Assembly: GCA_947494565.1 (NCBI GenBank)
Contig: CANLVG010000010.1
Span: 124,001 to 188,000 of the forward strand
Origin: an uncultured Flavobacteriaceae bacterium
GTDB lineage: Bacteria; Bacteroidota; Bacteroidia; Flavobacteriales; Flavobacteriaceae
Length of the DNA stretch: 64,000 nt
Direction of reading: 5' to 3'
Every line of letters begins with the position of its first letter. Positions within the stretch are counted from its first letter, which is position 1. The notes below the pieces were generated by a model. The model was not told where the DNA came from, searched no databases, and saw only the letters and a list, made by a program, of their open reading frames with translations. Positions 1-64,000 of the stretch are shown piece after piece. Position numbers and translations under genes: made by a program.

Positions 1-247
1 GCGCATATTCCAAATTCGTCAAACCCGGACTCAAATCACCGTAGCTTTTGGGAAGAAACAAATTCCAAAGTCCGGCTTCCTTTGCCTCTTTTTTTAGGGT
101 TTCTAGACCAGGCCATCTTTTCCAGGCGTTATCATGATTGCCGTGGAATGCTTCCACTTCCTTTTCGACTGGCGCAACGTGTTCCGTGATAAACTTCTTG
201 AGTTTTTCTTGATAGAACAGGGATTTTTCGCTGTATTGGAAATTCAT
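1..247 (-). CDS. Acyl-CoA dehydrogenase, N-terminal part (runs off window)
   Basis: The minus strand opens with an ATG at 247 and stays open to the window edge, giving 82 residues. The translation starts [19 protein letters not shown] and continues through a helical region with VEKEVEAFH, then [12 protein letters not shown]. This matches the N-terminal all-alpha domain of acyl-CoA dehydrogenases, where the turn '[10 protein letters not shown]' precedes the active-site region. The spacing resembles the ACAD10/11-like bacterial subgroup more than short-chain enzymes, but the catalytic domain is outside the window. It lies downstream of, and in the same direction as, an SDR (125 bp gap) and a second acyl-CoA dehydrogenase, so it probably belongs to one fatty-acid or hydroxy-acid oxidation operon. 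Substrate is not inferable. Confidence 0.82.
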
Positions 248-372
248 GGATTACTTATTGATGGTTGGGTGTTAAATAAACTATATACTTCAAACTTCTT
301 TCTTCTTATTATTTTCTGTGTGGCTCCTCATTATTTTGCTTTTTACGTCTTCCGTATTGCTCAATACCCAGT

Positions 373-1143
373 CTATCCCGAAATCAAATATCCGCCGTCC
401 GCGGCATATACGCCTCCTGTCATGTATGATCCGGCATCGGAGGCCAAAAGCATGACCACTCCCGCCATTTCATCGGGGTGGGCCATTCGGCTCAATGGTA
501 CCATTTGCTCGTAACCCGCAACCAGCTTCTCGTTGGACCACAAACTTTCGCTGAATTTCGTTTTGATGAGTCCCGGACAAACGGCATTGGCTCGAATCCC
601 ATACCTGCCCCATTCTTTTGCCTGGTTCTTGGTCAACATAATCATCGCGGATTTCGTCATACTGTACAGTCCCAATCGAAAACCGGGGTGAACACCTTCT
701 ACCGACGATATATTGATAATACTACCTCCGCCCTGTGCTTTCATATAAGGCTGCACTAGATTGGAAAGTAACCATGGTGCTTTTACATTGATTGCCATAA
801 TCTTATCGAATACCTCCTCACCTGTTGCTTCAAGAGGACCATAAAAGGGGTTGATGGCAGCGTTATTCACCAAAATATCGATGCGCCCAAAAGCTTCCGA
901 AGTTTTTGTCACCAATGTCTTGCGTTGATCGTCATCTCCGATATGGCAAGCGATTCCTATGGCTTCCAAACCCGCTTCCTTAAATTCTTCCGCCACTGCA
1001 TCTACGGCCTCTTGCTTTCTAGAACTGACGACCACTTTAGCGCCGTTCTCCGCCAAACCACGGGCAATCGATTTCCCGATACCCTTACTTGACCCAGTCA
1101 CTATGGCAACTTTTCCGGTCAGGTCGAATTTTTGTTTTATCAT
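373..1143 (-). CDS. SDR family NAD(P)-dependent oxidoreductase
   Basis: A 256-residue classical short-chain dehydrogenase/reductase, the usual length. The cofactor motif TGSSKGIGKSIA is at about residues 16-27, NNAA at about 92-95, the catalytic serine in INISSVEG, and the YSMTK pair (Tyr-x-x-x-Lys) at about 160-164. The C-terminal GGVYAADGGYLISG is typical of the FabG/glucose-dehydrogenase-like branch. It sits between two acyl-CoA dehydrogenase genes in the same direction, which suggests reduction or oxidation of a hydroxyacyl or ketoacyl intermediate. This is inference, since SDR substrates cannot be read from sequence. Cytoplasmic, with no signal peptide. Confidence 0.9.
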   Translation of the reverse strand: MIKQKFDLTGKVAIVTGSSKGIGKSIARGLAENGAKVVVSSRKQEAVDAVAEEFKEAGLEAIGIACHIGDDDQRKTLVTKTSEAFGRIDILVNNAAINPFYGPLEATGEEVFDKIMAINVKAPWLLSNLVQPYMKAQGGGSIINISSVEGVHPGFRLGLYSMTKSAMIMLTKNQAKEWGRYGIRANAVCPGLIKTKFSESLWSNEKLVAGYEQMVPLSRMAHPDEMAGVVMLLASDAGSYMTGGVYAADGGYLISG

Positions 1144-1575
1144 AGGTACACTCTTTCTATTTATTGCTCTGAATCCCTTCCTTTAAACTTCGTGCCGTAC
1201 GCCGTATGTTACAGGCTTTAGGTTCACTGGTACAAATTCCAAAAATCAAATTCCAAATTCCAAATCTCAAACTTCATGACTTACGCTGCATTTCATTCGC
1301 TTTTCGTCTCGCACCTCGCTATACGCTATACGCTATACGTTTAAGATATATACTTTTTGCCAACTGTTAACTGCTCATTGTCCACTGGTATAAATTCCAA
1401 AAATAAAATTCCAAATTCCAAACTTCTTGACTTGCGCTATACATCATTTGCTTTTCGTCTCACGCCTCACGCTATACGCTAAAAATATATACTTTTTACT
1501 GCCAACTGTTAACTGCTCATTGTCCACTGCCTACTGCTAACTGCTAACTCTTAATTGACAATGCCTCACTGCCTC
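1144..1575. other. Gene-free spacer with low-complexity text
   Basis: No reading frame here looks coding. Most of the interval is a two-copy imperfect repeat (listed separately) rich in short motifs such as AATTCCAAA, CTATACG and AACTGCTAA. The remainder, 1144-1224, is unstructured. It probably carries the promoter of the SDR/acyl-CoA dehydrogenase genes, but no clear TAnnTTTG box was found. Confidence 0.6.
1225..1530. repeat. Imperfect tandem duplication of a ~150-bp non-coding unit
   Basis: Two head-to-tail copies are visible, about 1225-1382 and 1383-1530. Each runs CACTGGTA(C/T)AAATTCCAA, an AATTCCAAATTCCAAA block, a CTTGACTT/CATGACTT segment, GCTTTTCGTCTC, CTATACGCTA, then ATATATACTTTTT, CAACTGTTAACTGCTC and ATTGTCCACTG. 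Inside are smaller arrays: CTATACG three times at 1318-1338, and CTACTGCTAACTGCTAACT at 1530-1549. The copies differ by substitutions and small indels. There is no inverted terminus, target duplication or coding potential, so this is an intergenic repeat family rather than an insertion sequence. Confidence 0.8.
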
Positions 1576-3387
1576 TCATTTAAAGATCTTTTCATACGTA
1601 TTCAAGGTCAATGCTTGGTTATCCATAAGAACTTCTGCCAATCCTGTGGTTTTTGGCAATTCATATTTGAAGTAGAACTGCATTGTATGAATTTTACTTT
1701 CATAGAAATCCTTGTCAAAAGTCTTGTCTCCGGTCAGTAGCGCATTTTGTGCAACGATTCCGACTTCCAACCAGAGCCAGCTGATGACAATCGTACTGAA
1801 AAATTCCATAAAGGGGGTTGCATCTGCCAAAAAGCGTTGATAGTCCCCTTTCATAGCGTAGCCCATCAACGATTGTAGTACGCCTTGTGTCAACTCCAGT
1901 TTCGTCCCGAGTTTCTGCGCATATGGTTTTAGGGACTCATGTGCCATTGCCGCCTGTATGGTACCCTGGATTTCCTTGGATAGCAACTGTAACGCCTTTC
2001 CGTTTTCCATGGTGACCTTTCTCCCCAAAAGGTCTTGGGACTGAATACCTGTCGTTCCTTCATATATGGCAGAGATACGAATATCGCGGAGGTACTGTTG
2101 CAAAATATAGTCCGAACAAAAGCCATAACCACCCAATACCTGCACCCCATTGTTGACCGAAGTAATACCCATTTCAGAGGGGTAGGTCTTGGTCACAGGG
2201 GTCAAGATTTCTAAAAGCAGTTTGTATTTGGTACGCTCCTCCTCATCTGGATGGGCTTGTGACAGGTCATTGTAGCGCGAGGCTTTAAAGATCAAAGTCA
2301 AGGCACCTTCGCAAACCGATTTCTGTAATAACAACATACGGCGCACATCAGGGTGATTGATGATCAAGGTCTGTTCTTGTGCTACATTCTTTTTTCCGGT
2401 GCTGGTCAATTGTCGGCCTTGGGGACGTTCTTTTGCGTAGTTCAATGAAGCATGATAGGCCGCCGTTGCAATCGCCGCTGCGCCGCGACCTACGGCAATT
2501 CGAGCGCCATTCATCATCAAGAACATGTATTTCAGGCCCTGATTGGGCTCACCGACGAGCCATCCCGTACAGGCGTCTTTGTCACCAAAAAAAAGATGGG
2601 TGGTGCAATAGCCCTTTTGTCCCATTTTTTCAAAATCCGCAACGGTAGTGACATCATTGGGTGTTAAGCTCCCATCTTCAGCAGGGCTATACTTTGGCAC
2701 TACGAAAAGTGAAATGCCTTTGGTACCGGCTGGGGCCCCTTTAATTCGAGCTAAGACCAGATGCACGATATTCTCGGCGCCCTGGTAATCCCCAGCAGAG
2801 ATGAATATTTTCTGTCCGTGTATTTTATAGGTTTCCCCATCGGGTGTGGCCGAGGTCACGATATCGGATAACGAGCTGCCCGCCTGTGGTTCGGTCAGGC
2901 ACATGGTACCGCCCCAGGTGCCTTCCAACATTTTGGGCACATAGGTTTCATTCAAGGTTTTGTTCGCAAAATGAACGATCAACTCTGCCGCACCTACTGT
3001 AAGACCGATATAGCCCGGCAGGTGATTGTTGGCCGCCTCTTGAATAAAGGCCGAAGCATTCACCGCCATTGAGGGCATTTGCAGCCCTCCGTCCTCATAG
3101 GAAAACGGTCCGGATAGAAAGCCCATCTCGCCCCCTGCCTTCATGTATTTGGTGACCTGTGGATGCACGACGATTTCCCCATCTTTAAAATGAGCGGGGT
3201 GCTCGTCCATTTCCTTGAAGTACGGGTAGAGTTCCTTGTCGGAAAAGTCCTTGACAGCCTCAAGCATCATTTCAATCGACTCTTTATCATACTCGGTATA
3301 ACGTTCGTGCCCTAGCACACCCTCTAGGTCGTTTACACTGAACAAGAGAAATTTAAGGGTATCAAGGTCGATATAGTGCTGTGCCAT
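1576..3387 (-). CDS. Acyl-CoA dehydrogenase, DmdC-like long form
   Basis: 603 residues, clearly longer than the ~380 of classical acyl-CoA dehydrogenases and matching the ~600-residue subfamily that includes 3-methylmercaptopropionyl-CoA dehydrogenase (DmdC). The FAD/substrate motif MCLTEPQAGSSLSDI is central. YEGTTGIQSQDLLGRKV contains the glutamate usually placed as the catalytic base. The extra C-terminal ~130 residues correspond to the acyl-CoA dehydrogenase C-terminal extension of this subfamily. The start is supported by the ATG at 3387 with a free 299-bp spacer upstream. Downstream genes are an SDR and another acyl-CoA dehydrogenase. Dimethylsulfoniopropionate use is not implied, because many members act on ordinary acyl-CoAs. 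Confidence 0.9.
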   Translation of the reverse strand: MAQHYIDLDTLKFLLFSVNDLEGVLGHERYTEYDKESIEMMLEAVKDFSDKELYPYFKEMDEHPAHFKDGEIVVHPQVTKYMKAGGEMGFLSGPFSYEDGGLQMPSMAVNASAFIQEAANNHLPGYIGLTVGAAELIVHFANKTLNETYVPKMLEGTWGGTMCLTEPQAGSSLSDIVTSATPDGETYKIHGQKIFISAGDYQGAENIVHLVLARIKGAPAGTKGISLFVVPKYSPAEDGSLTPNDVTTVADFEKMGQKGYCTTHLFFGDKDACTGWLVGEPNQGLKYMFLMMNGARIAVGRGAAAIATAAYHASLNYAKERPQGRQLTSTGKKNVAQEQTLIINHPDVRRMLLLQKSVCEGALTLIFKASRYNDLSQAHPDEEERTKYKLLLEILTPVTKTYPSEMGITSVNNGVQVLGGYGFCSDYILQQYLRDIRISAIYEGTTGIQSQDLLGRKVTMENGKALQLLSKEIQGTIQAAMAHESLKPYAQKLGTKLELTQGVLQSLMGYAMKGDYQRFLADATPFMEFFSTIVISWLWLEVGIVAQNALLTGDKTFDKDFYESKIHTMQFYFKYELPKTTGLAEVLMDNQALTLNTYEKIFK

Positions 3388-3600
3388 AGCGTGCTTATTT
3401 TAGATGCTTGAAGTTAACCGAAATTCTGTCGAATTCCATTAAACTGGTTTAATAAAATGGGGATGGTAATCACTTCGGAGCACAAACCTAGATTCGATTC
3501 TTGACCTATGTCGAAGTTGCTGCTATATTTTCATCAGAGCGCAGATGCAGACCTATTTTTAGCTAACTTCACCCACATTAATTAAAAGAGGCCTGATTTC

Positions 3601-3690
3601 ATGGAGGCAATTTCCGTTAGAAATCTTCATAACGATATCAAAGGCGAGTCCATCACTAGTTTTATCCGTCAACCAAAATTCAAATTATGA
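3601..3690 (+). CDS. Possible 29-residue leader ORF overlapping the protease start
   Basis: An ATG at 3601 opens a 29-codon frame whose TGA stop (3688-3690) overlaps the ATG of the following protease gene (3687-3689) as ATGA. The peptide, MEAISVRNLHNDIKGE and onward, has no recognisable motif. The stop/start overlap is the arrangement used for translational coupling, but a 30-codon open frame can arise by chance, so this is a weak call. Nothing else is recognised in the 3388-3686 spacer. Confidence 0.2.
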   Translation: MEAISVRNLHNDIKGESITSFIRQPKFKL

Positions 3691-6600
3691 AATTCCTTAT
3701 CTCCGTACTTCTTATTGCATTCAGTTCAAGTTCGTTCGGTCAAATCAATGCAAAACTAATGCGTTACGTCGATGTATCGGAAACACAAATTTGCTTCGTT
3801 TACGGCGGCGATATCTGGGTGGTCGACAAAAATGGGGGTACCGCCACACAACTGACCAATTCCCCCGGGGAGGAATCCTATCCAAAATTTTCTCCAGATG
3901 GTAAGGAGATTGCGTTTACAGCCAGGTACCGAGGCAATCCCGATGTATATGTTATGCCCGTTACAGGTGGTGTTCCTCATAGATTGACCTATGGGTCCCA
4001 TTCCGATCGCATGGTAGAATGGCATCCTGCAGGTGATAAAATCCTATTCGCTTCAAGAAGAGAGACGGGTATTCCATCCGGACGCGTAAACCAACTTTTT
4101 CTCATTCCCAAAACAGGCGGAATGCCAGAAAAGTTGCCCATCCCCTATGGCGAGATCGCCACGTATTCGCCTGATGGAAAGCAACTGGCCTATATTACCA
4201 AAATAACGGAGACCTATCCCTTTAAAAGATATCGAGGCGGACTAACTTCGGAGGTCATCTTATTTGATCTGGAAAACAATACCGCTAAGAACATTACCAA
4301 TAGTGAAGCGAATGATGGGAAGCCCGCATGGGGAGGTGATAAAATTTATTTCTTATCCGACCGCGCAGATGACCTGCGGTTGAACGTCTGGAGTTACGAT
4401 CTTGAATCGGAAGCACTGAATCAGATTACCCAATTCAAAGACTTTGATATTACCTATCTATCGGCGGGTCCAAAGGATCTGGTCTTCGAAGTCGGCGGCG
4501 CGCTCCATCTCATGGATCTCGCTACCGAGGAATCAAAAGAGGTTGCCGTGACCGTAATAAGTGATTTGACTCTCGAAATGCCCAAAAGACTCGAGGTAAA
4601 CAAGCAAATAAGGGGAATGACAGCTTCTCCTGGGGCAAGTAGAATTGTATTCGAGGCACGGGGCGAATTGTTCAATGCCCCTGTAAAAGAAGGATTTGTT
4701 CAAAACATCACCAACTCTTCAGGAGCGTTCGACCATAGTCCCACATGGTCGCCCAATGGAGATTATGTAGCATATTGGAGTGATAAATCAGGTGAGTATG
4801 AGATTTATCTACAATCGATGCGAAAAGAACAGAAGACCAAAAAAATCACTTCCAGAAATAAAGGATATGGCTATACCCTTCATTGGTCACCAGATAGCAA
4901 AAAGTTGGCATTCATTGATGAGAAAAATGATATCAGCATTTTGGATGTGGCAACAGGAGCAGTTGAAGTAGTTGGCAATTATCAATGGAATTATGGTCAC
5001 GGCGGCCGTTCGGGCTATCCCATTCATTGGTCACACGATTCGAAGTTCCTCACCTATTCTATCGGTATGGACAATAGTAACGAAGCCATTTTTATCTACA
5101 GCCTTGGCAGTAAACAATCTAGACAGGTTACCAGTGGATTTTACAATGATACCAACCCGGTTTTTGGGGTAGATGGTACATACTTGTTTTTTCTTACGGA
5201 TAGGAATTTTAGCGCGGTATACAGTGGCCTTCAAGATGGCACCTGGATCTATCCGAATGCCACACAACTGGCCGCTATCAGTTTGAGTCAAGAATCACCA
5301 TACCTTCTACAAGCAAAAAATGACGAGTTAAGTGCAGCGGAAAAGGAAGAGCAGCCAAAAGAAGAAGACGGTAAACAAAAAAAGAAGAAAAAAGACGATT
5401 CGAAAAAGAAAGCCCCAGAACCGATAAAAGTGGATTGGAATGATATGGAAAGTAGGTTGGTTATTCTACCAGCGAAGCCTGGCAACTTGACCGACCTTAT
5501 GGCCTTTGAGGGTAAGTTAGTCTATCGTCGCTTGCCCAATTCGGGATCAAGTGGTGGTGAACCGGAATTATTTTTCTATGACCTGAAGGAACGGGAAGAA
5601 AAATCCATCATGGCCAAAATAAATGGGGTCGTCAAGACAGCCGATGGGAAATCGCTGCTAGTGAGGAGTGGGCCACAATTTGGTATTATTCAACCCGAGC
5701 CAGATCAGAAAATCAAGGATGCCATCCCTACAGATGGGTTGATTATGGAGCTGAACCCTAGGGAAGAATGGCGCCAGATCTTTCAGGACACTTGGAGAAG
5801 ACACCGCGATTTCTTTTATGACGAGGGCATGCAACAAGTGGAATGGGACTCGCTTCGTACACAATACGGTAAGTTGATCGATGATGCCCGATCTCGTTGG
5901 GATGTAACGTTCATACAGTCGAATCTTGCCGCCGAGCTAAGTGCTGGCCATACCTATACATTTGGTGGGGACAATGAAAAAGTGGAAAATGTGAGTACCG
6001 GTTATCTAGGGATTGACTGGACCAAGGACAACAAGGGGTATAAGGTCAAACGGATTGTAAAGCCGGCCGATTGGGATGCCGAACACAGGTCGCCTTTCGA
6101 TCGTCCCGGAGTAAAAGTGTCCGAGGGGGATTATATACATTCCGTCAATGGAATTTCCCTTTCCCCAAACAAAGAGCCGTATGCTGCCTTTGAAGGTCTT
6201 GATGGTAAAACAGTTGTTCTGAAGGTCAGCAAAAACGGTAATATGGGCGATGCAAAAGATGTAGTGGTCACCTGCCTTACAGGAGCAGAGGAAGGAAATA
6301 TTCGCTACTTGGATTGGATCGAGAAGAATCGATTAAGGGTGGAACAACTTTCCGGAGGTAAATTGGGCTATGTGTATATGACCAATACGGCAAATAGAGG
6401 GCAACTTGACTTGGTTAAAATGTACTACGGCCAGCTAGACAAGGAAGGATTCATTATTGATGAACGTTTCAATGGGGGTGGACAACTCGCCGACCGCTTT
6501 TTAGAACTGATGACACGCCCTGTCATTTACAACCTATACTGGCGCCATGGAAAATCACACGCGTATCCGGTAAAGGCCAATACTGGTCCCATGGGTATGC

Positions 6601-6977
6601 TGATTAATGGTTGGGCAGGATCTGGAGGAGATGGATTACCCTGGGCATTTAGAGAACTGGACGCCGGACCGATTGTTGGTGAGCGCACTATTGGTATTTT
6701 AGTCGGTCCCGCCACAGGCCATCGACTCATTGATGGCGGAGGAATTACTGTTCCGGGAGCACGACTTTATTTTAATAACGGTACCTGGTTCGATGAAGGT
6801 GTTGGCGTTAGACCTGATATCCCCGTCTGGGACGATCCGAACGTATTGCTGCAAGGACGTGACCCCCAAATGGAGAAAGTTGTAGCGGAAGTATTGAAGT
6901 TGCTCAATGATAGTCCTAAGGCTACCGCACCTCCAGCTAAGGAAGATCGAACGGCAAAAGGTCTAGAAAACAATTAG
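3687..6977 (+). CDS. Tricorn-type S41 family peptidase, secreted
   Basis: 1096 residues with a signal peptide at about 1-18 (MKFLISVLLIAFSSSSFG). WD40/PD40-like propeller repeats ('SPDGKEIAF', 'SPNGDYVAYWSD', 'SPDSKKLAF') fill about 25-530. A lysine-rich linker lies at about 545-578, followed by the tricorn C1 region, a PDZ-like segment (about 775-855) and an S41 serine-peptidase core. Likely catalytic residues by analogy with tricorn are His755 (AELSAGHTYTFGG), Ser979 (NGWAGSGGDG) and Glu1037 (WFDEGVG). Family knowledge: such enzymes trim oligopeptides, and here the signal peptide puts it in the periplasm. It is transcribed alone; a 29-codon ORF overlaps its start. The charged linker between propeller and protease halves is common in Bacteroidota homologues. 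Confidence 0.93.
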   Translation: MKFLISVLLIAFSSSSFGQINAKLMRYVDVSETQICFVYGGDIWVVDKNGGTATQLTNSPGEESYPKFSPDGKEIAFTARYRGNPDVYVMPVTGGVPHRLTYGSHSDRMVEWHPAGDKILFASRRETGIPSGRVNQLFLIPKTGGMPEKLPIPYGEIATYSPDGKQLAYITKITETYPFKRYRGGLTSEVILFDLENNTAKNITNSEANDGKPAWGGDKIYFLSDRADDLRLNVWSYDLESEALNQITQFKDFDITYLSAGPKDLVFEVGGALHLMDLATEESKEVAVTVISDLTLEMPKRLEVNKQIRGMTASPGASRIVFEARGELFNAPVKEGFVQNITNSSGAFDHSPTWSPNGDYVAYWSDKSGEYEIYLQSMRKEQKTKKITSRNKGYGYTLHWSPDSKKLAFIDEKNDISILDVATGAVEVVGNYQWNYGHGGRSGYPIHWSHDSKFLTYSIGMDNSNEAIFIYSLGSKQSRQVTSGFYNDTNPVFGVDGTYLFFLTDRNFSAVYSGLQDGTWIYPNATQLAAISLSQESPYLLQAKNDELSAAEKEEQPKEEDGKQKKKKKDDSKKKAPEPIKVDWNDMESRLVILPAKPGNLTDLMAFEGKLVYRRLPNSGSSGGEPELFFYDLKEREEKSIMAKINGVVKTADGKSLLVRSGPQFGIIQPEPDQKIKDAIPTDGLIMELNPREEWRQIFQDTWRRHRDFFYDEGMQQVEWDSLRTQYGKLIDDARSRWDVTFIQSNLAAELSAGHTYTFGGDNEKVENVSTGYLGIDWTKDNKGYKVKRIVKPADWDAEHRSPFDRPGVKVSEGDYIHSVNGISLSPNKEPYAAFEGLDGKTVVLKVSKNGNMGDAKDVVVTCLTGAEEGNIRYLDWIEKNRLRVEQLSGGKLGYVYMTNTANRGQLDLVKMYYGQLDKEGFIIDERFNGGGQLADRFLELMTRPVIYNLYWRHGKSHAYPVKANTGPMGMLINGWAGSGGDGLPWAFRELDAGPIVGERTIGILVGPATGHRLIDGGGITVPGARLYFNNGTWFDEGVGVRPDIPVWDDPNVLLQGRDPQMEKVVAEVLKLLNDSPKATAPPAKEDRTAKGLENN

Positions 6978-7635
6978 TTTTCATTCATTCAAGAACAACC
7001 CTGTCTCATGATATAGAAGTAGCATCGAGATTGACCATCTGTACTGTTTAAAAGCCAAGTATCGAAAAAGGAAATGAAGAAAAAATGGAGCATCGGTATT
7101 CTAGATGACACCAGTAGAGAATGTGTTACACTTAGGTTTAATTACCTCTGAATAGCCTTTAGAATAGAATTCAAATCACCCCTCGGCTATACACCTTTCA
7201 AAACGAATATCATGAATTTGGGAATCTGATATTCTCAAGTTTACCAAACAAAGACTTCGATAGCGAAGAAGTCTTGAAAAGTACCGGCTTTGGTTTCTAA
7301 TAATGACACATATTACCATAAAAAAATTGATTTTGTTGATGGTTACCGTAGTATCAGGAGCAACCCAAGCGAATAAAAAGTAAGTAGCCTTAAAGACTAC
7401 GATTCAGCACTATATTCCAGGAACTGCAAAAAATGAGTAGGTGATCGAATATCAATCATTTGCTTAGCAGTGACCTACAAAGAATATTCCTAGATCGCAC
7501 CTGACATCATCAGAGTGAAAACCTCGTAACAATTCACAAAGAACACCATACCACTCAGCCTAAATTTTCCACAGTTCAGTCGCAAAAAATAGAAAGCACT
7601 TCATTTATAGTTCATCTTTATCAAAATTTGAAAAG
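6978..7635. other. 658-bp spacer with possible gene remnants
   Basis: No intact gene is seen. Two short frames have protein-like composition: 7163-7300 (46 codons ending in TAA, with RLYTFQNEYHEFGN and NKDFDSEEVLKSTGF) and 7303-7383 (a 26-residue secretion-signal-like peptide starting MTHITIKKLILLMVTVV, stopped by TAA). They are adjacent and in the same direction, as expected for the tail of one decayed gene and the head of another. The family could not be named. Stops are frequent elsewhere in the interval. Confidence 0.35.
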
Positions 7636-8127
7636 ATGCCCTACGATTTCGTCGGTTGGTTGCATACGGTCATGTCTCTGATTGCCCTTATTACGGGCAC
7701 GATTGTTTTGACCAAAACAAAAGGAACTGCTGCTCACAAAAGAGTTGGAAGAATCTACGCCATTTCCATGCTCATGGTGTGCATCACCGCATTTATGATC
7801 TATCGCCTTCACAATGCTTTTGGAATACTTCATTTTTTTGCCATTATCAGTACAGTGACTTTAATCTTAGGTATGCTCCCCATGTATTTGAAAACGCACA
7901 AAAAACCTATCATCGTTCATTTATCCTATATGTATTGGTCCGTTATCGGACTCTATTGTGCCTTTGCGGCGGAGGTTTTCACACGACTTCCGGATATATG
8001 GCACATCGATACCCCTCTTGGGGTATTCTACGCGCTGATCGGTATATCTTCCGGAGCAGTTGGAGCCATCGGAAGTCACTACTTCAAGAAAAACAAAAAG
8101 CGCTGGGAAGAACGTTTCGGTCAGTAA
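7636..8127 (+). CDS. DUF2306-like integral membrane protein
   Basis: 163 residues, with about five hydrophobic segments and short polar ends. HKRVGRIYAISM after the first membrane helix and the histidine-containing helix FGILHFFAI fit the DUF2306 family of predicted membrane proteins, where conserved histidines lie in or near the membrane. The function of the family is not established. The gene stands alone between two long gaps, so context gives no hint. The start ATG at 7636 places the first helix (about residues 5-25) at the N-terminus, as usual for the family. An overlapping frame at 7656-8150 is a shadow. Confidence 0.75.
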   Translation: MPYDFVGWLHTVMSLIALITGTIVLTKTKGTAAHKRVGRIYAISMLMVCITAFMIYRLHNAFGILHFFAIISTVTLILGMLPMYLKTHKKPIIVHLSYMYWSVIGLYCAFAAEVFTRLPDIWHIDTPLGVFYALIGISSGAVGAIGSHYFKKNKKRWEERFGQ

Positions 8128-8643
8128 CCCCTCAGTTGATCACCCAATAGCACATCAGCGATCGATGTAGTTTCCAGGCTTTGGAAAAATCCGTAGCTTT
8201 ATGGAGAGAAAAAGATCGCTGCAAGAAAGCAATATCAAACCCAAGGTGAAGCCAGACAGACACTCAGAAGTTCCATCAAATCCAATAACTACAGTACTAT
8301 ATCAAGCTGACCGTCCAATAGTTCGGCACATACCAACGTTATCATTTTGGATTACCTCGGCTCCTAAAGGCCGACCTACAGCACCCCCTTTTGGAGAAGA
8401 TAAACTGATCATTGAAATGACATACACGTATGGAATAGCAGAAAAAATGACATTCCACTTTGCGTATAAAGAAAACCAACATAGACATAATAACATGACC
8501 TAAATACTGTTAAGAACATATCATTCGATTGATGCAGGTCGCTATTGAACGAACTAAAGGAGGCATCGAAACCACCAGTAGCCAAAGCGATTTTGCCCAT
8601 CAAAAGAACACGTATAACTGTTGAATCTTATTAACCCAAACAC
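8128..8643. other. 516-bp spacer without a recognisable gene
   Basis: Open frames exist on both strands (for example 8201-8503 plus and 8302-8496 minus), but none shows a family motif, signal peptide or regular hydrophobic pattern, and they overlap each other. I see no hairpin terminator or clear promoter. The interval resembles the preceding 658-bp gap and may be decayed sequence. Confidence 0.5.
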
Positions 8644-9066
8644 ATGAGAACCAACACTCAACGTATTACGGTGCAGACCGTAGTGCAGTCCGATTTGGAT
8701 AGCGCATGGGAATTCTGGACAAAACCCGAACATATTATGAACTGGAATTTCGCCAGTGACGAATGGTGCTGTCCCGTCGCAACCAATGATTTGAAACCAG
8801 GTGGTGCATTTCGTTGGCGTATGGAACTACGTCAAAAGAAAGTAGGATTTGATTTTATCGGAACTTATGATCGGATTGTAGTTAAAAAACACATTTCGTA
8901 TCATATACCCGGTAAAAGAAGGGTCGATATTGAATTTATAGAACAGAATCAAGAGGTAATGGTTCGTAAAACCTTTGACCCCGAAGAGGTCAATACGAAC
9001 GAACGGCAACGTGAAGGGTGGCAGGCCATACTCGATAGCTATAAAAAGTATGTGGAATCGATCTGA
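8644..9066 (+). CDS. SRPBCC/AHSA1-family protein
   Basis: 140 residues, the normal size for the Activator of Hsp90 ATPase homologue 1-like (START/Bet v1 fold) family. Diagnostic features are the N-terminal strand-helix segment SDLDSAWEFWTKPEHIMNW, the GGAFRWRME strand, and the C-terminal helix EGWQAILDSYKKYVES with the conserved 'GW..iL' pattern. Members bind hydrophobic ligands in a cavity. No specific role is known for most bacterial copies, which often lie next to transcription regulators, as here (a Crp/Fnr gene 176 bp downstream). No signal peptide, so cytoplasmic. Confidence 0.88.
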   Translation: MRTNTQRITVQTVVQSDLDSAWEFWTKPEHIMNWNFASDEWCCPVATNDLKPGGAFRWRMELRQKKVGFDFIGTYDRIVVKKHISYHIPGKRRVDIEFIEQNQEVMVRKTFDPEEVNTNERQREGWQAILDSYKKYVESI

Positions 9067-9242
9067 AAAAAGTGGTACGATTCGATACCCGAATAGCCTT
9101 TTAGCCGTTTCTATGCGCTACCAGAGGGGCTCATTACATGCTAAACCTACAGAATTTCAACTACCCCATGGTTGATTCCAAAGGGTGTAGTACCTACTGT
9201 TTAAATGTAACATACCGTTATTAGTCAAGAACACTATCGAAA

Positions 9243-9818
9243 ATGTCGCACGATATACTAGTAGAACATATCAGTAAAAACGCCCAACTCTCTAAATGGG
9301 AACTAACAGAGTTCTGCAAGCACTTTCAACTCAAATCCATACCAAAAAAGACATTTCTTTTGGAACAAGGTGAAGTCTGTACATTTGAGGGGTTTGTCGT
9401 GGAAGGTTGTTTTAGAATCTTCACCATAGATAAAAAGGGAAACGAAAATACATTGTATTTCGCAACCAAGGATTGGTGGCTTATGGACATAGACAGCTTT
9501 ATGAATCGCAAGCCATCCGATTTAAATATGCAGGCTTTGGAAGACAGCAAGGTACTTCTAATTCGAAAGATTGATAAACTCGCGCTTTACGAATCGGTTC
9601 CTGCAGTGGAGAAGTTGTTTCGAGTCATGTCGCAAAAGGCTATTGTAGCCTGGCAACGTCGTCTTATACGAAATCATTCCCAAACCGCTACGGAACGCTA
9701 TCAGCATTTTACAAGTACGTACCCGAACATTGTAACTAAACTTACGGACAAACAAATTGCCAGTTATCTTGGAATAACCCATGAATTTTTGAGTAAAATC
9801 AAGAAAAAAACCAACTAA
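9243..9818 (+). CDS. Crp/Fnr family transcriptional regulator
   Basis: 191 residues with an N-terminal cyclic-nucleotide-binding-like beta-roll (about 20-115; FLLEQGEVCTFEGFVVEGCFRIF) and a C-terminal helix-turn-helix (about 150-190; LTDKQIASYLGITHEFLSKIKKK). The arginine/serine pair that binds cAMP in E. coli Crp is not evident, as is usual for the many small Bacteroidota Crp/Fnr-like regulators whose ligands are unknown. Fnr-type cysteine clusters are absent. The next gene downstream is the secreted GlcG-like gene, 78 bp away in the same direction, so it may regulate that operon; this is inference. Confidence 0.88.
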   Translation: MSHDILVEHISKNAQLSKWELTEFCKHFQLKSIPKKTFLLEQGEVCTFEGFVVEGCFRIFTIDKKGNENTLYFATKDWWLMDIDSFMNRKPSDLNMQALEDSKVLLIRKIDKLALYESVPAVEKLFRVMSQKAIVAWQRRLIRNHSQTATERYQHFTSTYPNIVTKLTDKQIASYLGITHEFLSKIKKKTN

Positions 9819-9896
9819 TTCGTGTTTGTTGAACTTGTTCAACTTTTTCCTCGGTGAAGTTTTCAATTTTTGTGAGATAACAATACACACGAAATC

Positions 9897-10391
9897 ATGA
9901 AACTTTCCCAATCGATACGAACACCTGTGTTCGTCTTTATTTTGGCATTGATAGTACCCTGCAGTAGGGCCAAGGCACAAATCACTCACGATGTTTCACA
10001 TGAAGAGGCTTTAAAAATCATCTTGGTGGCAAAAGAAAAAGCCGAGGCTTCCAATATATTGGTGAACATTGCCGTAGTAGATGCTGGAGCCAACCTAAAG
10101 GCATTCCTTCGCATGGATGAATCCTTTTTAGGAAGTATCGACGTGGCCATTAAAAAAGCCAAAACAGCGCGATATTTCGATATTGATACGGGCGAACTGG
10201 GAGAATTGACCCAGCCAGGAGGTATCATTTACAATATTGAGCACTCCAATGAAGGATTAATAACCTTCCCTGGTGGTCTCCCAATAAAAAACAAAGACGG
10301 TAGAATAATAGGAGCCATCGGCGTAAGTGGTGGAACCATAACGCAAGATCGGGCTATCGCTAAAACCGGGGCCCAATCGATAATAGAATAA
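9897..10391 (+). CDS. Secreted GlcG/HbpS-like (DUF336) heme-binding family protein
   Basis: 164 residues. A cleavable signal peptide (about 1-27, ending SRAKAQ) is followed by a complete DUF336 domain: EEALKIILVAKEKAEASN, NIAVVDAGANLKAFLRMD, KKAKTAR, GGLPIKNKDGRIIGAIGVSGGT. The family includes Streptomyces HbpS, an extracellular heme-binding sensor partner, and GlcG of the glycolate operon. The ligand of this copy is unknown. The stop is 3 bp from the start of the next gene, so the pair is an operon. The signal peptide places both proteins outside the cytoplasm. Confidence 0.88.
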   Translation: MKLSQSIRTPVFVFILALIVPCSRAKAQITHDVSHEEALKIILVAKEKAEASNILVNIAVVDAGANLKAFLRMDESFLGSIDVAIKKAKTARYFDIDTGELGELTQPGGIIYNIEHSNEGLITFPGGLPIKNKDGRIIGAIGVSGGTITQDRAIAKTGAQSIIE

Positions 10392-10394
10392 TAT

Positions 10395-11945
10395 ATGAAA
10401 TCAACCCAAACGGCAATTATGACTATACCCAAAGGTTATGTACTAATAGGATTCATTCTTATAATGAAAATCTGCTGGGGACAAGTCTCGGACGACCTGA
10501 TGTTGTACAGAAAGGACTTTAAGGCCATCTCCGCTAACAATACGGTGACCGTTACTACCTATGAAAAAGACGGCGTTCATTATGTGTATGCCGGAGGTTT
10601 CGGCAATGTGGATGTGTATCGTCTTGATGCCAAAGGGAAACTTACCCCCATAAGCAATCATGAACTGTACAAACAAAAGGGACCTGCACGAGGTATGGTG
10701 GCCGACAGAATTAACGGTGCCGATTTTCTGTTCATAGCAAACAAACACGGTAATGCCATTGAAACGTTCAAAATTTTGGAGAATGGAGCGCTACAACGTG
10801 TTTTTCTAGTGGAAGACAGCGAAGAAACCTATCTCGGAACGGCGATCACCTTACAAGTCGTACATATGAAAAAAGCGTCTTACCTCTTTATAGGTGGTCT
10901 AGAAGAAACCCCGGGATTAAGCTGCTTTAAAATTCATAATGATGGCAAGCTTACCCATGTGCAATCCTTGAAAGATGACAACAACATATTTACCGATGGC
11001 ATCATAGGCATGTTCACCCATAAAATCAAGGGCAAGACCTTTTTGTATACAGGTGGCTTTCAAGACAATGGGGTGAGCAGTTTTAGGGTGTACCAAAACG
11101 GGAAATTCAAAAATATCAATAACATAGGTGATACGACTACAGATCGATATTTGACCGGAGCGTATCCTGTTACAGGAGTTACTTTAGGAACACAACATTA
11201 TGTCATTGTTGGACATCGCCACCATAAATACTATGAGAACAATGGCTTTATAAAAAATACGGACTTCGTATACCACGGGGATGGGGTAAGCGTCTTTAAA
11301 GTAACGAATCAAGGGGCTTTGGTTCCCCACTTTGTACTGAAAGATGATGCCAGCACAAAACTATCGGGCCAAACAAGGATAGAAATTGTTTCAGCCACCG
11401 ACGAGGCAGCTATACTGGCCGTTGGAACTCGAGACGATTCCAGTATTCAATTGTGCAAACTGAATAAGGACGGTATCCTTAGTCCCATCGATTATTTAGA
11501 AACCGGTTTTTCTATCTACTATGGATTGAGATCGCATAAAATCGAGGAAGACCATTTTCTTATCGCTGGCTCCAACAGATTTGATATGAAACAACTCGTA
11601 ACCTACAAAGTTTCCCCAAAAATCAGTCAAAAGGGAAATCTCTTAAGACATGTGGTAAACTTGAAATATAAATCGGACACCACCCCCGAACAAATTGTCG
11701 AAGCTGAAAACGCTTTTGCGCATCTTAAAAATGAGATTCCTCAAATTGTCGACCTTGAATGGGGACTAAATGATAGTACGGAAGGACACAGCAATGGATT
11801 CACACATACCTTTACCTTGACCTTTGATGACGCACACGGTAGGGAAATCTATCTTTTTCATAAAGCACACTTGGCCTTGGTAGAAAAGGTGGGACCACTG
11901 CTAGATGGAGTCTTTGTAATGGATTATTGGGCCCAAGAAAACTAA
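10395..11945 (+). CDS. Secreted beta-propeller protein with C-terminal Dabb domain
   Basis: 516 residues. A hydrophobic export segment (GYVLIGFILIMKICWGQ) lies near the N-terminus; an internal ATG at 10419 would give a shorter, more typical signal peptide. Residues about 45-405 contain repeated 'YAGGFGNVDVYRLDAKGKL' and 'FLYTGGFQDNGVSSFRV' units, which read as a seven-bladed lactonase-like propeller. From about residue 415 (LLRHVVNLKYKSD) to the end there is a stress-responsive A/B barrel (Dabb) domain, with HTFTLTF and FHKAHLALVEKVGPLLDG. Dabb proteins are normally about 100 residues and free-standing or tandem, so fusion to a secreted propeller is uncommon. It is co-transcribed with the GlcG-like gene. 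Function unknown. Confidence 0.8.
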   Translation: MKSTQTAIMTIPKGYVLIGFILIMKICWGQVSDDLMLYRKDFKAISANNTVTVTTYEKDGVHYVYAGGFGNVDVYRLDAKGKLTPISNHELYKQKGPARGMVADRINGADFLFIANKHGNAIETFKILENGALQRVFLVEDSEETYLGTAITLQVVHMKKASYLFIGGLEETPGLSCFKIHNDGKLTHVQSLKDDNNIFTDGIIGMFTHKIKGKTFLYTGGFQDNGVSSFRVYQNGKFKNINNIGDTTTDRYLTGAYPVTGVTLGTQHYVIVGHRHHKYYENNGFIKNTDFVYHGDGVSVFKVTNQGALVPHFVLKDDASTKLSGQTRIEIVSATDEAAILAVGTRDDSSIQLCKLNKDGILSPIDYLETGFSIYYGLRSHKIEEDHFLIAGSNRFDMKQLVTYKVSPKISQKGNLLRHVVNLKYKSDTTPEQIVEAENAFAHLKNEIPQIVDLEWGLNDSTEGHSNGFTHTFTLTFDDAHGREIYLFHKAHLALVEKVGPLLDGVFVMDYWAQEN

Positions 11946-12014
11946 TTCAAGAAACGAACCACCGATTGCATACCGAGCAACTTCGGTTGCATGGCAGTTC
12001 AGAAAAATCACGAA

Positions 12015-12734
12015 ATGACTACGCTTAGAAACAAAAAAGCCATCATTACTGGAGGCAGTAGAGGATTGGGAAAAGCAACCGCCCTAGCCTTTGCAAAAGA
12101 AGGAATCGATGTTGCCATAACCGGCAGAAATGAAAATGTGCTAAAAGAAACCGTTACAGAGTTGGAGAAATTCGGGGTCAACGCATTTTATGCCGCGTTC
12201 GATGTGGGCAACTACGAGGAAGTCAAAAGACATATCGAACTCATTGTCGAAAAGCTAGGCGCTGTGGATATTTTGGTCAACAATGCAGGTATTGCCGCTG
12301 TTGGCTCCCTCCGCGAAATGGAGGTCGATACATGGAGTGGAATCATTCAAACCAACCTGATGGGCATGTATTATGTTACCAAAGAAGTATTACCGCATCT
12401 ACTTCTAAAAAAAGAAGGTGATATCATTAATATCTCCTCCACAGCAGGCTTAAATGGTAATGCCAACCTATCGGCATATTGCGCATCGAAATTCGGTGTT
12501 ATTGGAATGTCCGAGTCCTTAATGAAAGAGGTGCGCAAAGACAACATACGAGTGAATACCTTGACGCCGAGTACCATAGAAACCGATATGACCATTGACC
12601 TGGGCATTGCGGATAAAAACTCCCAGGCTACAGTTCTACAACCCGAAGATTTTGCGGAACTGATTCTCGCAGGATTAAAGCTGCCCAGAAGAGCCCTACT
12701 CAAAAGTGCCGCTTTATGGTCGACCAACCCTTAA
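12015..12734 (+). CDS. SDR family oxidoreductase (FabG-like)
   Basis: 239 residues from the ATG at 12015. An upstream in-frame ATG at 11991 would add eight residues, but the usual SDR start lies just before NKKAIITGGSRGLG. Motifs: TGGSRGLG cofactor loop, NNAGIA, INISSTAG serine, and YCASK as the Tyr-x-x-x-Lys pair. The C-terminus (LILAGLKLPRRALLKSAALW) resembles the 3-ketoacyl-ACP-reductase-like group rather than glucose dehydrogenases. It follows the GlcG/propeller operon by about 70 bp in the same direction but could have its own promoter. Substrate unknown. Confidence 0.88.
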   Translation: MTTLRNKKAIITGGSRGLGKATALAFAKEGIDVAITGRNENVLKETVTELEKFGVNAFYAAFDVGNYEEVKRHIELIVEKLGAVDILVNNAGIAAVGSLREMEVDTWSGIIQTNLMGMYYVTKEVLPHLLLKKEGDIINISSTAGLNGNANLSAYCASKFGVIGMSESLMKEVRKDNIRVNTLTPSTIETDMTIDLGIADKNSQATVLQPEDFAELILAGLKLPRRALLKSAALWSTNP

Positions 12735-12816
12735 TTTCATTGCGCACTCAAAAGGAGTACATTCAAAACACTACCTCTTAGCCCAATATCTCAAAACTCC
12801 TTTCAAAAATGAGTTT

Positions 12817-12852
12817 ATCTTGACATTCCCCCTAGAGAAAGACTATCTTTAG
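12817..12852 (+). promoter_or_regulatory. Possible promoter of the BASS transporter
   Basis: TCTTGAC at about 12818-12824 and TATCTTTA at 12844-12851 lie about 21 bp apart, close to the Bacteroidota TTTG/TAnnTTTG arrangement, and sit about 30 bp before the ATG at 12881. The -7 box lacks the last consensus G, so this is tentative. Confidence 0.3.
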
Positions 12853-12880
12853 GAACACCGACCACCAACCAGTACATACT

Positions 12881-13744
12881 ATGGATAACCTCTCTAACCT
12901 CATTTTAGCACTATCGCTCATTGTCATTATGTTCGGGATGGGACTCTCCCTTTCCACAAAGGATTTTATTCAAGTTTTCGTGCGTCCCAAAGCCATACTT
13001 TTAGGATTACTATGTCAGCTAGTGCTTTTGCCTTTGATCGGTTTTGCATTGATTACCGTGTTTACCTTACCCCCTGAAATTGCCATCGGAATCGTGATTT
13101 TAGCTGCATGCCCAGGAGGACCTACTTCAAATTTGATTACCCACTTGGCCAATGGTGATACGGCACTCTCGGTTTCCTTAACGGCTATCAGTAGTTTGAT
13201 TACCCTAATCAGCATTCCGTTTATTATCAATTTGGGCCTGCAGTTGGTTTTGGGAGAAGGTACTTCAATACAACTCAACGTTTTTCAAACCATTGCACAA
13301 GTATGCTGTATTGTGATACTACCCATCGCCTTAGGCATGTTTTTGAAATATAAAAAACCAAGATTCGCCAAAAAAGCGGAAGGACCAGTCAAGAAAGCAT
13401 CGGGAATCTTTTTTGTTTTAGTACTGATTGCGATAATTTATAAAGAGCGTGCGACGCTTATTGCAAATTTGGAGGCTGCTGGTCTGGTATCCCTGACATT
13501 GAATATCTTGACCATGGCCACCGGATATTTGATCGGGTATCTATTTCAACTTCCCTTGAAACAACGTATTTCAATCACTATTGAAGGAGGTATACAAAAT
13601 GGAACATTGGCCATTAGCATCGCCACACTACTCTTGAACAATTCGACCTATGCGATATCAGCAGCTGTTTACGGTACGTTGATGTTCTTGACGGCCGGAG
13701 TTTTTATTTATTGGAGCAATCGACAGTTAAAAAAAATCACCTAG
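12881..13744 (+). CDS. Bile acid:sodium symporter (BASS) family transporter
   Basis: 287 residues with nine to ten hydrophobic helices. The family signature AACPGGPTSNLITHLANGDTAL lies at about 85-106, and EGGIQNGTLAISIATLLLN is the second conserved discontinuous-helix region near residue 240; both form the sodium and substrate site in BASS structures. Substrates across bacterial members include bile acids, pantoate, pyruvate and other organic anions, so the cargo cannot be assigned. Its stop codon overlaps that of the convergent Crp/Fnr gene within CTAG at 13741-13744. Confidence 0.9.
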   Translation: MDNLSNLILALSLIVIMFGMGLSLSTKDFIQVFVRPKAILLGLLCQLVLLPLIGFALITVFTLPPEIAIGIVILAACPGGPTSNLITHLANGDTALSVSLTAISSLITLISIPFIINLGLQLVLGEGTSIQLNVFQTIAQVCCIVILPIALGMFLKYKKPRFAKKAEGPVKKASGIFFVLVLIAIIYKERATLIANLEAAGLVSLTLNILTMATGYLIGYLFQLPLKQRISITIEGGIQNGTLAISIATLLLNNSTYAISAAVYGTLMFLTAGVFIYWSNRQLKKIT

Positions 13745-14340
13745 CCCTTCCCCACCCGTTTCCGAATCTTTGACAAGCCCACAGGGGTGACTCCGAGGTA
13801 GGAAGCGATTAGGTATTGGGGCACTCGCTGAAATAGATCAGGACGTTTTTCCAAGAGCCTTAGATAACGCTCTTCATTTGTTCGGCTGCTTAAACGCTCT
13901 ACCCGTGTGAAGATCTTCATAAAGGCTTCCTGCATCGAGAGTCGACCAAAACGTTCCAATTGATGGGATTGGTCAAACGAATTTTCGGCATCCGATTTTT
14001 TGACGGCGTATACAATGGTATCTTCCGAGGCCTTGAGGTAGTAGTTTGAAGACGTTCCTCTGACATAAGCCGGTAAATCGGTAAAGAAGACGTCATCGGT
14101 ATAGAATTCAAGTACTTTTTGTTCTCCGTCCTCTAGTTTGTAATAGTAGATGCAGCCCTTGGCGACATAGTAAAAATGATTCACCAACTGCCCGGGAGAA
14201 ACGAGGTTCTCCCCTTTCTTCAACTCGAGTCGCTTGTAATATCGAACCTGGTCATTGAGTACCGCTTCATCGATTTCCGTATAGGATATGATCTTGTTTT
14301 TCAAGTGTTCCAGATAGTCAGTGGCCGTAGGCGTCTGCAT
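13741..14340 (-). CDS. Crp/Fnr family transcriptional regulator
   Basis: 199 residues: an N-terminal cNMP-like beta-roll (LKKGENLVSPGQLVNHFYYVAKG at about 41-63) and a C-terminal helix-turn-helix (RVPQYLIASYLGVTPVGLSKIRKR at about 171-195). The 'QYLIASYLGVTPxxLSKIR' helix is typical of the large Bacteroidota Crp-like group with unknown effectors. It is convergent with the BASS transporter, sharing four bases at the stop codons, and is transcribed away from the TRAP genes. No obvious target operator was found. Confidence 0.88.
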   Translation of the reverse strand: MQTPTATDYLEHLKNKIISYTEIDEAVLNDQVRYYKRLELKKGENLVSPGQLVNHFYYVAKGCIYYYKLEDGEQKVLEFYTDDVFFTDLPAYVRGTSSNYYLKASEDTIVYAVKKSDAENSFDQSHQLERFGRLSMQEAFMKIFTRVERLSSRTNEERYLRLLEKRPDLFQRVPQYLIASYLGVTPVGLSKIRKRVGKG

Positions 14341-14460
14341 GAAAAAAGAATAAAGGGATAGCTTTTAAAGATAGTTCTTTTTCCGGAATGCCCTTTGGAA
14401 AATCAAGTAACGCAGCGGAACCAAACACTACAGTTCATCGGTCACAATCGTAATTTTTAT

Positions 14461-14485
14461 TTTTCTCCAATTGGGAAAATCATCA
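14461..14485 (-). terminator. Weak hairpin after the TRAP operon
   Basis: On the minus strand, just past the dctM stop, TTTTCCCAATTGGAGAAAA is a near-palindrome followed by an AT-rich ATAAAAATTA tail. It could end the long susC-to-dctM transcript. The stem is A/T-rich with a mismatch, so confidence is low. Confidence 0.3.
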
Positions 14486-14502
14486 GGCTCCGAAGTAGTT
14501 TA

Positions 14503-15813
14503 CTAATCGATTAACCCAAACACCCTAGGCAGCCATAAGGAAATCTCAGGAAGATAGGTAATCAAAAAGAGTACCGCGGTCATCGCTCCCAACATGGTCA
14601 ATAAAGGCCTGATGACCTTGGTGACAGGAACCTTGGCCACACCACTTCCTACAAATAACAATGTACCCACCGGTGGCGTACAAATACCGATACAGAGATT
14701 CAAGACGATGACCATACCAAATTGCACGGGATGCATACCCAATGCAACCGCGACCGGTAGAAATATGGGAGTGAAAATGAGTACCGCAGGGGTCATATCC
14801 ATAAAGGTACCTACGACAAGCAAGATGATATTGATCAGTAGGAAAATGACAATAGGATTGCTAAATGAATTCAACAGGCCATCGGTCAACATTTGGGGAA
14901 TTCCCTCGAAAGAAAACAACCATGACATAACCATAGAGGTCGCCACCAAGAACATCACAATTGCAGTAGTCTTGGCACTTTTCAATAATACAGGTCTAAA
15001 ATCGCTGAATTTCAATTCTTTGTTTATAAAGCCAAGTAAGGCCGCATAAACAACCGCGATGGCTGCTGCCTCGGTTGCGGTGAAAATTCCGGCAACGATT
15101 CCACCCACGACAATAATTAGCAGCGTAAGACTAAGAAAGGCATTTTTGAAATCAATGAACAGTTGTTTGAAACCCACTCGTTTCGCACGCGGTAAACCCC
15201 TCCTTTTCGCATAAAGGAAAATCATGAACATAATCGCTAGGCCTACCAAAATTCCCGGTACATAACCCGCAATAAAAAGAGCTGCCACAGAGGCGGTACC
15301 TCCACTGGCGAGAGCGAAAATAATCAGCACATTACTCGGTGGAATCAATAGTCCGGTGGTCGAAGAACTGATATTCACCGCAGCGCTGAATTCCCTTGGA
15401 TAGCCCTCATTCTCCATTTGGTCCGTCAATGTACTTCCAATAGCAGAGGCCGCAGCGACAGCCGAACCGGAAATAGCCCCGAATAACATGGCCGAAATCA
15501 CATTGACAAAGGCAAGACCACCTGGCAAACTCCCGATCAACGATTTCGCGAAATCGATGAGACGTTGGGCGATTCCCCCTCGATTCATCAACTCACCTGC
15601 GAGTATAAAAAAGGGGATGGCCAATAAGGCAAAATTATCGATTCCCGTGGTCATCCGTTGACAGGCCGTGGTTACCGAGGGCAAGAAAGCAATGTTCAAC
15701 AACAAGGTCAACATAGTAGACATTCCGATGGAATAGGCTACCGGCACTCCATACGCCAGAAGCGCAAAAAAGCTTATAAAGAGCACAATAACACTGATAA
15801 TTTCAATACTCAT
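14503..15813 (-). CDS. TRAP transporter large permease (DctM-like)
   Basis: 436 residues, almost entirely hydrophobic with about 12 membrane segments. Family motifs include 'AIPFFILAGELMNRGGIAQRLIDFA', SAMLFGAISGSAVAAASAIG and GICTPPVGTLLFVG. DctM-type subunits form the elevator/transport unit of sodium-coupled TRAP systems in the inner membrane. Its start directly abuts the stop of the small permease gene. With UxuA, UxuB-like and UxaC encoded around it, the expected cargo is a hexuronate (glucuronate, galacturonate or a related acid). This is context-based but fits known TRAP uronate transporters. Confidence 0.93.
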   Translation of the reverse strand: MSIEIISVIVLFISFFALLAYGVPVAYSIGMSTMLTLLLNIAFLPSVTTACQRMTTGIDNFALLAIPFFILAGELMNRGGIAQRLIDFAKSLIGSLPGGLAFVNVISAMLFGAISGSAVAAASAIGSTLTDQMENEGYPREFSAAVNISSSTTGLLIPPSNVLIIFALASGGTASVAALFIAGYVPGILVGLAIMFMIFLYAKRRGLPRAKRVGFKQLFIDFKNAFLSLTLLIIVVGGIVAGIFTATEAAAIAVVYAALLGFINKELKFSDFRPVLLKSAKTTAIVMFLVATSMVMSWLFSFEGIPQMLTDGLLNSFSNPIVIFLLINIILLVVGTFMDMTPAVLIFTPIFLPVAVALGMHPVQFGMVIVLNLCIGICTPPVGTLLFVGSGVAKVPVTKVIRPLLTMLGAMTAVLFLITYLPEISLWLPRVFGLID

Positions 15814-16287
15814 CTATTGAAAGTTTAATTTTTTAATATTGTAAATCGCAAAAAATATGATAACCATTCCTGATAGGGGTACTATCGCGTAAACGTAACC
15901 CAATGGTACATTGAGGGCAGATGATATTTGCCCAAGACTAAGGGTTGTATATACCAAATTGCCTCCGCCAATGACCATAATAATCAGCGCAAAAATGGCC
16001 ATAATTACTTGAATCACTTTTTGACGCCCGTGTCTTTTTGTTTCAGGAAGTTTGGATAATAGAAAGTCCATCGATAGATGGCCTTCTTTTTGTCCATTGA
16101 TATAAGCCGCTCCTAAAACGGTCAACCATATCAGTGCAAAGCGCGCAAACTCTTCGGTAAACGAGCTCGATTTACCCACTACATAGCGAGAAATCACCTG
16201 CCAGACCACATCCAATACCAAGAGTGAAAATATAGTCACTAAAAGCCATTCTATGGCGGTATTGAGAAAGCGATAGGTTTTTTCCAT
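15814..16287 (-). CDS. TRAP transporter small permease (DctQ-like)
   Basis: 157 residues with four hydrophobic helices and the DctQ signature FARFALIWLTVLGAAYINGQKEGHLSMDFL at about 45-74 (the conserved arginine/glycine loop). It is the membrane scaffold subunit partnered with DctM. The ATG at 16287 overlaps the TAA stop of the solute-binding protein gene (TAATG), consistent with translational coupling, and its stop abuts the dctM start. Confidence 0.92.
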   Translation of the reverse strand: MEKTYRFLNTAIEWLLVTIFSLLVLDVVWQVISRYVVGKSSSFTEEFARFALIWLTVLGAAYINGQKEGHLSMDFLLSKLPETKRHGRQKVIQVIMAIFALIIMVIGGGNLVYTTLSLGQISSALNVPLGYVYAIVPLSGMVIIFFAIYNIKKLNFQ

Positions 16288-17282
16288 TAGTTTGAATTGA
16301 TTTTGTCGATAATGGTCTTCATTTTTGGGTCTTTCATCAAGTTCTCCATGACCGGCAGTGATTTTTCCTGAAAAGGCGCTTTATCCGGATAGGTAAACTG
16401 CACCCCATTTTCCTTCAACATTTTCATTTGTTCTACTATGGTCTCTTTCCAAAATTGTTTTTGCTTCACTACACTTTCCTTGGCCGAAGCCCGAAGCCAT
16501 TCTTTCTCTTGATCGGATAGCTTATCCCAAAATTTCGTACCGATAATGACCACATCAGGAATCATGGTATGTTCATCGAAAGTATAATACTTGCAAACTT
16601 CAAAGTGATTGGAAGTTACAAAAGATGGGATGTTATTCTCTGCACCATCCACAACATTCTGCTGCAAGGCGGTATATAATTCACTAAAAGCCATGGGTGT
16701 AGCCGCGGCTCCCAAGGTATTCGCCATGGCTACCGACATTTTATCGTTCTGCACACGAAGTTTCAAGCCCGTTAGATCTTCAGGAGAATTGATGGGTTTC
16801 TCTTTGGTATAAAAACTACGGGCGCCCGCATCGTAAAAACAGAGCCCCCGAAGGAGGTACTCACTGCCGCTGGACAGAAGCTGTTCACCCACTTCTCCTT
16901 CGAGATTGCGCCATAAATGGGCATCATCACGAAAAAGGTACGGTACTACGGTCACCTGATATTCGGGAGCGAAATTGGACAAAGCCGAGGCGCTTACTTT
17001 TGTAATAGCGATACTACCGATTTGTAAAAGTTCCAATACTTCCCGTTCAGATCCCAGTTGCCCATCTGGGAAAACCTTGATGCGTAATTCGCCACCAGAT
17101 TTTTCATTCAAGATCTTTTGCATTTCGAGTATCCCCTTATGAACGGGATGGGAAGTGGGCAGAGAATGTGCAAAATAGAGCACTTTACCGTCACTCACCC
17201 CTGAGCAAGAAGTCAATAGCAAACAGAGGAAAACAAGCGTACATACCGCGATTCGTTTTTTGGAATTTTTCAATAGTATCAT
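16287..17282 (-). CDS. TRAP transporter solute-binding lipoprotein (DctP-like)
   Basis: 331 residues. The signal peptide ends in the lipobox LLLTSC (Cys26), so the binding protein is membrane-tethered. Conserved elements are FAHSLPTSHPVHKGI, FPDGQLGSEREVLE, and the LTGLKLRVQN segment, whose arginine (Arg176) is the residue that salt-bridges the substrate carboxylate across DctP-type proteins. GAAATPMAFSELYTALQQNVVDGAENN completes the signature. Only 3 bp separate it from uxuA and 1 bp overlaps dctQ, so it is part of one operon. A carboxylate-binding arginine fits a uronate ligand. Confidence 0.93.
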   Translation of the reverse strand: MILLKNSKKRIAVCTLVFLCLLLTSCSGVSDGKVLYFAHSLPTSHPVHKGILEMQKILNEKSGGELRIKVFPDGQLGSEREVLELLQIGSIAITKVSASALSNFAPEYQVTVVPYLFRDDAHLWRNLEGEVGEQLLSSGSEYLLRGLCFYDAGARSFYTKEKPINSPEDLTGLKLRVQNDKMSVAMANTLGAAATPMAFSELYTALQQNVVDGAENNIPSFVTSNHFEVCKYYTFDEHTMIPDVVIIGTKFWDKLSDQEKEWLRASAKESVVKQKQFWKETIVEQMKMLKENGVQFTYPDKAPFQEKSLPVMENLMKDPKMKTIIDKINSN

Positions 17283-17285
17283 CTC

Positions 17286-18479
17286 TTATATCAAGCTTTC
17301 ACGAATTCCTCTTTCCAATCCCGACAACTGTGCCAAGCCCATCGCCCGGCCTATCAAGGAATACCCGGAATAAAAATCGGCTTGCCTTTTTTTGTCGTCC
17401 AACAATACATGACCGTGGTCGGGACGCATAGGAATCATAACCTCTTCGCTACCCTTCTCATGACGTCGCTTTTGCTCCAACACAATAGCTTTCATCACTT
17501 GGTCTATAGGAACGGATCCATTTAAATGTTCTGCTTCATAAAAACTTCCATCCGGACTTCTGGCCACATTTCTCAAGTGAATAAAATGAACTCGATTTCC
17601 GAAATCCGAAATGATCTTCACCAGATCGTTCTCCTCGGATGCTCCTAAAGAACCTGAACAGAAGGTCAAGCCATTGCTTGGCGAAGGGCAACAGTTCAAT
17701 AAAAACTTCAAATCATCGTAGTTCGATACGATTCTTGGTACACCAAAGACGGAAAAAGGTGGGTCATCAGGATGAATCGCCATTTTCACACCTATCTTTT
17801 CCGCTTCGGGAATAATCGCATTCAAAAAATAGGACAGGTTTTCCTGAAGTTTTTCCTTACTGATCTGCAGAACGGTTTCATGGTTCTTCTTAAACTGCTC
17901 TAAGGCAATTAGTTTTCGTGAACCCGGCATTCCGGCCAAAATCGATTGCTCCAGCTTTTTCCGTTCCGCTGCGGATAGGTTTTCGAAATAATTTTCCGCC
18001 TCAAGGTAAATGCTTTCCTCATAGGTTTCTTTCGCATTTTCGCGCTTAAGGATAAACAAATCGAATGCAGCAGCGGCAATGGGACTATAGCGCAATGCTG
18101 AACCTCCGGTAGGAAGCATATAGTCCAAATCGGTCCGTGTCCAATCAATGAGTTGCATAAAATTGTAGCATACGGTATGTATGTCATTTTCGGCGAGATT
18201 CTTCAGGGTCTGAATATAATTGGCGATGTAGCCATCCCTATCGGGATGCCCATACTTTATGGAAGTGTGGATATTCACACTTTCTACCACCGACCACTCC
18301 AATCCGTGAGATTCGATTTCCTTTTTTAAGGCCGCTATGGTCGCTACGGGCCACACTTCCCCTAACGGAACTTCTTGGCAGGCCGCTACAATACCTTCGA
18401 CCCCAATCTGTTTAATATCATCAAGGGTCACCCCGAAAGAGGGACCGAACCATCGAAATGTTTTTTTTAAATACTCCAT
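17286..18479 (-). CDS. uxuA: Mannonate dehydratase
   Basis: 397 residues from ATG 18479 (MEYLKKTFRWFG). A longer frame begins at 18509 but would overlap the upstream SDR by 29 bp and add ten residues not typical of the family. UxuA dehydrates D-mannonate to 2-keto-3-deoxygluconate in the cytoplasm. Hallmarks are FRWFGPSFGVTLDDIKQIG at the N-terminus, MAIHPDDPPFSVFGVPRI (metal-binding His/Asp region), LTFCSGSLGA, VHFIHLRNV and MRPDHGHVLLDD. It is encoded between the SDR mannonate oxidoreductase and the TRAP binding protein. The next enzymes (KDG kinase and aldolase) are not in this window. Confidence 0.95.
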   Translation of the reverse strand: MEYLKKTFRWFGPSFGVTLDDIKQIGVEGIVAACQEVPLGEVWPVATIAALKKEIESHGLEWSVVESVNIHTSIKYGHPDRDGYIANYIQTLKNLAENDIHTVCYNFMQLIDWTRTDLDYMLPTGGSALRYSPIAAAAFDLFILKRENAKETYEESIYLEAENYFENLSAAERKKLEQSILAGMPGSRKLIALEQFKKNHETVLQISKEKLQENLSYFLNAIIPEAEKIGVKMAIHPDDPPFSVFGVPRIVSNYDDLKFLLNCCPSPSNGLTFCSGSLGASEENDLVKIISDFGNRVHFIHLRNVARSPDGSFYEAEHLNGSVPIDQVMKAIVLEQKRRHEKGSEEVMIPMRPDHGHVLLDDKKRQADFYSGYSLIGRAMGLAQLSGLERGIRESLI

Positions 18480-18480
18480 A

Positions 18481-19299
18481 CTAAACTCCTGAAAATGAAC
18501 TAAACCCACCGTCTACATCAAAAATACTACCCGTAACAAAACTCGAAGCGTCGCTTAAGAGATAATGCACCGTTCCGTTCAATTCGGAAGCATTTCCAAA
18601 ACGCCCCATGGGGGTATTCACAATGATACTCTTTCCCCTTTCCGTAAAAGAACCATCTTCGTTGGTTAGCAGACGCCGGTTTTGATTCCCGATGAAAAAT
18701 CCCGGGGCAACGGCATTCACTCGAATTTTATCTCCATGTTTCGAAGCGAGTTCATTGGCCATCCATTTGGTAAATATATCTACTCCGGCCTTGGCCATAG
18801 AATACCCCAAAACCCTGGAAATGGTCTGCTTCGCTGCCATAGAAGATATATTGACTATAGTTCCATGACCCTGCCTTACCATCAACTCACTCAAAACAAT
18901 GGTAGGTACCACTGTTCCAAAAAGGTTGATGTCTACTACCTTCCTTGTATCTTCTACCGCAATGTCATGAATGGTTTGGTCCGGTTTCAGTGTCGCTCCA
19001 GGAATGTTACCTCCCGCTAGGTTGACGAGTCCGTCCAAACGACCGAAATCGTTTTGTATGGCTTCCCTTACCTTTATCAACGCGGCCTCGTCCATGACAT
19101 CCACCACAAAAAAATAGGCACTATCGGGGGCTATCCTATTCAGTTCTTTCTGCTTGGCCTTTAACTTATCAACGGACCTGCCTAACAAGATTACTTTCGC
19201 ATCATTTTTCACTAGGTATTCCGCTATGGAACCTCCCAAGGTACCGGTTCCGCCCGAAAGGGCATAGTAATTATCCTTTAAAGATAGTAGTTCACTCAT
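18481..19299 (-). CDS. SDR-type D-mannonate oxidoreductase (fructuronate reductase)
   Basis: 272 residues; glycine motif SGGTGTLGGSIAEYL near residue 16, NLAGGNIPGAT, NISSMAAKQ, and YSMAKAGVD as the Tyr-x-x-x-Lys site. The Bacteroidota/Firmicutes SDR form of UxuB has this length and the TPMGRFGNASEL..GTVHYLLSDASSFVTG C-terminal part. Expected role: NADH-dependent reduction of fructuronate to mannonate, feeding UxuA encoded immediately downstream (one-base gap). The neighbouring uxuA and the uxaC on the other arm make this more likely than a generic SDR. It abuts the Gfo/Idh lipoprotein gene. Confidence 0.85.
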   Translation of the reverse strand: MSELLSLKDNYYALSGGTGTLGGSIAEYLVKNDAKVILLGRSVDKLKAKQKELNRIAPDSAYFFVVDVMDEAALIKVREAIQNDFGRLDGLVNLAGGNIPGATLKPDQTIHDIAVEDTRKVVDINLFGTVVPTIVLSELMVRQGHGTIVNISSMAAKQTISRVLGYSMAKAGVDIFTKWMANELASKHGDKIRVNAVAPGFFIGNQNRRLLTNEDGSFTERGKSIIVNTPMGRFGNASELNGTVHYLLSDASSFVTGSIFDVDGGFSSFSGV

Positions 19300-20679
19300 T
19301 TACTTTTTTTTTGCCATTTTATAGGCCGCTGTGGTAGTATAATATTTGGTCATCATATTCGGTACTTCCCAATCGGGAAGCTTCCCTTCTTTTAAATATC
19401 TCAAGTAATTTTTAGTGACTTGGGCAAAATGCGCTTCGTGCCCGATCTTAAAGGTATCGGGAATATTGATTTTCCAAATACCATTCGACATTTTTTCGGC
19501 AGTAGTACCAGGAAACAACGTTTGAATTTCACCCGCCACAGCTTTGTTCAAAGACGCTTCAAAGGGTTCTTTCCGGGTGGGCTGAATGTAAAGCACCGGC
19601 TTATACGCCTCTTCTTTCCCTTGCTTGATAATTAAGTCACACTTTGTACCCCGCATAATACTATAATGCGTATCGCCCGTACCCTCTGGCGCTTGATAAT
19701 TCCAAATGACGGAGACCTTTGCGTACTTCCCTTTTATGGAATAGATCATTTCACCATTGGAATAGGTATGTAGTTGATCGTCGACCACATCTTTTATCAA
19801 ATACTCGGGATAATCGCCAAGTTTGGTCACCTTGGAGAACTCTTCTTTCGTCAAGACGGTCGGCCAACGTTTCGCCTTCACCATTCGCACCTCCGATGAA
19901 TCAATAACCTGCTCTGGAAAAGCTTCCCATTGCACCAAATCGACCAAATGAGTAGTGACATCTACAATGCCCTCACCTTCTTCGTTTACGTCAAAAAACC
20001 AAGGGGGTCTTACCAGCGGGTTTCCCGAAACATATTTAAAGAAGTGATGTACACTTTCCTTGCTTATTGCAGGATTGTCGGGAGTGCCATCAACCAACTC
20101 ACCAAAAACCTCAGGGAGCATGGAGAACTGCTTTTGCATCATGGTGGTCGATTCAAAGCGTTCGGTCATGATATCATATATCAGCACATTTTTCTCATCG
20201 GCCACGCGAAAAGCTTCCTGCAATTTTCCAAAACCTTCCGGATTGATTACCAATGGCTTATCAGCATATACATTCAAACCTGCTTTAACTGCTTCGAGGA
20301 TATAGTCTATTTTCTTGGAATTCTTGCCGGCCACGATCATCACATTTCCTGGCTGCTTCGAAAGCATTTGCTGCAGGTAGTCATCACCAAGTTCGGGGTT
20401 TACCTGCCAGTCCGTCGGGGATTCAACTCTCGAATTGTACTGGTCGATTTTGATGAGGAAATCTTGAACCTCAGGACCATCAGGAGCGAACACAAAAATG
20501 GTAGAATCGACCTGTGGATACATCGTCTTGTGCACAAGGGCCGCATGAAAATGCCCTGGATCCAAAGTCATCAGTTTTACATTATCCATGGTTGGCATCA
20601 TCGTATTCTGCTTTTCGGACTTTTTTTCCCCACAGGAAAAGCCGAGAGCAACAAGTAAAATTACTAAGGTGTATTTCAT
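19300..20679 (-). CDS. Gfo/Idh/MocA-like lipoprotein with oxidoreductase C-terminal domain
   Basis: 459 residues from ATG 20679, which gives a clean lipoprotein signal (MKYTLVILLVALGFSC). An ATG at 20736 overlaps the upstream stop as TAATG and would add 19 residues before the signal. The Rossmann start reads VKLMTLDPGHFHAALV, so the usual GxGxxG loop is replaced by D-P-G-H-F-H. VYADKPLVINPEGF keeps the 'xKP' turn of the family, and the C-terminal half resembles the Bacteroidota-specific putative oxidoreductase C-terminal domain. The sequence predicts a membrane-anchored, non-cytoplasmic enzyme. It forms a tandem pair with a second Gfo/Idh gene. Substrate unknown; an oxidised or eliminated uronide is my inference. 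Confidence 0.82.
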   Translation of the reverse strand: MKYTLVILLVALGFSCGEKKSEKQNTMMPTMDNVKLMTLDPGHFHAALVHKTMYPQVDSTIFVFAPDGPEVQDFLIKIDQYNSRVESPTDWQVNPELGDDYLQQMLSKQPGNVMIVAGKNSKKIDYILEAVKAGLNVYADKPLVINPEGFGKLQEAFRVADEKNVLIYDIMTERFESTTMMQKQFSMLPEVFGELVDGTPDNPAISKESVHHFFKYVSGNPLVRPPWFFDVNEEGEGIVDVTTHLVDLVQWEAFPEQVIDSSEVRMVKAKRWPTVLTKEEFSKVTKLGDYPEYLIKDVVDDQLHTYSNGEMIYSIKGKYAKVSVIWNYQAPEGTGDTHYSIMRGTKCDLIIKQGKEEAYKPVLYIQPTRKEPFEASLNKAVAGEIQTLFPGTTAEKMSNGIWKINIPDTFKIGHEAHFAQVTKNYLRYLKEGKLPDWEVPNMMTKYYTTTAAYKMAKKK

Positions 20680-20735
20680 TGAATTTAAATAAAGAACTGG
20701 CCTAAACCAACTATAACCCGTATTTGGTATTGGCA

Positions 20736-22112
20736 TTACATTTTCACATAGTCGGTACCATAAGGCTTACGTTGCGCCCGGTGTAACAGCGCATTAGCCT
20801 CGTCATCATTGACAAAGGTTTCGGTTTCAGGATTCCAATCGAGTTTTCTATCAAATTGCATCGCAATATCACTGATCAAACAGATGGCGCAGGCTTTATG
20901 TCCTTTTTCAATAGGGGAAATCGGTTGTTCTCGTGATTTGATACAATCTAACCAGTTTCCATGTTGATCCTCGATTTTTTCGAGATGGATTTCATTTGCT
21001 CCAATAACGGAAGAAAGTATGTTCGGATCCGAGGCATTTAGTGCCTTGGCACTCTTCTCTTTATCTACGGGATCGGAAGCGGAAGCTTGATAGGCACCGC
21101 GTGAAACGAATATCCATCCGTCATCACCGATATATTTGATTCCGTTCGTATACCCACCACTGGTATATACAGTCATTCCATTTTCATACTCGTGTTTCAC
21201 TAAGAAATCACCGTGAACGTTCCAAAATCCTGATTTGGGAAACTCGGACAAGGCTTCGACTGAAATCGGACCCGTCAATTCGGTATTCATTCCCCAAGCC
21301 GCTGAATCATAATGGTGCTGGCCCCACCCTGTTATCATACCCGCACCATAATTTCGGTGGCGCAACCAACCCGGACGACTATAATCGTTTTGCGGGTGCA
21401 CCCCTATTTCATTATAGGGCAATTCAGGGGTCGACCCCAACCACATTTCATAATTCAAGTTTTTGGGAACAGGCATTTCAGTGACTGCCGGACCTCCCGG
21501 GTCACCTGGCAACCCTATTTTGACGGTGTGTACCTTTCCGATTCTTCCATTTCTAACCAACTCTGCCGCTACCCGAAATTGAGGCATGGCCCGTTGTTGG
21601 GTACCTACCTGCAAAATCACTTTCTTTTTTTGAACTGCTGCTTGTAACTGCTGTCCTTCTTTAACGGTCAACGAAGTAGGTTTTTGAAGATAGATGTCCT
21701 TACCAGCCAAAGCAGCTTCCATAGCAGGTTGTGAATGCCAATGGTCAGGCGTACTGATCATTACCGCATCAATATCTTTATTCAAAAGCATTTCGCGATA
21801 ATCCCCATAGGTCTTGGTATCCATATACTTTTTCTTGCCCGTCTTTTCTTGATAGGCCTTATCAACAAAGGCCTTCGCCTTATCAACCCGTATGGAATCT
21901 ACATCACAGACGGCCATTATTCTGGCCTGATCGAACTTCAGGGTATCATGCATATCATGTGATACGGCAATACGCCCACAACCGATTTGGCCGATGTTGA
22001 TCTTATTACTTGGGGCATCTTTGCCCAGTACACTAGCTGGTACTATACTTGGAAATCCGACGGCCGCTGCCGTGCCCAAAGCCGTTTTATTGATAAAATT
22101 CCTTCGTTTCAT
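20736..22112 (-). CDS. Tat-exported Gfo/Idh/MocA family oxidoreductase
   Basis: 458 residues. The N-terminus MKRRNFINKTALGTAAAVGFPSIVPA is a Tat-like signal with an RR motif, implying export with bound nicotinamide cofactor. The Rossmann motif is IGQIGCGRIA; YLQKPTSLTVKEG holds the 'xKP' lysine turn, and GWGQHHYDSAAWGM carries the His-x-x-Asp-like catalytic region. Members act on sugars, often oxidising a ring hydroxyl or, in GH109-like cases, cleaving glycosides by an NAD-dependent oxidation/elimination route. Position between a DUF6807 gene and a second Gfo/Idh in a SusC/D operon supports a periplasmic glycoside-modifying role (inference). Confidence 0.9.
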   Translation of the reverse strand: MKRRNFINKTALGTAAAVGFPSIVPASVLGKDAPSNKINIGQIGCGRIAVSHDMHDTLKFDQARIMAVCDVDSIRVDKAKAFVDKAYQEKTGKKKYMDTKTYGDYREMLLNKDIDAVMISTPDHWHSQPAMEAALAGKDIYLQKPTSLTVKEGQQLQAAVQKKKVILQVGTQQRAMPQFRVAAELVRNGRIGKVHTVKIGLPGDPGGPAVTEMPVPKNLNYEMWLGSTPELPYNEIGVHPQNDYSRPGWLRHRNYGAGMITGWGQHHYDSAAWGMNTELTGPISVEALSEFPKSGFWNVHGDFLVKHEYENGMTVYTSGGYTNGIKYIGDDGWIFVSRGAYQASASDPVDKEKSAKALNASDPNILSSVIGANEIHLEKIEDQHGNWLDCIKSREQPISPIEKGHKACAICLISDIAMQFDRKLDWNPETETFVNDDEANALLHRAQRKPYGTDYVKM

Positions 22113-22166
22113 AAATTTTGGTTTTATACTGTTTGAAAATCAATGGCGGCTCTCCTTCAATTTTTC

Positions 22167-22184
22167 TCCGTTTACGTTAACGGA
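22167..22184. promoter_or_regulatory. Inverted repeat upstream of the Gfo/Idh gene
   Basis: TCCGTT-TACGTT-AACGGA is a perfect 6-6-6 inverted repeat about 55 bp before the ATG of the Tat-exported oxidoreductase. On the minus strand an AT-rich TATATTTTAC (-7-like) precedes it. It may be an internal promoter/operator in the operon. The half-site differs from the GCAAT sites near susC, so a different regulator is implied if it is functional. Confidence 0.35.
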
Positions 22185-22220
22185 CGGTAAAATATAAAAA
22201 ATCAAGTAGAGTCAGTCGTT

Positions 22221-23483
22221 TTAATCTGAATTTATTATTATTCCTTTTTGGGATGCAAAAGCTTGCCAATACGCTTCGGCCTCTTGCACACTTAGTTCTC
22301 CGTCGAAAATAACCATTCTGTAGTTCAAGCCGTACTGCATATTCGGTTCTATTTTCCACTCGTCATATCGTATGGGACAGAATTCAAAAAACATGTCTCC
22401 CCTACCCCCGTTTGCATCTATAGGCCAAATCCGCATCGGTTCAGGATGCATTCTATTTTCGGGATGGCTCATAAACAAAATTCCGCTAGTACTTAGGCCA
22501 TCGGAAGATTCCCCACTTACGATACACCAGCGTGCTTTTGTTCCATCAGCTGATAACCGGTCATGACCTTCTGATGTCAAAACGGAGCAATTATCCGCTT
22601 TCCAACGTTCGTCAAAGCGCAGCCCTATTCCGCCACCATATCGGTACGCTTCAAACAAAATTCCATGCTGTAGTGGAGAAGAGAAACTACTCTTATAATC
22701 CAACATGTAACGCTTGGAATCACCTAGGTTCCATAAGCGCACTTCCAAATCTTCATTTAGCGCCACTTGTGGTTCTTTCTTGGTTTTGTAATCCAAATGC
22801 TCTTGTGAGGCAACAAAGCCTGTAAACGCATTTCCAGAAGTTGTAGTCTGAAACTCCTTGAAGAGTACGGTTCCCATACCCTCACCTAGGTTCCAGAAAT
22901 CGACACGTGTCGTATCGATCCGCGTATGGGTCCATGGCCCCCAAAGGCCGTAATGGTGTAGATGGTCTATTGGATTTATTCTAGTAAGGGTATCACCCTT
23001 TGGAGTCATTATCGGATGGAGATAGCCGGACTTTCTGAAAATCGAATCTAGAGGTACTTCTCTTTCAGGAATAGGCACTCCTTCTTTCTCGAATATTGCC
23101 TCTATGTCAGGATAGTTCATACCATACCTGTACTGGGCCACCGCGTTATTGTCTATTGCAAGTTCAATGTTGCCATCATTTTTTCTCGCTGTCAAACGCG
23201 GGCTATCTTTCAAGGTATTATCCGCTTCTTCAAGCGTGTATTCCAAGGATCGGTCTACTTGGTGCACGAACCAAATTTGACGCGTGATCGAATCGTATTC
23301 AAAAGCGATAGGTTCGCCTTTGTTCGTCAGCTTAAATGTTTCCATTTCCAGTTGGGAAACATCAATGTAAACAGGGCTACTAATTAAAATTCCGCTGCCC
23401 TCCTGTATCTTGATCAAATGTTTTTCTTTTTGTTCACATGACGCGATTAACAGCAACAGGCATAAAAGAAATACATTTCTCAT
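22221..23483 (-). CDS. DUF6807 (PmoA-like) lipoprotein
   Basis: 420 residues with lipoprotein signal LLLIASC (Cys16). The family core is SGYLHPIMTPKGDTLTRINP followed by a histidine cluster at about 174-177 (DHLHHYGLWGPW), equivalent to the 'HHRGLW' block of DUF6807, often labelled 'methane oxygenase PmoA' although unrelated to methane oxidation. Clustered histidines suggest a metal or acid/base site in a carbohydrate-related enzyme. No characterised activity can be assigned. It lies between susD and a Gfo/Idh gene, an association common in Bacteroidota loci for glycosides processed by oxidation. Predicted to face the periplasm. Confidence 0.85.
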   Translation of the reverse strand: MRNVFLLCLLLLIASCEQKEKHLIKIQEGSGILISSPVYIDVSQLEMETFKLTNKGEPIAFEYDSITRQIWFVHQVDRSLEYTLEEADNTLKDSPRLTARKNDGNIELAIDNNAVAQYRYGMNYPDIEAIFEKEGVPIPEREVPLDSIFRKSGYLHPIMTPKGDTLTRINPIDHLHHYGLWGPWTHTRIDTTRVDFWNLGEGMGTVLFKEFQTTTSGNAFTGFVASQEHLDYKTKKEPQVALNEDLEVRLWNLGDSKRYMLDYKSSFSSPLQHGILFEAYRYGGGIGLRFDERWKADNCSVLTSEGHDRLSADGTKARWCIVSGESSDGLSTSGILFMSHPENRMHPEPMRIWPIDANGGRGDMFFEFCPIRYDEWKIEPNMQYGLNYRMVIFDGELSVQEAEAYWQAFASQKGIIINSD

Positions 23484-23536
23484 AAATCAGGTTTGGACAA
23501 CGGAATTCAACTTAAAAAAACTAACTCAACTTTTTT

Positions 23537-25402
23537 TTACGATTCTGGTACGGGTATCGCGGTTAGTGGCGCCACGTTGTCCTCGGCTCCCGGATATCCT
23601 TCATTTTGATTGATCCTACCTTGGGTGTTTGCGTTAATCGCTGGTGCCGGAACGGGCCATAGTACGTGAAACGGACTCATGGTAAAACGCACCCCGAACA
23701 CCGTAATCACATCAGGCTTATTGTAAAAATCCGTCACCTCGATGATCCGATCGTACCAAAAATTCTCGGTAGAAAAGTTGCCAAGGGAATAGGTCTTTCC
23801 GTTGTAGGCGGACCTACCTGTTTTGGCAAAAATATAAGCGATTCGGGTCAGTTCGGTATTTCTATTTTCTTCGTAGTACAATTCCCTGGCGCGCTCATCC
23901 AATATATAGTCCATATTAACTTCGGCAGGGGTAATGGGATCTGCCTGGGCCCTTGTACGAATCGCATTGATATCTGCGGCCGCAGATGCATTATCCCCAT
24001 TCCAAAAATGTGCTTCGGCCCTGAGCAAATAGGTCTCTGCCAAACGGTAAATATACCAATCTCCATGACCACCCGAAGGTTTGACCGCTGTAGGGTCGGC
24101 TACAAATAGTTTATAGCGCGGAAAACCATACCAGTTACGAATCGTATCACTACACAAAGGGGTGCCATCAGGCAAATAGAGCTGTAAGTTCTGGTTGTAA
24201 AAAGAATTACCCGCTTCTTGTAAACTTGGTGCATTATATACCAAATCTTCCATATCAATCCAGTTTCCTAACTTATGACGTTCATCGTTATTTGAATTTT
24301 CCCAAATCTCTTTGGTACTATAGGCCGTGCCCCTATTTCGACCAATTCCTCTTCCTATTTCCAGAACTTGAGGGATTTCAATTGCAGGGTCATCCGACAT
24401 ACCATTTTGACCATCCGGGGTGTTGATAAAGCGCCACCATAAGGGTGTAGCTTGTCTCATAACACTGGTACCATTTCCGAAATCATTAGCCGCACCAACA
24501 TCTCTAAACTCAAGTCGATCAACACCGGCCAAAATAGTCTCGGTGTTGGCGGGTAAGCTCTTATTTTCCACTTGGTGTAAATCCCAGGTGACATCTTTAG
24601 TCGCATCACCAGCGGAACTTCCAAATCTACCGGTCATAAGTGCATACCCACTACCATCGATCAGTTGATTGGCACTTGCAATAGCCGCTGGAAAATCTGC
24701 TAACGCCAGGTTCACTTTGGTCAACAGATGCAGCACTACACCGCGGTTGACCTCACCCCCATTGGAAGTTTCATTGACCATGGTCACGGCCGAATCCAAC
24801 TCATCTTTGATAAAATTCAAGATGACATCACGTTCCGTGGAGGCAAAATCAAGTTTGGGTGAACTCACCTCTTCCAAGACTAAGGGCACATCTCCAAATT
24901 GATGGGTCAAACGATAATAGGCATAGGCCCGATGAAACATCGCGCGACCTAAAATATCCGCTTTTTGCGCCTCACTATCGAACTCGGCATCGTCAATTCT
25001 TCCGATGACCGTGTTGGCGAACTTTATGTTCTCATAGAAAGCCTCCCAGAACCAACCAATACGATTGAAGTTGGAACTGTTTAGATTGGCGTCCGGCAGT
25101 ATTTGTGCGTTTAAGTCTTGCGCGGGGCCTGACTTATCCGTGGTCCCCTCAATAGCCACTTCCGAAAAAATGTTTTCGGTAATCATGGGCGCTCCATCCC
25201 CATAATACTCAGACCGAATATTATACAAGGCTTCCGATAGTAGACTATTGAGGCCTTCCGGATTATTAAGTGCATTACTGGGGGTAAAGAACGATTGTGG
25301 TTCCGTATCCAAGAACTCTTCTTCACAAGAAGTGAATAGTAGCCCTAAAACACATACCAAACCAAATACTATTTTCCGTTGTTTGTATATACTATTTTTC
25401 AT
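23537..25402 (-). CDS. SusD/RagB-family nutrient-binding outer-membrane lipoprotein
   Basis: 621 residues. The lipoprotein signal ends LLFTSCEEEFLDTEP, the standard SusD start with a conserved 'FLDxEP' after the cysteine. TPR-like helices follow (ADILGRAMFHRAYAYYRLTHQFGDVPLV), and the C-terminal RagB/SusD block contains DERARELYYEENRNTELTRI and ends with the usual 'LWPVPAPAINANTQGRINQNEGY'. It caps the SusC pore and captures oligosaccharide at the cell surface. It lies 10 bp from susC. Ligand specificity is not readable, but the downstream uronate enzymes point to a uronic-acid-containing glycan or glycoside. Confidence 0.95.
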   Translation of the reverse strand: MKNSIYKQRKIVFGLVCVLGLLFTSCEEEFLDTEPQSFFTPSNALNNPEGLNSLLSEALYNIRSEYYGDGAPMITENIFSEVAIEGTTDKSGPAQDLNAQILPDANLNSSNFNRIGWFWEAFYENIKFANTVIGRIDDAEFDSEAQKADILGRAMFHRAYAYYRLTHQFGDVPLVLEEVSSPKLDFASTERDVILNFIKDELDSAVTMVNETSNGGEVNRGVVLHLLTKVNLALADFPAAIASANQLIDGSGYALMTGRFGSSAGDATKDVTWDLHQVENKSLPANTETILAGVDRLEFRDVGAANDFGNGTSVMRQATPLWWRFINTPDGQNGMSDDPAIEIPQVLEIGRGIGRNRGTAYSTKEIWENSNNDERHKLGNWIDMEDLVYNAPSLQEAGNSFYNQNLQLYLPDGTPLCSDTIRNWYGFPRYKLFVADPTAVKPSGGHGDWYIYRLAETYLLRAEAHFWNGDNASAAADINAIRTRAQADPITPAEVNMDYILDERARELYYEENRNTELTRIAYIFAKTGRSAYNGKTYSLGNFSTENFWYDRIIEVTDFYNKPDVITVFGVRFTMSPFHVLWPVPAPAINANTQGRINQNEGYPGAEDNVAPLTAIPVPES

Positions 25403-25412
25403 TGCTAATTTA

Positions 25413-28400
25413 TTAAAGAGTTAAATCTAATCCGACCGTAAAGAAACGTACCGTAGGTTGACTAATGTTATTTTGAAAATTACCACTGTCATTCACAAAT
25501 CTACCTTCGATATTCAAAGGTTCGGGATCATAGAAATCCCAGTCCTTGGCCCACACCGCCAAATTACGTGCGTTAACGTAAAGCCGTGCATTACGAATGG
25601 AAATCTTCTCTAAAAGATCCGTAGGGAACCTGTAGGCAAGGGTCACATTACTCAGCCTAATAAATGAGGCATCACGATATACGTTGAAGGTCGACGGTCC
25701 GTCGGAAGAAAATAATCTTGAATAATCATTTCTAGGGTTTTCCGGTGTCCAATAGGGTGTTTTGATCGAATTGGTTCTGTCGATAAAACCATTTTTGTTC
25801 CTAGCCTCATTAAACAACCGCTTTTGGCCCCAATTGGAATACATTTCAAAGGAGAAATCAATATTCTTATAAACGGTAAAACTATTGCTCATACCCCATC
25901 TGAAACGCGGTGTACGATGCCCTTGAAATACATTATCCTCCACATCCAATACCCCATCGTTATTTACATCGCGAACTATGAAATCACCAGGCTCTTGCCC
26001 AAAAGCAGCGGCTTCAGCCTCCTGCCCTACCTGCCATATCCCTACCGCTTCACGGCCCCAGATTACATCCGTGGCCTCCCCGATAAAGAGCTGTTCGGTC
26101 AAATCATCGAGTTCATTCCCATTTTCATCGAGATCCCCATAAAGGCTATTGATTTTATTCCGATTCAACGAAAAGTTGAAGTTGGTATTCCATTGAAAGT
26201 TATCGCGATTATAGTTTTGGGTCGCTATCTGAAACTCAAATCCGTTGTTCTGAACCTCCCCAAGGTTGGTAAAAACGCTTTCGAATCCTGTTACGCTCGG
26301 AAGTAAACGTTCTACCAATAGATCATCGGTTATACTATTATAGTATTCGAAAGCACCTTCGATCTTTCCATCCAAAAGGCTAAAATCGAGACCTGCATTA
26401 AAGGCACGGGTACGCTCCCATCGTAAATCATTATTCTCTAAGGAGGAGTTATTGAAGGTAGATACTTGAATAACCTGCCCATTGGCATCGGTATTTAAGA
26501 AGTTACCTGCCTGTAATCTGGAAAGGGAAGCGAAACGTCCAATATTTCGATTGCCATTCTCACCGTAACTTAAACGCAATTTCAAAAAGTTGATTTTTTC
26601 GGACTTGAAGAAATTCTCTTCCGAAATCACCCACGCCGCAGAAGCAGAAGGAAAGTACGCTCTTTTGTTATTCGCACCAAAAGCCGAGAATCCATCACGG
26701 CGAAGTGTGGCGTTAAATATATATTTTGAATCGTAATTATAGCCCAAACGTGTCATGTAGGCATCACCTGTACTGGTAATATCCTCGCTTTCCACCGTCT
26801 GAACCGTACCTCTTTCCAAGCTACTGAAACCTAATGCATCACTGGGAGCAAAAGTATTGGCCTTAGCATTGGTTCTATAACTATTAAATTTTTCCGCATA
26901 GAGTAAAAAAGTGAAATCAAAGGCATGCTTGTCTATGGTCTTGTTCCACCTTAAAATATTATCCAACTGCCATTCATACAATTTTCGAGCTTCTCTTTCA
27001 GCAGAACCTACTTGGTTGTTCGGGTTGGCCGCAAAGGAAACATCATAATACTCTTGAAACTCGAGTCGGTTTACATATCCTAATTCATATGAAAACCCCA
27101 AGGGCAATTTTATTTTTGCATAGATACGCGAGTTAAATGCATTGTTCTGTGTTACCCTCTCGGAAAAAGTTCTCCTCAAGAACGCATTGACCGCCCCGGC
27201 ACCATTATCATCTTGGGGACTCAACCGTATATTCCCTTCATCATCGAATTCTGAACCAAATGGTGATGAGCGCTCAATTTGCAAACGATCGGCGGGTATC
27301 GATTGATTACGATCTCCGTCAGTGGGGTCGATGTTGGTATTTGCGAATTGGGTATTCATACCTACCGTAAGCCAATCGGTAATCTTTGCATCGAGGTTCA
27401 GTCGCGAGCGAACCGCTTCAAATTGCTCTCCGACCGTAATACCCTCATTATCGGTTCGGCCAATCGACCAATAATAGTTCAACCCGCCATTTCTACCAGA
27501 AATACTTGTATTGAATTCATTTCTAAAGCCTGTTTGGTTGATTCTATCATACCAATCGATGCTCTTACCTTCTAAAAAATTACCGATTTCCACATCTTGC
27601 AGACCAATACGGTTTAGCCAGACCCTTTGCGGATCTCCTTGTCCCCCGTCGTACGCCAGCCAATCATCAAGGGAGAGGCCGTTTGGTAGGTTATTGGGGT
27701 TATCGAAAATGCCAGGGTTTTCCCTGGCCTGATTTCCACGGCTACTTTTAAAGACATCGACCCTCCAAGCCGCAAACTCATCTGCCGAATAAGGTCTTTC
27801 TTGAGAGCCATCGACGGCCACACCAACACTGGAATTGATGGTAATGGTCGGTTTGTCGGAAGTTCCTCTTTTGGTAGTGACTATAATTACGCCATTCGCT
27901 CCCCGTGCTCCATATACCGCAGCGGAACTCGCATCTTTCAAAACATCGAGCTTGGCAATATCTTGAGGTGCGATATCCGCTAAACTACCATTAAAGATAA
28001 AACCATCTACCACAATTAACGGAGAAGAATCGGCCGCCAAACTATTATTACCTCGGATTTGGATATTACTAACACCGCTTGGGGAATTGGAGAATCCCAC
28101 CGATAGGCCCGCCACATTACTACGGAGTACATCTGTTACGGAATTGGTAGATTGGTTCGACACCTTTGTTGCATCAAGTTGCGTAATAGCGCCGGTCAAA
28201 TCTTTCTTTTTTGATGATCCATATCCCACTAATACGACCTCATCAAGTGTAGAAGCACTGGGCTCCAAGCTGGCATTGATCTGCGCTTGCCCATTGACGG
28301 GTATCTCTTGCTGGCCATATCCAATATAAGATATGAGCACTATGGCGTTCTGATTCGCCACTTCAAGGCTATAATTACCATCAAAATCGGTAGAAGCCCC

Positions 28401-28580
28401 ATTTGTAGTTCCTTTTTCCACTACTGAAGCACCCGGCAAAGGTATACCCGCCTCATCGGTAATGGTTCCTGTTATCGTAAACCCGGTCTGCGCATAACTG
28501 TAAAAAGAAAACAGTAGCATGAACAGCGCCATCGCTATTTTTCCCCTAGCAGGTTTCGTTTGATTGATTGATTTTTTCAT
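25413..28580 (-). CDS. SusC/RagA-family TonB-linked outer-membrane transporter
   Basis: 1055 residues with signal peptide (about 1-31, ending SYAQ), a carboxypeptidase-D-like domain (FTITGTITDEAGIPLPGASVVEKGT at about 34-58), a TonB-box-like DEVVLVGYG at 113-121, the plug domain (NVAGLSVGFSNSPSGVSNIQIRGNNSL, DVLKDASSAAVYGARGANGVI), and a beta-barrel ending PTVRFFTVGLDLTL. Length and order match SusC proteins that take up oligosaccharides with a SusD lid. It is first in the minus-strand operon, and its promoter carries a palindromic LacI-type site on the opposite side from the lacI gene. No N-terminal anti-sigma-interaction (STN) domain is present. Confidence 0.96.
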   Translation of the reverse strand: MKKSINQTKPARGKIAMALFMLLFSFYSYAQTGFTITGTITDEAGIPLPGASVVEKGTTNGASTDFDGNYSLEVANQNAIVLISYIGYGQQEIPVNGQAQINASLEPSASTLDEVVLVGYGSSKKKDLTGAITQLDATKVSNQSTNSVTDVLRSNVAGLSVGFSNSPSGVSNIQIRGNNSLAADSSPLIVVDGFIFNGSLADIAPQDIAKLDVLKDASSAAVYGARGANGVIIVTTKRGTSDKPTITINSSVGVAVDGSQERPYSADEFAAWRVDVFKSSRGNQARENPGIFDNPNNLPNGLSLDDWLAYDGGQGDPQRVWLNRIGLQDVEIGNFLEGKSIDWYDRINQTGFRNEFNTSISGRNGGLNYYWSIGRTDNEGITVGEQFEAVRSRLNLDAKITDWLTVGMNTQFANTNIDPTDGDRNQSIPADRLQIERSSPFGSEFDDEGNIRLSPQDDNGAGAVNAFLRRTFSERVTQNNAFNSRIYAKIKLPLGFSYELGYVNRLEFQEYYDVSFAANPNNQVGSAEREARKLYEWQLDNILRWNKTIDKHAFDFTFLLYAEKFNSYRTNAKANTFAPSDALGFSSLERGTVQTVESEDITSTGDAYMTRLGYNYDSKYIFNATLRRDGFSAFGANNKRAYFPSASAAWVISEENFFKSEKINFLKLRLSYGENGNRNIGRFASLSRLQAGNFLNTDANGQVIQVSTFNNSSLENNDLRWERTRAFNAGLDFSLLDGKIEGAFEYYNSITDDLLVERLLPSVTGFESVFTNLGEVQNNGFEFQIATQNYNRDNFQWNTNFNFSLNRNKINSLYGDLDENGNELDDLTEQLFIGEATDVIWGREAVGIWQVGQEAEAAAFGQEPGDFIVRDVNNDGVLDVEDNVFQGHRTPRFRWGMSNSFTVYKNIDFSFEMYSNWGQKRLFNEARNKNGFIDRTNSIKTPYWTPENPRNDYSRLFSSDGPSTFNVYRDASFIRLSNVTLAYRFPTDLLEKISIRNARLYVNARNLAVWAKDWDFYDPEPLNIEGRFVNDSGNFQNNISQPTVRFFTVGLDLTL

Positions 28581-28648
28581 ACATGTGGTTTTAAGTTAGG
28601 TGAGTTATTAAATAGTGTTCTTATGTAGGGAACTAGGTTCAAGCTCAG

Positions 28649-28680
28649 CAAATCTATAGAATCAAATTCATTTACGCAAT
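28649..28680 (-). promoter_or_regulatory. Promoter of the susC operon
   Basis: On the minus strand, ATTG at 28680-28677 and TAGATTTG at 28656-28649 are about 20 bp apart, matching the Bacteroidota pattern TTTG-N19/20-TAnnTTTG with a perfect -7 box. It is about 70 bp from the susC ATG. The -33 element lies inside the palindrome GCAATCGATTGC, so a bound repressor would block it. Confidence 0.6.
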
Positions 28681-28689
28681 CGATTGCAT
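28674..28689. promoter_or_regulatory. Palindromic LacI-type operator
   Basis: ACGCAATCGATTGCAT contains the perfect 12-bp palindrome GCAATCGATTGC (28676-28687) with a central CG step, typical of LacI-family operators. It overlaps the -33 box of the susC promoter and lies 160 bp from the divergent lacI gene. The half-site ACGCAA recurs near the lacI promoter. Assignment to this regulator is inference from position. Confidence 0.6.
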
Positions 28690-28723
28690 TATTATTTAAT
28701 CAAAATATTGCATTTATTGCATT
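28683..28723 (+). repeat. Three direct copies of ATTGCATT
   Basis: ATTGCATT occurs at 28683-28690, 28707-28714 and 28716-28723, the first overlapping the palindromic operator. Regularly placed half-sites beside an operator can be auxiliary binding sites. Alternatively they reflect AT-rich sequence. The half-site shares TTGC with the palindrome. Confidence 0.4.
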
Positions 28724-28780
28724 AGTATTATTAAAAATAGCCTTCAATACTTACGTTTATGGCTATTTTTTTAACAAGTA

Positions 28781-28811
28781 TTTAGAATTTTCACGCAATT
28801 ATATAATTTTG
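28781..28811 (+). promoter_or_regulatory. Promoter of lacI
   Basis: TTTA at 28781-28784 and TAATTTTG at 28804-28811 are separated by exactly 19 bp, fitting TTTG-N19-TAnnTTTG with one -33 mismatch, and lie 38 bp before the ATG of the regulator. Confidence 0.5.
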
Positions 28812-28817
28812 TTGCGT
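28793..28817. promoter_or_regulatory. Inverted ACGCAA/TTGCGT pair around the lacI -7 box
   Basis: ACGCAA (28793-28798) and TTGCGT (28812-28817) form an inverted repeat with a 13-bp spacer that encloses the TAATTTTG -7 box. ACGCAA is also the left arm of the palindromic operator at 28674, so the regulator may repress its own gene from this site. Confidence 0.4.
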
Positions 28818-28848
28818 AAGTTTGTTGCTCCACAACTATTGCTAGCGA

Positions 28849-29862
28849 ATGACGAAAAAAGTAACCATCTATGATCTTGCTGAACTATTAAAGGTATCCC
28901 CTGCTACGGTAAGTAGAAGTTTAAACGACCATCCTTCCATCAGCGAGGACACCAAAAAAAGAATACTTTCCGCGGCTAATAAACATGGGTATCGTACCAA
29001 CAAATTTGCTGCAAACCTGAGAAGGCAAAAATCGAATACCATTGGCGTAATCGTGCCCAGACTAAACTCTTATTTTATGTCTACGGTTCTCGCCGGAATC
29101 GAACAAGTAGCCAATAAAGTAGGCTATAATTTGATTATCAGTCAGTCTTTAGAATCGGAAAAAAAGGAAAAAATCAACGCAAAAACCTTATTGAATAGTG
29201 GAGTCGATGCCCTATTGGTCTCTCTAGCCTATGAAACCACCGACTATGAACACTTCAAAAAATACACTAGTAGAAAAATTCCACTGCTATTTTTTGATCG
29301 GGTGTTTGATTTGCCCAATTGCCCAACAATCGTTATTGACAATAGAGCTGCAGGTTACGAAGCGACGGAACATCTAATCGAACAAGGTTGTCAAAATATC
29401 TTGCACATAAGCGGAAATCTGAACCGAAAGGTCTATAAAAATCGTTTTAAAGGGTATAAGGCAGCTTTAGGGAGTAATGGCATTAAATTTACAATGGACA
29501 ACCTTTTAGAAACGGATTTAGATCCAAAAAAAGTCGACGACGCCCTTGACTATATTAAAAAATCAAAGAAAAAAATAGACGGTATTTTCGTTTCTAGCGA
29601 CAATTTTGCCGCCAATCTTATCAAGGAGTTGAAAAAGTCGGGATTCGCAATTCCCGAAGACCTCAAAGTAATCGGGTTCAACAACGACCCAGTTTCCGAA
29701 ATCATCAGTCCGAATTTGACCACTATCGATTATCCCGGCTTTAAAATGGGGGTACTTGCTGGAGAAAGTATTATCGCCCACCTGAATGGCAACATCAACT
29801 TACAATCCACAAATTCAATTGTCTTGCGCCACGAACTGATTGTGCGAGAATCTACATCATAA
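28849..29862 (+). CDS. LacI-family transcriptional regulator
   Basis: 337 residues. The N-terminal helix-turn-helix VTIYDLAELLKVSPATVSRSLNDHP (about 5-29) is followed by the hinge and a periplasmic-binding-protein-like effector domain (TIGVIVPRLNSYFMSTVLAGIEQVA at about 61-85; FFDRVF; IDNRAAGYEATEHLIEQGC; GFNNDPVSEIISPNLTTI). It is divergent from susC and followed closely by ThuA and uxaC genes, so it probably controls both arms of the hexuronate locus, releasing DNA when a pathway sugar acid binds. The effector is not readable. Operators are proposed at 28674-28689 and 28793-28817. Confidence 0.94.
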   Translation: MTKKVTIYDLAELLKVSPATVSRSLNDHPSISEDTKKRILSAANKHGYRTNKFAANLRRQKSNTIGVIVPRLNSYFMSTVLAGIEQVANKVGYNLIISQSLESEKKEKINAKTLLNSGVDALLVSLAYETTDYEHFKKYTSRKIPLLFFDRVFDLPNCPTIVIDNRAAGYEATEHLIEQGCQNILHISGNLNRKVYKNRFKGYKAALGSNGIKFTMDNLLETDLDPKKVDDALDYIKKSKKKIDGIFVSSDNFAANLIKELKKSGFAIPEDLKVIGFNNDPVSEIISPNLTTIDYPGFKMGVLAGESIIAHLNGNINLQSTNSIVLRHELIVRESTS

Positions 29863-29880
29863 TCCATTTAAACCCTATAC

Positions 29881-30810
29881 ATGAAACCAATTTACACCTT
29901 CATTACATTACTATTCCTCGCCTGCAGTAGTATTCAACTATCCGCTCAAAGCCTAGAGGCAATCAAAATAACGGAGGAATGGAAATCCAAAATTGAAAAC
30001 CTTGCCCCTACCCAACTTACGGTACCGAATGTCACTAAAAAGAAGATTTTAGTTTTCTCAAAGGCAACGGGTTTTGACCACTGGACCATTCCACATAATG
30101 CCGAAATGCTAAAAATCTTGGGCAAAAAAACCAATGCCTTCGAAGTACATATCAAATATGACATCGAACAGTTCGAAAAAAAGAATTTGAAAAAATACGA
30201 TGCGGTCATTTTCAATAATTGCAATCCCAGTGGTCCTGATCGTGATCTTTTTTCCGATTTACTGCGACAAAACACCTCACTGTCCGATGCCGAAATCAAG
30301 AACAAGGCATCTGTATATGAAGCCAATATGATGGCCTATGTGGCCAAAGGAGGAGGCTTGATGATATTGCATGGCGCCATTACCGTTCAGAACAATTCCA
30401 TGGCCTTTAGCAAGCTGACCGGAGGGAGTTTTGATTATCATCCCAAGCAACAGGAAATTCATGTCAAGGAAGTGGATAAAAACCATCCTATGGTACGGGC
30501 TTTTAAGGGAAAAGGACTGGTTCATGTTGACGAACCCTATTTTTTCAAAAATGCGTATTTCGACTATAATTTCAGGCCCTTGCTCTTCATGGAAGTAGCC
30601 CAGTTAGAGGGATTGAAAAAAGAAGTAAAGGAAAAAGTCGTTTATGTATCATGGATTAAAAAACATGGTAAAGGACGTGTTTTTTACAGCTCGCCATCAC
30701 ATAACGCCCACAGCATGAACAATCCAGAATTACTTCAATTTTTTCTTGATGGGTTACAATATGTTGTTGGGGATCTCAAATGCGACGATAGCCCCATGAA
30801 ACGCTCTTGA
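29881..30810 (+). CDS. Secreted ThuA-domain protein
   Basis: 309 residues with a hydrophobic export signal (about 1-22, ending SAQ; a cysteine in LACSS might alternatively be lipidated). The body is a ThuA-like class-I-glutamine-amidotransferase fold: KKKILVFSKATGFDHWTIPHNAEML, YDAVIFNNC, YVAKGGGLMILHGAI, HPMVRAF, YVSWIKKHGKGRVFYSSPSHNAH. ThuA proteins are linked to trehalose and other disaccharide use in loci with Gfo/Idh oxidoreductases, but their chemistry is poorly defined. It is 18 bp downstream of lacI and precedes uxaC, so it belongs to the uronate regulon. The signal peptide predicts a periplasmic role. Confidence 0.88.
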   Translation: MKPIYTFITLLFLACSSIQLSAQSLEAIKITEEWKSKIENLAPTQLTVPNVTKKKILVFSKATGFDHWTIPHNAEMLKILGKKTNAFEVHIKYDIEQFEKKNLKKYDAVIFNNCNPSGPDRDLFSDLLRQNTSLSDAEIKNKASVYEANMMAYVAKGGGLMILHGAITVQNNSMAFSKLTGGSFDYHPKQQEIHVKEVDKNHPMVRAFKGKGLVHVDEPYFFKNAYFDYNFRPLLFMEVAQLEGLKKEVKEKVVYVSWIKKHGKGRVFYSSPSHNAHSMNNPELLQFFLDGLQYVVGDLKCDDSPMKRS

Positions 30811-30908
30811 GTGAGGCCTAGCAAATTTTGTTCCTAGGTACTTTTATGCTAGGTATTTCGACCGACATCTTTAAATATTTTACACTAAAAAAGAGTTACT
30901 AGAGACTT

Positions 30909-32312
30909 ATGTCCCATTATATTGGCCCTGACTTTTTATTGGAAAATCGCTATTCGAAGGAACTGTATCATGACTACGCACATTCCATGGCTATCATTGA
31001 CTATCACAATCATCTGTCTCCTTCCCAAATAGCCAATGATGTCATTTTTCAAAACCTTACCCAGGCTTGGATACATGGCGATCATTATAAATGGAGGGCT
31101 TTAAGAACCCTAGGGATTGATGAAAAGTTTATCACCGGTAGCGCATCGGATGAAGAGAAATTTCTCAAATGGGCGTATGCCGTACCCTTCACGATGCGCA
31201 ACCCCTTATACCACTGGACCCATTTGGAACTTCAACGTTATTTTCAAATCACCGATGTGTTGCGACCAGACAATGCCCTTGCTATTTATGATGAAGTTGG
31301 GCAAAAACTACAATCTCCTGAGTATAGTTATAGAAGTCTGCTGACCCACATGAACGTGGCGTATTTGTGCACTACCGAGGATCCCACCGACACACTGGAG
31401 GATCATGGAAAAATCGCAACCGCTAATTTCAAGACAAAGGTGAGCACTGCCTTTAGGCCTGACAATGCCATACATATCGACAGTACCCAATTTAATTCAT
31501 ACTTACAACAATTATCGAAGGTCACCGGAGCGGACATCAGCACCTATGACCAGCTTTGTGATGCTTTGGCCAACAGAATCACATACTTTCATGAAAGGGG
31601 TTGCAGAATTTCCGATCATGGTCTTCCGCACTTATATTCGGAATCGTTCACAGAGTCCGAAATTAAATCGATTTTCAAAAAGAAAATCGAAGGTCGAACC
31701 ATTACCCAAAAAGAGGTTCGCCAATATAAGTGCGCCCTTCTGTTATTTTTATCAAAAAAGTATCATGAATATGATTGGGTACAGCAATTTCATCTAGGAG
31801 CGTTACGAAACAACAATACGCGTATGTACGAAACGCTCGGTCCGAATACGGGTTGGGATTCCATTGGCGATTGGTTACAGGCTGAACGGCTATCCAAATT
31901 CTTGAATAGGCTCGACAGCGAAAACGCCCTATGTAAAACCATTATCTACAATCTCAATCCAAGGGACAATGAGGTCATGGCAAGTATGGTAGGAAACTTT
32001 AACGACGGTTCGATCAAGGGAAAAATACAATTCGGCTCCGGGTGGTGGTTTTTAGATCAGAAAGAAGGTATGACCAATCAAATCAATGCCTTGTCAAATA
32101 TCGGATTACTCAGTTGCTTTGTTGGGATGTTGACCGACTCAAGAAGTGTGCTTTCCTTCCCTAGACATGAATATTTCCGCAGAATTCTTTGCAATATTTT
32201 CGGCAAGGAAATCGAAAACGGAGAGTTGCCTACCGATATCAAGTGGATCGGGAAATTAATTCAAGATGTTTGCTATCACAATGCAAGGTCTTATTTCAAT
32301 CTTGAACTATGA
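30909..32312 (+). CDS. uxaC: Glucuronate isomerase
   Basis: 467 residues, the normal UxaC length, in the amidohydrolase-like superfamily. The metal-binding motif MAIIDYHNHLSP is near residue 30; other blocks are LRTLGIDEKFITGSASDEEKF, CTTEDPTD, FSDHGLPHLYSE-like RISDHGLPHLY, LGPNTGWDSIGD and FPRHEYFRRILCNIFG at the C-terminus. It interconverts glucuronate/fructuronate or galacturonate/tagaturonate. With the SDR reductase and UxuA it completes the route to KDG. It is the last gene of the lacI-ThuA-uxaC arm, cytoplasmic. No strong terminator was seen after it. Confidence 0.96.
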   Translation: MSHYIGPDFLLENRYSKELYHDYAHSMAIIDYHNHLSPSQIANDVIFQNLTQAWIHGDHYKWRALRTLGIDEKFITGSASDEEKFLKWAYAVPFTMRNPLYHWTHLELQRYFQITDVLRPDNALAIYDEVGQKLQSPEYSYRSLLTHMNVAYLCTTEDPTDTLEDHGKIATANFKTKVSTAFRPDNAIHIDSTQFNSYLQQLSKVTGADISTYDQLCDALANRITYFHERGCRISDHGLPHLYSESFTESEIKSIFKKKIEGRTITQKEVRQYKCALLLFLSKKYHEYDWVQQFHLGALRNNNTRMYETLGPNTGWDSIGDWLQAERLSKFLNRLDSENALCKTIIYNLNPRDNEVMASMVGNFNDGSIKGKIQFGSGWWFLDQKEGMTNQINALSNIGLLSCFVGMLTDSRSVLSFPRHEYFRRILCNIFGKEIENGELPTDIKWIGKLIQDVCYHNARSYFNLEL

Positions 32313-32383
32313 CCAAAAAATAATTTGAACACTATTTATGCCTCATTGAAAAACTTCAATTATCTTAGGGAAAAATAGCTCTA

Positions 32384-32869
32384 ATGAAAATGAAAATCAG
32401 ACTTTTCCCAAAAACAGCTGTCTTATTGGTCTTTGGTACGCTGGCCCTGCTTTCTTGTTCTGATGATGATGGCCCAGTAACCGAAAATGAGATAGCAATG
32501 GCGTCAGGCACCTATATCTTGACTGAATTGAACGTAAACCCAGCACAAGATATTGATGGCGATGGTACGGCATCGACCAATCTTCTCGATGAGTTAAGTT
32601 GTATTTCAGGAGCACTAAACCTACGGTCAAATGGCACTTATAGTTTAAATCTCACCGGTATCGAGGTAACTTCCATAACTGGTGGTCAATTTTTTATAGA
32701 TTGCGGCGAAGCTAGAAACAGCGACAGCAACTGGAATATTCAAAATGGCCTGGTCACCTTGTTTGCCGATGTCACCACAACCCCATACTCTTTGGTGGGT
32801 GAGGAGCTTACCAGAACGCTTGGGGAAGATCTGCCAGGAATTCAAAGTGTTGTCTACGTGAAACAATGA
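32384..32869 (+). CDS. Small lipocalin-like lipoprotein
   Basis: 161 residues. The lipoprotein signal has lipobox LALLSC followed by the acidic SDDDG stretch, typical of exported Bacteroidota lipoproteins. The remainder (GTYILTELNVNP, LNLRSNGTYSLNL, LVTLFADVTTTPYSLVGEELTRTL) alternates strands as in lipocalin-like/DUF5004-type domains found in many flavobacterial hypothetical lipoproteins. Two cysteines (SCISG and DCGEA) may form a disulfide. Function unknown. It lies between uxaC and the YeeE/YedE pair without obvious link to either. Confidence 0.7.
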   Translation: MKMKIRLFPKTAVLLVFGTLALLSCSDDDGPVTENEIAMASGTYILTELNVNPAQDIDGDGTASTNLLDELSCISGALNLRSNGTYSLNLTGIEVTSITGGQFFIDCGEARNSDSNWNIQNGLVTLFADVTTTPYSLVGEELTRTLGEDLPGIQSVVYVKQ

Positions 32870-32933
32870 TTGTGCAACTTTGGTCACATTCTTTTGATCT
32901 TCAACAACGTATTTTCGCCAAAAACAAAAGCTA

Positions 32934-33497
32934 ATGGAAATCATTCAACAGCCATGGCCTTGGTATGTATCAGGACCATTAATCGCCTTGACCATGGCAT
33001 TGCTGGTCTTTTTCGGCAAAACCTTTGGTATGTCTTCAAACCTGCGGACCTTATGCAGTATAGGGGGTGCAGGAAAGTTTGCCTCTTTTTTTCGGTTTGA
33101 TTGGAAGGCTCAAAAATGGAATTTGACCGTAGTTTTAGGTGCTATAATCGGTGGGTTCATAGCGGTTCAATTCTTATCGGATGGTTCTGTATTGGCCCTG
33201 AATCCCGAAACGGTTGCCGACCTGAATACCCTAGGTTTTGAGAATGTCGGTAAAACTTTATTGCCCAATGAAATCTACGAATGGAAGAGTGTCTTTTCTT
33301 TAAAGGGACTTTCGATTCTGGTCATTGCCGGCTTCTTGGTCGGGTTCGGTACGCGTTACGCTGGTGGGTGTACTTCCGGCCATGCGATTACCGGACTCAG
33401 CAATTTACAGTTGCCCTCCCTCATTGCCGTCATCGGTTTCTTTATTGGCGGTTTGATCATGACTCATTTTGTCTTACCCTTAATCTTTAGCGCATGA
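32934..33497 (+). CDS. YeeE/YedE family membrane protein, first half
   Basis: 187 residues with about four to five membrane helices and the conserved cysteine motif GGCTSGHAITGLS (about 150). This is the Sulf_transp/YeeE fold of thiosulfate transporters such as TsuA, in which cysteines inside inverted repeats pass the sulfur compound. Here the protein is split in two genes, and the second overlaps by four bases (ATGA). Role: probable sulfur-compound import at the inner membrane. The actual substrate is not established. Confidence 0.88.
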   Translation: MEIIQQPWPWYVSGPLIALTMALLVFFGKTFGMSSNLRTLCSIGGAGKFASFFRFDWKAQKWNLTVVLGAIIGGFIAVQFLSDGSVLALNPETVADLNTLGFENVGKTLLPNEIYEWKSVFSLKGLSILVIAGFLVGFGTRYAGGCTSGHAITGLSNLQLPSLIAVIGFFIGGLIMTHFVLPLIFSA

Positions 33498-33907
33498 AAT
33501 TTCTAAAGTTTTTACTTGTCGGCATTTTCTTTGGAATAGTACTGGTCAAATCAGAGGCCGTTTCATGGTATCGCATTTTTGAAATGTTCAAATTCCAGTC
33601 CTTTCATATGTACGGTATTATCGGCTCCGCTGTTTTCCTGGGGATTCTCTTTCTCTGGATGTTCAAAAAATTCAAGGTCAATAGTATTGCAGGAACTCCT
33701 ATTGTGTTGCCCCCCAAAGAGAAGAGTTTTACGCGTTATATTTTAGGGGGTACCATCTTTGGGTTCGGTTGGGCCTTAGCCGGTGCTTGCCCAGGCCCTA
33801 TGTATATCCTTTTAGGAACGGGAGTTTTTAGCATGCTTATCGTAATCGCTGCGGCGATGTTAGGAACCTTCGTCTACGGGCTGGTAAGAAATAGGCTTCC
33901 GCATTGA
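33494..33907 (+). CDS. YeeE/YedE family membrane protein, second half (DUF6691-like)
   Basis: 137 residues, about four helices, with the second conserved cysteine motif AGACPGPMYILLG at about 100. It overlaps the upstream YeeE gene by four bases and together they would make the inverted-repeat transporter seen as a single chain in TsuA. The N-terminus MKFLKFLLVGIFFGIVLVKSEAVSWYRI matches the known second-subunit form in Bacteroidota. Sulfur transport is inferred from family only. Confidence 0.87.
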   Translation: MKFLKFLLVGIFFGIVLVKSEAVSWYRIFEMFKFQSFHMYGIIGSAVFLGILFLWMFKKFKVNSIAGTPIVLPPKEKSFTRYILGGTIFGFGWALAGACPGPMYILLGTGVFSMLIVIAAAMLGTFVYGLVRNRLPH

Positions 33908-33959
33908 TCGTGATCGCTGTAGTAGCCCAGATCAAAACCGAAGACCATTCGCCACATGA

Positions 33960-35387
33960 TCAACTGTTGGCTAGTTTTCTTTTTTCCAATTCCATACTGA
34001 CTTCGTTCGCTTTTTCCTCGGTGACATCATAGTTTCGCATAACATAAATGGCTATCAATGTACCGATAATCGGAAACCCGGAGTAAAAAACCCTAAGCCC
34101 CAAAACTGCTCCCTCCGGTTGTGTCGCTAAATCGGGATTAAATCCAACAATCGACATAATGACACCGGTCAATCCGCCTGCTATGGCAAAACCAAATTTT
34201 ACCATCCACCAATATATGGCTCCAAATACCCCTTCTCTACGTTGTCCTGTATTAAGTTCGTCCAAGTCGATTACATCGGCCGTCATAGACATCATTAAGG
34301 TAAAAAGGCTGCCGATACCAAAAGAAAAGAAGGGTAATGCGAACAAAAACATATACGGCTTTCCAGGAATGAATAAAAACCAAAGCATAATATAGCCGAC
34401 AATAGAAATGGCTTGAGATATGATAAAAGCCTTCTTTTTGCCCATTCTTTTTGACATACCGGTAATTATCGGGATTACTATAAAAGTAGTAGCCAAAGCC
34501 CCAACGCTACCAAAAAGTGTAGGCCAGAGTCCAGCAGCTCCTGCATCGCCTCCAAAAAGATAGTACACTACAATAAAAAACGAAAAACTGGCTATGGTAT
34601 AAAATGTATTATAAATCAAAAATGTGGCAATACATAATTGTCGAAAAGGTTTCGACCGGAACGCCTCTTTGAACCCTTGGCCGATTTCCTTTAAACTGCC
34701 GCCGATATTCTTCATGGTCAACGGTGAATAATCGGCGTTGACCGTTGACGTGCTTTTTATGAAAATAGCAGGAACCATCGCAAATAACATACAACCCAGA
34801 CCTACCCAAATGGAAAGCTCCCTTGTCGCAACTTCAGCTGATTCAAACCAGCCGTTATCGTACATAATAACCCAAAACCATGGCGCGATTACCCATGCCC
34901 ATTGCCCAATCCATTGGGCAATGGCCATAATATCGGTACGTTCGTGAAAGTCGTTGCTCATTTCATAACCCATAGCCACATAAGGAACGCCAAAAATGGT
35001 AATCCCTAGATAGAACACAAATGACCACAGCAAAAAGTAGGTAAAATTATAGTCTAAACCGTTTTCACGATATAATTGCCACATAATAACAAACGAAATT
35101 CCCATAAGAAGTGCGCCAATGAAAACATACTGTCTTCGTCTACCCCATTTCGACTTCGTATTGTCTGAAATAAATCCCATTACGGGGTCTGTGAAGCAAT
35201 CAAATATTCGTGGTAAAAAAAATAGCACTCCCCACATCCACCCGGGAAACCCCAGGTCTTGTACCAAAACGACCATGAAAATACCAAGTATGGCCGGGAA
35301 CATTTGGTTGGCAAACATTCCAATGCCAAAGGCAATTTTTTGTCCCATTGGAACTTTTGTTGTAGTGACCATATTAGCGTTTTTCAT
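33960..35387 (-). CDS. GPH-family (glycoside-pentoside-hexuronide) MFS transporter
   Basis: 475 residues, 12 membrane segments. GPH features: FFLPRIFDCFTDPVMGFISDNTKSKWGRRR near the second helix (Asp and the RRR basic loop), FGVPYVAMGYEMSNDFHERT, and ADVIDLDELNTGQRREGVFGAIYWWMVKFG in the second half, as in MelB-type cation symporters. It is the distal gene of a minus-strand group with a cytoplasmic phosphorylase-like enzyme and a sugar porter, so it likely imports oligosaccharides (probably beta-1,3-glucan fragments) from the periplasm. Substrate inferred from neighbours only. Confidence 0.9.
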   Translation of the reverse strand: MKNANMVTTTKVPMGQKIAFGIGMFANQMFPAILGIFMVVLVQDLGFPGWMWGVLFFLPRIFDCFTDPVMGFISDNTKSKWGRRRQYVFIGALLMGISFVIMWQLYRENGLDYNFTYFLLWSFVFYLGITIFGVPYVAMGYEMSNDFHERTDIMAIAQWIGQWAWVIAPWFWVIMYDNGWFESAEVATRELSIWVGLGCMLFAMVPAIFIKSTSTVNADYSPLTMKNIGGSLKEIGQGFKEAFRSKPFRQLCIATFLIYNTFYTIASFSFFIVVYYLFGGDAGAAGLWPTLFGSVGALATTFIVIPIITGMSKRMGKKKAFIISQAISIVGYIMLWFLFIPGKPYMFLFALPFFSFGIGSLFTLMMSMTADVIDLDELNTGQRREGVFGAIYWWMVKFGFAIAGGLTGVIMSIVGFNPDLATQPEGAVLGLRVFYSGFPIIGTLIAIYVMRNYDVTEEKANEVSMELEKRKLANS

Positions 35388-35418
35388 TCTCTTGGTTTAT
35401 AATTGGTTCGTGTACATA

Positions 35419-38400
35419 TCATTTCACTAGGGAAACCATAATTCGGTCAATTTCCCCAGTACGTTCAAATATCTTATTACTCGTTTCCCGGTCTAGGGTC
35501 AGCCCTTCTATTTCAAGGGTATGACCTGCTCTAAATAGAATTTTTAATTCATTCGCTTCTTCAGACAACGAATAAATTATCGGTACCTGACAATAGGTGA
35601 ACCCGAGTGTGTTCGTTTCCAATAGCAATTTTTCGGTCCCTCCATTAAGCTCAATATAGGAAAACTCTCGTGGTTCATTAAGAAATTCGGCCTGTCGCAA
35701 CAACTGTGGTCTGAATGTCAACTTTCCACCTTCCACATAAAGACCTAATTCTCCAAACCTGCTTAAAATGTCCTCTTTCACTTGACCGGTCATACCCGGT
35801 TGCTGTGCTCCTTTACCGGATGGAGTGTGTGAATAGGGATCTGTTGAAAAAGCTCCGTACAACTCTGGCGGTTTATGCACACCGATGCCCTCATTGATTT
35901 CATAATAATGTTCCAACAACCTACCGATAGTTTCCTCATCTTCTTTTTCCGCAATGGCACGAAAGCAGGTCTCTTGGACGGCTAAAAGCAATTTAGAAAC
36001 CATATGCCAATAAATGGAACCTAGGCCCTCATATCCGAAGAAGGTACCGGACCTACCTGTAAAGGATTTATGATCAAAAATATCCTCAAAAACCTTGAGC
36101 AACAGAGCCTTGTCTTTCTGGATCAAATGCCCATAGCGTTCCTGAGGCAAATCGATTAATGCCCCTTTTAGGCTATCAACATTGTTGAAAGACCCATTAA
36201 AATGATACCCACCATGAATATCGACTTCTACAATTTTGGTGTTTCCATCTTTTAGTAATTGCTTTATCAAGGCAGATTGATGGACCTTTTCCAAGGGAAT
36301 ATTGTTTCTGTCCATGAACTTGGCCAGGTCTTTATTTGGATACAGTAGGTAACTGTACTGATCTGGTCTAAACAAAGCACTATTTTTCATACCATCCAAA
36401 AGAGCTAAAGATGCTTTGGCCGAAACGTAGCCAGAACTCAAAACAGCAACTTGACCTTCAAGCATTTCGGAAAGGTAGGAAATCGATACGCCTCCATCAT
36501 CTTCAACGGACATTAAGTTGTAAGCATGATAGAGGTTATCAGAACGTTTGTTTGCCGCAATACTGTGATCCAAATAGTTTAAGGTTACTGTCACAAACTG
36601 TTGTATATCACTCTTGGTAAGCACTTTCGTTTCATTGGTAAACCCATTTTCGTAGATGTTGGTTCTATAGGTACTACCTGCGATCCCTAAACCATCCATT
36701 ACCACTCTTCTATCTTTATTCGTCACGGTACCGGAAAGAATGGACTCATTTTCGACAAGTGTTGTTCTGACGGCATTGAAAAACCGCACCAACTCTTTGG
36801 ATATGAAATACTCCTGCACAGGAATCTGCGCCATCATTTTCTCAAGGAATTTTAGAAATCTTCTCAAATAGTTCAGCGTGACCATTGAAACGCCATTACC
36901 CACCAAGGCGTTATTGGCATCGTTCCATTCTGGACGTTGTGTATTCATCCAGATACCACCCTCTGGAATAAAATTGGAGACCTTTGCCAGAACTGTAGCC
37001 AATAATTTCTCTAGCATGTTTACTTTATGAATATGCCCGTTCGCATCTTGTAATAAGGCCGCGTCTGCCCCAAGCAGCGTACGCTCATGATGAATTCTTG
37101 CATCTAATTCCTTATCGAAGACAATGGTGTCCTTCGGATTCCTTAAAACCGCCTCATATTCTTTAATCTTATAGGGCACATTGGCATACACGAATATTTC
37201 ATCATCGAAATACTTTCCTAAATTACCAGGATAATGCGATTCGCTAAATTCAAGGAACCTCAGTAGATATATGATCTGATGATCTCCCCAATATCCTATA
37301 TACGACCAAGGGTCATCCGATTCAATGGTTTCCCAATCGAAGCCGCCCTTGGTCACTCGATACGGGTTATAGCCATCAAAAGTAGTCGCATTCAAAAACT
37401 TATGGATCATACCCGTAATGAATCTCGGGTATGAGTGGGCCAAGGCCTCCCAGTTTTGAAAGATATCACGCCAGTTTCCTTCATAGTCCAGTATTTTTTG
37501 ACCATCCTCGGTAGTGGTATTGATAGAGAAACGGTTCCAGGGGCGACTAGGGTCACCGTGCCTTCTGCTGAACTTCAACGGCAGATATTCCAGACAGAGC
37601 CTGCCAAAATCCTTATCGTTACTTTGAGCAGTGCTGTTCTTCAATTCTTGAAGTGTGAACGTATCGGCCAAATCATTTACTAAATGCGCATTATTTTGGA
37701 ATACCTCTTGATTGGCCTTGGCAAGGTATGTCTTGAAATCATCTTTCTCAACGAGGTAGTTGTTGTCAAAAACACCTCCTCTCATGATATTGAAAAGGAC
37801 GTTCGAATAGTGTCGTATGTTGCTTTTCCTATCCGTAGTGATTTGTTTGCCATCGGCAGAATTGGTCAATCGTATTAGATTTTGGGTGCCTAACGCCACA
37901 TCATCGAAGACAGCTGCCCAAATATGATCGTTCGATTTGATCTTTTCAGAGAGGTTTAGGACTTTCGCCGAACTTTTGTTTACATCAGCCACAATAGCCC
38001 ATTGTTTTTCCTGTTGCGGTTTGAGCCGTATATCAGCCACCGAGAAAAAGGCCCCTCTTTCGGCCTTGACATCCCTTTCTTCAACTACTGCCTTTCCATC
38101 ACGGAAGTCATCCAACTGCAAGGACGACAATAGGGTCTTTGTATTCAACAGCCCCATAGACCAAACGACATTTGCTTTTAAAGCTTCACTAGGTTCGGCC
38201 CTGTCAACGATAATAGCGCTTAATGCGAAAACTCCAAGCCCCGAATCTTTGATGAGTTCGCTTCTTTTATAAGCATCCACAAGATTACTGCTCCCTTGTT
38301 GCGTGCTCGCCGGCACACCATAGGGCATCACATTTTGAATTCCATCCAGAATCGTCAACTGAATGTTATCATCCGAATGATTACGGAGTTTGCTTTTTCT

Positions 38401-38820
38401 AACAAAGCCAAATTTATTGCTCGAATTCCATTGATACTGATAGGTTAAATCAAGGTCGTGATTGATTTCTTCAAAGATGATTTTGTTTCCAAATTCGTTT
38501 TTGTACAGATTTCTAGTAGTTTTGAATGCCCCTGTATACCTATTTGAGAAAGGCTCCCACACCACTTTTTCCCCGGTTTGTTTTTCCACTTGAAAGATGG
38601 ATTTACTTCCAGTAGTATCATACGATTCGGTAATCTTATCATCCGTGTAATAGGGAAATAAGGCATGATCTCTATCTTTTCTCCCAGCACTTAGTCCTCC
38701 ATTACTGGAAATGAACATCCAATGATTGGAATCACTCACGATACTCATGAAAAAAGGACGTAGCGAATCACTGTTCCCTATTTTGTAATACCCTTCATTT
38801 TCAATTTGGATGTACTCCAT
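35419..38820 (-). CDS. GH94/GH149-like (alpha/alpha)6 phosphorylase, putative beta-1,3-oligoglucan phosphorylase
   Basis: 1133 residues, no signal peptide, hence cytoplasmic. An N-terminal beta-rich part (about 10-270; IGNSDSLRPFFMS, SNGGLSAGRKDRDHALFPYYTDD) is followed by an alpha-helical barrel with GDPSRPWNRFSI (about 422), YWGDHQIIYLL (Asp513) and PEWNDANNALVGNG (about 630). The last block resembles the D-W-N-D-G motif bearing the general acid Asp in GH94 phosphorylases (Asp634 here). Length near 1100 and location beside a GH16 glucanase fit GH149 beta-1,3-oligoglucan phosphorylases, releasing glucose-1-phosphate from imported laminari-oligosaccharides. Family assignment is from memory of size and motifs. 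A cellobiose-phosphorylase-like or unknown family is the alternative. Confidence 0.6.
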   Translation of the reverse strand: MEYIQIENEGYYKIGNSDSLRPFFMSIVSDSNHWMFISSNGGLSAGRKDRDHALFPYYTDDKITESYDTTGSKSIFQVEKQTGEKVVWEPFSNRYTGAFKTTRNLYKNEFGNKIIFEEINHDLDLTYQYQWNSSNKFGFVRKSKLRNHSDDNIQLTILDGIQNVMPYGVPASTQQGSSNLVDAYKRSELIKDSGLGVFALSAIIVDRAEPSEALKANVVWSMGLLNTKTLLSSLQLDDFRDGKAVVEERDVKAERGAFFSVADIRLKPQQEKQWAIVADVNKSSAKVLNLSEKIKSNDHIWAAVFDDVALGTQNLIRLTNSADGKQITTDRKSNIRHYSNVLFNIMRGGVFDNNYLVEKDDFKTYLAKANQEVFQNNAHLVNDLADTFTLQELKNSTAQSNDKDFGRLCLEYLPLKFSRRHGDPSRPWNRFSINTTTEDGQKILDYEGNWRDIFQNWEALAHSYPRFITGMIHKFLNATTFDGYNPYRVTKGGFDWETIESDDPWSYIGYWGDHQIIYLLRFLEFSESHYPGNLGKYFDDEIFVYANVPYKIKEYEAVLRNPKDTIVFDKELDARIHHERTLLGADAALLQDANGHIHKVNMLEKLLATVLAKVSNFIPEGGIWMNTQRPEWNDANNALVGNGVSMVTLNYLRRFLKFLEKMMAQIPVQEYFISKELVRFFNAVRTTLVENESILSGTVTNKDRRVVMDGLGIAGSTYRTNIYENGFTNETKVLTKSDIQQFVTVTLNYLDHSIAANKRSDNLYHAYNLMSVEDDGGVSISYLSEMLEGQVAVLSSGYVSAKASLALLDGMKNSALFRPDQYSYLLYPNKDLAKFMDRNNIPLEKVHQSALIKQLLKDGNTKIVEVDIHGGYHFNGSFNNVDSLKGALIDLPQERYGHLIQKDKALLLKVFEDIFDHKSFTGRSGTFFGYEGLGSIYWHMVSKLLLAVQETCFRAIAEKEDEETIGRLLEHYYEINEGIGVHKPPELYGAFSTDPYSHTPSGKGAQQPGMTGQVKEDILSRFGELGLYVEGGKLTFRPQLLRQAEFLNEPREFSYIELNGGTEKLLLETNTLGFTYCQVPIIYSLSEEANELKILFRAGHTLEIEGLTLDRETSNKIFERTGEIDRIMVSLVK

Positions 38821-38850
38821 TCACTTTCTTTTTATAATGTTTATTCGACC

Positions 38851-40365
38851 TTATTTTTTTACCAATAGTTCTTCCACCTCTTCAAGAGATTTCCCCTTGG
38901 TTTCAATTACAAATCTGTACACAAATAGAATGGCCAAAAATGATAGTACGGCATAAATACCAAAGGTCATTGTCGGGCCGAGATTTGACAGTTCCCATGG
39001 AAAGACCTGAGTCACGGAAAAACTTACCAATGAGTTAAAAAACCCAACTACCGATATCGCTATACCCTTGATTTTGGTCGGGAAAATCTCCGATATAAGT
39101 GTCCACATAACAGGACCCAGTGAAATGGCGAAAGCAGCTACATACAATAAGATAGCTATTAACACCAAACTTGCGTTAATCTGAATGAAATTTGTGATTT
39201 CATTGCGCTTAAATTCCAATAACAAGTCCGCATCCAATTTGGTTTCCACAGCCCTAAAAAGTGCTTCTTGGCTATCAAATGATTCCCCGCTTAATTGGGT
39301 CAGTTCGGATTGTATTTCTTTATTACTGACTTTCATGAGGGTCGCCTCACTAAAGTCATACGTTGCCTTGTGAAACGCAAAAGCCGCCATTAGCAAAGCT
39401 ATGGTCATACAGCTCGAGCCGATAAGCAGTAAAGGCTTTCTACCTAGTTTATCAATAAGCCAAATGGCCACTAGCGTAAATACCAAATTGGTCAACCCAA
39501 CTACAATGGCTTGTAGAAAAGAAGAATCGGTACTACCACCGGCCTGTTCAAAAATTGTCGGCGCATAATAAAAAACAGCATTGATACCGGTAATTTGCTG
39601 AAAGAAAGCTATACCCAGGGCAATGACCATGATTATGGAATACTTTTTTTTGAATATATCGGAGAATTTTCCAATACTTTCTTTCTTATCAACTCCCCTT
39701 TTAATTTCGGCTACCGTCACCTCAGCATACTTTTCACCTCCTATTTTCGTCAAAATCCTTTGGGCCAATTCAACCTTATTTAATTTTTGAATCAACCACC
39801 TCGGGCTTCGAGGTACTGTAAAAAGAGCCAAAAAATAAATCAAGGCCGGAATCGCTTCCACCCCCAACATCCAACGCCAACTTTCCCCTTCCATATTCAC
39901 GAGAAAATAGTTTGAAAAATAGGCTACTGAAATACCGATTACAATATTCAACTGGTTAAAGGAAACCAAACTTCCCCTCAATTTAGCTGGAGCTATTTCG
40001 GCAATGTAAATCGGTGCTATTAATATGGCTCCACCAATTCCGATACCTCCAATAATTCGGGCAATAATGAATTCGTTATAACTGGTCGCAAATGCCGACC
40101 AGGTGGCCGAAATGGTAAAAAGGGCCGCTACAATAAGTAATACCTTCTTGCGTCCAAAGCGGTCCGCCAAAGGTCCCGCAACCAAATTACCCGCCATGGC
40201 ACCAAAAACCACACAGCCTACTGAAAATCCGAGCATGGCATCGGTCATATCAAAATAGACCGTAATGCCCTTGATCGCACCGGAAATCACCGCACTATCA
40301 AAGCCTAATAGAAACCCTCCAAGGGCCACTATGAGGCTGATTAGGATCGTGTACGATTTGTTCAT
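38851..40365 (-). CDS. Sugar porter family MFS transporter
   Basis: 504 residues from ATG 40365 (MNKSYTILISL); an ATG seven codons upstream (40386) is less likely. Signatures of the sugar-porter (XylE/GLUT) branch: GPLADRFGRKKVLL, VPRSPRWLI, GINAVFYYAPTIFE, DKLGRKPLL, FPTKIKGIA and the C-terminal ETKGKSLEEVEELL. A polar insertion of about 65 residues (HKATYDFSEATL to NEITNFIQ) separates two late helices, as in other Bacteroidota copies. Probably imports glucose or a disaccharide released by the GH16/phosphorylase system. It lies 30 bp from the phosphorylase gene in the same direction. Confidence 0.9.
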   Translation of the reverse strand: MNKSYTILISLIVALGGFLLGFDSAVISGAIKGITVYFDMTDAMLGFSVGCVVFGAMAGNLVAGPLADRFGRKKVLLIVAALFTISATWSAFATSYNEFIIARIIGGIGIGGAILIAPIYIAEIAPAKLRGSLVSFNQLNIVIGISVAYFSNYFLVNMEGESWRWMLGVEAIPALIYFLALFTVPRSPRWLIQKLNKVELAQRILTKIGGEKYAEVTVAEIKRGVDKKESIGKFSDIFKKKYSIIMVIALGIAFFQQITGINAVFYYAPTIFEQAGGSTDSSFLQAIVVGLTNLVFTLVAIWLIDKLGRKPLLLIGSSCMTIALLMAAFAFHKATYDFSEATLMKVSNKEIQSELTQLSGESFDSQEALFRAVETKLDADLLLEFKRNEITNFIQINASLVLIAILLYVAAFAISLGPVMWTLISEIFPTKIKGIAISVVGFFNSLVSFSVTQVFPWELSNLGPTMTFGIYAVLSFLAILFVYRFVIETKGKSLEEVEELLVKK

Positions 40366-40441
40366 TTGAATAGCTCTCTCTTTCAATACGTCACCTTTTG
40401 ATGTTAGTATACGAAACTTATGTGCTTTTTAAGGTTGAAGG

Positions 40442-40498
40442 CTTTTGAAAAGAAAGGCCGGTACTATCGTAAATATACCGGCCTTAGTTGTTCAAAAG
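40442..40498 (-). terminator. Terminator of the GH16 gene
   Basis: AAGGCCGGTA (40454-40463) pairs with TACCGGCCTT (40476-40485), and an outer CTTTTGAA/TTCAAAAG pair extends the stem. On the minus strand, downstream of the GH16 stop, the hairpin is followed by TTTCTTTTC. It separates GH16 transcription from the sugar-porter group. Confidence 0.8.
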
Positions 40499-40505
40499 TC
40501 ATTGA

Positions 40506-42605
40506 TTATTGGTAGACTCTGATATAATCGATCTCCATTGTGTCTTGTGTAAATGCCGGATCAATCGCTCCACCTAAAGTTCCTCCCATTGCAATATTCA
40601 TGATAAAAAAGAAATCACTATTGAAAGGGGTATCCGTTGTATTTACAAAGCTAAGATGCACCAGTTCATCGTCTACAACGAACTTGATATAATCCGGTGT
40701 CCATTCCACCGTATAATTATGGAATTCCGAAGTAGCCGTAGCTACCTCTGTTGCCGCAGTTACTGCTGTACCTCCAAAATTTCCGGGGTAATGCAATGCA
40801 CTAGAAGTTTCATTCGCATTATTACCCACATGCTCCATGATATCTATTTCACCACATGTTGGCCATCCTACGGTATCAAAATTAGCTCCAAGTGCCCACA
40901 ACGCCGGCCAAGTTCCTCCAGCGGAAGGAAGTTTAGCCCTTACCTCCACTCGGCCATAGGTAAACTCGTACAGGTTTTCCGATTTTATACGCGCTGAAGT
41001 ATAAGCGGCATTACCCACAGGGCTTTCTCCAAAGTCAAAGAACAATACCACCCGATCGTATGTGAAATTAGGTGCTCCGCTGACATCAAAAGTCAATGTT
41101 TCCCATTCGTTTGCAACAGTTGAAAGCAGATCTACTTCATAAAACTCATTCGCATTGGCCTTATTCTCTATTTTTAACTTGATCGTATCCCCAACCATGG
41201 GTGACCACGTTTTCACACTGATGTTCGTATAGGTACTTAAATCCAATGGAGCGGACGTATCAAAGTACGAACCTCCCCAAGTTTCAGCGCCTACTGGTTT
41301 AACGGATTCTGCAACCTTCGTTGAAACATTATCTCCACTGGGGTCTGGGTTGTCAATTACGGCGGTAGATACTCCACCAAATGTAGTAAATGTGGGTGCG
41401 GCACCTTCAAAATCCTCTAAAGAAGATGTAGCACCGCCCGTTGCAACCAATGTCACATCATCATAGTAGTGCGTTGCGCCAGTTACCGTTCCAGCATCTG
41501 CAGCTTTGGCCATAATTTTCAAAACACCATCTGCGACAACCACATTTTCAGGATCATCAGTATAGGTTTGAGCTTCGCCATTGCCCCAACCGCCTGCACC
41601 TAAGTCATAGGTCCAATTCGCCGGGTTAGGAGCGCCGTCAACATCAAATTCGTCGGCCCAAACCAGGTTCGTGTAAATTGTTTCCAGACTTTCTTCACCG
41701 CCATCAGTAGCAACATCAGCAGTAAATCTTAAGTACCAGGCTAAATCTGGATTCTCGGTATCATAGGTTCTTACATAAAGTAAGTCTTCCGTCAACGCTA
41801 AAATTTCATAGCTCGAGGAACCTACATAGTAACTCATAAACCCACCATCGGAAAACTCCATTTGCATTCCAGTAGTTTCTCCATCAGGAACGTTGCCACT
41901 GACATCAGAAATCGTTACTATTTTTGAACCTGAAGTATCGAAATCATAACAGGCATCTTCTGTCTCTGCTCCTCCAACTACAGCTTTGTGCCCTACATTG
42001 AAAAAGGTTTGCCCCTTATTGTCAAGTACATAGGTAACCTCACCGCTAGTATCAACGGTAAAAGTAAGCTCATCATCACAAAAACAATCCGATATGGCTT
42101 CACCACACTTTTCAAAAGCCTGGGCAGAATACCATTTTGGGTACCACCAATCACCATCTATTCCTTCTCTTGCTGGGCCCAAACCTAAATGACCAGGCTG
42201 AGCTGCGGCAATGAACCAGGTTTTTGAACTTCCATTGGTCAACGTAGTAACCAAGGTGGAGTTCATTACTGGTATATCTACCGAAACCTGAACAGTCTCC
42301 GTTAGGGTAGTACCATCATTACCTGTGACCGTAATGGTTACCGTGTAATCGTTTTGGCCAGGCTCCGTATAGGTTTTAACGGTATATCCGGTAAGCGATT
42401 CTCCTGTTGTTCCATCGCCGAAGTCATACTTAAACAACTTTGCTCCTGAGGCAGAAGTATTAAAGATTACCTGACCTGGAATCTCGCTACTTACCTCCGG
42501 GTCGACCACCAAATTGGAAAGTGCAACCGCCGCTATAGTGTCATCTTCCTCGCACGCGACCGATATCATAATCAAGGCCGCAACGATGTACTTAAAATAC
42601 TTCAT
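40506..42605 (-). CDS. GH16 family endo-beta-glucanase lipoprotein with PKD and inserted CBM-like domain
   Basis: 699 residues from ATG 42605; a longer frame to 42665 adds 20 residues before the signal. The lipoprotein signal ends MISVAC (Cys18). Order: PKD-like domain (FKYDFGDGTTGES, about 25-113), lipocalin-like beta domain (about 115-296), GH16 strands (NLVWADEFDVDGAPNPANWTY, GGWGNGEAQTYTD, about 313-375), a ~155-residue insertion (about 378-532), then GH16 again with SARIKSENLYEFTYGRVEVRAKLP and the catalytic GEIDIMEH (Glu586, Asp588, Glu591). The E-x-D-x-x-E motif and strand order match laminarinase-type GH16. The insert resembles a flavobacterial CBM-like domain in permuted order. Expected at the cell surface, cutting beta-1,3-glucan. 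Confidence 0.88.
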   Translation of the reverse strand: MKYFKYIVAALIMISVACEEDDTIAAVALSNLVVDPEVSSEIPGQVIFNTSASGAKLFKYDFGDGTTGESLTGYTVKTYTEPGQNDYTVTITVTGNDGTTLTETVQVSVDIPVMNSTLVTTLTNGSSKTWFIAAAQPGHLGLGPAREGIDGDWWYPKWYSAQAFEKCGEAISDCFCDDELTFTVDTSGEVTYVLDNKGQTFFNVGHKAVVGGAETEDACYDFDTSGSKIVTISDVSGNVPDGETTGMQMEFSDGGFMSYYVGSSSYEILALTEDLLYVRTYDTENPDLAWYLRFTADVATDGGEESLETIYTNLVWADEFDVDGAPNPANWTYDLGAGGWGNGEAQTYTDDPENVVVADGVLKIMAKAADAGTVTGATHYYDDVTLVATGGATSSLEDFEGAAPTFTTFGGVSTAVIDNPDPSGDNVSTKVAESVKPVGAETWGGSYFDTSAPLDLSTYTNISVKTWSPMVGDTIKLKIENKANANEFYEVDLLSTVANEWETLTFDVSGAPNFTYDRVVLFFDFGESPVGNAAYTSARIKSENLYEFTYGRVEVRAKLPSAGGTWPALWALGANFDTVGWPTCGEIDIMEHVGNNANETSSALHYPGNFGGTAVTAATEVATATSEFHNYTVEWTPDYIKFVVDDELVHLSFVNTTDTPFNSDFFFIMNIAMGGTLGGAIDPAFTQDTMEIDYIRVYQ

Positions 42606-42913
42606 ATTACATTTTTTTTGGGTTAGTGAAAACATTTTGTATTGTACTGCTTGTTTCGAATTCAAATACTTGCGGCCAACACGACCGAAGTCTTAAGAAA
42701 CAGCCACAAGATATAATGTTGTGTTGGGGAATTCGAAAATTTAACCCATACAAAAAACATACAATTCAAAAAAAGTGGCTCAAATAAGTGAATATCCCAA
42801 TTAAAATGGTGTTTTTTGATGAATATGCAAAAAAGAGAAGTTAGCAGGAAAAATTAAACAAAATAGCCACTTGTATAGGTAATGTTGGGGTAAAAACGTA
42901 TGATGTTGAGGAT

Positions 42914-45739
42914 TTAAATCTCCATAATATAGTCAGTTAGTCCACTTTCATGCGACAAATTCATTTTTTTTCTCAAACGATAGCGCTTTACCTCCACACT
43001 ACGAACAGATATATTGAGTAATGGAGCTATTTCTTTTGAAGATAGATTCAGTCTTAGATAAGCACATAGTCGTAAATCATTGGAGGTCAATTCAGGATGT
43101 ACGCCTTTCACTTTTTTAAGAAAATCTTTATCCGCATTATTAAATGCGTCCTCAAAGAATTTCCAGTCATCTGAATTATTGATGTTCCGATCTATTGTTC
43201 GAATTACGGAGCTTATTCCTGGATTTTTTACATTTTGTTTCAGTTGGTCCTTTATTGCATTGAGAAACTCGTTCTTTTTGATAATGCTCATTGTTGATAT
43301 GGCCAACTCTCTATTCTTGTTCTTAACCTCTTCTTGCAGTCTTTCGTTCTTGAGCTGAACTATTTTTTTTTGCGCCTTAAGCCTTTTGCGCTTCAATCTC
43401 TTTTTACTCTCTTTCAAGAGTTGTTCTTGTTGTTTTTGATAATATCCCTTGTATAATTTATGCACAAAAATGGCCAATAAAGTGGCACCACATATATAGA
43501 GAGCGATGGCTAAGTTCGATAAATACCAGGGTCTTTTGATTCTGAACGTATATGATGCAACATTACTGGAAACTTCGTTTCCTGCTTTTGCCCTGACTTT
43601 GAAGGTATAATTACCGAAGGGTAAATTCTCAAAAGACACACTAGGGTCTTTTGTCCAGTCACTCCAGCTATCATATTTTCCCTGAAGCTGATACTGATAC
43701 CTTACTTCTGTGTATTTATCGTATTCGGGAATGGAATAGGAGAAAGACAGGTTGTTCTGAGACGAATTGAAGTCCGCGCTCCCTTCTACCAGTACTACGT
43801 TCTCTAAAGCCGATGTTGTGGATTTTCTTGCTATTGAATTAATTCGTACGACGTACTCTTTTGAGGCAACCTTGTTCAAATTCAATGTAAGATACCCATT
43901 CGAGATTCCTATTAAATATTTCTCATTTTTAAGTGGTGTCAGACTTTCAAATCCCAATACCCCCAAATTTTTCCTCAGATCGGAAGGAATGGCAATTTTA
44001 TTGACTTCGGCAGTAGTACTGAACCTGCCCGGCCTGACTTGAACAATATTGCTGTTGGTGAAATACCAAAGTTGACTGTTTTCAATATCGGAAACGAAAA
44101 TACCCACAGGCACATCGTTGTTATCTACATAAAACATATTCGTCAATAGTGTATCCAATTTGAACTGGTCTTCCAAATTATGGTACTTAAAAACACCTTG
44201 GTCACAGGTATAAAGCAGGTTATCCGAGAACTTGACCAGACTAGCTCCAGTACCTTTTGAAGCTTCATTCACTACCTTGATCACCTTTCTATACCCTTCG
44301 TCAAAATTGAGCTTATAAACGCCTTTGAACTCACGATTCACGGCCACTTGGCCTTCTGTAATAAACTCAAAAAAACGGCTAGATATGTCAAAACCTTCTA
44401 TGGTATTTCTCAACTTCCAACCTTCTCCGGTTTCTTCCAGAACACTTAACCCATTGAAATTTCCTTGAAGCATGAGGTTTTCTTTCCCCGGAATGGGCTT
44501 GATATCCCAAGTTCCAGGAAAATTGGAAACAAGCTTGGCCTCTTGATTTTCTATAAGATAAGTACCATTGTTATGTCCACAGAACAACGCATCCCCCTCC
44601 ACCTTCAAAACCCAGACTTGACCTTCGGTTCCTTGAATAATATTGAAGTCCTCATCGTTCTCGATATGTTTGCTAAAAAGACCTTGATTCGTTCCTAGGT
44701 ATAGGTAATCTTGGTAGAGCATGGAAGCATAAACTACCCCCAGTTTTCCGTTTTTATCAATGTATTCATTAAATGGCGAATTGAGGTTAACCACACTAAC
44801 TCCATTGTCAAGGGCCAACCATAAATTATGGTCGACGTCCTCGAATAAAGAAAGTACCGTATTATTGTTCAATCCCTTTTTTTGGTTGATATTCAAGAGG
44901 ATGTTCCCCTCCTTGTCGATTTGGAAAATCCCATTTGAGATTGTACCTAGAACAACAGTACCATCTTCCAGTTGTAGACTGCTATAAATATTTAGGGAAG
45001 GAATGTTGTCTTCAAAAGGACTTGTCCATTTTTCAAGAATACCGCTATCAAAAAAATAAAAATTTCCTTTCTCGGTAACTAACAACGGCCTATCATCCAT
45101 AGAAAAGATTCCCGTGACCACAGTACCACGTATTAAAGCGTCATCGTTAACCAAAACCGGCTTACCGCTTTCAATTTTAAAAAGGCCCTTATCCACACTA
45201 TGGAAGAAAAGAGTTCCTTCAAAATTGAACATATGCGCTTTGGTGGACTTCGATTCTACGACCTCTACAGACTTGTCGGAAGCATTATAGATATATATTC
45301 TTTCAAGACTTTGAAATAGCACCCAATTGTCTAGCTCCAGAATATTCCAGATTTCCTCGTCTTCCAATAGAGGTAGCTCTAAACTACTACTTATAGATTG
45401 GTATGCCAAATCTCCTTCGGCCTGCTTTTCCCAAAAGCCGAACTCCATATAGCAGCCGGTATATATGGTATTACCTATAGCCTTGACCGAACGGATCGTA
45501 GAACCATTCGGTGATTGATATAATCGCCACACAGCCCCATTATATTCGAGAAGGCCGGTATTATTGGCGACATAGATATTCTTTTCTTCGGATTGACCAA
45601 TACCCCAATTCTGGTTTTGGGCATTGTAGTCTATCGGAGTATAATTTTGAACGGGCGGAAGCTCCTGACAGGTTAAAGTGAAGGTTGCCAGAAAGCAAAT
45701 CAAGATAAAACTGAATGGCTCACAGCCATATGCACCCAC
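42914..45739 (-). CDS. Transmembrane YYY-domain/LuxR-type regulator
   Basis: About 941 residues from a GTG at 45739; an alternative GTG at 45787 overlaps clpS by 17 bp. An N-terminal signal (PFSFILICFLATFTLTCQ) leads to a long periplasmic propeller of Reg_prop-like repeats (IWNILELDNWVLFQS, LEDGTVVLGTISNGIF, SLFEDVDHNLWLALDNG), a Y_Y_Y domain (YTEVRYQYQLQGKYDSWSDW), one membrane helix (LAIALYICGATLLAIFVHKLY), a basic coiled coil, and a C-terminal LuxR helix-turn-helix (LRLCAYLRLNLSSKEIAPLLNISVRSVEVKR). It resembles a hybrid-sensor architecture that goes directly to DNA binding without a kinase. Likely senses the glucan and controls the adjacent GH16 gene. Confidence 0.85.
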   Translation of the reverse strand: MGAYGCEPFSFILICFLATFTLTCQELPPVQNYTPIDYNAQNQNWGIGQSEEKNIYVANNTGLLEYNGAVWRLYQSPNGSTIRSVKAIGNTIYTGCYMEFGFWEKQAEGDLAYQSISSSLELPLLEDEEIWNILELDNWVLFQSLERIYIYNASDKSVEVVESKSTKAHMFNFEGTLFFHSVDKGLFKIESGKPVLVNDDALIRGTVVTGIFSMDDRPLLVTEKGNFYFFDSGILEKWTSPFEDNIPSLNIYSSLQLEDGTVVLGTISNGIFQIDKEGNILLNINQKKGLNNNTVLSLFEDVDHNLWLALDNGVSVVNLNSPFNEYIDKNGKLGVVYASMLYQDYLYLGTNQGLFSKHIENDEDFNIIQGTEGQVWVLKVEGDALFCGHNNGTYLIENQEAKLVSNFPGTWDIKPIPGKENLMLQGNFNGLSVLEETGEGWKLRNTIEGFDISSRFFEFITEGQVAVNREFKGVYKLNFDEGYRKVIKVVNEASKGTGASLVKFSDNLLYTCDQGVFKYHNLEDQFKLDTLLTNMFYVDNNDVPVGIFVSDIENSQLWYFTNSNIVQVRPGRFSTTAEVNKIAIPSDLRKNLGVLGFESLTPLKNEKYLIGISNGYLTLNLNKVASKEYVVRINSIARKSTTSALENVVLVEGSADFNSSQNNLSFSYSIPEYDKYTEVRYQYQLQGKYDSWSDWTKDPSVSFENLPFGNYTFKVRAKAGNEVSSNVASYTFRIKRPWYLSNLAIALYICGATLLAIFVHKLYKGYYQKQQEQLLKESKKRLKRKRLKAQKKIVQLKNERLQEEVKNKNRELAISTMSIIKKNEFLNAIKDQLKQNVKNPGISSVIRTIDRNINNSDDWKFFEDAFNNADKDFLKKVKGVHPELTSNDLRLCAYLRLNLSSKEIAPLLNISVRSVEVKRYRLRKKMNLSHESGLTDYIMEI

Positions 45740-45770
45740 TCTTTGGCGAATTCCCGTATCCCTTTTTGGA

Positions 45771-46046
45771 TTAGACGATCTCAGCACTTAATCCAGCTTG
45801 TAGCAATCGGGTACAACGCGGTTCAAGATCACTGTACTCCCCAGTTTTTACGGTACACTTTCCATTGTGATGTACGATCAAAGAGCATTGTTCCGCTTGT
45901 TCGGCGGTATGTTCGCAGACATCGATCAATGTTTCAATAACATGTTCAAAGGTATTGACCTCATCATTAAAAAGTACGATTTCATTCTGATTCACCGTCT
46001 CTTCTTCAAGCAATAATTCTTCTGAAATTTTTTCCTTGACACTCAT
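45771..46046 (-). CDS. clpS: ATP-dependent Clp protease adaptor ClpS
   Basis: 91 residues. Core motifs: IVLFNDEVNTFEHVIETLIDVC (the N-end-rule binding loop with conserved Asn-Asp), CSLIVHHNGKCTVKTGEYSDLEPRCTRLLQAGLSAEI. Role: adaptor delivering N-degron substrates to ClpAP/ClpC. An acidic, flexible N-terminus (EELLLEEETVNQ) precedes the domain. It lies next to prmA, a common Bacteroidota gene order, both on the minus strand with 32 bp between. Confidence 0.95.
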   Translation of the reverse strand: MSVKEKISEELLLEEETVNQNEIVLFNDEVNTFEHVIETLIDVCEHTAEQAEQCSLIVHHNGKCTVKTGEYSDLEPRCTRLLQAGLSAEIV

Positions 46047-46078
46047 GATACTAATGGTTTAAAAGGACTTCAATGTTT

Positions 46079-46915
46079 CTAAAGTACATATTTTACGGCA
46101 ACCCAATTATTCTTTTCAAAGTTTTTTTCAAACTTTAACGCTGCACTACCACACTTTTCAGAAACGATAGCAATGTCTTCTTTGTAGAAACCACTCAACA
46201 GAAGAAGGCCCTTTGGGCGTAGGCAATTTGCGTAGCTGGGAATATCAGCGAGAAGGATATTTCTATTGATATTTGCGATAATGACATCGTACTTATTGTT
46301 ACCTAAAAGGTCGGCATCACCTTGTTTCACTTGAATCTGGTTACAGTTGTTTCGTGCCACATTTTCTAAGGAGTTCTCGAAACACCAAGGATCGATATCA
46401 ATTGCGTCAACATTGGTTGCCCCTTTCATGGCGCTTAAAATCGCCAGAACTCCCGTTCCGCAGCCCATATCCAATACGGATTTACCTTCACAATCAAGTT
46501 CCAAGATATGCTCCAACATCATGTAAGTCGTTTCATGGTGTCCGGTACCGAAGCTCATTTTGGGTTCAATAACAATATCGAATGGTACGTTAGGTTTTTC
46601 GTGAAATGGCGCACGAACAACACAGGTATCACCAACTTGAATGGGATTGAAATTCGATTCCCAATTGGCATTCCAGTTTTCTTGTTCGATTTCTTTGTAT
46701 TGAAAAGTGATACTAAAATTGGTATTCCTAAGAATCTCCACTTCTTTTAGCATTTGCTCCGACCAGTCTTTTTGTTGTATATAGGCCAAGATTCCTTGTG
46801 GTTCCTCTACGAAACTTTCAAATCCTATGGCGCCCAGTTCGGCCATCAGTATATCCGAGGCGGGTTGCAAAGGTTGTACCTCAAAAGCGTACTCTATGTA
46901 AACGGTATTGGTCAT
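46079..46915 (-). CDS. prmA: Ribosomal protein L11 methyltransferase
   Basis: 278 residues. The PrmA substrate/fold motif IEPKMSFGTGHHETTYMML at about 116-134 and the SAM motif VLDMGCGTGVLAI at about 147-159 are intact, followed by DAIDIDPWCFENSLENV and IIANINRNILL. It trimethylates L11 in the ribosome. The neighbouring clpS downstream and tpiA upstream on the same strand suggest a housekeeping block. Confidence 0.96.
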   Translation of the reverse strand: MTNTVYIEYAFEVQPLQPASDILMAELGAIGFESFVEEPQGILAYIQQKDWSEQMLKEVEILRNTNFSITFQYKEIEQENWNANWESNFNPIQVGDTCVVRAPFHEKPNVPFDIVIEPKMSFGTGHHETTYMMLEHILELDCEGKSVLDMGCGTGVLAILSAMKGATNVDAIDIDPWCFENSLENVARNNCNQIQVKQGDADLLGNNKYDVIIANINRNILLADIPSYANCLRPKGLLLLSGFYKEDIAIVSEKCGSAALKFEKNFEKNNWVAVKYVL

Positions 46916-47023
46916 TCTAAGGTTTTAGCACCCGTCGTATTGAAAAAATAAATCTTGTTCACCACCCTTCTGTCCTTAGAGTACCGAGGGGTCGTTCATA
47001 CCAAAGCTCTATGATCAAGGGTC

Positions 47024-47773
47024 TTAAATGGCCTTTATGATCGCGGCAAAATCATCGGCTACCAATGAAGCACCGCCAATAAGCCCCCCATCAACGTCAG
47101 GTTTGGAAAAAATTTCCTTTGCGTTATTCGGCTTGACACTACCTCCGTATAAAATCGAAACCTTGTTCGCAATACCACTATCGTAGGCTTGGGTAATCGT
47201 ATTTCTTATGAAGGCATGCATTTCTTGTGCCTGTTCAGGACTCGCTGTCTCACCCGTTCCAATAGCCCATACAGGCTCATAGGCCAATACGATTTGGTTC
47301 CAAGATTTTGAATCTAGAGTGAATAGCGCTTTTTTAAGTTGTTCTTCTACAACCTTGAAATGATTTCCGGATTTACGCTCCTCCAATTCCTCTCCGAAAC
47401 AGAAGAGTACTCGCATGTTCTTTTCTAAAGCCGCCGCCACTTTCTTTGATAATATCTCATCGGTCTCACCGAAATAAGCGCGTCTTTCAGAGTGCCCGAT
47501 AATTACCGTATCGACACCGATACTCATGAGCATATCTCCTGAAATTTCACCAGTAAATGCACCACTTGGGGCAAAATGCATATTTTGGGCAATAACTTCA
47601 ATAACGGATGATTCCAAGAGGCGCACCGCGACGCCCAGATTCACAAATGTGGGAGCGACCATGACCTCGGCATCCGTGTCTGGCAGTTTTGCGGACAGTT
47701 CTGACAACAAGGCCTCCGTCTCCATTAGATTTTTGTTCATTTTCCAGTTTCCTGCTACTATTTTGCTTCTCAT
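47024..47773 (-). CDS. tpiA: Triose-phosphate isomerase
   Basis: 249 residues, standard length. Catalytic residues are visible: Asn9/Lys11 in GNWKMNK, His94 in IIGHSERRAY, Glu166 in AYEPVWAIGTG, and the phosphate-binding loop LYGGSVKPNNA plus GLIGGASL. Glycolytic interconversion of DHAP and GAP. It is 22 bp from the BT_3928-like gene upstream on the same strand, probably co-transcribed. Confidence 0.98.
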   Translation of the reverse strand: MRSKIVAGNWKMNKNLMETEALLSELSAKLPDTDAEVMVAPTFVNLGVAVRLLESSVIEVIAQNMHFAPSGAFTGEISGDMLMSIGVDTVIIGHSERRAYFGETDEILSKKVAAALEKNMRVLFCFGEELEERKSGNHFKVVEEQLKKALFTLDSKSWNQIVLAYEPVWAIGTGETASPEQAQEMHAFIRNTITQAYDSGIANKVSILYGGSVKPNNAKEIFSKPDVDGGLIGGASLVADDFAAIIKAI

Positions 47774-47795
47774 TTCTGTATCGTTTGTTTAGTGT

Positions 47796-48893
47796 TTACT
47801 TCAATTCTAAGTTGTCGATGTCGTTAAAATGTACCTTTTCCATAATCGTGCCCTTCTCCAAGACCAAAACGCCTGGGTTGGAGCGTACGATCGTCTTGAG
47901 CGTGGTCTCATCAGTAAAATAAAAATCAAAACCCAGACCATGTTGTTTTACCAATTCAGCGGTCTGCTGCTCATTGGAGGCAGACATGCCAATAACCCTG
48001 TATCCTTTTTTAAGGGCACGCTCCGTCACTTTCTTTACAGCTATATACGCCTCGCGGTTTGTTTTGCGCAAATCATAAGCGATGACCATGACCAATTTCG
48101 GTTCGTTCAACAAAGTCAGGGCAAAATCTTCCCCGTTTTGCTCAATGGTAAAATCATGAACGGGGGGTTCATATCCCTTCTGGATTTCAGTAGTTTCCGC
48201 ACCAATGAACTCCCCATCGACCTGAGGGTAGTCGCCATTGGTCACCACTATTTTTTCACCATCGGCTGTTTTGAATTTCCAGGCGTATTCTATAATAGCT
48301 TTCGGTGCATCATCCGGTACGTTCATTCCATCTTCGATATTCGCTCCGATCTTATACGGTCTAAAATCGATTACAGGCAAGTGACGAAGTACATGAACGA
48401 CATAGAATCCGCAAAAAAGCAAGGCGACCACCATCATGATACGGCGAACTTTAAGACTGAACCATGGGGCAATAAAACGGTGGCCTACGAATAAGACCAG
48501 GATAAGCACCAACAAAATCACGTCTTTGGTAAATGATTCCCAAGGGGTGAGCTTTATGGCGTCACCAAAACAGCCACAATCAGTGACCTTATTGAAATAT
48601 GCCGAATAAAATGTGAGAAAAGTAAAACCTATGATCATCAGTAATAGGCTCCATACCGTAAATTTAACGCGAAAACCTACCAATAGCATCACACCCACCA
48701 ACACTTCAAAGATGACTACGACAATGGAAATGGTAAGGGCGTGTGGTTCAAAAAAAGGCAGATCTAGAACCCCTTGACTAAAATATTCCTCTAATTTAAA
48801 CGAGAAGCCTACTGGGTCATTGAGTTTGATAAAACCACTGATAATAAACAATATGCCTACAAAAACTCTGGAGAAGCCTACTAAATATTTCAT
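47796..48893 (-). CDS. BT_3928-family DoxX-like membrane protein with thioredoxin-like C-terminus
   Basis: 365 residues. The N-terminal half has four to five helices with DoxX/MauE-like features (GILFIISGFIKLNDPVGFSFKLEEYF, DCGCFGDAIKL). The C-terminal soluble half, after about residue 185, has PKLVMVIAYDLRKTN, RVIGMSAS, GFDFYFTDETTLKTIVRSNPGVLVLEKG, a thioredoxin-like fold lacking a CXXC. The family is conserved in Bacteroidota next to tpiA and DUF1599 genes, with unproven function. A redox or cell-envelope role is often suggested from the CGCFGD motif. It lies 3 bp from the DUF1599 gene. Confidence 0.88.
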   Translation of the reverse strand: MKYLVGFSRVFVGILFIISGFIKLNDPVGFSFKLEEYFSQGVLDLPFFEPHALTISIVVVIFEVLVGVMLLVGFRVKFTVWSLLLMIIGFTFLTFYSAYFNKVTDCGCFGDAIKLTPWESFTKDVILLVLILVLFVGHRFIAPWFSLKVRRIMMVVALLFCGFYVVHVLRHLPVIDFRPYKIGANIEDGMNVPDDAPKAIIEYAWKFKTADGEKIVVTNGDYPQVDGEFIGAETTEIQKGYEPPVHDFTIEQNGEDFALTLLNEPKLVMVIAYDLRKTNREAYIAVKKVTERALKKGYRVIGMSASNEQQTAELVKQHGLGFDFYFTDETTLKTIVRSNPGVLVLEKGTIMEKVHFNDIDNLELK

Positions 48894-48896
48894 ACG

Positions 48897-49442
48897 TCAC
48901 AACTGATTTTGCTCTAGATGAATCATTGCAAAAACAGCATAGTTCACCATATCTTGATAATTCGCATCTATACCTTCACTGACCAAAGTCTTGCCTTTAT
49001 TGTCTTCAATCTGTTTTACTCGAAGTAACTTCTGAAGGATCAAATCGGTCAACGAACTCACTCTCATATCGCGCCAAGCCTCTCCGTAATCATGATTTTT
49101 GTTCTCCATAAGGGATTTGGTCTTGCCAATATGTTTATCGAACAGGGTAAGTGCCCTTGCTTCTGACAAGTCGGGTTCATCAGCAACGCCCAGTTCAAGT
49201 TGAATGAGGGCCATTAACGAATAGTTGATAATTCCGATAAACTCGGAACGTTCTCCCTCTGCTACTTTCCTTACCTCGTTTTCTTGAAGGCTTCTAATGC
49301 GCTGCGCTTTGATATAAATTTGATCTGTTAGGGAGGGAAGTCGTAGAATTCGCCATGCGCTACCGTAGTCCTTCATCTTTTTCTGAAACAAATCTCGACA
49401 GCCTTTGATTACGGCATCATATTGTTCTGATGTGTTCTGCAT
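48897..49442 (-). CDS. DUF1599 domain protein
   Basis: 181 residues made of two similar halves: KDYGSAWRILRLPSLTDQI at about 19-37 and HDYGEAWRDMRVSSLTDLI at about 117-135, each followed by R-x-(K/R)-x-I/L and a helix. This is the tandem arrangement typical of DUF1599 (Nmad-like) proteins in Bacteroidota. Function is not established. It begins a block with the BT_3928-like and tpiA genes on the minus strand and is divergent from folP. Confidence 0.9.
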   Translation of the reverse strand: MQNTSEQYDAVIKGCRDLFQKKMKDYGSAWRILRLPSLTDQIYIKAQRIRSLQENEVRKVAEGERSEFIGIINYSLMALIQLELGVADEPDLSEARALTLFDKHIGKTKSLMENKNHDYGEAWRDMRVSSLTDLILQKLLRVKQIEDNKGKTLVSEGIDANYQDMVNYAVFAMIHLEQNQL

Positions 49443-49548
49443 GTATATCGTACTAATTTGCGTAAATTTCGCTTAAAACCTTGGGAATTTCAAAGGTCGT
49501 GCTTTAAAGTCGGTTTTTCAAATCATCCCATGTCTAGTTTCGCTGTTC

Positions 49549-50370
49549 ATGACCATCAACTGCAAAGGAAACCTTATTGATTTATCGACTCCCAAAGTGA
49601 TGGGTATTCTCAACATTACACCAGATTCGTTTTATGATGGCGGTAACTACAAAGATGAAAAATCCATTTTGGCGCAAGTCGAAAAAATGTTGGCGGCAGG
49701 CGCCACTTTTATAGATGTTGGCGCCTACAGCTCACGACCAGGAGCCGATCATGTATCAGTGGATGAAGAGCTTCAACGCATACTACCCGTGATTAGGCTG
49801 TTGCTGAACGAATTTCCGGGTATCCTCTTGTCTATTGACACCTTTCGAAGTCAAGTCGCCCAACAAGCCATAGAAGCTGGAGCGGCCCTGATCAATGATA
49901 TCTCAGCGGGCAAGCTAGATCATCAAATGCTACCGACCATTGCCAAGATCAGGGTGCCTTATATTATGATGCATATGCGAGGTACGCCACAGAACATGCA
50001 CCAGCTGACCGATTACCAAGATGTCGTTCTAGAGGTATTGCAGTACTTTTCGGAGCGCATGTCCGCAGCTAGGGCACTTGGAATTTACGACCTAATTATC
50101 GACCCGGGATTCGGCTTTGCAAAAACGGTAGCCCAAAATTACGATTTACTCAAAAAGCTCGACCTATTTCAACAGTTGAAGGCACCCTTACTTGCCGGTC
50201 TAAGTAGAAAGTCGATGATTTACAAAGTTTTGGAAACCACTTCGGAAAACGCTTTGAACGGCACCACAGCCCTACATATGATAGCGCTCGATAAAGGTGC
50301 TTCGATTTTACGTGTTCATGATGTCAAGGAAGCCATGGAATGTATTGAACTTTCGGCGCAGCTGAAATAG
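49549..50370 (+). CDS. folP: Dihydropteroate synthase
   Basis: 273 residues. Both DHPS signatures are intact: VMGILNITPDSFYDGGNY and GATFIDVGAYSSRPGA; then SIDTFRSQVAQQAIEAGAALINDIS, IMMHMRGTPQNM, and DPGFGFAKTVAQNY, LAGLSRKSMIY. It joins pABA to dihydropterin in folate synthesis. It is divergent from DUF1599 and 51 bp before cdaA, a pairing common in Bacteroidota. Confidence 0.97.
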   Translation: MTINCKGNLIDLSTPKVMGILNITPDSFYDGGNYKDEKSILAQVEKMLAAGATFIDVGAYSSRPGADHVSVDEELQRILPVIRLLLNEFPGILLSIDTFRSQVAQQAIEAGAALINDISAGKLDHQMLPTIAKIRVPYIMMHMRGTPQNMHQLTDYQDVVLEVLQYFSERMSAARALGIYDLIIDPGFGFAKTVAQNYDLLKKLDLFQQLKAPLLAGLSRKSMIYKVLETTSENALNGTTALHMIALDKGASILRVHDVKEAMECIELSAQLK

Positions 50371-50421
50371 GGACAATTTTTGTCTACCTATTTTCGTTAA
50401 TTTTACAAAAACTAGACAAAC

Positions 50422-51207
50422 TTGGATTCCCTGAATTTTCTTGACTTTAAGATTACCGATATCTTAGATATCATCTTGGTCGCCATTCTTCTCTACTACA
50501 TTTACAAGTTGGTCCGAGGTTCAGTCGCCATCAATATTTTTATTGGTATCGTTATCGTCTGGGGATTCTGGAAACTTACGGAACTCTTAGGAATGGAAAT
50601 GATCAGTAGTATGGTCGGTGCCTTTATGCAAGTGGGGTTGATTGCATTGATTATCGTTTTTCAACAGGAAATACGAAAGTTTCTGCTTATGATCGGCTCG
50701 ACCAACTTTGCCAACAAGCGTAATTTCTTAAAACACTTTAAGTTCTTGAAACAGGAAGGTCTCAGCACAAGTATCGATGTCGATGCTATTTTGAGTGCTT
50801 GTAAGACTATGGCATCGTCAAAAACGGGGGCTTTGATGGTCATTCAACGCAACAACTCGCTAGACTTCGTAAAATCTTCGGGCGACAAAATGTACATCGA
50901 GATTTCACAGCCCATTATCGAGAGTATTTTTTATAAGAACAGCCCCTTGCACGATGGGGCAGCTATCATCGTAAACAACTATATCGTGGCTACACGGGTT
51001 ATCCTTCCGGTCTCCAATGAACGGGGCATTCCTTTACACTATGGTCTGCGACATAGAGCAGCCGTAGGTATTACTGAAAAAACAGACGCCCTAGCACTCA
51101 TCGTCAGCGAAGAAACGGGAAACATTGCCTACATCAAAAATGGGGAATTTGTTGATTATGATGACCTTATAGAACTTTCAACCATTATCAAGGAAGATTT
51201 GATTTAA
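50422..51207 (+). CDS. cdaA: Diadenylate cyclase
   Basis: 261 residues starting at a TTG (50422), the only start giving the complete N-terminal helix set. Three membrane helices (about 14-90) precede the DAC domain; SPLHDGAAIIV (DGA at 178-180) and GLRHRAAVG (RHR at 210-212) are the ATP- and metal-binding motifs of cyclic di-AMP synthesis. No CdaR/YbbR or glmM follows, unlike Firmicutes. folP lies just upstream. CdaA acts at the inner membrane in osmotic or envelope signalling. Confidence 0.95.
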   Translation: MDSLNFLDFKITDILDIILVAILLYYIYKLVRGSVAINIFIGIVIVWGFWKLTELLGMEMISSMVGAFMQVGLIALIIVFQQEIRKFLLMIGSTNFANKRNFLKHFKFLKQEGLSTSIDVDAILSACKTMASSKTGALMVIQRNNSLDFVKSSGDKMYIEISQPIIESIFYKNSPLHDGAAIIVNNYIVATRVILPVSNERGIPLHYGLRHRAAVGITEKTDALALIVSEETGNIAYIKNGEFVDYDDLIELSTIIKEDLI

Positions 51208-51297
51208 TCAAACGCAGAACGGTAGCGTCAATCGACCGGAATTGCGCTGTGACGCCCGTATTGTTACCCTCTTAAGGCCCCATTTGGGATAGCTAGA

Positions 51298-53064
51298 TCA
51301 AGCGACTTCCTCAGCAAGAAACTGTGCCTCGTACAAATCACTGTAGTACCCTCCCTTTTTCAGCAATTCTTGATGCGTACCACTTTCCACGATTTGACCC
51401 GCATCCATCACTAAGATGGTATCCGCTTTTTTTATCGTGGCCAAACGGTGGGCAATAATAATGGAAGTTCTTCCTTCGGTAATCTTTTCTGTGGCCCTTT
51501 GGATCAGTTGTTCCGAGTAGGTATCCACGGAAGAGGTGGCCTCATCCAATATCAAAATACTAGGATTGCTTACATAAGCTCTTAAAAAGGCGATCAATTG
51601 ACGTTGCCCACTCGAGAGCATGGTTCCCCTTTCCTTGACATTGTATTCGTAACCTCCCGGTAGGCTTGAAATGAATTCATCTACACCAATTCGTTTGGCG
51701 GCCTCTTCTATCATCTCAGACGTGACCGCATCATCTTTTAAAGAAATATTGTTTGCAATCGTATCGGCAAAAAGAAAAACATCTTGTAGCACTACTGCGA
51801 TCTGTTGACGTAAGGAAGCCAACTTGAAATCCTTGATATTCACGTCATCAATGCGAATTGTACCGGAATTTATTTCGTAGAATCGGTTCAACAAATTGAT
51901 GATTGTCGACTTGCCGGCACCAGTAGAGCCTACAATGGCGATTGTTTCGCCGGCTTTCACCTCAAATGAAATACCGTGAAGGACCTCTTCATCTTCCAGA
52001 TATCCGAAGCGGACCTCGTCAAACTTGATATCACCTCGGGCATGGTTCATGGTTACCATACCGATATCGGAAATATTGCTTTCGGTATCCAATATTTTGA
52101 ACACCCGATTTGCCGCGACCATCCCCATCTGCAAGGTATTGAACTTATCAGCAATCTGCCTCAAGGGTCGAAATAGTATCTCGATAAATAGAATGAAGGC
52201 AAAGATGGTTCCCGCGAGTTCCGTAGTGATTCCCGTTACATTTTGCAGTCCGCCATACCAAACCACCAACCCAATGGCCACTGAGGAAACGATCTCGGCG
52301 ATCGGAAAAAAAATAGAGTTGTACCAAACTGTCTTCAGCCATGCATTCTGGTGCTTTTCATTAATATCACGAAACTTGTCACTCTCGATTTTTTCACGGG
52401 TAAAGAGTTGAACGATCTTCATTCCGGAAATACGCTCTTGAACAAATGAATTCAAATTGGACACCTGCGCGCGTACCTCAATAAAAGCCACCTTCATTGC
52501 TTTCTGAAAAAGGCGTGTCGCATAAAGTATAATCGGAAGCAATGCGAAAACAAGTAAGGCCAACTTCCAGTTCATCATGAGCATTACAATGGCCGCCGCC
52601 AACATTTTCAATAGATCGGCCACGATCACAAAAAAACCTTGACTGAAAATCTCACCAATTCGCTGCATATCGGCAACCGCCCTTGTGACCAAGACCCCTA
52701 ATGAAGATTCGTCAAAATACTTCATTCGAAAACCTAGCATGCGACGAAAAAGATTGATCCGAACATCTTTGATTACCGATTCTCCCAACCAATTTGCATA
52801 GTAGTTGAAAAGCAATTGGCTGATGACCTGCCCCATTAGGGCTGCCAACATCGCCATGGTCAAATACATCAGTTGTTCGGCATTGGCGTCAATGATGGCA
52901 TTATCTATAATTCTCTGAAGGATGACAGGGGTCAATACGGCAAATCCCGAAATCAAAACTGCCGCCAAAGCGACCCCATAGAACGTCAATCTATAAGGTC
53001 TTGTATGGGCCAATAACCGCTTGAATAGCCGCGTATCAAAAGCTTTTCCTGTATCCTTATCCAT
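51298..53064 (-). CDS. ABC transporter ATP-binding/permease (MsbA-like half transporter)
   Basis: 588 residues: a six-helix transmembrane domain (about 15-320) fused to one nucleotide-binding domain. Walker A GSTGAGKST (379-387), Q-loop QQIAVVLQDVFLFADT, signature LSSGQRQLIAFLRAY, Walker B ILILDEATSSVD, H-loop IIAHRLATI. Works as a homodimer or heterodimer exporting lipid, peptide or drug-like molecules; substrate not inferable. Its start overlaps the truA stop by eight bases, so the two are co-transcribed. Confidence 0.95.
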   Translation of the reverse strand: MDKDTGKAFDTRLFKRLLAHTRPYRLTFYGVALAAVLISGFAVLTPVILQRIIDNAIIDANAEQLMYLTMAMLAALMGQVISQLLFNYYANWLGESVIKDVRINLFRRMLGFRMKYFDESSLGVLVTRAVADMQRIGEIFSQGFFVIVADLLKMLAAAIVMLMMNWKLALLVFALLPIILYATRLFQKAMKVAFIEVRAQVSNLNSFVQERISGMKIVQLFTREKIESDKFRDINEKHQNAWLKTVWYNSIFFPIAEIVSSVAIGLVVWYGGLQNVTGITTELAGTIFAFILFIEILFRPLRQIADKFNTLQMGMVAANRVFKILDTESNISDIGMVTMNHARGDIKFDEVRFGYLEDEEVLHGISFEVKAGETIAIVGSTGAGKSTIINLLNRFYEINSGTIRIDDVNIKDFKLASLRQQIAVVLQDVFLFADTIANNISLKDDAVTSEMIEEAAKRIGVDEFISSLPGGYEYNVKERGTMLSSGQRQLIAFLRAYVSNPSILILDEATSSVDTYSEQLIQRATEKITEGRTSIIIAHRLATIKKADTILVMDAGQIVESGTHQELLKKGGYYSDLYEAQFLAEEVA

Positions 53065-53809
53065 CTTGGGGAATTATCGTATTGGGGTAGTTAATCTTGG
53101 TCAAATATAATCCTTTTGCGGGTACAGAAGCCCCGGCTTTACTTCGATCTTTACTATTTATGACAGCTTTAACATCCTGTAACGTACGTTTGCCAAGTCC
53201 GACATCCAGCAGGGTACCAACGATGGCCCGTACCATATTCCGCAAAAAACGATTGGCTCGAATGGTAAACACCAAGACCTCTTCGTTCTTAGTCCATTGC
53301 GCCTTTTTGATGTCACATAAAAAGGTTCGCACATCGGTATTCGACTTTGAAAAACATTCAAAATCTTCATATTGCAGTAATAAAGCTGCAGCTTCGTTCA
53401 TTTTCTCGATAGCCAAAGGCATCTTGACATAATGGGCAGAATCTGTATAAAAAGGGTTTTTCTGCTGTACCACAAGATATTCATAGGTGCGTTCAAGTGC
53501 ATCAAAACGTGCATGGGCGCCATCAGGTACGCTGAACAGTTTTTGAACCGCAATGTCATCAGGAAGAAAGGCATTCATTCGGTAAACCACATCTTCTTCA
53601 TCAAAGGAAGACTCCACATCAAAGTGCGCGAACATTTGTTTGGCATGCACACCTGCATCGGTTCTACCAGCACCAACAAGAGCTACCTCTTGCTTTATTA
53701 GGGTAGAAAGTGATTCTTGCAATACTTGTTGCACGGTTATCGCATTGGGTTGACCTTGCCAACCGTGATAGGCTTTTCCATTATAGGAAAACTGAACAAA
53801 ATATCTCAA
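53057..53809 (-). CDS. truA: tRNA pseudouridine synthase A
   Basis: 250 residues. The catalytic aspartate is Asp51 in GAGRTDAGVHAKQ, preceded by FSYNGKAYHGWQGQPNAITVQQVL; FLRNMVRAIVGTLLDVG is the conserved C-terminal part. Modifies U38-40 of tRNAs. Overlaps the ABC transporter gene by eight bases. Confidence 0.97.
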   Translation of the reverse strand: MRYFVQFSYNGKAYHGWQGQPNAITVQQVLQESLSTLIKQEVALVGAGRTDAGVHAKQMFAHFDVESSFDEEDVVYRMNAFLPDDIAVQKLFSVPDGAHARFDALERTYEYLVVQQKNPFYTDSAHYVKMPLAIEKMNEAAALLLQYEDFECFSKSNTDVRTFLCDIKKAQWTKNEEVLVFTIRANRFLRNMVRAIVGTLLDVGLGKRTLQDVKAVINSKDRSKAGASVPAKGLYLTKINYPNTIIPQDG

Positions 53810-53954
53810 ACGGATGTCTTAGTTTTGTGATCTTTCAAAGATACTGAAGTTGGTTAGATGCACGAAGCTAGAAACGCAATGCCGCTGTGTTTCGCTTTGT
53901 ATTATTCCAAACTTGTTTCCAATGAATTTTGAACATTGTAGCACACCTTTTTGA

Positions 53955-54449
53955 ATGAAGAAAATTTTACTACTGAGTGACACCCATTCTTATATGGATG
54001 AGGGTATTTTGAAATACGCCCGACAAGCCGATGAAATTTGGCATGCGGGGGATATCGGAACTTTAGCTATTACAGATGCGCTGTCTACACTTAAACCGAC
54101 ACGAGCGGTTTTTGGGAATATAGATGATCATGTTATTCAAAAGGAATTTCCTGAAAACGATCGATTTTTTTGTGAAGGCGTCGATGTTTGGATGACCCAT
54201 ATCGGTGGATATCCTCCAAAGTACAATGTACGTACAAGGGATGAAATCAGAAGAAACCCACCCAAACTATTTATCTGCGGGCATTCTCATATTTTAAAAG
54301 TGATGTGGGATAAAAAACTTGGAGTGTTACATATGAATCCGGGTGCCTGTGGCAAGCATGGGTTTCATCAAGTTCGCACGATGTTACGTTTTGTAATTGA
54401 TGGTGAGGACATTAAAGATCTTGAGGCTATAGAACTAGGTAAAAGATGA
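53955..54449 (+). CDS. YfcE/MJ0936-type metallophosphoesterase
   Basis: 164 residues with the five calcineurin-like motifs: LLLSDTHSYMD, WHAGDIG, FGNIDD, CGHSHILK and MNPGACGKHG. Small bacterial members hydrolyse phosphodiesters or phosphomonoesters with divalent metals. The physiological substrate is uncertain. Its stop overlaps the start of the FGE-like gene by four bases (ATGA), so both are translated together. Confidence 0.92.
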   Translation: MKKILLLSDTHSYMDEGILKYARQADEIWHAGDIGTLAITDALSTLKPTRAVFGNIDDHVIQKEFPENDRFFCEGVDVWMTHIGGYPPKYNVRTRDEIRRNPPKLFICGHSHILKVMWDKKLGVLHMNPGACGKHGFHQVRTMLRFVIDGEDIKDLEAIELGKR

Positions 54450-55276
54450 ATTTCAAATTTGTCATAAATATATTTGCGGTCGCCTTTCTAGTGCTGAATA
54501 GTTGTAGCCGAACAAAAGATTCTGGTTATTCCGACTGGGTTGATCCTGTGACAAATATGAAATTTGCCATGATTCCGAAAGGAGAATTTATGATGGGAAT
54601 GAATTCCACCAATACAAATCGTGGTAAACTTGATGAAATACCCCATCGCGTAAGTATGAACCGACACTTTTGGATTGGAGTGACCGAAGTCACACAACAA
54701 CAATGGCAAAAAATAATGACCCCAGGAGAAATTCATCCCGACAAGCCTTCTCCCTTTAGAAACAAGAAGCCTCTTTATCCGGTAGTAAGCGTTTCATTTT
54801 ATGACATTCAAAAATTCATTGAAAAGCTCAACGCGTTATCGGACGACAGTACTTTTAGGCTCCCTACCGAAGCAGAGTGGGAGTATGCCTGTAGGGCAAA
54901 TACAACGAGCGCATATCACTTTGGGGATACCATATCAGACCAACTAGCGAACTACAATGCCAAAGTCGAGTATCACCTGTCGAAAATGGGCACATTCGTC
55001 GGGCACCCAGCAGAAGTGGCGAGCTACCCTCCAAACAAATGGGGTTTATACGATATGCATGGTAATGTATGGGAATGGGTTTCAGATTGGTATGCCCCAT
55101 ACTCAGATGAGCCTATAAGCAATCCCGTTGGACCACCCAATGGTGATTTAAAAATCATACGAGGGGGAAGTTGGAACTTCGGTGCACGAAACGCTCGTTC
55201 ATTTTCTCGAAAAACCCACAGGCCTGAATTATGGGGCTTTTCTATAGGGTTCCGCTTGGTTCGTGAACCTCGATAG
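54446..55276 (+). CDS. FGE-sulfatase-fold (SUMF1-like) lipoprotein
   Basis: 276 residues. Lipoprotein signal with lipobox VLNSC (about residue 20) precedes a complete SUMF1/FGE-type domain: FAMIPKGEFMMGMNS, HRVSMNRHFWIGVTEVTQQQW, PVVSVSFYDIQKFIEKLN, FRLPTEAEWEYACRA, GLYDMHGNVWEWVSDWY, RGGSWNFGARNARSF, GFSIGFRLVREP. The cysteine pair used by aerobic FGE to oxidise sulfatases is absent from the C-terminal segment, so this is likely a structural or binding paralogue such as the Gld-type lipoproteins rather than a true formylglycine enzyme. Co-translated with the upstream phosphoesterase. Confidence 0.88.
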   Translation: MNFKFVINIFAVAFLVLNSCSRTKDSGYSDWVDPVTNMKFAMIPKGEFMMGMNSTNTNRGKLDEIPHRVSMNRHFWIGVTEVTQQQWQKIMTPGEIHPDKPSPFRNKKPLYPVVSVSFYDIQKFIEKLNALSDDSTFRLPTEAEWEYACRANTTSAYHFGDTISDQLANYNAKVEYHLSKMGTFVGHPAEVASYPPNKWGLYDMHGNVWEWVSDWYAPYSDEPISNPVGPPNGDLKIIRGGSWNFGARNARSFSRKTHRPELWGFSIGFRLVREPR

Positions 55277-55292
55277 AACGGAACACATAAAA

Positions 55293-55316
55293 AAACCCGG
55301 GAACAACCCCGGGTTT
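55293..55316. terminator. Bidirectional terminator
   Basis: AAACCCGGG (55293-55301) pairs with CCCGGGTTT (55308-55316) around a six-base loop, between the convergent FGE-like and DUF4293 genes. AT-rich tracts flank both sides, so it can serve both strands. Confidence 0.85.
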
Positions 55317-55345
55317 CACGCACTAATACTACTAAGATGTTAGGT

Positions 55346-55756
55346 TCAACGCAAACGATCCACAGATTTTACGAGATCCTCATCCTTTTTAATGGCCCTA
55401 TTGGCAAGGACCAAAAAAACGATAGAAAATACAGGAATGAGCATCCCAATACCCTTCTCGGAAACCAAGGTTTCTCCGGATAAGTTTAGCGATCGGTAAA
55501 CGAAAAATCCTAGTAAAAAAAGTTGTAATATCATGTTCAACCTGTTCATCACAAATTGATTCTGTCTGTTTTTGAATAAAAAAATAGTCACGAGGGCCAA
55601 CACTGCTGCAGCATAAAAGGCGATAGAAATCCAAAGCTCGTTTTGCGCATAAAATTCTCCTCCCTGCATGTCAAGCCACAAGTACGCCATAAAAGGGCCT
55701 ACACCAGCGAAAAGGGCTACCAAAAGCAAGTATACGGATTGAATTCTTTGAATCAT
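55346..55756 (-). CDS. DUF4293 family membrane protein
   Basis: 136 residues from ATG 55756, giving the family start MIQRIQSVYLLLVALFAGVG. A longer frame to 55816 adds 20 residues and overlaps the AT-rich promoter region. Four membrane helices and LFKNRQNQFVMNRLNMILQLFLLG fit DUF4293, a Bacteroidota family found next to rho. Function unknown. Divergent from rho. Confidence 0.9.
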   Translation of the reverse strand: MIQRIQSVYLLLVALFAGVGPFMAYLWLDMQGGEFYAQNELWISIAFYAAAVLALVTIFLFKNRQNQFVMNRLNMILQLFLLGFFVYRSLNLSGETLVSEKGIGMLIPVFSIVFLVLANRAIKKDEDLVKSVDRLR

Positions 55757-55952
55757 GACGCTTCTAAAGCATTGGAAAGGCAAAAATACGGGTCTTTTTA
55801 AAAAATATAATGCCATTATTGAAAATAATTTGTAATATTGTTTCGTTATTAGTTATATCTCTTACCAGTAGGGACATCTTTCCCAAGTAATACCCGAATA
55901 ACAATACATCTCTTATCAATTCGAAAGACACCTCTAACTTATACCATTTTTA

Positions 55953-57551
55953 ATGTTTGAAATTTCAGATTTAAAATCAAAAAAGCTGCCTGAGCTTCAG
56001 GAAATTGCAAAAGGATTGAACGTCCCTAAATACAAGACCCAAAAAAAACTGGATTTAGTATACCAAATCCTTGATGTTCAAGCTTCTAACCCGAAGGCCG
56101 CCATCATTGAAAGCACTTCAGAACCCTTAGAAAAAGCACCTAAAGCGAGCCCGAAGAAGGAAGTGGCGCAAAAGGAAGTTGTACAAAAAGAAAACAAGCC
56201 TGAGGAGGGTAAAGAAGTTTCCGAAAAGACCACTCCTAAAAGTGAGACCGCTGATGAGAAACGGCCCAGACCACGACCAAGGCCGCAAAACCAAGGCAAA
56301 AGAGACCATCAGAAAAATAATTCCCAGCATAAAAACCAAAATAACCAGAACAAGAAGCAACATCAAAAAGGTTCCTACGATAAAAGCAATTTTGACAAGG
56401 ACCTGAAAAATAGATATAAGGAACCTGAATTCGAATTCGATAGTATCATTGAAAGCGAAGGGGTTTTAGACATCATGCAAGATGGGTACGGCTTTTTGAG
56501 GTCATCGGACTACAATTACCTATCATCACCTGACGACATTTATGTTTCACAGTCACAGATTCGTCTTTTCGGTTTGAAGACCGGAGATACGGTGTTGGGC
56601 AATGTGCGTCCGCCAAAAGAAGGTGAGAAGTATTTTCCGTTGATCAAGGTGAACAAGATCAATGGAATCGATCCACAAATCGTCCGTGATCGGGTTTCCT
56701 TTGAGCATTTGACCCCATTGTTCCCCGATGAACGGTTTCGATTGGCCGAGCGCCAAGCGTCAATCTCTACCCGTATTATCGATTTGTTCTCACCCATCGG
56801 AAAAGGGCAGCGTGGTATGATCGTTTCACAACCGAAAACGGGTAAGACCATGTTATTGAAAGACATTGCCAATGGCATTGCCGCTAATCACCCAGAGGTA
56901 TACCAAATCATTCTGTTAATCGATGAACGCCCTGAAGAGGTTACCGATATGCAGCGCAATGTTCAAGGAGAAGTAGTTGCCTCTACCTTCGACAAAGAAG
57001 CTACCGAACACGTGAGAGTGGCCAACATTGTGCTTGAAAAAGCGAAAAGACTCGTCGAATGTGGTCACGATGTAGTGATTCTATTGGATTCGATTACACG
57101 TCTGGCCCGTGCCTATAATACGGTACAACCTGCCTCTGGTAAAGTATTGAGTGGAGGAGTTGATGCCAATGCCCTGCACAAGCCCAAACGTTTCTTCGGT
57201 GCCGCCCGAAATATAGAAGGTGGTGGATCTTTATCCATTATTGCAACCGCTCTGACCGATACGGGATCAAAAATGGATGAGGTAATTTTCGAGGAGTTCA
57301 AGGGTACCGGTAATATGGAGCTCCAACTCGATCGTAAGATTGCGAACAGAAGAATATTCCCAGCAATAGATTTGACTTCTTCAAGTACAAGAAGAGACGA
57401 TTTGTTGTTAGAAGAAAACACCATACAACGCATGTGGATCATGCGAAAATACCTTGCGGACATGAACCCTGTGGAGGCAATGGAATTCATTGAACAACGA
57501 TTTAAGCAAACCAAGAACAATGAAGAGTTCTTGATGACGATGAATCAGTAA
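55953..57551 (+). CDS. rho: Transcription termination factor Rho with disordered insertion
   Basis: 532 residues. The Rho N-terminal helical domain ([24 protein letters not shown]) is followed by a ~105-residue charged, low-complexity region (about 48-152; [33 protein letters not shown]), then the cold-shock RNA-binding domain ([23 protein letters not shown]) and the RecA-type ATPase (Walker [10 protein letters not shown] about 291-299; [23 protein letters not shown]). Long insertions of this kind are typical of Bacteroidota Rho, and the one in Bacteroides thetaiotaomicron drives phase separation. A hairpin terminator follows. Confidence 0.97.
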
Positions 57552-57588
57552 GAACACCGGCCGGGCGTCTTCCGACCAGAAAAAGTAC

Positions 57589-57622
57589 AAATCCCAAGGA
57601 CTAAGGTCTTTGGGATTTTTTT
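57589..57622 (+). terminator. Rho-independent terminator after rho
   Basis: AAATCCCAAGGA (57589-57600) pairs with TCTTTGGGATTT (57607-57618), one G-U pair, loop CTAAGG, followed by a T run. Located 38 bp after the rho stop. Confidence 0.85.
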
Positions 57623-57757
57623 TACCCTTTACCGCACCCTCCGGAAATTAATCGATGAGATTTTTCGGTTCCTGATATTTTCAGATATCTTTATGGTGCA
57701 AGAACACCTCCCCCCTCTGTTTTTGGAATAAACAATAACCATTAAAACTATAAGATC

Positions 57758-58495
57758 ATGAAAAACGTAAATCACGTATTGCGCTGTATAATGGTATTTG
57801 CCATAATTACCTTTAGCTTTATGAGTTGTAACCAAGATGATAAAACAAAGCCAGAGCCGGGAGGGGAAAAGCCAGCGGTTCTGGCACCTCAACAAATTGT
57901 CAAAGTCGAACAGGCCAAATCGATGTACAACAACTATACAAAACGAAGGCTACCCTTAATTCAGCGATATGAAGATTCGATTAACCGCCAAGGTAGAGGT
58001 AAGATGATCCAACAACAAACGCCAACGGGCCAAGATATACCAAAGCCCTTTGATGTTGCCCGTTATGTCTATTACGACTACAAGACCATTAAGCAGTATA
58101 TGGATTACATTGAACAAGAGGCCCAAGCTGCCGGGGTAGAAATTTCCACATTGCGTTTTTATTTTTCCAACTATCCAAATGAGCGATTTTTTCCAGGCAC
58201 AAAAGATTCGCTCCTCCACCCACGTCAAAATTCAATTTTGTTATCCCCGACTATAAGAAAAGGTAAACGCGACTATTTATTCTATATTGAAGAAGGTCCT
58301 GAAAGACAAGAGGCTATGATATTAGATGACGATTTTGGTACCCCAGAAGGTATGGGACTTCTTAATTCCGAAGATAAATCTTCTCATGCTTCAATTGTTC
58401 CTAATTTCTTCAATAAACCAAACACTAAACCGGTATATGCGGGTAAAAGTGTTACCATGAACAGTGGTTCTGGAGTCCCACCCCCATATCATTGA
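57758..58495 (+). CDS. Flavobacterial lipoprotein of unknown function
   Basis: 245 residues. The lipoprotein signal ends FSFMSC (Cys24). After a Pro/Gly-rich acidic linker comes QIVKVEQAKSMYNNYTKRR, then ARYVYYDYKTIKQYMDYIEQEAQAAGVEISTLRFYFSNYP, a helix-strand region resembling many uncharacterised flavobacterial lipoproteins. A C-terminal low-complexity tail ends PPPYH. No catalytic motif recognised. The next gene, a membrane protein, starts 42 bp later in the same direction. Confidence 0.7.
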   Translation: MKNVNHVLRCIMVFAIITFSFMSCNQDDKTKPEPGGEKPAVLAPQQIVKVEQAKSMYNNYTKRRLPLIQRYEDSINRQGRGKMIQQQTPTGQDIPKPFDVARYVYYDYKTIKQYMDYIEQEAQAAGVEISTLRFYFSNYPNERFFPGTKDSLLHPRQNSILLSPTIRKGKRDYLFYIEEGPERQEAMILDDDFGTPEGMGLLNSEDKSSHASIVPNFFNKPNTKPVYAGKSVTMNSGSGVPPPYH

Positions 58496-58537
58496 TCGCA
58501 CATTCTGTAATAGTTCCTAAATCCAAAATAAATCAAG

Positions 58538-59197
58538 TTGGAGATACTAAAAACGGATTTCTACGTACTATTTTACTTTTTTGCCATGGTTTTGTCTTTA
58601 GCAAAATACAAATGGTACTACATGACTGTTTTGAAGTATCTCCCAATAATTATCTGCTACACACTCCTTTCCGAAGTACTTGGTATTTTAATCAGGGATT
58701 TTGATAGCTTTCGTCTGATTTTTGAGGACAATTATAGTAGCTACAATCAAGCCATCTTTAATATTTATTATTTAGTCTTCTTTCTATATTTCTATCGCGT
58801 GTTCTGGAAAACGATTAAACATAGAAAAGCTAAGGAGGTTATTAAGGTTGGCGTACTAATTCTAGTTTTAGTTTCAGTTGCAAATCTGTTTTTACAAAAC
58901 CCTATTATTTATCCACAAATGTTTTCTATGGCCTTTGGGTCATTATTATTGATTTTGTGCATCTTTATGTACCTGCGAGAATCAATCAATACAGGAAAGA
59001 TGAATTTACTGATATGGATCAGTATTGGCCTTCTGATATTCTTCTTTTTCTACCCTGTTATACTATTTATAGGATACTTCAACTACGAAATCTATCAAAA
59101 TTTTAAATTGAGATGGGTACACAGAGCAGCTATAGTCATTATGTATGGCTGTTTTATCATGGGCTTTATAGGAACCAAAAAAAGTGTAACCCTTTGA
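58538..59197 (+). CDS. Unknown integral membrane protein
   Basis: 219 residues, seven or so hydrophobic helices, starting at TTG 58538 (an ATG at codon 17 is the alternative). Conserved-looking polar patches include FDSFRLIFEDNYSSYNQAIFNIYYLV and YRVFWKTIKHRK. No family recognised. Co-oriented with the preceding lipoprotein, suggesting a two-gene unit. The gene ends near a hairpin. Confidence 0.65.
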   Translation: MEILKTDFYVLFYFFAMVLSLAKYKWYYMTVLKYLPIIICYTLLSEVLGILIRDFDSFRLIFEDNYSSYNQAIFNIYYLVFFLYFYRVFWKTIKHRKAKEVIKVGVLILVLVSVANLFLQNPIIYPQMFSMAFGSLLLILCIFMYLRESINTGKMNLLIWISIGLLIFFFFYPVILFIGYFNYEIYQNFKLRWVHRAAIVIMYGCFIMGFIGTKKSVTL

Positions 59198-59215
59198 CGC
59201 GTAGTTGCGTAGTTG

Positions 59216-59250
59216 ATACAAAAAAAAGCCCTCCATTTCAAGAGGGCTTT
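59216..59250 (-). terminator. Terminator of rpsT
   Basis: On the minus strand, GAGGGCTTT pairs with AAAGCCCTC (59242-59250 with 59225-59233) around an 8-base loop, followed by a run of T. It lies 26 bp past the rpsT stop and may also act on the opposite strand. Confidence 0.85.
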
Positions 59251-59275
59251 GACAATTATTTGAGTTAGTTAGTTT

Positions 59276-59527
59276 TTACAAGGATGCCACGTGCTTGGCC
59301 AGCTTGCTTTTCAAATTAGCAGCTTTGTTCGCATGGATGATATTTCTCTTGGCCAAACGATCAATCATACTGACAACACTAGGCAACAACGCTTCAGCAT
59401 CTTTCTTCTTCTCTTCACCGCGTAATTTTTTGATTGCATTACGTGTGGTCTTGTGCTGATATCGATTTCGTAAACGTACCGCCTCGTTTCTTCTGATTCG
59501 CTTTAATGCTGACTTATGATTTGCCAT
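59276..59527 (-). CDS. rpsT: 30S ribosomal protein S20
   Basis: 83 residues, strongly basic: MANHKSALKRIRRNEAVRLRN, TTRNAIKKLRG, DRLAKRNIIHANKAANLKSKLAKH. All S20 signatures are present. Located immediately downstream of two tRNA-Glu genes on the same strand. Confidence 0.97.
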   Translation of the reverse strand: MANHKSALKRIRRNEAVRLRNRYQHKTTRNAIKKLRGEEKKKDAEALLPSVVSMIDRLAKRNIIHANKAANLKSKLAKHVASL

Positions 59528-59597
59528 GTTCTTTTTTTAATTTTCTTACGTTGTTAGATAGTTGGCCTTTTGGTCTACTATCTCAATACTTCATTTG

Positions 59598-59669
59598 TAG
59601 CCCGTAGGGGAATCGAACCCCTGTTACCAGGATGAAAACCTGGCGTCCTAACCCCTAGACGAACGGGCC
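59598..59669 (-). tRNA. tRNA-Glu (anticodon TTC), copy A
   Basis: The 72-nt minus-strand cloverleaf begins GGCCCGTTCGTCTAGGGG. The anticodon stem CCAGG/CCTGG encloses TTTTCAT (anticodon TTC), and the T-arm reads AGGGGTTCGATTCCCCT. A G-T pair closes the acceptor stem. CCA is not encoded. Confidence 0.96.
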
Positions 59670-59715
59670 ATCGAACCAATTCAGAATTATGGATTCATAA
59701 TCTTGAATATCGCTG

Positions 59716-59787
59716 TAGCCCGTAGGGGAATCGAACCCCTGTTACCAGGATGAAAACCTGGCGTCCTAACCCCTAGACGAACGGGCC
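59716..59787 (-). tRNA. tRNA-Glu (anticodon TTC), copy B
   Basis: Identical over 72 nt to the copy at 59598-59669, with a 46-bp spacer. Same TTTTCAT anticodon loop. Tandem duplication, both expressed toward rpsT. Confidence 0.96.
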
Positions 59788-59886
59788 AATATGTAAATGC
59801 CTTTCTAGAAACGTTATAAAAATGCTATAAAGGCGGGTGCAAAAATACAATTATTTTTAACTACCACAACTCCCTGATATTATTTT

Positions 59887-61362
59887 TTAATAAGCCTTTG
59901 CAAATAGTACACGATATGGTGACGGTTCACCTGTGACCATACACCTACCGGCAACATGTTCAACATCGATCGGAATACAACGAATGGTGGCCTTGGTTTC
60001 TTCTTTTACACGGTCTTCGGTTGCTATGGTACCATCCCAATGGGCCGAGATGAATCCGCCTTTTTCTTCCAAAACGGTTTTGAATTCCTCATACGAGTCG
60101 ACTTCCGTAATATGCTCCGTTCTGTAATCGACCGCCTTTTGGTAGATATTTCTTTGAATATCCTCCAGTAAAAACTCGATTTTAGCTATTACCTCGTCCA
60201 TGGCAACCGTTTCCTTTTCCAAGGTATCTCTTCGCGCCACCTCATAGGTACCATTTTGCATATCGCGCTGCCCAATGGCCAAACGTACCGGAACCCCTTT
60301 CAATTCGTATTCATTGAATTTGTAACCTGGTTTTTGGGTATCCCGATCATCGTATTTTACCGAAATCCCTTTGGCCCTCAATTCCTTTACCAAAGGTCGT
60401 ACCCGCTCCGAAATCGTATCCAATTGTTCCAACCCTTTATAGATAGGTACGATAACCACCTGAATCGGTGCCAATTTTGGCGGAAGCACTAGGCCGTTAT
60501 CATCGCTATGGGTCATAACCAACGCACCCATTAAGCGCGTAGAAACCCCCCAAGATGTGGCCCATACATAATCCTTTTTTCCTTCCTTATTGGCAAACTT
60601 CACATCAAAGGCCTTAGCGAAATTCTGTCCTAAAAAGTGTGATGTACCTGCTTGTAGCGCTTTGCCATCTTGCATCAAAGCCTCGATACAATAGGTATCC
60701 AAGGCTCCCGCGAACCGCTCGCTCTCGGTTTTGGTTCCGCGAATGACGGGAACTGCCATATGGCCCTCGGCGAACGCTGCATAAACGTCCATCATTTGCC
60801 TTGCTTCGTCAATAGCCTCTTGCTCGGTGGCATGGGCTGTATGCCCCTCTTGCCAGAGAAACTCGGCCGTACGCAGAAAAAGACGGGTACGCATCTCCCA
60901 TCGTACTACATTGGCCCATTGATTGATCAATAGGGGAAGATCACGATACGATTGGATCCAACGGCGATAGGTGTCCCAAATAATAGTCTCTGAAGTAGGC
61001 CTTACGATCAGCTCCTCTTCCAACTTCGCATCAGGATCTACGATGATTCCTTTTCCATCTTCATCGTTCTTAAGCCTGTAGTGGGTTACCACTGCGCATT
61101 CTTTGGCAAAACCTTCGACATGGCTTGCCTCCTTACTTAAATACGATTTCGGAATGAACAAAGGAAAATAGGCATTCTCATGACCGGTTTCCTTGAACAT
61201 TTTATCAAGCGCGGCCTGCATTTTTTCCCAGATGGCAAACCCATATGGTTTGATTACCATACAACCGCGAACCCCTGAATTTTCGGCCAAATCAGCCTTT
61301 ATTACAAGCTCGTTGTACCATTTGGAATAGTCTTCACTTCGCTTCGTTAAATTTTTACCCAT
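59887..61362 (-). CDS. proS: Proline-tRNA ligase (eukaryote/archaeon-type)
   Basis: 491 residues, matching the shorter type without the bacterial editing insertion. Class II motifs: motif 2 [28 protein letters not shown], motif 3 [17 protein letters not shown], and the anticodon-binding and C-terminal zinc-like domain with [31 protein letters not shown] ending in Tyr. It charges tRNA-Pro. Upstream of the two tRNA-Glu genes on the same strand. Confidence 0.96.
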
Positions 61363-61457
61363 TATTAGTAGTTTGGCACAGAACTTGTGCTACTGTTATC
61401 GAAATAGTTCGGTAAAACTAACTATTTTTATAACGTTCAACAATTTAAATTACAACG

Positions 61458-62777
61458 ATGATACAATCCCTACACCTCCAAAAAATGCGTACTGCGGTCT
61501 TGTTTTCCGTGGTGGGCTTTTTAGCTGTTTCCTGTGGCTCATATCAGCAAGCATCGTATTATGATAATGACGGCATTTATGGTAGTGATACCCGTGTTTC
61601 CGTAGACAGAAACACGCAAAGAACAGTGGAAAAGAGACCAAAACAAAGTGACAATGCCTATTCCACATATTTTGGACAAAAAGCAGATGAAGTCGAGCAA
61701 ATTCTGGACAGTGAGATTTTCACCGATGTCGATTCATATACAAGCAACATTGAAAACGACTCCATTCTAACCCAAGACCAGTTAACCGATTACTACGATA
61801 ACGGCAACGATTATGTAGGTAATGGCGGCTGGGGCGACAATCCTAGCAACGTGAGTATCAACATCTATGACAACGGTTGGAACAACTGGGGCTGGGGTGG
61901 AGGCTTCGGCTGGAACAACTGGGGCTGGGGCGGCGGCTGGAATAACTGGGGCTGGGGAGGCGGCTGGGGCTGGAACCGATGGAATCGCTGGAACAACTGG
62001 GGTTGGGGCGGCGGCTGGGGCTGGAATAACTGGGGCTGGGGAGGCGGCTTCGGCTGGGGTAATGCCTGGTGTCCTCCGTACGGATACGGCGCCTACTATG
62101 GCAATAGAAATTTTGCCCGTAACGCAGGTCGAAGAGGATATTATAACAACAACGCCTTAGCAAGAAATAATGGTAGCGTGGCGCTGCGAGGTCGATCTAA
62201 CCTCAATACGCGAGGCACGTCATCTCGATACAGAAACTCGTCCGCACGATCTAGCGCGAATCGTAGCATAGCTTCTCGAAACTCAAGAAGTTCACGTAAC
62301 TATAGAAGCGGCACTGCATCACGCAGAATGGTTGGTGTCGATCAGAATCGAGCCTATAGAACGAGCAGGAGCACAAGGGCAGTTCCAAGATACAATAGCT
62401 CATCTAGAAGGAGTTCTACGTATAGAGGAACCACTCCTCGAAGCGGCTCGTCATCAAGATATAGCGGAACACGCAGCGGTGCCTCGAGAGCATCCGCATA
62501 CCGAGGAAGTGGAACACGAAGCAGATCTTATGGTAGTGGTTCACGCACGCAATCATATCGCGGTTCTTCAAGTAGGGGCACATACCGATCTAGCGGCTCA
62601 AGTAGAAGTAGCGGCAGCTATCGTTCATCGGGTGGTTCGACTAGAAGTTCCGGCAGTTACCGAAGTTCAGGCGGCTCATCTCGCTCGTATTCCAGCGGAA
62701 GGTCTTCCGGAGGAGGAAGGTCATCAGGAGGGCGATCTTCGGGAGGACGATCAGGCGGTAGTAGAGGGCGTCAATAA
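61458..62777 (+). CDS. Low-complexity lipoprotein with WGWGGG and Arg/Ser/Gly-rich repeats
   Basis: 439 residues. The signal peptide ends FLAVSC; an ATG at 61485 is an alternative start. An acidic globular-looking segment (about 30-115) is followed by a Trp/Gly/Asn repeat tract (NNWGWGGGFGWNNWGWGGG, about 140-205; 61875-62075) and a long Arg/Ser/Gly-rich tail to the end. It is convergent-free and lies 40 bp before the OmpP1/FadL-type gene, so it may be a cell-envelope accessory of that protein. No catalytic motif. DNA-level repetition mirrors the protein repeats. Confidence 0.7.
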   Translation: MIQSLHLQKMRTAVLFSVVGFLAVSCGSYQQASYYDNDGIYGSDTRVSVDRNTQRTVEKRPKQSDNAYSTYFGQKADEVEQILDSEIFTDVDSYTSNIENDSILTQDQLTDYYDNGNDYVGNGGWGDNPSNVSINIYDNGWNNWGWGGGFGWNNWGWGGGWNNWGWGGGWGWNRWNRWNNWGWGGGWGWNNWGWGGGFGWGNAWCPPYGYGAYYGNRNFARNAGRRGYYNNNALARNNGSVALRGRSNLNTRGTSSRYRNSSARSSANRSIASRNSRSSRNYRSGTASRRMVGVDQNRAYRTSRSTRAVPRYNSSSRRSSTYRGTTPRSGSSSRYSGTRSGASRASAYRGSGTRSRSYGSGSRTQSYRGSSSRGTYRSSGSSRSSGSYRSSGGSTRSSGSYRSSGGSSRSYSSGRSSGGGRSSGGRSSGGRSGGSRGRQ

Positions 62778-62817
62778 GCCACGTAAATTTCATTAAAGAT
62801 TTAAAAAAATTGTAAGA

Positions 62818-64000
62818 ATGAAAAGGTATTATACTTTCATAGTGCTCTTGGCATGTACTTTCGTAACAGCCCAGAACACCTCTGATGTGCTGCGCTACAG
62901 CACTGAAAATTTACAAGGAACAGCTCGTTTTCAGGCCATGGGAGGTGCATTTGGAGCCCTTGGTGGAGATTTGTCCGCATTGAACATTAATCCGGCGGGG
63001 TCAGCCGTTTTCAACAATAGTCTCTTTACTTTTTCGGGCACGGCCTATAACACGGACAACTCAGCCACCTATTTCGGCACAACCCGAAGTACCTCGGATA
63101 CCAACATTGACATTAATCAGGTAGGGGGCGTTTTGATCTTTAAGAGCGCTAATCCTGAATCGGGATGGAACAAAGTGGCCATAGCCGGAAACTATGATAT
63201 CATCCAAAATTTTGACTCTCAAGTCCTTATAAATGGTACGAGTAATCAGGGTATCGACAATTACTTCTTGAACTTTGCCAACGGCGTACCTTTTGGTTCG
63301 CTTTTGCTACAGGAAAATGAATTTATCGAAGATGCTTATCTTGATATAGGTGCACAACAGGGATTTGGGGATCAACAGGCTTTTTTAGGCTATTATGGGG
63401 GTCTCATCGATCCAGACACTATGGAAGATGCCAACACGAGCTATATTAGAACCGCGGATTATTCCACTGTCAATCAAAGCTTAGTGCGAAACACTACGGG
63501 CTACAATAGTAAGTTCACCGTAAACTTCGCCTCTCAATATGAAGAAAAACTGAATATCGGAGCTTCCTTGAACTTTCACACGGTCTTATACGACCGCTAC
63601 GATGAATTTACGGAAACAGGTTACGATACCGGATCGGAAATTCAACGCACGACATTTGACAATTTACTGCGAACAGAGGGTTCGGGCTTCTCCTTTAGCG
63701 TCGGAGCTATCGCAAAACTTAACGATGTGGTCCGAATAGGAGGAAGCTATCAATCACCAACATGGTATCGATTCACCGATGACCTATCGCAACGTATTAA
63801 TTCTGATTTGGCCGATTCGGATATCAATTTCATCGATTTGAACGTGGTCAATTTATTCCCTAGATACACGCTTAAGACCCCCTCGAAGCTTACGGGAAGC
63901 GCTGCGTTTATTTTTGGAAAAAGCGGACTTATTAGTGTTGATTATGGGTATCAAGATATGTCCCAAGCCGAACTTGGTCCTACCGGAGATGCTAACTTCG
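62818..64000 (+). CDS. OmpP1/FadL-type outer-membrane protein (5' part)
   Basis: The frame is open from ATG 62818 to the edge, 394 codons. The signal peptide MKRYYTFIVLLACTFVTAQ is followed by RYSTENLQGTARFQAMGGAFGALGGDLSALNINPAGSAVF, the N-terminal plug signature of the FadL/OmpP1 hydrophobic-compound transport family in Bacteroidota, then beta-strands (FTVNFASQYEEKLNIGASLNFHTVLYD, GFSFSVGAIAKLNDVVRIGGSYQS). The natural substrate is unknown. The C-terminal barrel and stop lie outside the window. Confidence 0.85.
   Translation, partial: MKRYYTFIVLLACTFVTAQNTSDVLRYSTENLQGTARFQAMGGAFGALGGDLSALNINPAGSAVFNNSLFTFSGTAYNTDNSATYFGTTRSTSDTNIDINQVGGVLIFKSANPESGWNKVAIAGNYDIIQNFDSQVLINGTSNQGIDNYFLNFANGVPFGSLLLQENEFIEDAYLDIGAQQGFGDQQAFLGYYGGLIDPDTMEDANTSYIRTADYSTVNQSLVRNTTGYNSKFTVNFASQYEEKLNIGASLNFHTVLYDRYDEFTETGYDTGSEIQRTTFDNLLRTEGSGFSFSVGAIAKLNDVVRIGGSYQSPTWYRFTDDLSQRINSDLADSDINFIDLNVVNLFPRYTLKTPSKLTGSAAFIFGKSGLISVDYGYQDMSQAELGPTGDANF

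Follow-up and report, generated by a model that had tools for sequence, protein, structure and literature searches.

A uronate locus without a classical glycoside-cleaving enzyme as a possible half of a two-locus oxidative system for glucuronides in an uncultured Flavobacteriaceae bacterium

We analysed a window (the whole stretch of DNA under study) of 64,000 nucleotides from an uncultured Flavobacteriaceae bacterium. Between positions 14503 and 32312, thirteen genes lie on either side of a divergent promoter region:

14503..15813, minus strand: TRAP large permease DctM (PF06808, 397 bits)
15814..16287, minus strand: TRAP small permease DctQ (PF04290, 93 bits)
16287..17282, minus strand: DctP, TRAP solute-binding protein with a lipoprotein-type leader (PF03480, 287 bits)
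17286..18509, minus strand: UxuA mannonate dehydratase (PF03786, 394 bits; NCBIfam uxuA, 465 bits, cut-off 200)
18481..19299, minus strand: SDR, D-mannonate oxidoreductase (fructuronate reductase) (NCBIfam NF006132, 312 bits, cut-off 281)
19300..20736, minus strand: OxC, exported Gfo/Idh-fold protein with a lipobox and a C-terminal PF16490 domain (447 bits)
20736..22112, minus strand: Gfo, Tat-type exported Gfo/Idh oxidoreductase, candidate glycoside 3-dehydrogenase (PF01408, 65 bits; PF19051, 75 bits)
22221..23483, minus strand: DUF6807 lipoprotein, predicted mutarotase/uronate-lyase-like beta fold (PF14100, 206 bits)
23537..25402, minus strand: SusD-like glycan-binding lipoprotein (PF07980, 188 bits)
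25413..28580, minus strand: SusC-like TonB-dependent transporter (PF13715; plug PF07715, 61 bits)
28674..28689, no strand: predicted operator of the local LacI, palindrome ACGCAATCGATTGCAT in the divergent promoter region
28849..29862, plus strand: LacI-family regulator (PF00356, 53 bits; PF00532)
29881..30810, plus strand: secreted ThuA-domain protein (PF06283, 120 bits)
30909..32312, plus strand: UxaC glucuronate isomerase (PF02614, 654 bits; NCBIfam, 601 bits, cut-off 387)

All 13 genes named in the original prediction are supported by profile matches, and the path from glucuronate to KDG is complete as it had stated, UxaC, SDR and UxuA each scoring above their NCBIfam cut-offs. Leaders were judged by eye from the translations. 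Gfo has a Tat-type leader (MKRRNF), OxC and DUF6807 a lipoprotein-type Cys and ThuA a Sec-type leader; SDR showed none, nor did UxuA and UxaC in their first 90 residues. The true start of OxC is probably some 20 residues into its mechanical ORF, at the point from which most orthologs align, and the start of UxuA may be an ATG slightly downstream within its GTG-started ORF. The best PDB sequence matches of DctP are 4n8y, 4ovr, 4mhf, 4mij, 4n91 and 4x8r, which we take to be uronate-bound structures.

The claim that the locus holds no recognisable enzyme for cutting a glycosidic bond also stands: no GH, PL or CE family was matched in the 13 proteins (Pfam, E ≤ 0.001). The locus therefore displays the SusC/SusD tandem of a PUL without the one or more CAZymes (by the same search) that a PUL is expected to contain. 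Since the Gfo/Idh fold also includes NAD-dependent glycosidases (GH109), "no hydrolase" concerns families and not chemistry. A 1133-aa protein encoded at 35419-38820, 3 kb outside the region, was considered as the missing uronide enzyme and rejected. This protein, without Pfam match or leader, matches the beta-1,3-oligosaccharide phosphorylase 6hq6 over residues 1-1132 (1567 bits), and this glycan phosphorylase looks unrelated to the locus.

The best NCBIfam model for Gfo is the BT_2158 "glycoside 3-dehydrogenase" (NF058561), at 133 bits against a cut-off of 750, which leaves Gfo outside that equivalog. In the PDB, its sequence matches 8tdf (81.4 bits) and 8tdh (77 bits) best; it also reaches the "glucuronide-3-dehydrogenase" 8tdi (36 bits) and the alpha-N-acetylgalactosaminidase 2ixa (35.5 bits). 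Gfo/Idh dehydrogenases are expected to carry a catalytic Lys and an Asp/His motif. In Gfo, K144-P145, H266, H267 and D269 are invariant among 77 sequences, some of them from the same genomes. By its leader and by this alignment, Gfo is thus the kind of exported Gfo/Idh dehydrogenase that an oxidative pathway calls for. The AF2 model of OxC (pLDDT 86) has 4oo3 as its best fold match (53% identity, TM 0.94 by target length), and K160-P161, D259 and H263 are invariant among 41 sequences. OxC has DPGHFH at the position where Gfo has GCG, which makes its cofactor use uncertain. GH109 enzymes are the closest relatives of neither protein, Gfo reaching 35.5 bits with 2ixa against 81.4 with 8tdf, and OxC having 4oo3 as its closest fold.

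For the DUF6807 model (AF2, pLDDT 87), Foldseek placed the PL26 exo-rhamnogalacturonan lyase 5xqo closest (E = 2.4e-6), with the HepC lyase and mutarotases lower. Because the TM against lyases is at most 0.56 by query length and the rmsd at least 8 Å, only the fold class is established. Residues H176, H177, D262 and R389 are invariant among 39 sequences. The PDB search gave no match with ThuA and three with the DUF6807 profile, all at E ≥ 0.9. The DUF6807 family was also matched in Caulobacter vibrioides, in a family control. The literature naming DUF6807/PF14100/PF16490 includes PMC5342196, PMC10971088 and PMC10291797. A passage of PMC5342196 mentions a PF14100 gene that possibly lies in one operon with two novel beta-galactosidases; the passages of PMC5342196 and PMC10971088 that concern these families hold no functional test of them. 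A literature search on ThuA with TRAP and glucuronate returned nothing pertinent.

The comparative search for the same gene set, suggested by the original prediction, found Gfo together with OxC in 73 of 80 named OxC-containing loci, with ThuA in 60, DUF6807 in 57, UxuA in 34 and DctP in 33 (flanks up to 10 kb, some ended by contig ends; paralogs possible). PF16490 is carried by 30 of 395 sampled Bacteroidota genomes, and UxaC is present in 29 of these 30 carriers vs. 110 of the 365 others (Fisher P = 1.8e-13), or in 28 of 29 when our own genome is left out (P = 5e-13). Positions were counted in 36 of the 40 genomes with PF16490 over the cut-off (G008, G013, G277 and G420 were excluded for a contig end, a short contig or pieces; G020, at 20.7 bits, was below the cut-off and was not counted as a carrier). 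Of the 36, 25 have DUF6807 no more than 6 kb from PF16490 (expected 0.22) and seven, our own genome among them, have UxaC no more than 15 kb from it (expected 0.30), where the expected numbers presume uniform placement and independent genomes and several genomes share one genus. These gene distributions tie the Gfo-OxC core to glucuronate. The surroundings vary: in 35 of the 80 loci SDR, UxuA, UxaC and TRAP ORFs are all absent from view, and seven Algoriphagus loci continue after OxC with genes for an aldo-keto reductase and an epimerase-like protein instead. In the loci L096 and L098, OxC is preceded by the gene of a PF01261 barrel protein whose leader is of an export type. The PF01261 family includes 3-keto-glycoside eliminases; no exported member was found in the window, where the cytoplasmic UxuA matches PF01261 below the cut-off.

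A sister locus in the same genome (G000:C13:160601-180600) carries SusC/D, LacI, two PF06439 genes, DUF6807, Gfo/Idh and a second UxaC. Its PF06439 (3-keto-disaccharide hydrolase) protein matches PDB 8tda at 129 bits; none of the 13 window proteins belongs to PF06439. Similar arrangements occur in G002, G012 and G031, and also in G007, where the first PF06439 gene was not separately called; the LacI-sized ORF of the G007 and G031 loci was unmatched by blastp. In G002, G012 and G031, the single UxaC match adjoins PF06439 and the TRAP genes lie at the OxC locus, together with SDR-UxuA in G002 and G012. Two other genomes show the gene orders SDR-UxuA-DctPQM-PF06439-UxaC-LacI, in one direction (G237), and LacI-Gfo-PF06439-SDR-UxaC (G373). 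Among the matches listed (150 of 462 in carriers; 150 of 214 in 50 controls hand-picked from the 110 UxaC-bearing non-carriers), PF06439 lies within 5 kb of UxaC in at least 8 of 36 carriers vs. at least 1 of 50 controls (P = 0.0035); by genus, also among the matches listed, the pairing is found in 5 of 26 vs. 1 of 24 (P = 0.19). PF06439 as a regular operon partner of PF16490 was rejected. Among the 150 of 462 matches listed, it lies within 10 kb of PF16490 in none of the 36 carriers, and blastp found a PF06439-like ORF in 3 of 117 loci (L078, L093 and L104), of which L093 alone has it inside the operon.

The local operator palindrome is present in all 38 LacI-bearing divergent regions, window included, which are the same regions from which the motif was derived. 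Its one perfect copy in our 5.39 Mb genome lies inside the window locus. A distant CAZyme under this operator in the same genome was thus rejected, the only other sites being two with one mismatch, both inside ORFs; a backward-read control pattern also gave two sites in the 5.39 Mb. Of the 21 named core loci that lack a LacI ORF, 8 carry the sister-locus operator, a predicted sister-LacI site (TCGTTAACGTTAACGA), at the core, and the remaining 13 have neither operator. In two genomes, G002 and G007, the sister-locus operator was seen at both loci. Cleavage by an enzyme encoded elsewhere but controlled by the same regulator, a condition that the original prediction, with a CAZyme in mind, had named as evidence against itself, is therefore suggested in relatives, whereas our own genome, with its single perfect copy of the local operator, gives no such sign.

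We estimate at roughly 55% the probability that the window locus forms half of a system of two loci that uses glucuronides by an oxidative (3-keto) route. In favour of this reading are the conserved core, the UxaC distribution, the sister locus and its counterparts in relatives, the operator that core and sister locus share in relatives, the pairing of PF06439 with UxaC, the published BT2157 and BT2158 activities and the lack of a GH67 match in our own genome. The window locus would probably be the uptake, oxidation and catabolism half, the cut being made in trans by the sister-locus PF06439 proteins. The window would lack a classical cutter because the cut is apparently oxidative and the likely cutter lies in the partner locus. 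SusC/D would carry the glucuronide into the periplasm, where Gfo, probably with a bound nicotinamide cofactor, would oxidise it, most likely at C3. The glycosidic bond would then be opened, most likely by the PF06439 proteins, and the 3-keto uronate reduced back, with OxC as candidate ketoreductase and DUF6807 and ThuA as possible accessories (anomer inversion, elimination or hydration). Free glucuronate would finally be imported by TRAP. The parts identified at the sequence level are the import genes (SusC/D, TRAP), the four leader-bearing proteins Gfo, OxC, DUF6807 and ThuA, the enzymes UxaC, SDR and UxuA leading to KDG, and the sister locus with its genes. The earlier proposal that the exported proteins release uronic acid oxidatively is upheld in one part: an exported oxidoreductase module is tied to uronate by the UxaC distribution, and the best matches of Gfo are dehydrogenases. 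That the window's exported proteins break the bond alone is not supported, given a sister locus with two PF06439 genes and UxaC and its operator at 8 of the 21 named LacI-less cores. The oxidative idea survives because PF06439 proteins are not classical CAZymes. The different operators of the two loci in our own genome count against the two-locus reading, as do the other families in which the core stands beside classical xylan enzymes. Further points against it are the rarity of PF06439 near the core, the 35 of 80 loci that show no uronate gene, the Algoriphagus loci, the genus-level count of the PF06439-UxaC pairing, the 13 LacI-less loci with neither operator and the uncertain cofactor use of OxC. 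The two loci might serve different glucuronides. Literature searches on 3-keto glucuronide cleavage and glucuronide 3-dehydrogenase names returned nothing pertinent, and neither "glucuronide" nor "glucuronic" appears in the text of the OGE paper PMC10628242.

It is rather unlikely that the window's exported proteins suffice without a partner locus, Gfo oxidising C3, DUF6807 or ThuA eliminating the aglycone and OxC reducing the product. The lyase-like predicted fold of DUF6807 and its invariant residues are in favour of this, as are the rarity of PF06439 near the core (3 of 117 loci; none of 36 carriers among the matches listed) and the pairing of OxC with candidate lyases elsewhere, namely the PF01261 proteins of L096 and L098. 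However, the lyase likeness concerns the fold class only, no DUF6807 ORF lies between ThuA and Gfo in the closest Maribacter relatives (L030-L032), the only DUF6807 match of G002 is in its PF06439 locus, and in relatives a common operator ties the core to the PF06439 locus. One speculative version, which we hold equally doubtful, would make DUF6807 a new uronide-cleaving class: its lyase fold would eliminate the aglycone from the 3-keto-glucuronide made by Gfo, ThuA would hydrate and OxC reduce, so that glucuronic acid release encoded in the window would be self-contained, redox-neutral and hydrolase-free, alongside the sister locus with its PF06439 route. Somewhat less likely still, the core could convert uronic acids freed by ordinary enzymes, e.g. 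4-O-methyl-glucuronate from glucuronoxylan, into glucuronate for UxaC. Gene neighbourhoods in other genomes point this way: G110 (L110) has GH67, SDR, GH115, Gfo/Idh, Gfo, OxC, an acetylesterase, a CE15-like protein and GH3; G300 (L128) has a CE15-like protein, DUF6807, Gfo, OxC, a cupredoxin, DUF7133, an FG-GAP protein, a weak GH30-like match and GH115 (the CE15 calls in both being by blastp only); G359 (L129) has a CE15-like protein, with GH67 at 12.6 kb; L105 has a CE15-like domain and L100 a GH67 N-domain. GH67 is found in 17 of 36 carriers, and URO-D-type proteins, a family that includes methyltransferases, in 4 of 80 operons. Against this, GH67 is not matched in our own genome or in the four same-genus carriers searched, GH115 in these five genomes amounts to one weak match of 56.6 bits in our own, and 2 of the 36 have GH115 no more than 12 kb from PF16490 (expected 0.09); moreover, the sister locus indicates 3-keto chemistry. 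The whole-genome CAZyme search covered PF15979, PF07488 and PF06439, and an ordinary beta-glucuronidase (GH2, GH79 or GH88/105) may yet be encoded elsewhere in the genome. A literature search on 4-O-methyl-glucuronate catabolism returned nothing pertinent.

We consider it improbable that Gfo or OxC is a NAD-dependent glycosidase of the GH109 kind, with a single active site that would oxidise, eliminate, hydrate and reduce. The fold is the same, the Foldseek list of OxC includes 8qc8 ("NAD-dependent glycoside hydrolase") and Gfo does reach 2ixa, but the nearer matches of Gfo are dehydrogenases and a one-enzyme glycosidase leaves unexplained why two distinct Gfo/Idh proteins stand together in 73 of 80 loci. 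Least probable by far is the import of free hexuronates only, with exported oxidoreductases unrelated to glycoside cleavage. TRAP, UxaC, SDR and UxuA would be enough to use free glucuronate, the one perfect genomic site of the local LacI operator lies in the window locus, and many core loci (the 35 of 80 above) have no uronate gene in view. SusC/D, which typically serves oligosaccharides, is nevertheless present, and the UxaC enrichment in carriers and the PF06439 genes adjoining UxaC argue for glycoside use.

CAZyme-less loci of this type are easily overlooked. If the two-locus reading is true, PF16490, DUF6807/PF14100 and secreted ThuA would gain a concrete and testable role in uronide breakdown, as a Bacteroidota-wide module, and operator tracing to a second locus could reveal the missing cutter of a CAZyme-less PUL.

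Glucuronide 3-oxidation itself is already named in an earlier PDB entry, 8tdi ("P2B11 glucuronide-3-dehydrogenase"), which, like 8tdf/8tdh and the secreted glycosyl hydrolase 8tda/8tde, is said to come from Kaur et al. (Nature, 2024). The window Gfo resembles the 8tdf/8tdh dehydrogenases, and the sister PF06439 protein resembles 8tda, whereas the match of Gfo to 8tdi is far lower. With the bacterial hexuronate pathway UxaC/UxuB/UxuA, the window shares UxaC and UxuA above their NCBIfam cut-offs, SDR taking the UxuB step; its route differs in that TRAP, together with an exported redox module, would supply it from outside. In Bacteroides thetaiotaomicron, BT2158 is described in part of PMC11300592 as a periplasmic glycoside 3-dehydrogenase, and PF06439 (DUF1080), according to a passage of PMC9007349, has among its members BT2157, which hydrolyses 3-ketotrehalose, and a protein proposed to hydrolyse 3'-ketolactose. 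The BT2157/BT2158 pathway for 3-keto-glycosides is matched here by an exported Gfo/Idh dehydrogenase and by a PF06439 hydrolase in the sister locus. It differs in that the window adds uronate catabolism, PF16490, DUF6807 and ThuA and lacks PF06439, and in that the window Gfo falls far under the BT_2158 equivalog cut-off. The Caulobacter LacABC/DUF1080 lactose route, as far as it is set out in a passage of PMC9007349, likewise combines periplasmic oxidation with a subsequent proposed DUF1080 cleavage, but its LacABC dehydrogenase is membrane-bound and its substrate is lactose and not a uronide.

The 13 genes of the locus at 14503-32312, assigned with Pfam and NCBIfam, form two arms that diverge from the region 28581-28848:

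minus strand, in transcription order: SusC, SusD, DUF6807, Gfo (a Tat-type exported Gfo/Idh protein), OxC (an exported Gfo/Idh-fold protein with PF16490), SDR, UxuA, DctP, DctQ, DctM
plus strand: LacI, ThuA, UxaC

According to leaders read by eye, DUF6807, Gfo, OxC and ThuA are extracytoplasmic, and SDR, UxuA and UxaC are cytoplasmic. No GH, PL or CE family was matched among the 13 proteins, which confirms that the gene set has no recognisable enzyme cutting a glycosidic bond. The best PDB matches of the TRAP binding protein DctP are 4n8y, 4ovr, 4mhf, 4mij, 4n91 and 4x8r, which we take to be uronate-bound structures. The transporter would therefore import the free acid, placing cleavage upstream of the TRAP step. 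A beta-1,3-glucan set adjoins the locus (33960-40386: MFS sugar transporter, 1133-aa protein, second sugar transporter); the 1133-aa protein scores 1567 bits against the beta-1,3-oligosaccharide phosphorylase 6hq6, yet has no Pfam match.

Using a simple ORF caller and blastp, we compared the layout of 80 named loci with OxC (the best 80 of 107), 12 stretches from relatives and 25 from a phylum sample. The constant unit is Gfo-OxC (hereafter the core); DUF6807 usually precedes it, and ThuA usually lies on the opposite arm. SDR, UxuA and TRAP genes lie downstream of the core in many Flavobacteriaceae, and not in Euzebyella or Algoriphagus. Among the 80 named loci (best 80 of 107), we counted Gfo in 73, ThuA in 60, DUF6807 in 57, SDR in 38, LacI in 37, UxuA in 34, DctP in 33, SusC in 31, SusD in 27 and UxaC in 5; these are lower bounds where flanks end, and the figures for Gfo, SusC and SDR may be raised by paralogs. 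ORFs for SDR, UxuA, UxaC and TRAP are all absent from view in 35 of the 80, so not every core locus has a uronate gene in cis.

Several relatives show other neighbours. In seven Algoriphagus loci (range L085-L109), an epimerase-like protein and an aldo-keto reductase take the place of uronate genes after the core, and the substrate may differ there. A URO-D-type protein (one member scanned) occurs in the core operon of four of the 80 loci (L091, L092, L101, L102), with hosts in Prolixibacteraceae, Bacteroidales and Phycisphaerae. A PF00884 sulfatase-family gene adjoins DUF6807 or Gfo in L018/L040 (one genome), L024, L084 and L092 (the member in L018 was scanned), which hints that the uronides used by some relatives may be sulfated.

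The link to uronates was then assessed in 395 Bacteroidota genomes, 30 with PF16490 and 139 with UxaC. UxaC is present in 29 of the 30 PF16490 carriers vs. 110 of the 365 others (Fisher P = 1.8e-13), and in 28 of 29 carriers once our own genome is removed (P = 5e-13), both statistics ignoring relatedness. Positional counts used 36 of the 40 carriers found. Seven of these 36, our own genome among them, have UxaC at most 15 kb from PF16490 (0.30 expected), and 25 have DUF6807 at most 6 kb from it (0.22 expected). In some carriers outside Flavobacteriaceae, xylan enzymes (GH67, GH115 or CE15-like genes) lie near the core. Two glucuronoxylan-type loci enclose it, L110 with GH67, GH115, CE15-like and GH3 genes and L128 with CE15-like and GH115 genes.

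Besides that of the window, our own genome encodes one further DUF6807, which marks a sister locus:

L028 (G000:C13:160601-180600): SusC, SusD (by blastp), LacI, PF06439 (200 aa), DUF6807, Gfo/Idh, PF06439 (457 aa), divergent UxaC

Its UxaC shares 64% identity with that of the window and its Gfo 24%. The 457-aa protein, matched by PF06439 (the 3-keto-disaccharide hydrolase family) in two stretches, scores 569 bits against PDB 4jqt, 129 against 8tda and 129 against 8rr2 ("3-keto-disaccharide hydrolase domain"). A similar arrangement was found in genomes G002, G012 and G031, and in G007, where the first PF06439 gene was not separately called. In G002, G012 and G031, the single genomic UxaC match is located at the sister-type locus and the TRAP genes at the OxC locus (L018, L022, L025), SDR and UxuA being called in L018 and L022. 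Genome G237 carries SDR-UxuA-DctP-DctQ-DctM-PF06439-UxaC-LacI in one direction. Among the PF06439 matches listed (150 of 462 in carriers, 150 of 214 in controls), at least 8 of 36 carriers have PF06439 within 5 kb of UxaC vs. at least 1 of 50 UxaC-bearing non-carriers (P = 0.0035); carrier genomes also contain more PF06439 genes each, and one genus supplies four of the eight pairing carriers. By genus, the counts among the matches listed are 5/26 vs. 1/24 (P = 0.19), and enrichment of the pairing in carriers is suggestive only. With 19 PF06439 domain matches and a further cluster, Gfo-PF06439-Gfo, near SusC/D (L142, G000:C4:317501-337400), our own genome would hold several parallel 3-keto systems.

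The survey of operators covered 59 divergent regions, each flanked by LacI or ThuA on one side and the core on the other: that of the window and those of 58 among the 80 named loci. The palindrome RYGCAAYCGRTTGCRY (up to 2 mismatches) is found in all 38 regions with a LacI ORF, from which the motif was itself derived; the other 21 regions, where no LacI ORF is visible, all lack it. TCGTTAACGTTAACGA (0 to 2 mismatches) is present in 8 of these 21, and the remaining 13 have neither palindrome. In 3350 base-shuffled sequences, RYGCAAYCGRTTGCRY was found 0 times and TCGTTAACGTTAACGA (up to 3 mismatches) 7 times. The LacI proteins presumably bind these predicted operators, and window-type loci have their own LacI with its own predicted site; in our own genome, RYGCAAYCGRTTGCRY without mismatch occurs once. 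At the sister locus, a perfect TCGTTAACGTTAACGA lies between the 457-aa PF06439 gene and UxaC, and a further copy with two mismatches before SusC. The two loci of our own genome thus carry different operators, which speaks against a joint pathway, and they could serve different glucuronides. In G002, G007, G031 and G012, TCGTTAACGTTAACGA stands at the equivalent place of the sister locus (one or two mismatches), and G002 and G007 have it at both loci (two mismatches at the G007 OxC locus). In those relatives, control of the OxC locus therefore appears to lie with the regulator that serves the PF06439-UxaC locus.

Other observations also weigh against a joint pathway. PF16490 and PF06439 lie within about 10 kb of each other in 3 of 117 loci, one of them in an operon; many core loci have no visible uronate gene, and the core also stands beside classical xylan enzymes. 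The search for ordinary glucuronidases in our whole own genome covered GH67, with no match, and GH115, with one weak 56.6-bit match in a 705-aa frame beside SusC/D (L141, G000:C7:113501-133400).

The simplest reading that joins the two loci is as follows. Gfo would oxidise the glycoside, probably at C3; the sister-locus PF06439 protein would cleave the bond; OxC or the second Gfo would reduce the product; and TRAP would import it. Import and the UxaC-SDR-UxuA steps are backed by strong family matches. Gfo resembles known glycoside 3-dehydrogenases only distantly, with the catalytic set kept in 77 sequences, and PF06439 counts a known 3-ketotrehalose hydrolase among its members (PMC9007349). 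OxC has a Gfo/Idh fold closest to 4oo3, a structure without a named function; K160-P161 and D259/H263 are invariant and the nucleotide-binding turn is altered. The DUF6807 model (pLDDT 87) suggests a mutarotase-type beta fold, common to PL26 lyase, HepC lyase and mutarotases, its best TM-score of 0.56 by query length indicating the fold class only. Any part played by DUF6807 and ThuA in the pathway is a guess. The original prediction, that the exported oxidoreductases, DUF6807 and ThuA release uronic acid without a classical hydrolase, is therefore partly supported and refined: an exported oxidoreductase module linked to uronate is supported, and cleavage would probably fall to the sister-locus PF06439.

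A protein family with DUF7133 and cytochrome c (one member scanned) suggests an extracytoplasmic electron acceptor for the sugar oxidation in some species, since it occurs in the fetched stretch of 24 of 92 OxC loci (80 named plus the 12 relatives' stretches, some genomes counted twice). It lies directly inside the operon in 8 of the 80, and has no member among the 13 window locus proteins. One example is:

L026:15259-17562: DUF7133/cytochrome c protein, PVC-type heme-binding by NCBIfam

Some other OxC loci encode a cupredoxin with weak matches to DUF7133, and others encode planctomycete cytochrome proteins.

In the open-access literature examined, we found no function test of DUF6807, PF14100 or PF16490. 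The 3-keto pathway is already known in kind, as is a PDB entry named glucuronide-3-dehydrogenase; what is new here is a uronate-linked, two-locus variant with PF16490, DUF6807 and ThuA.
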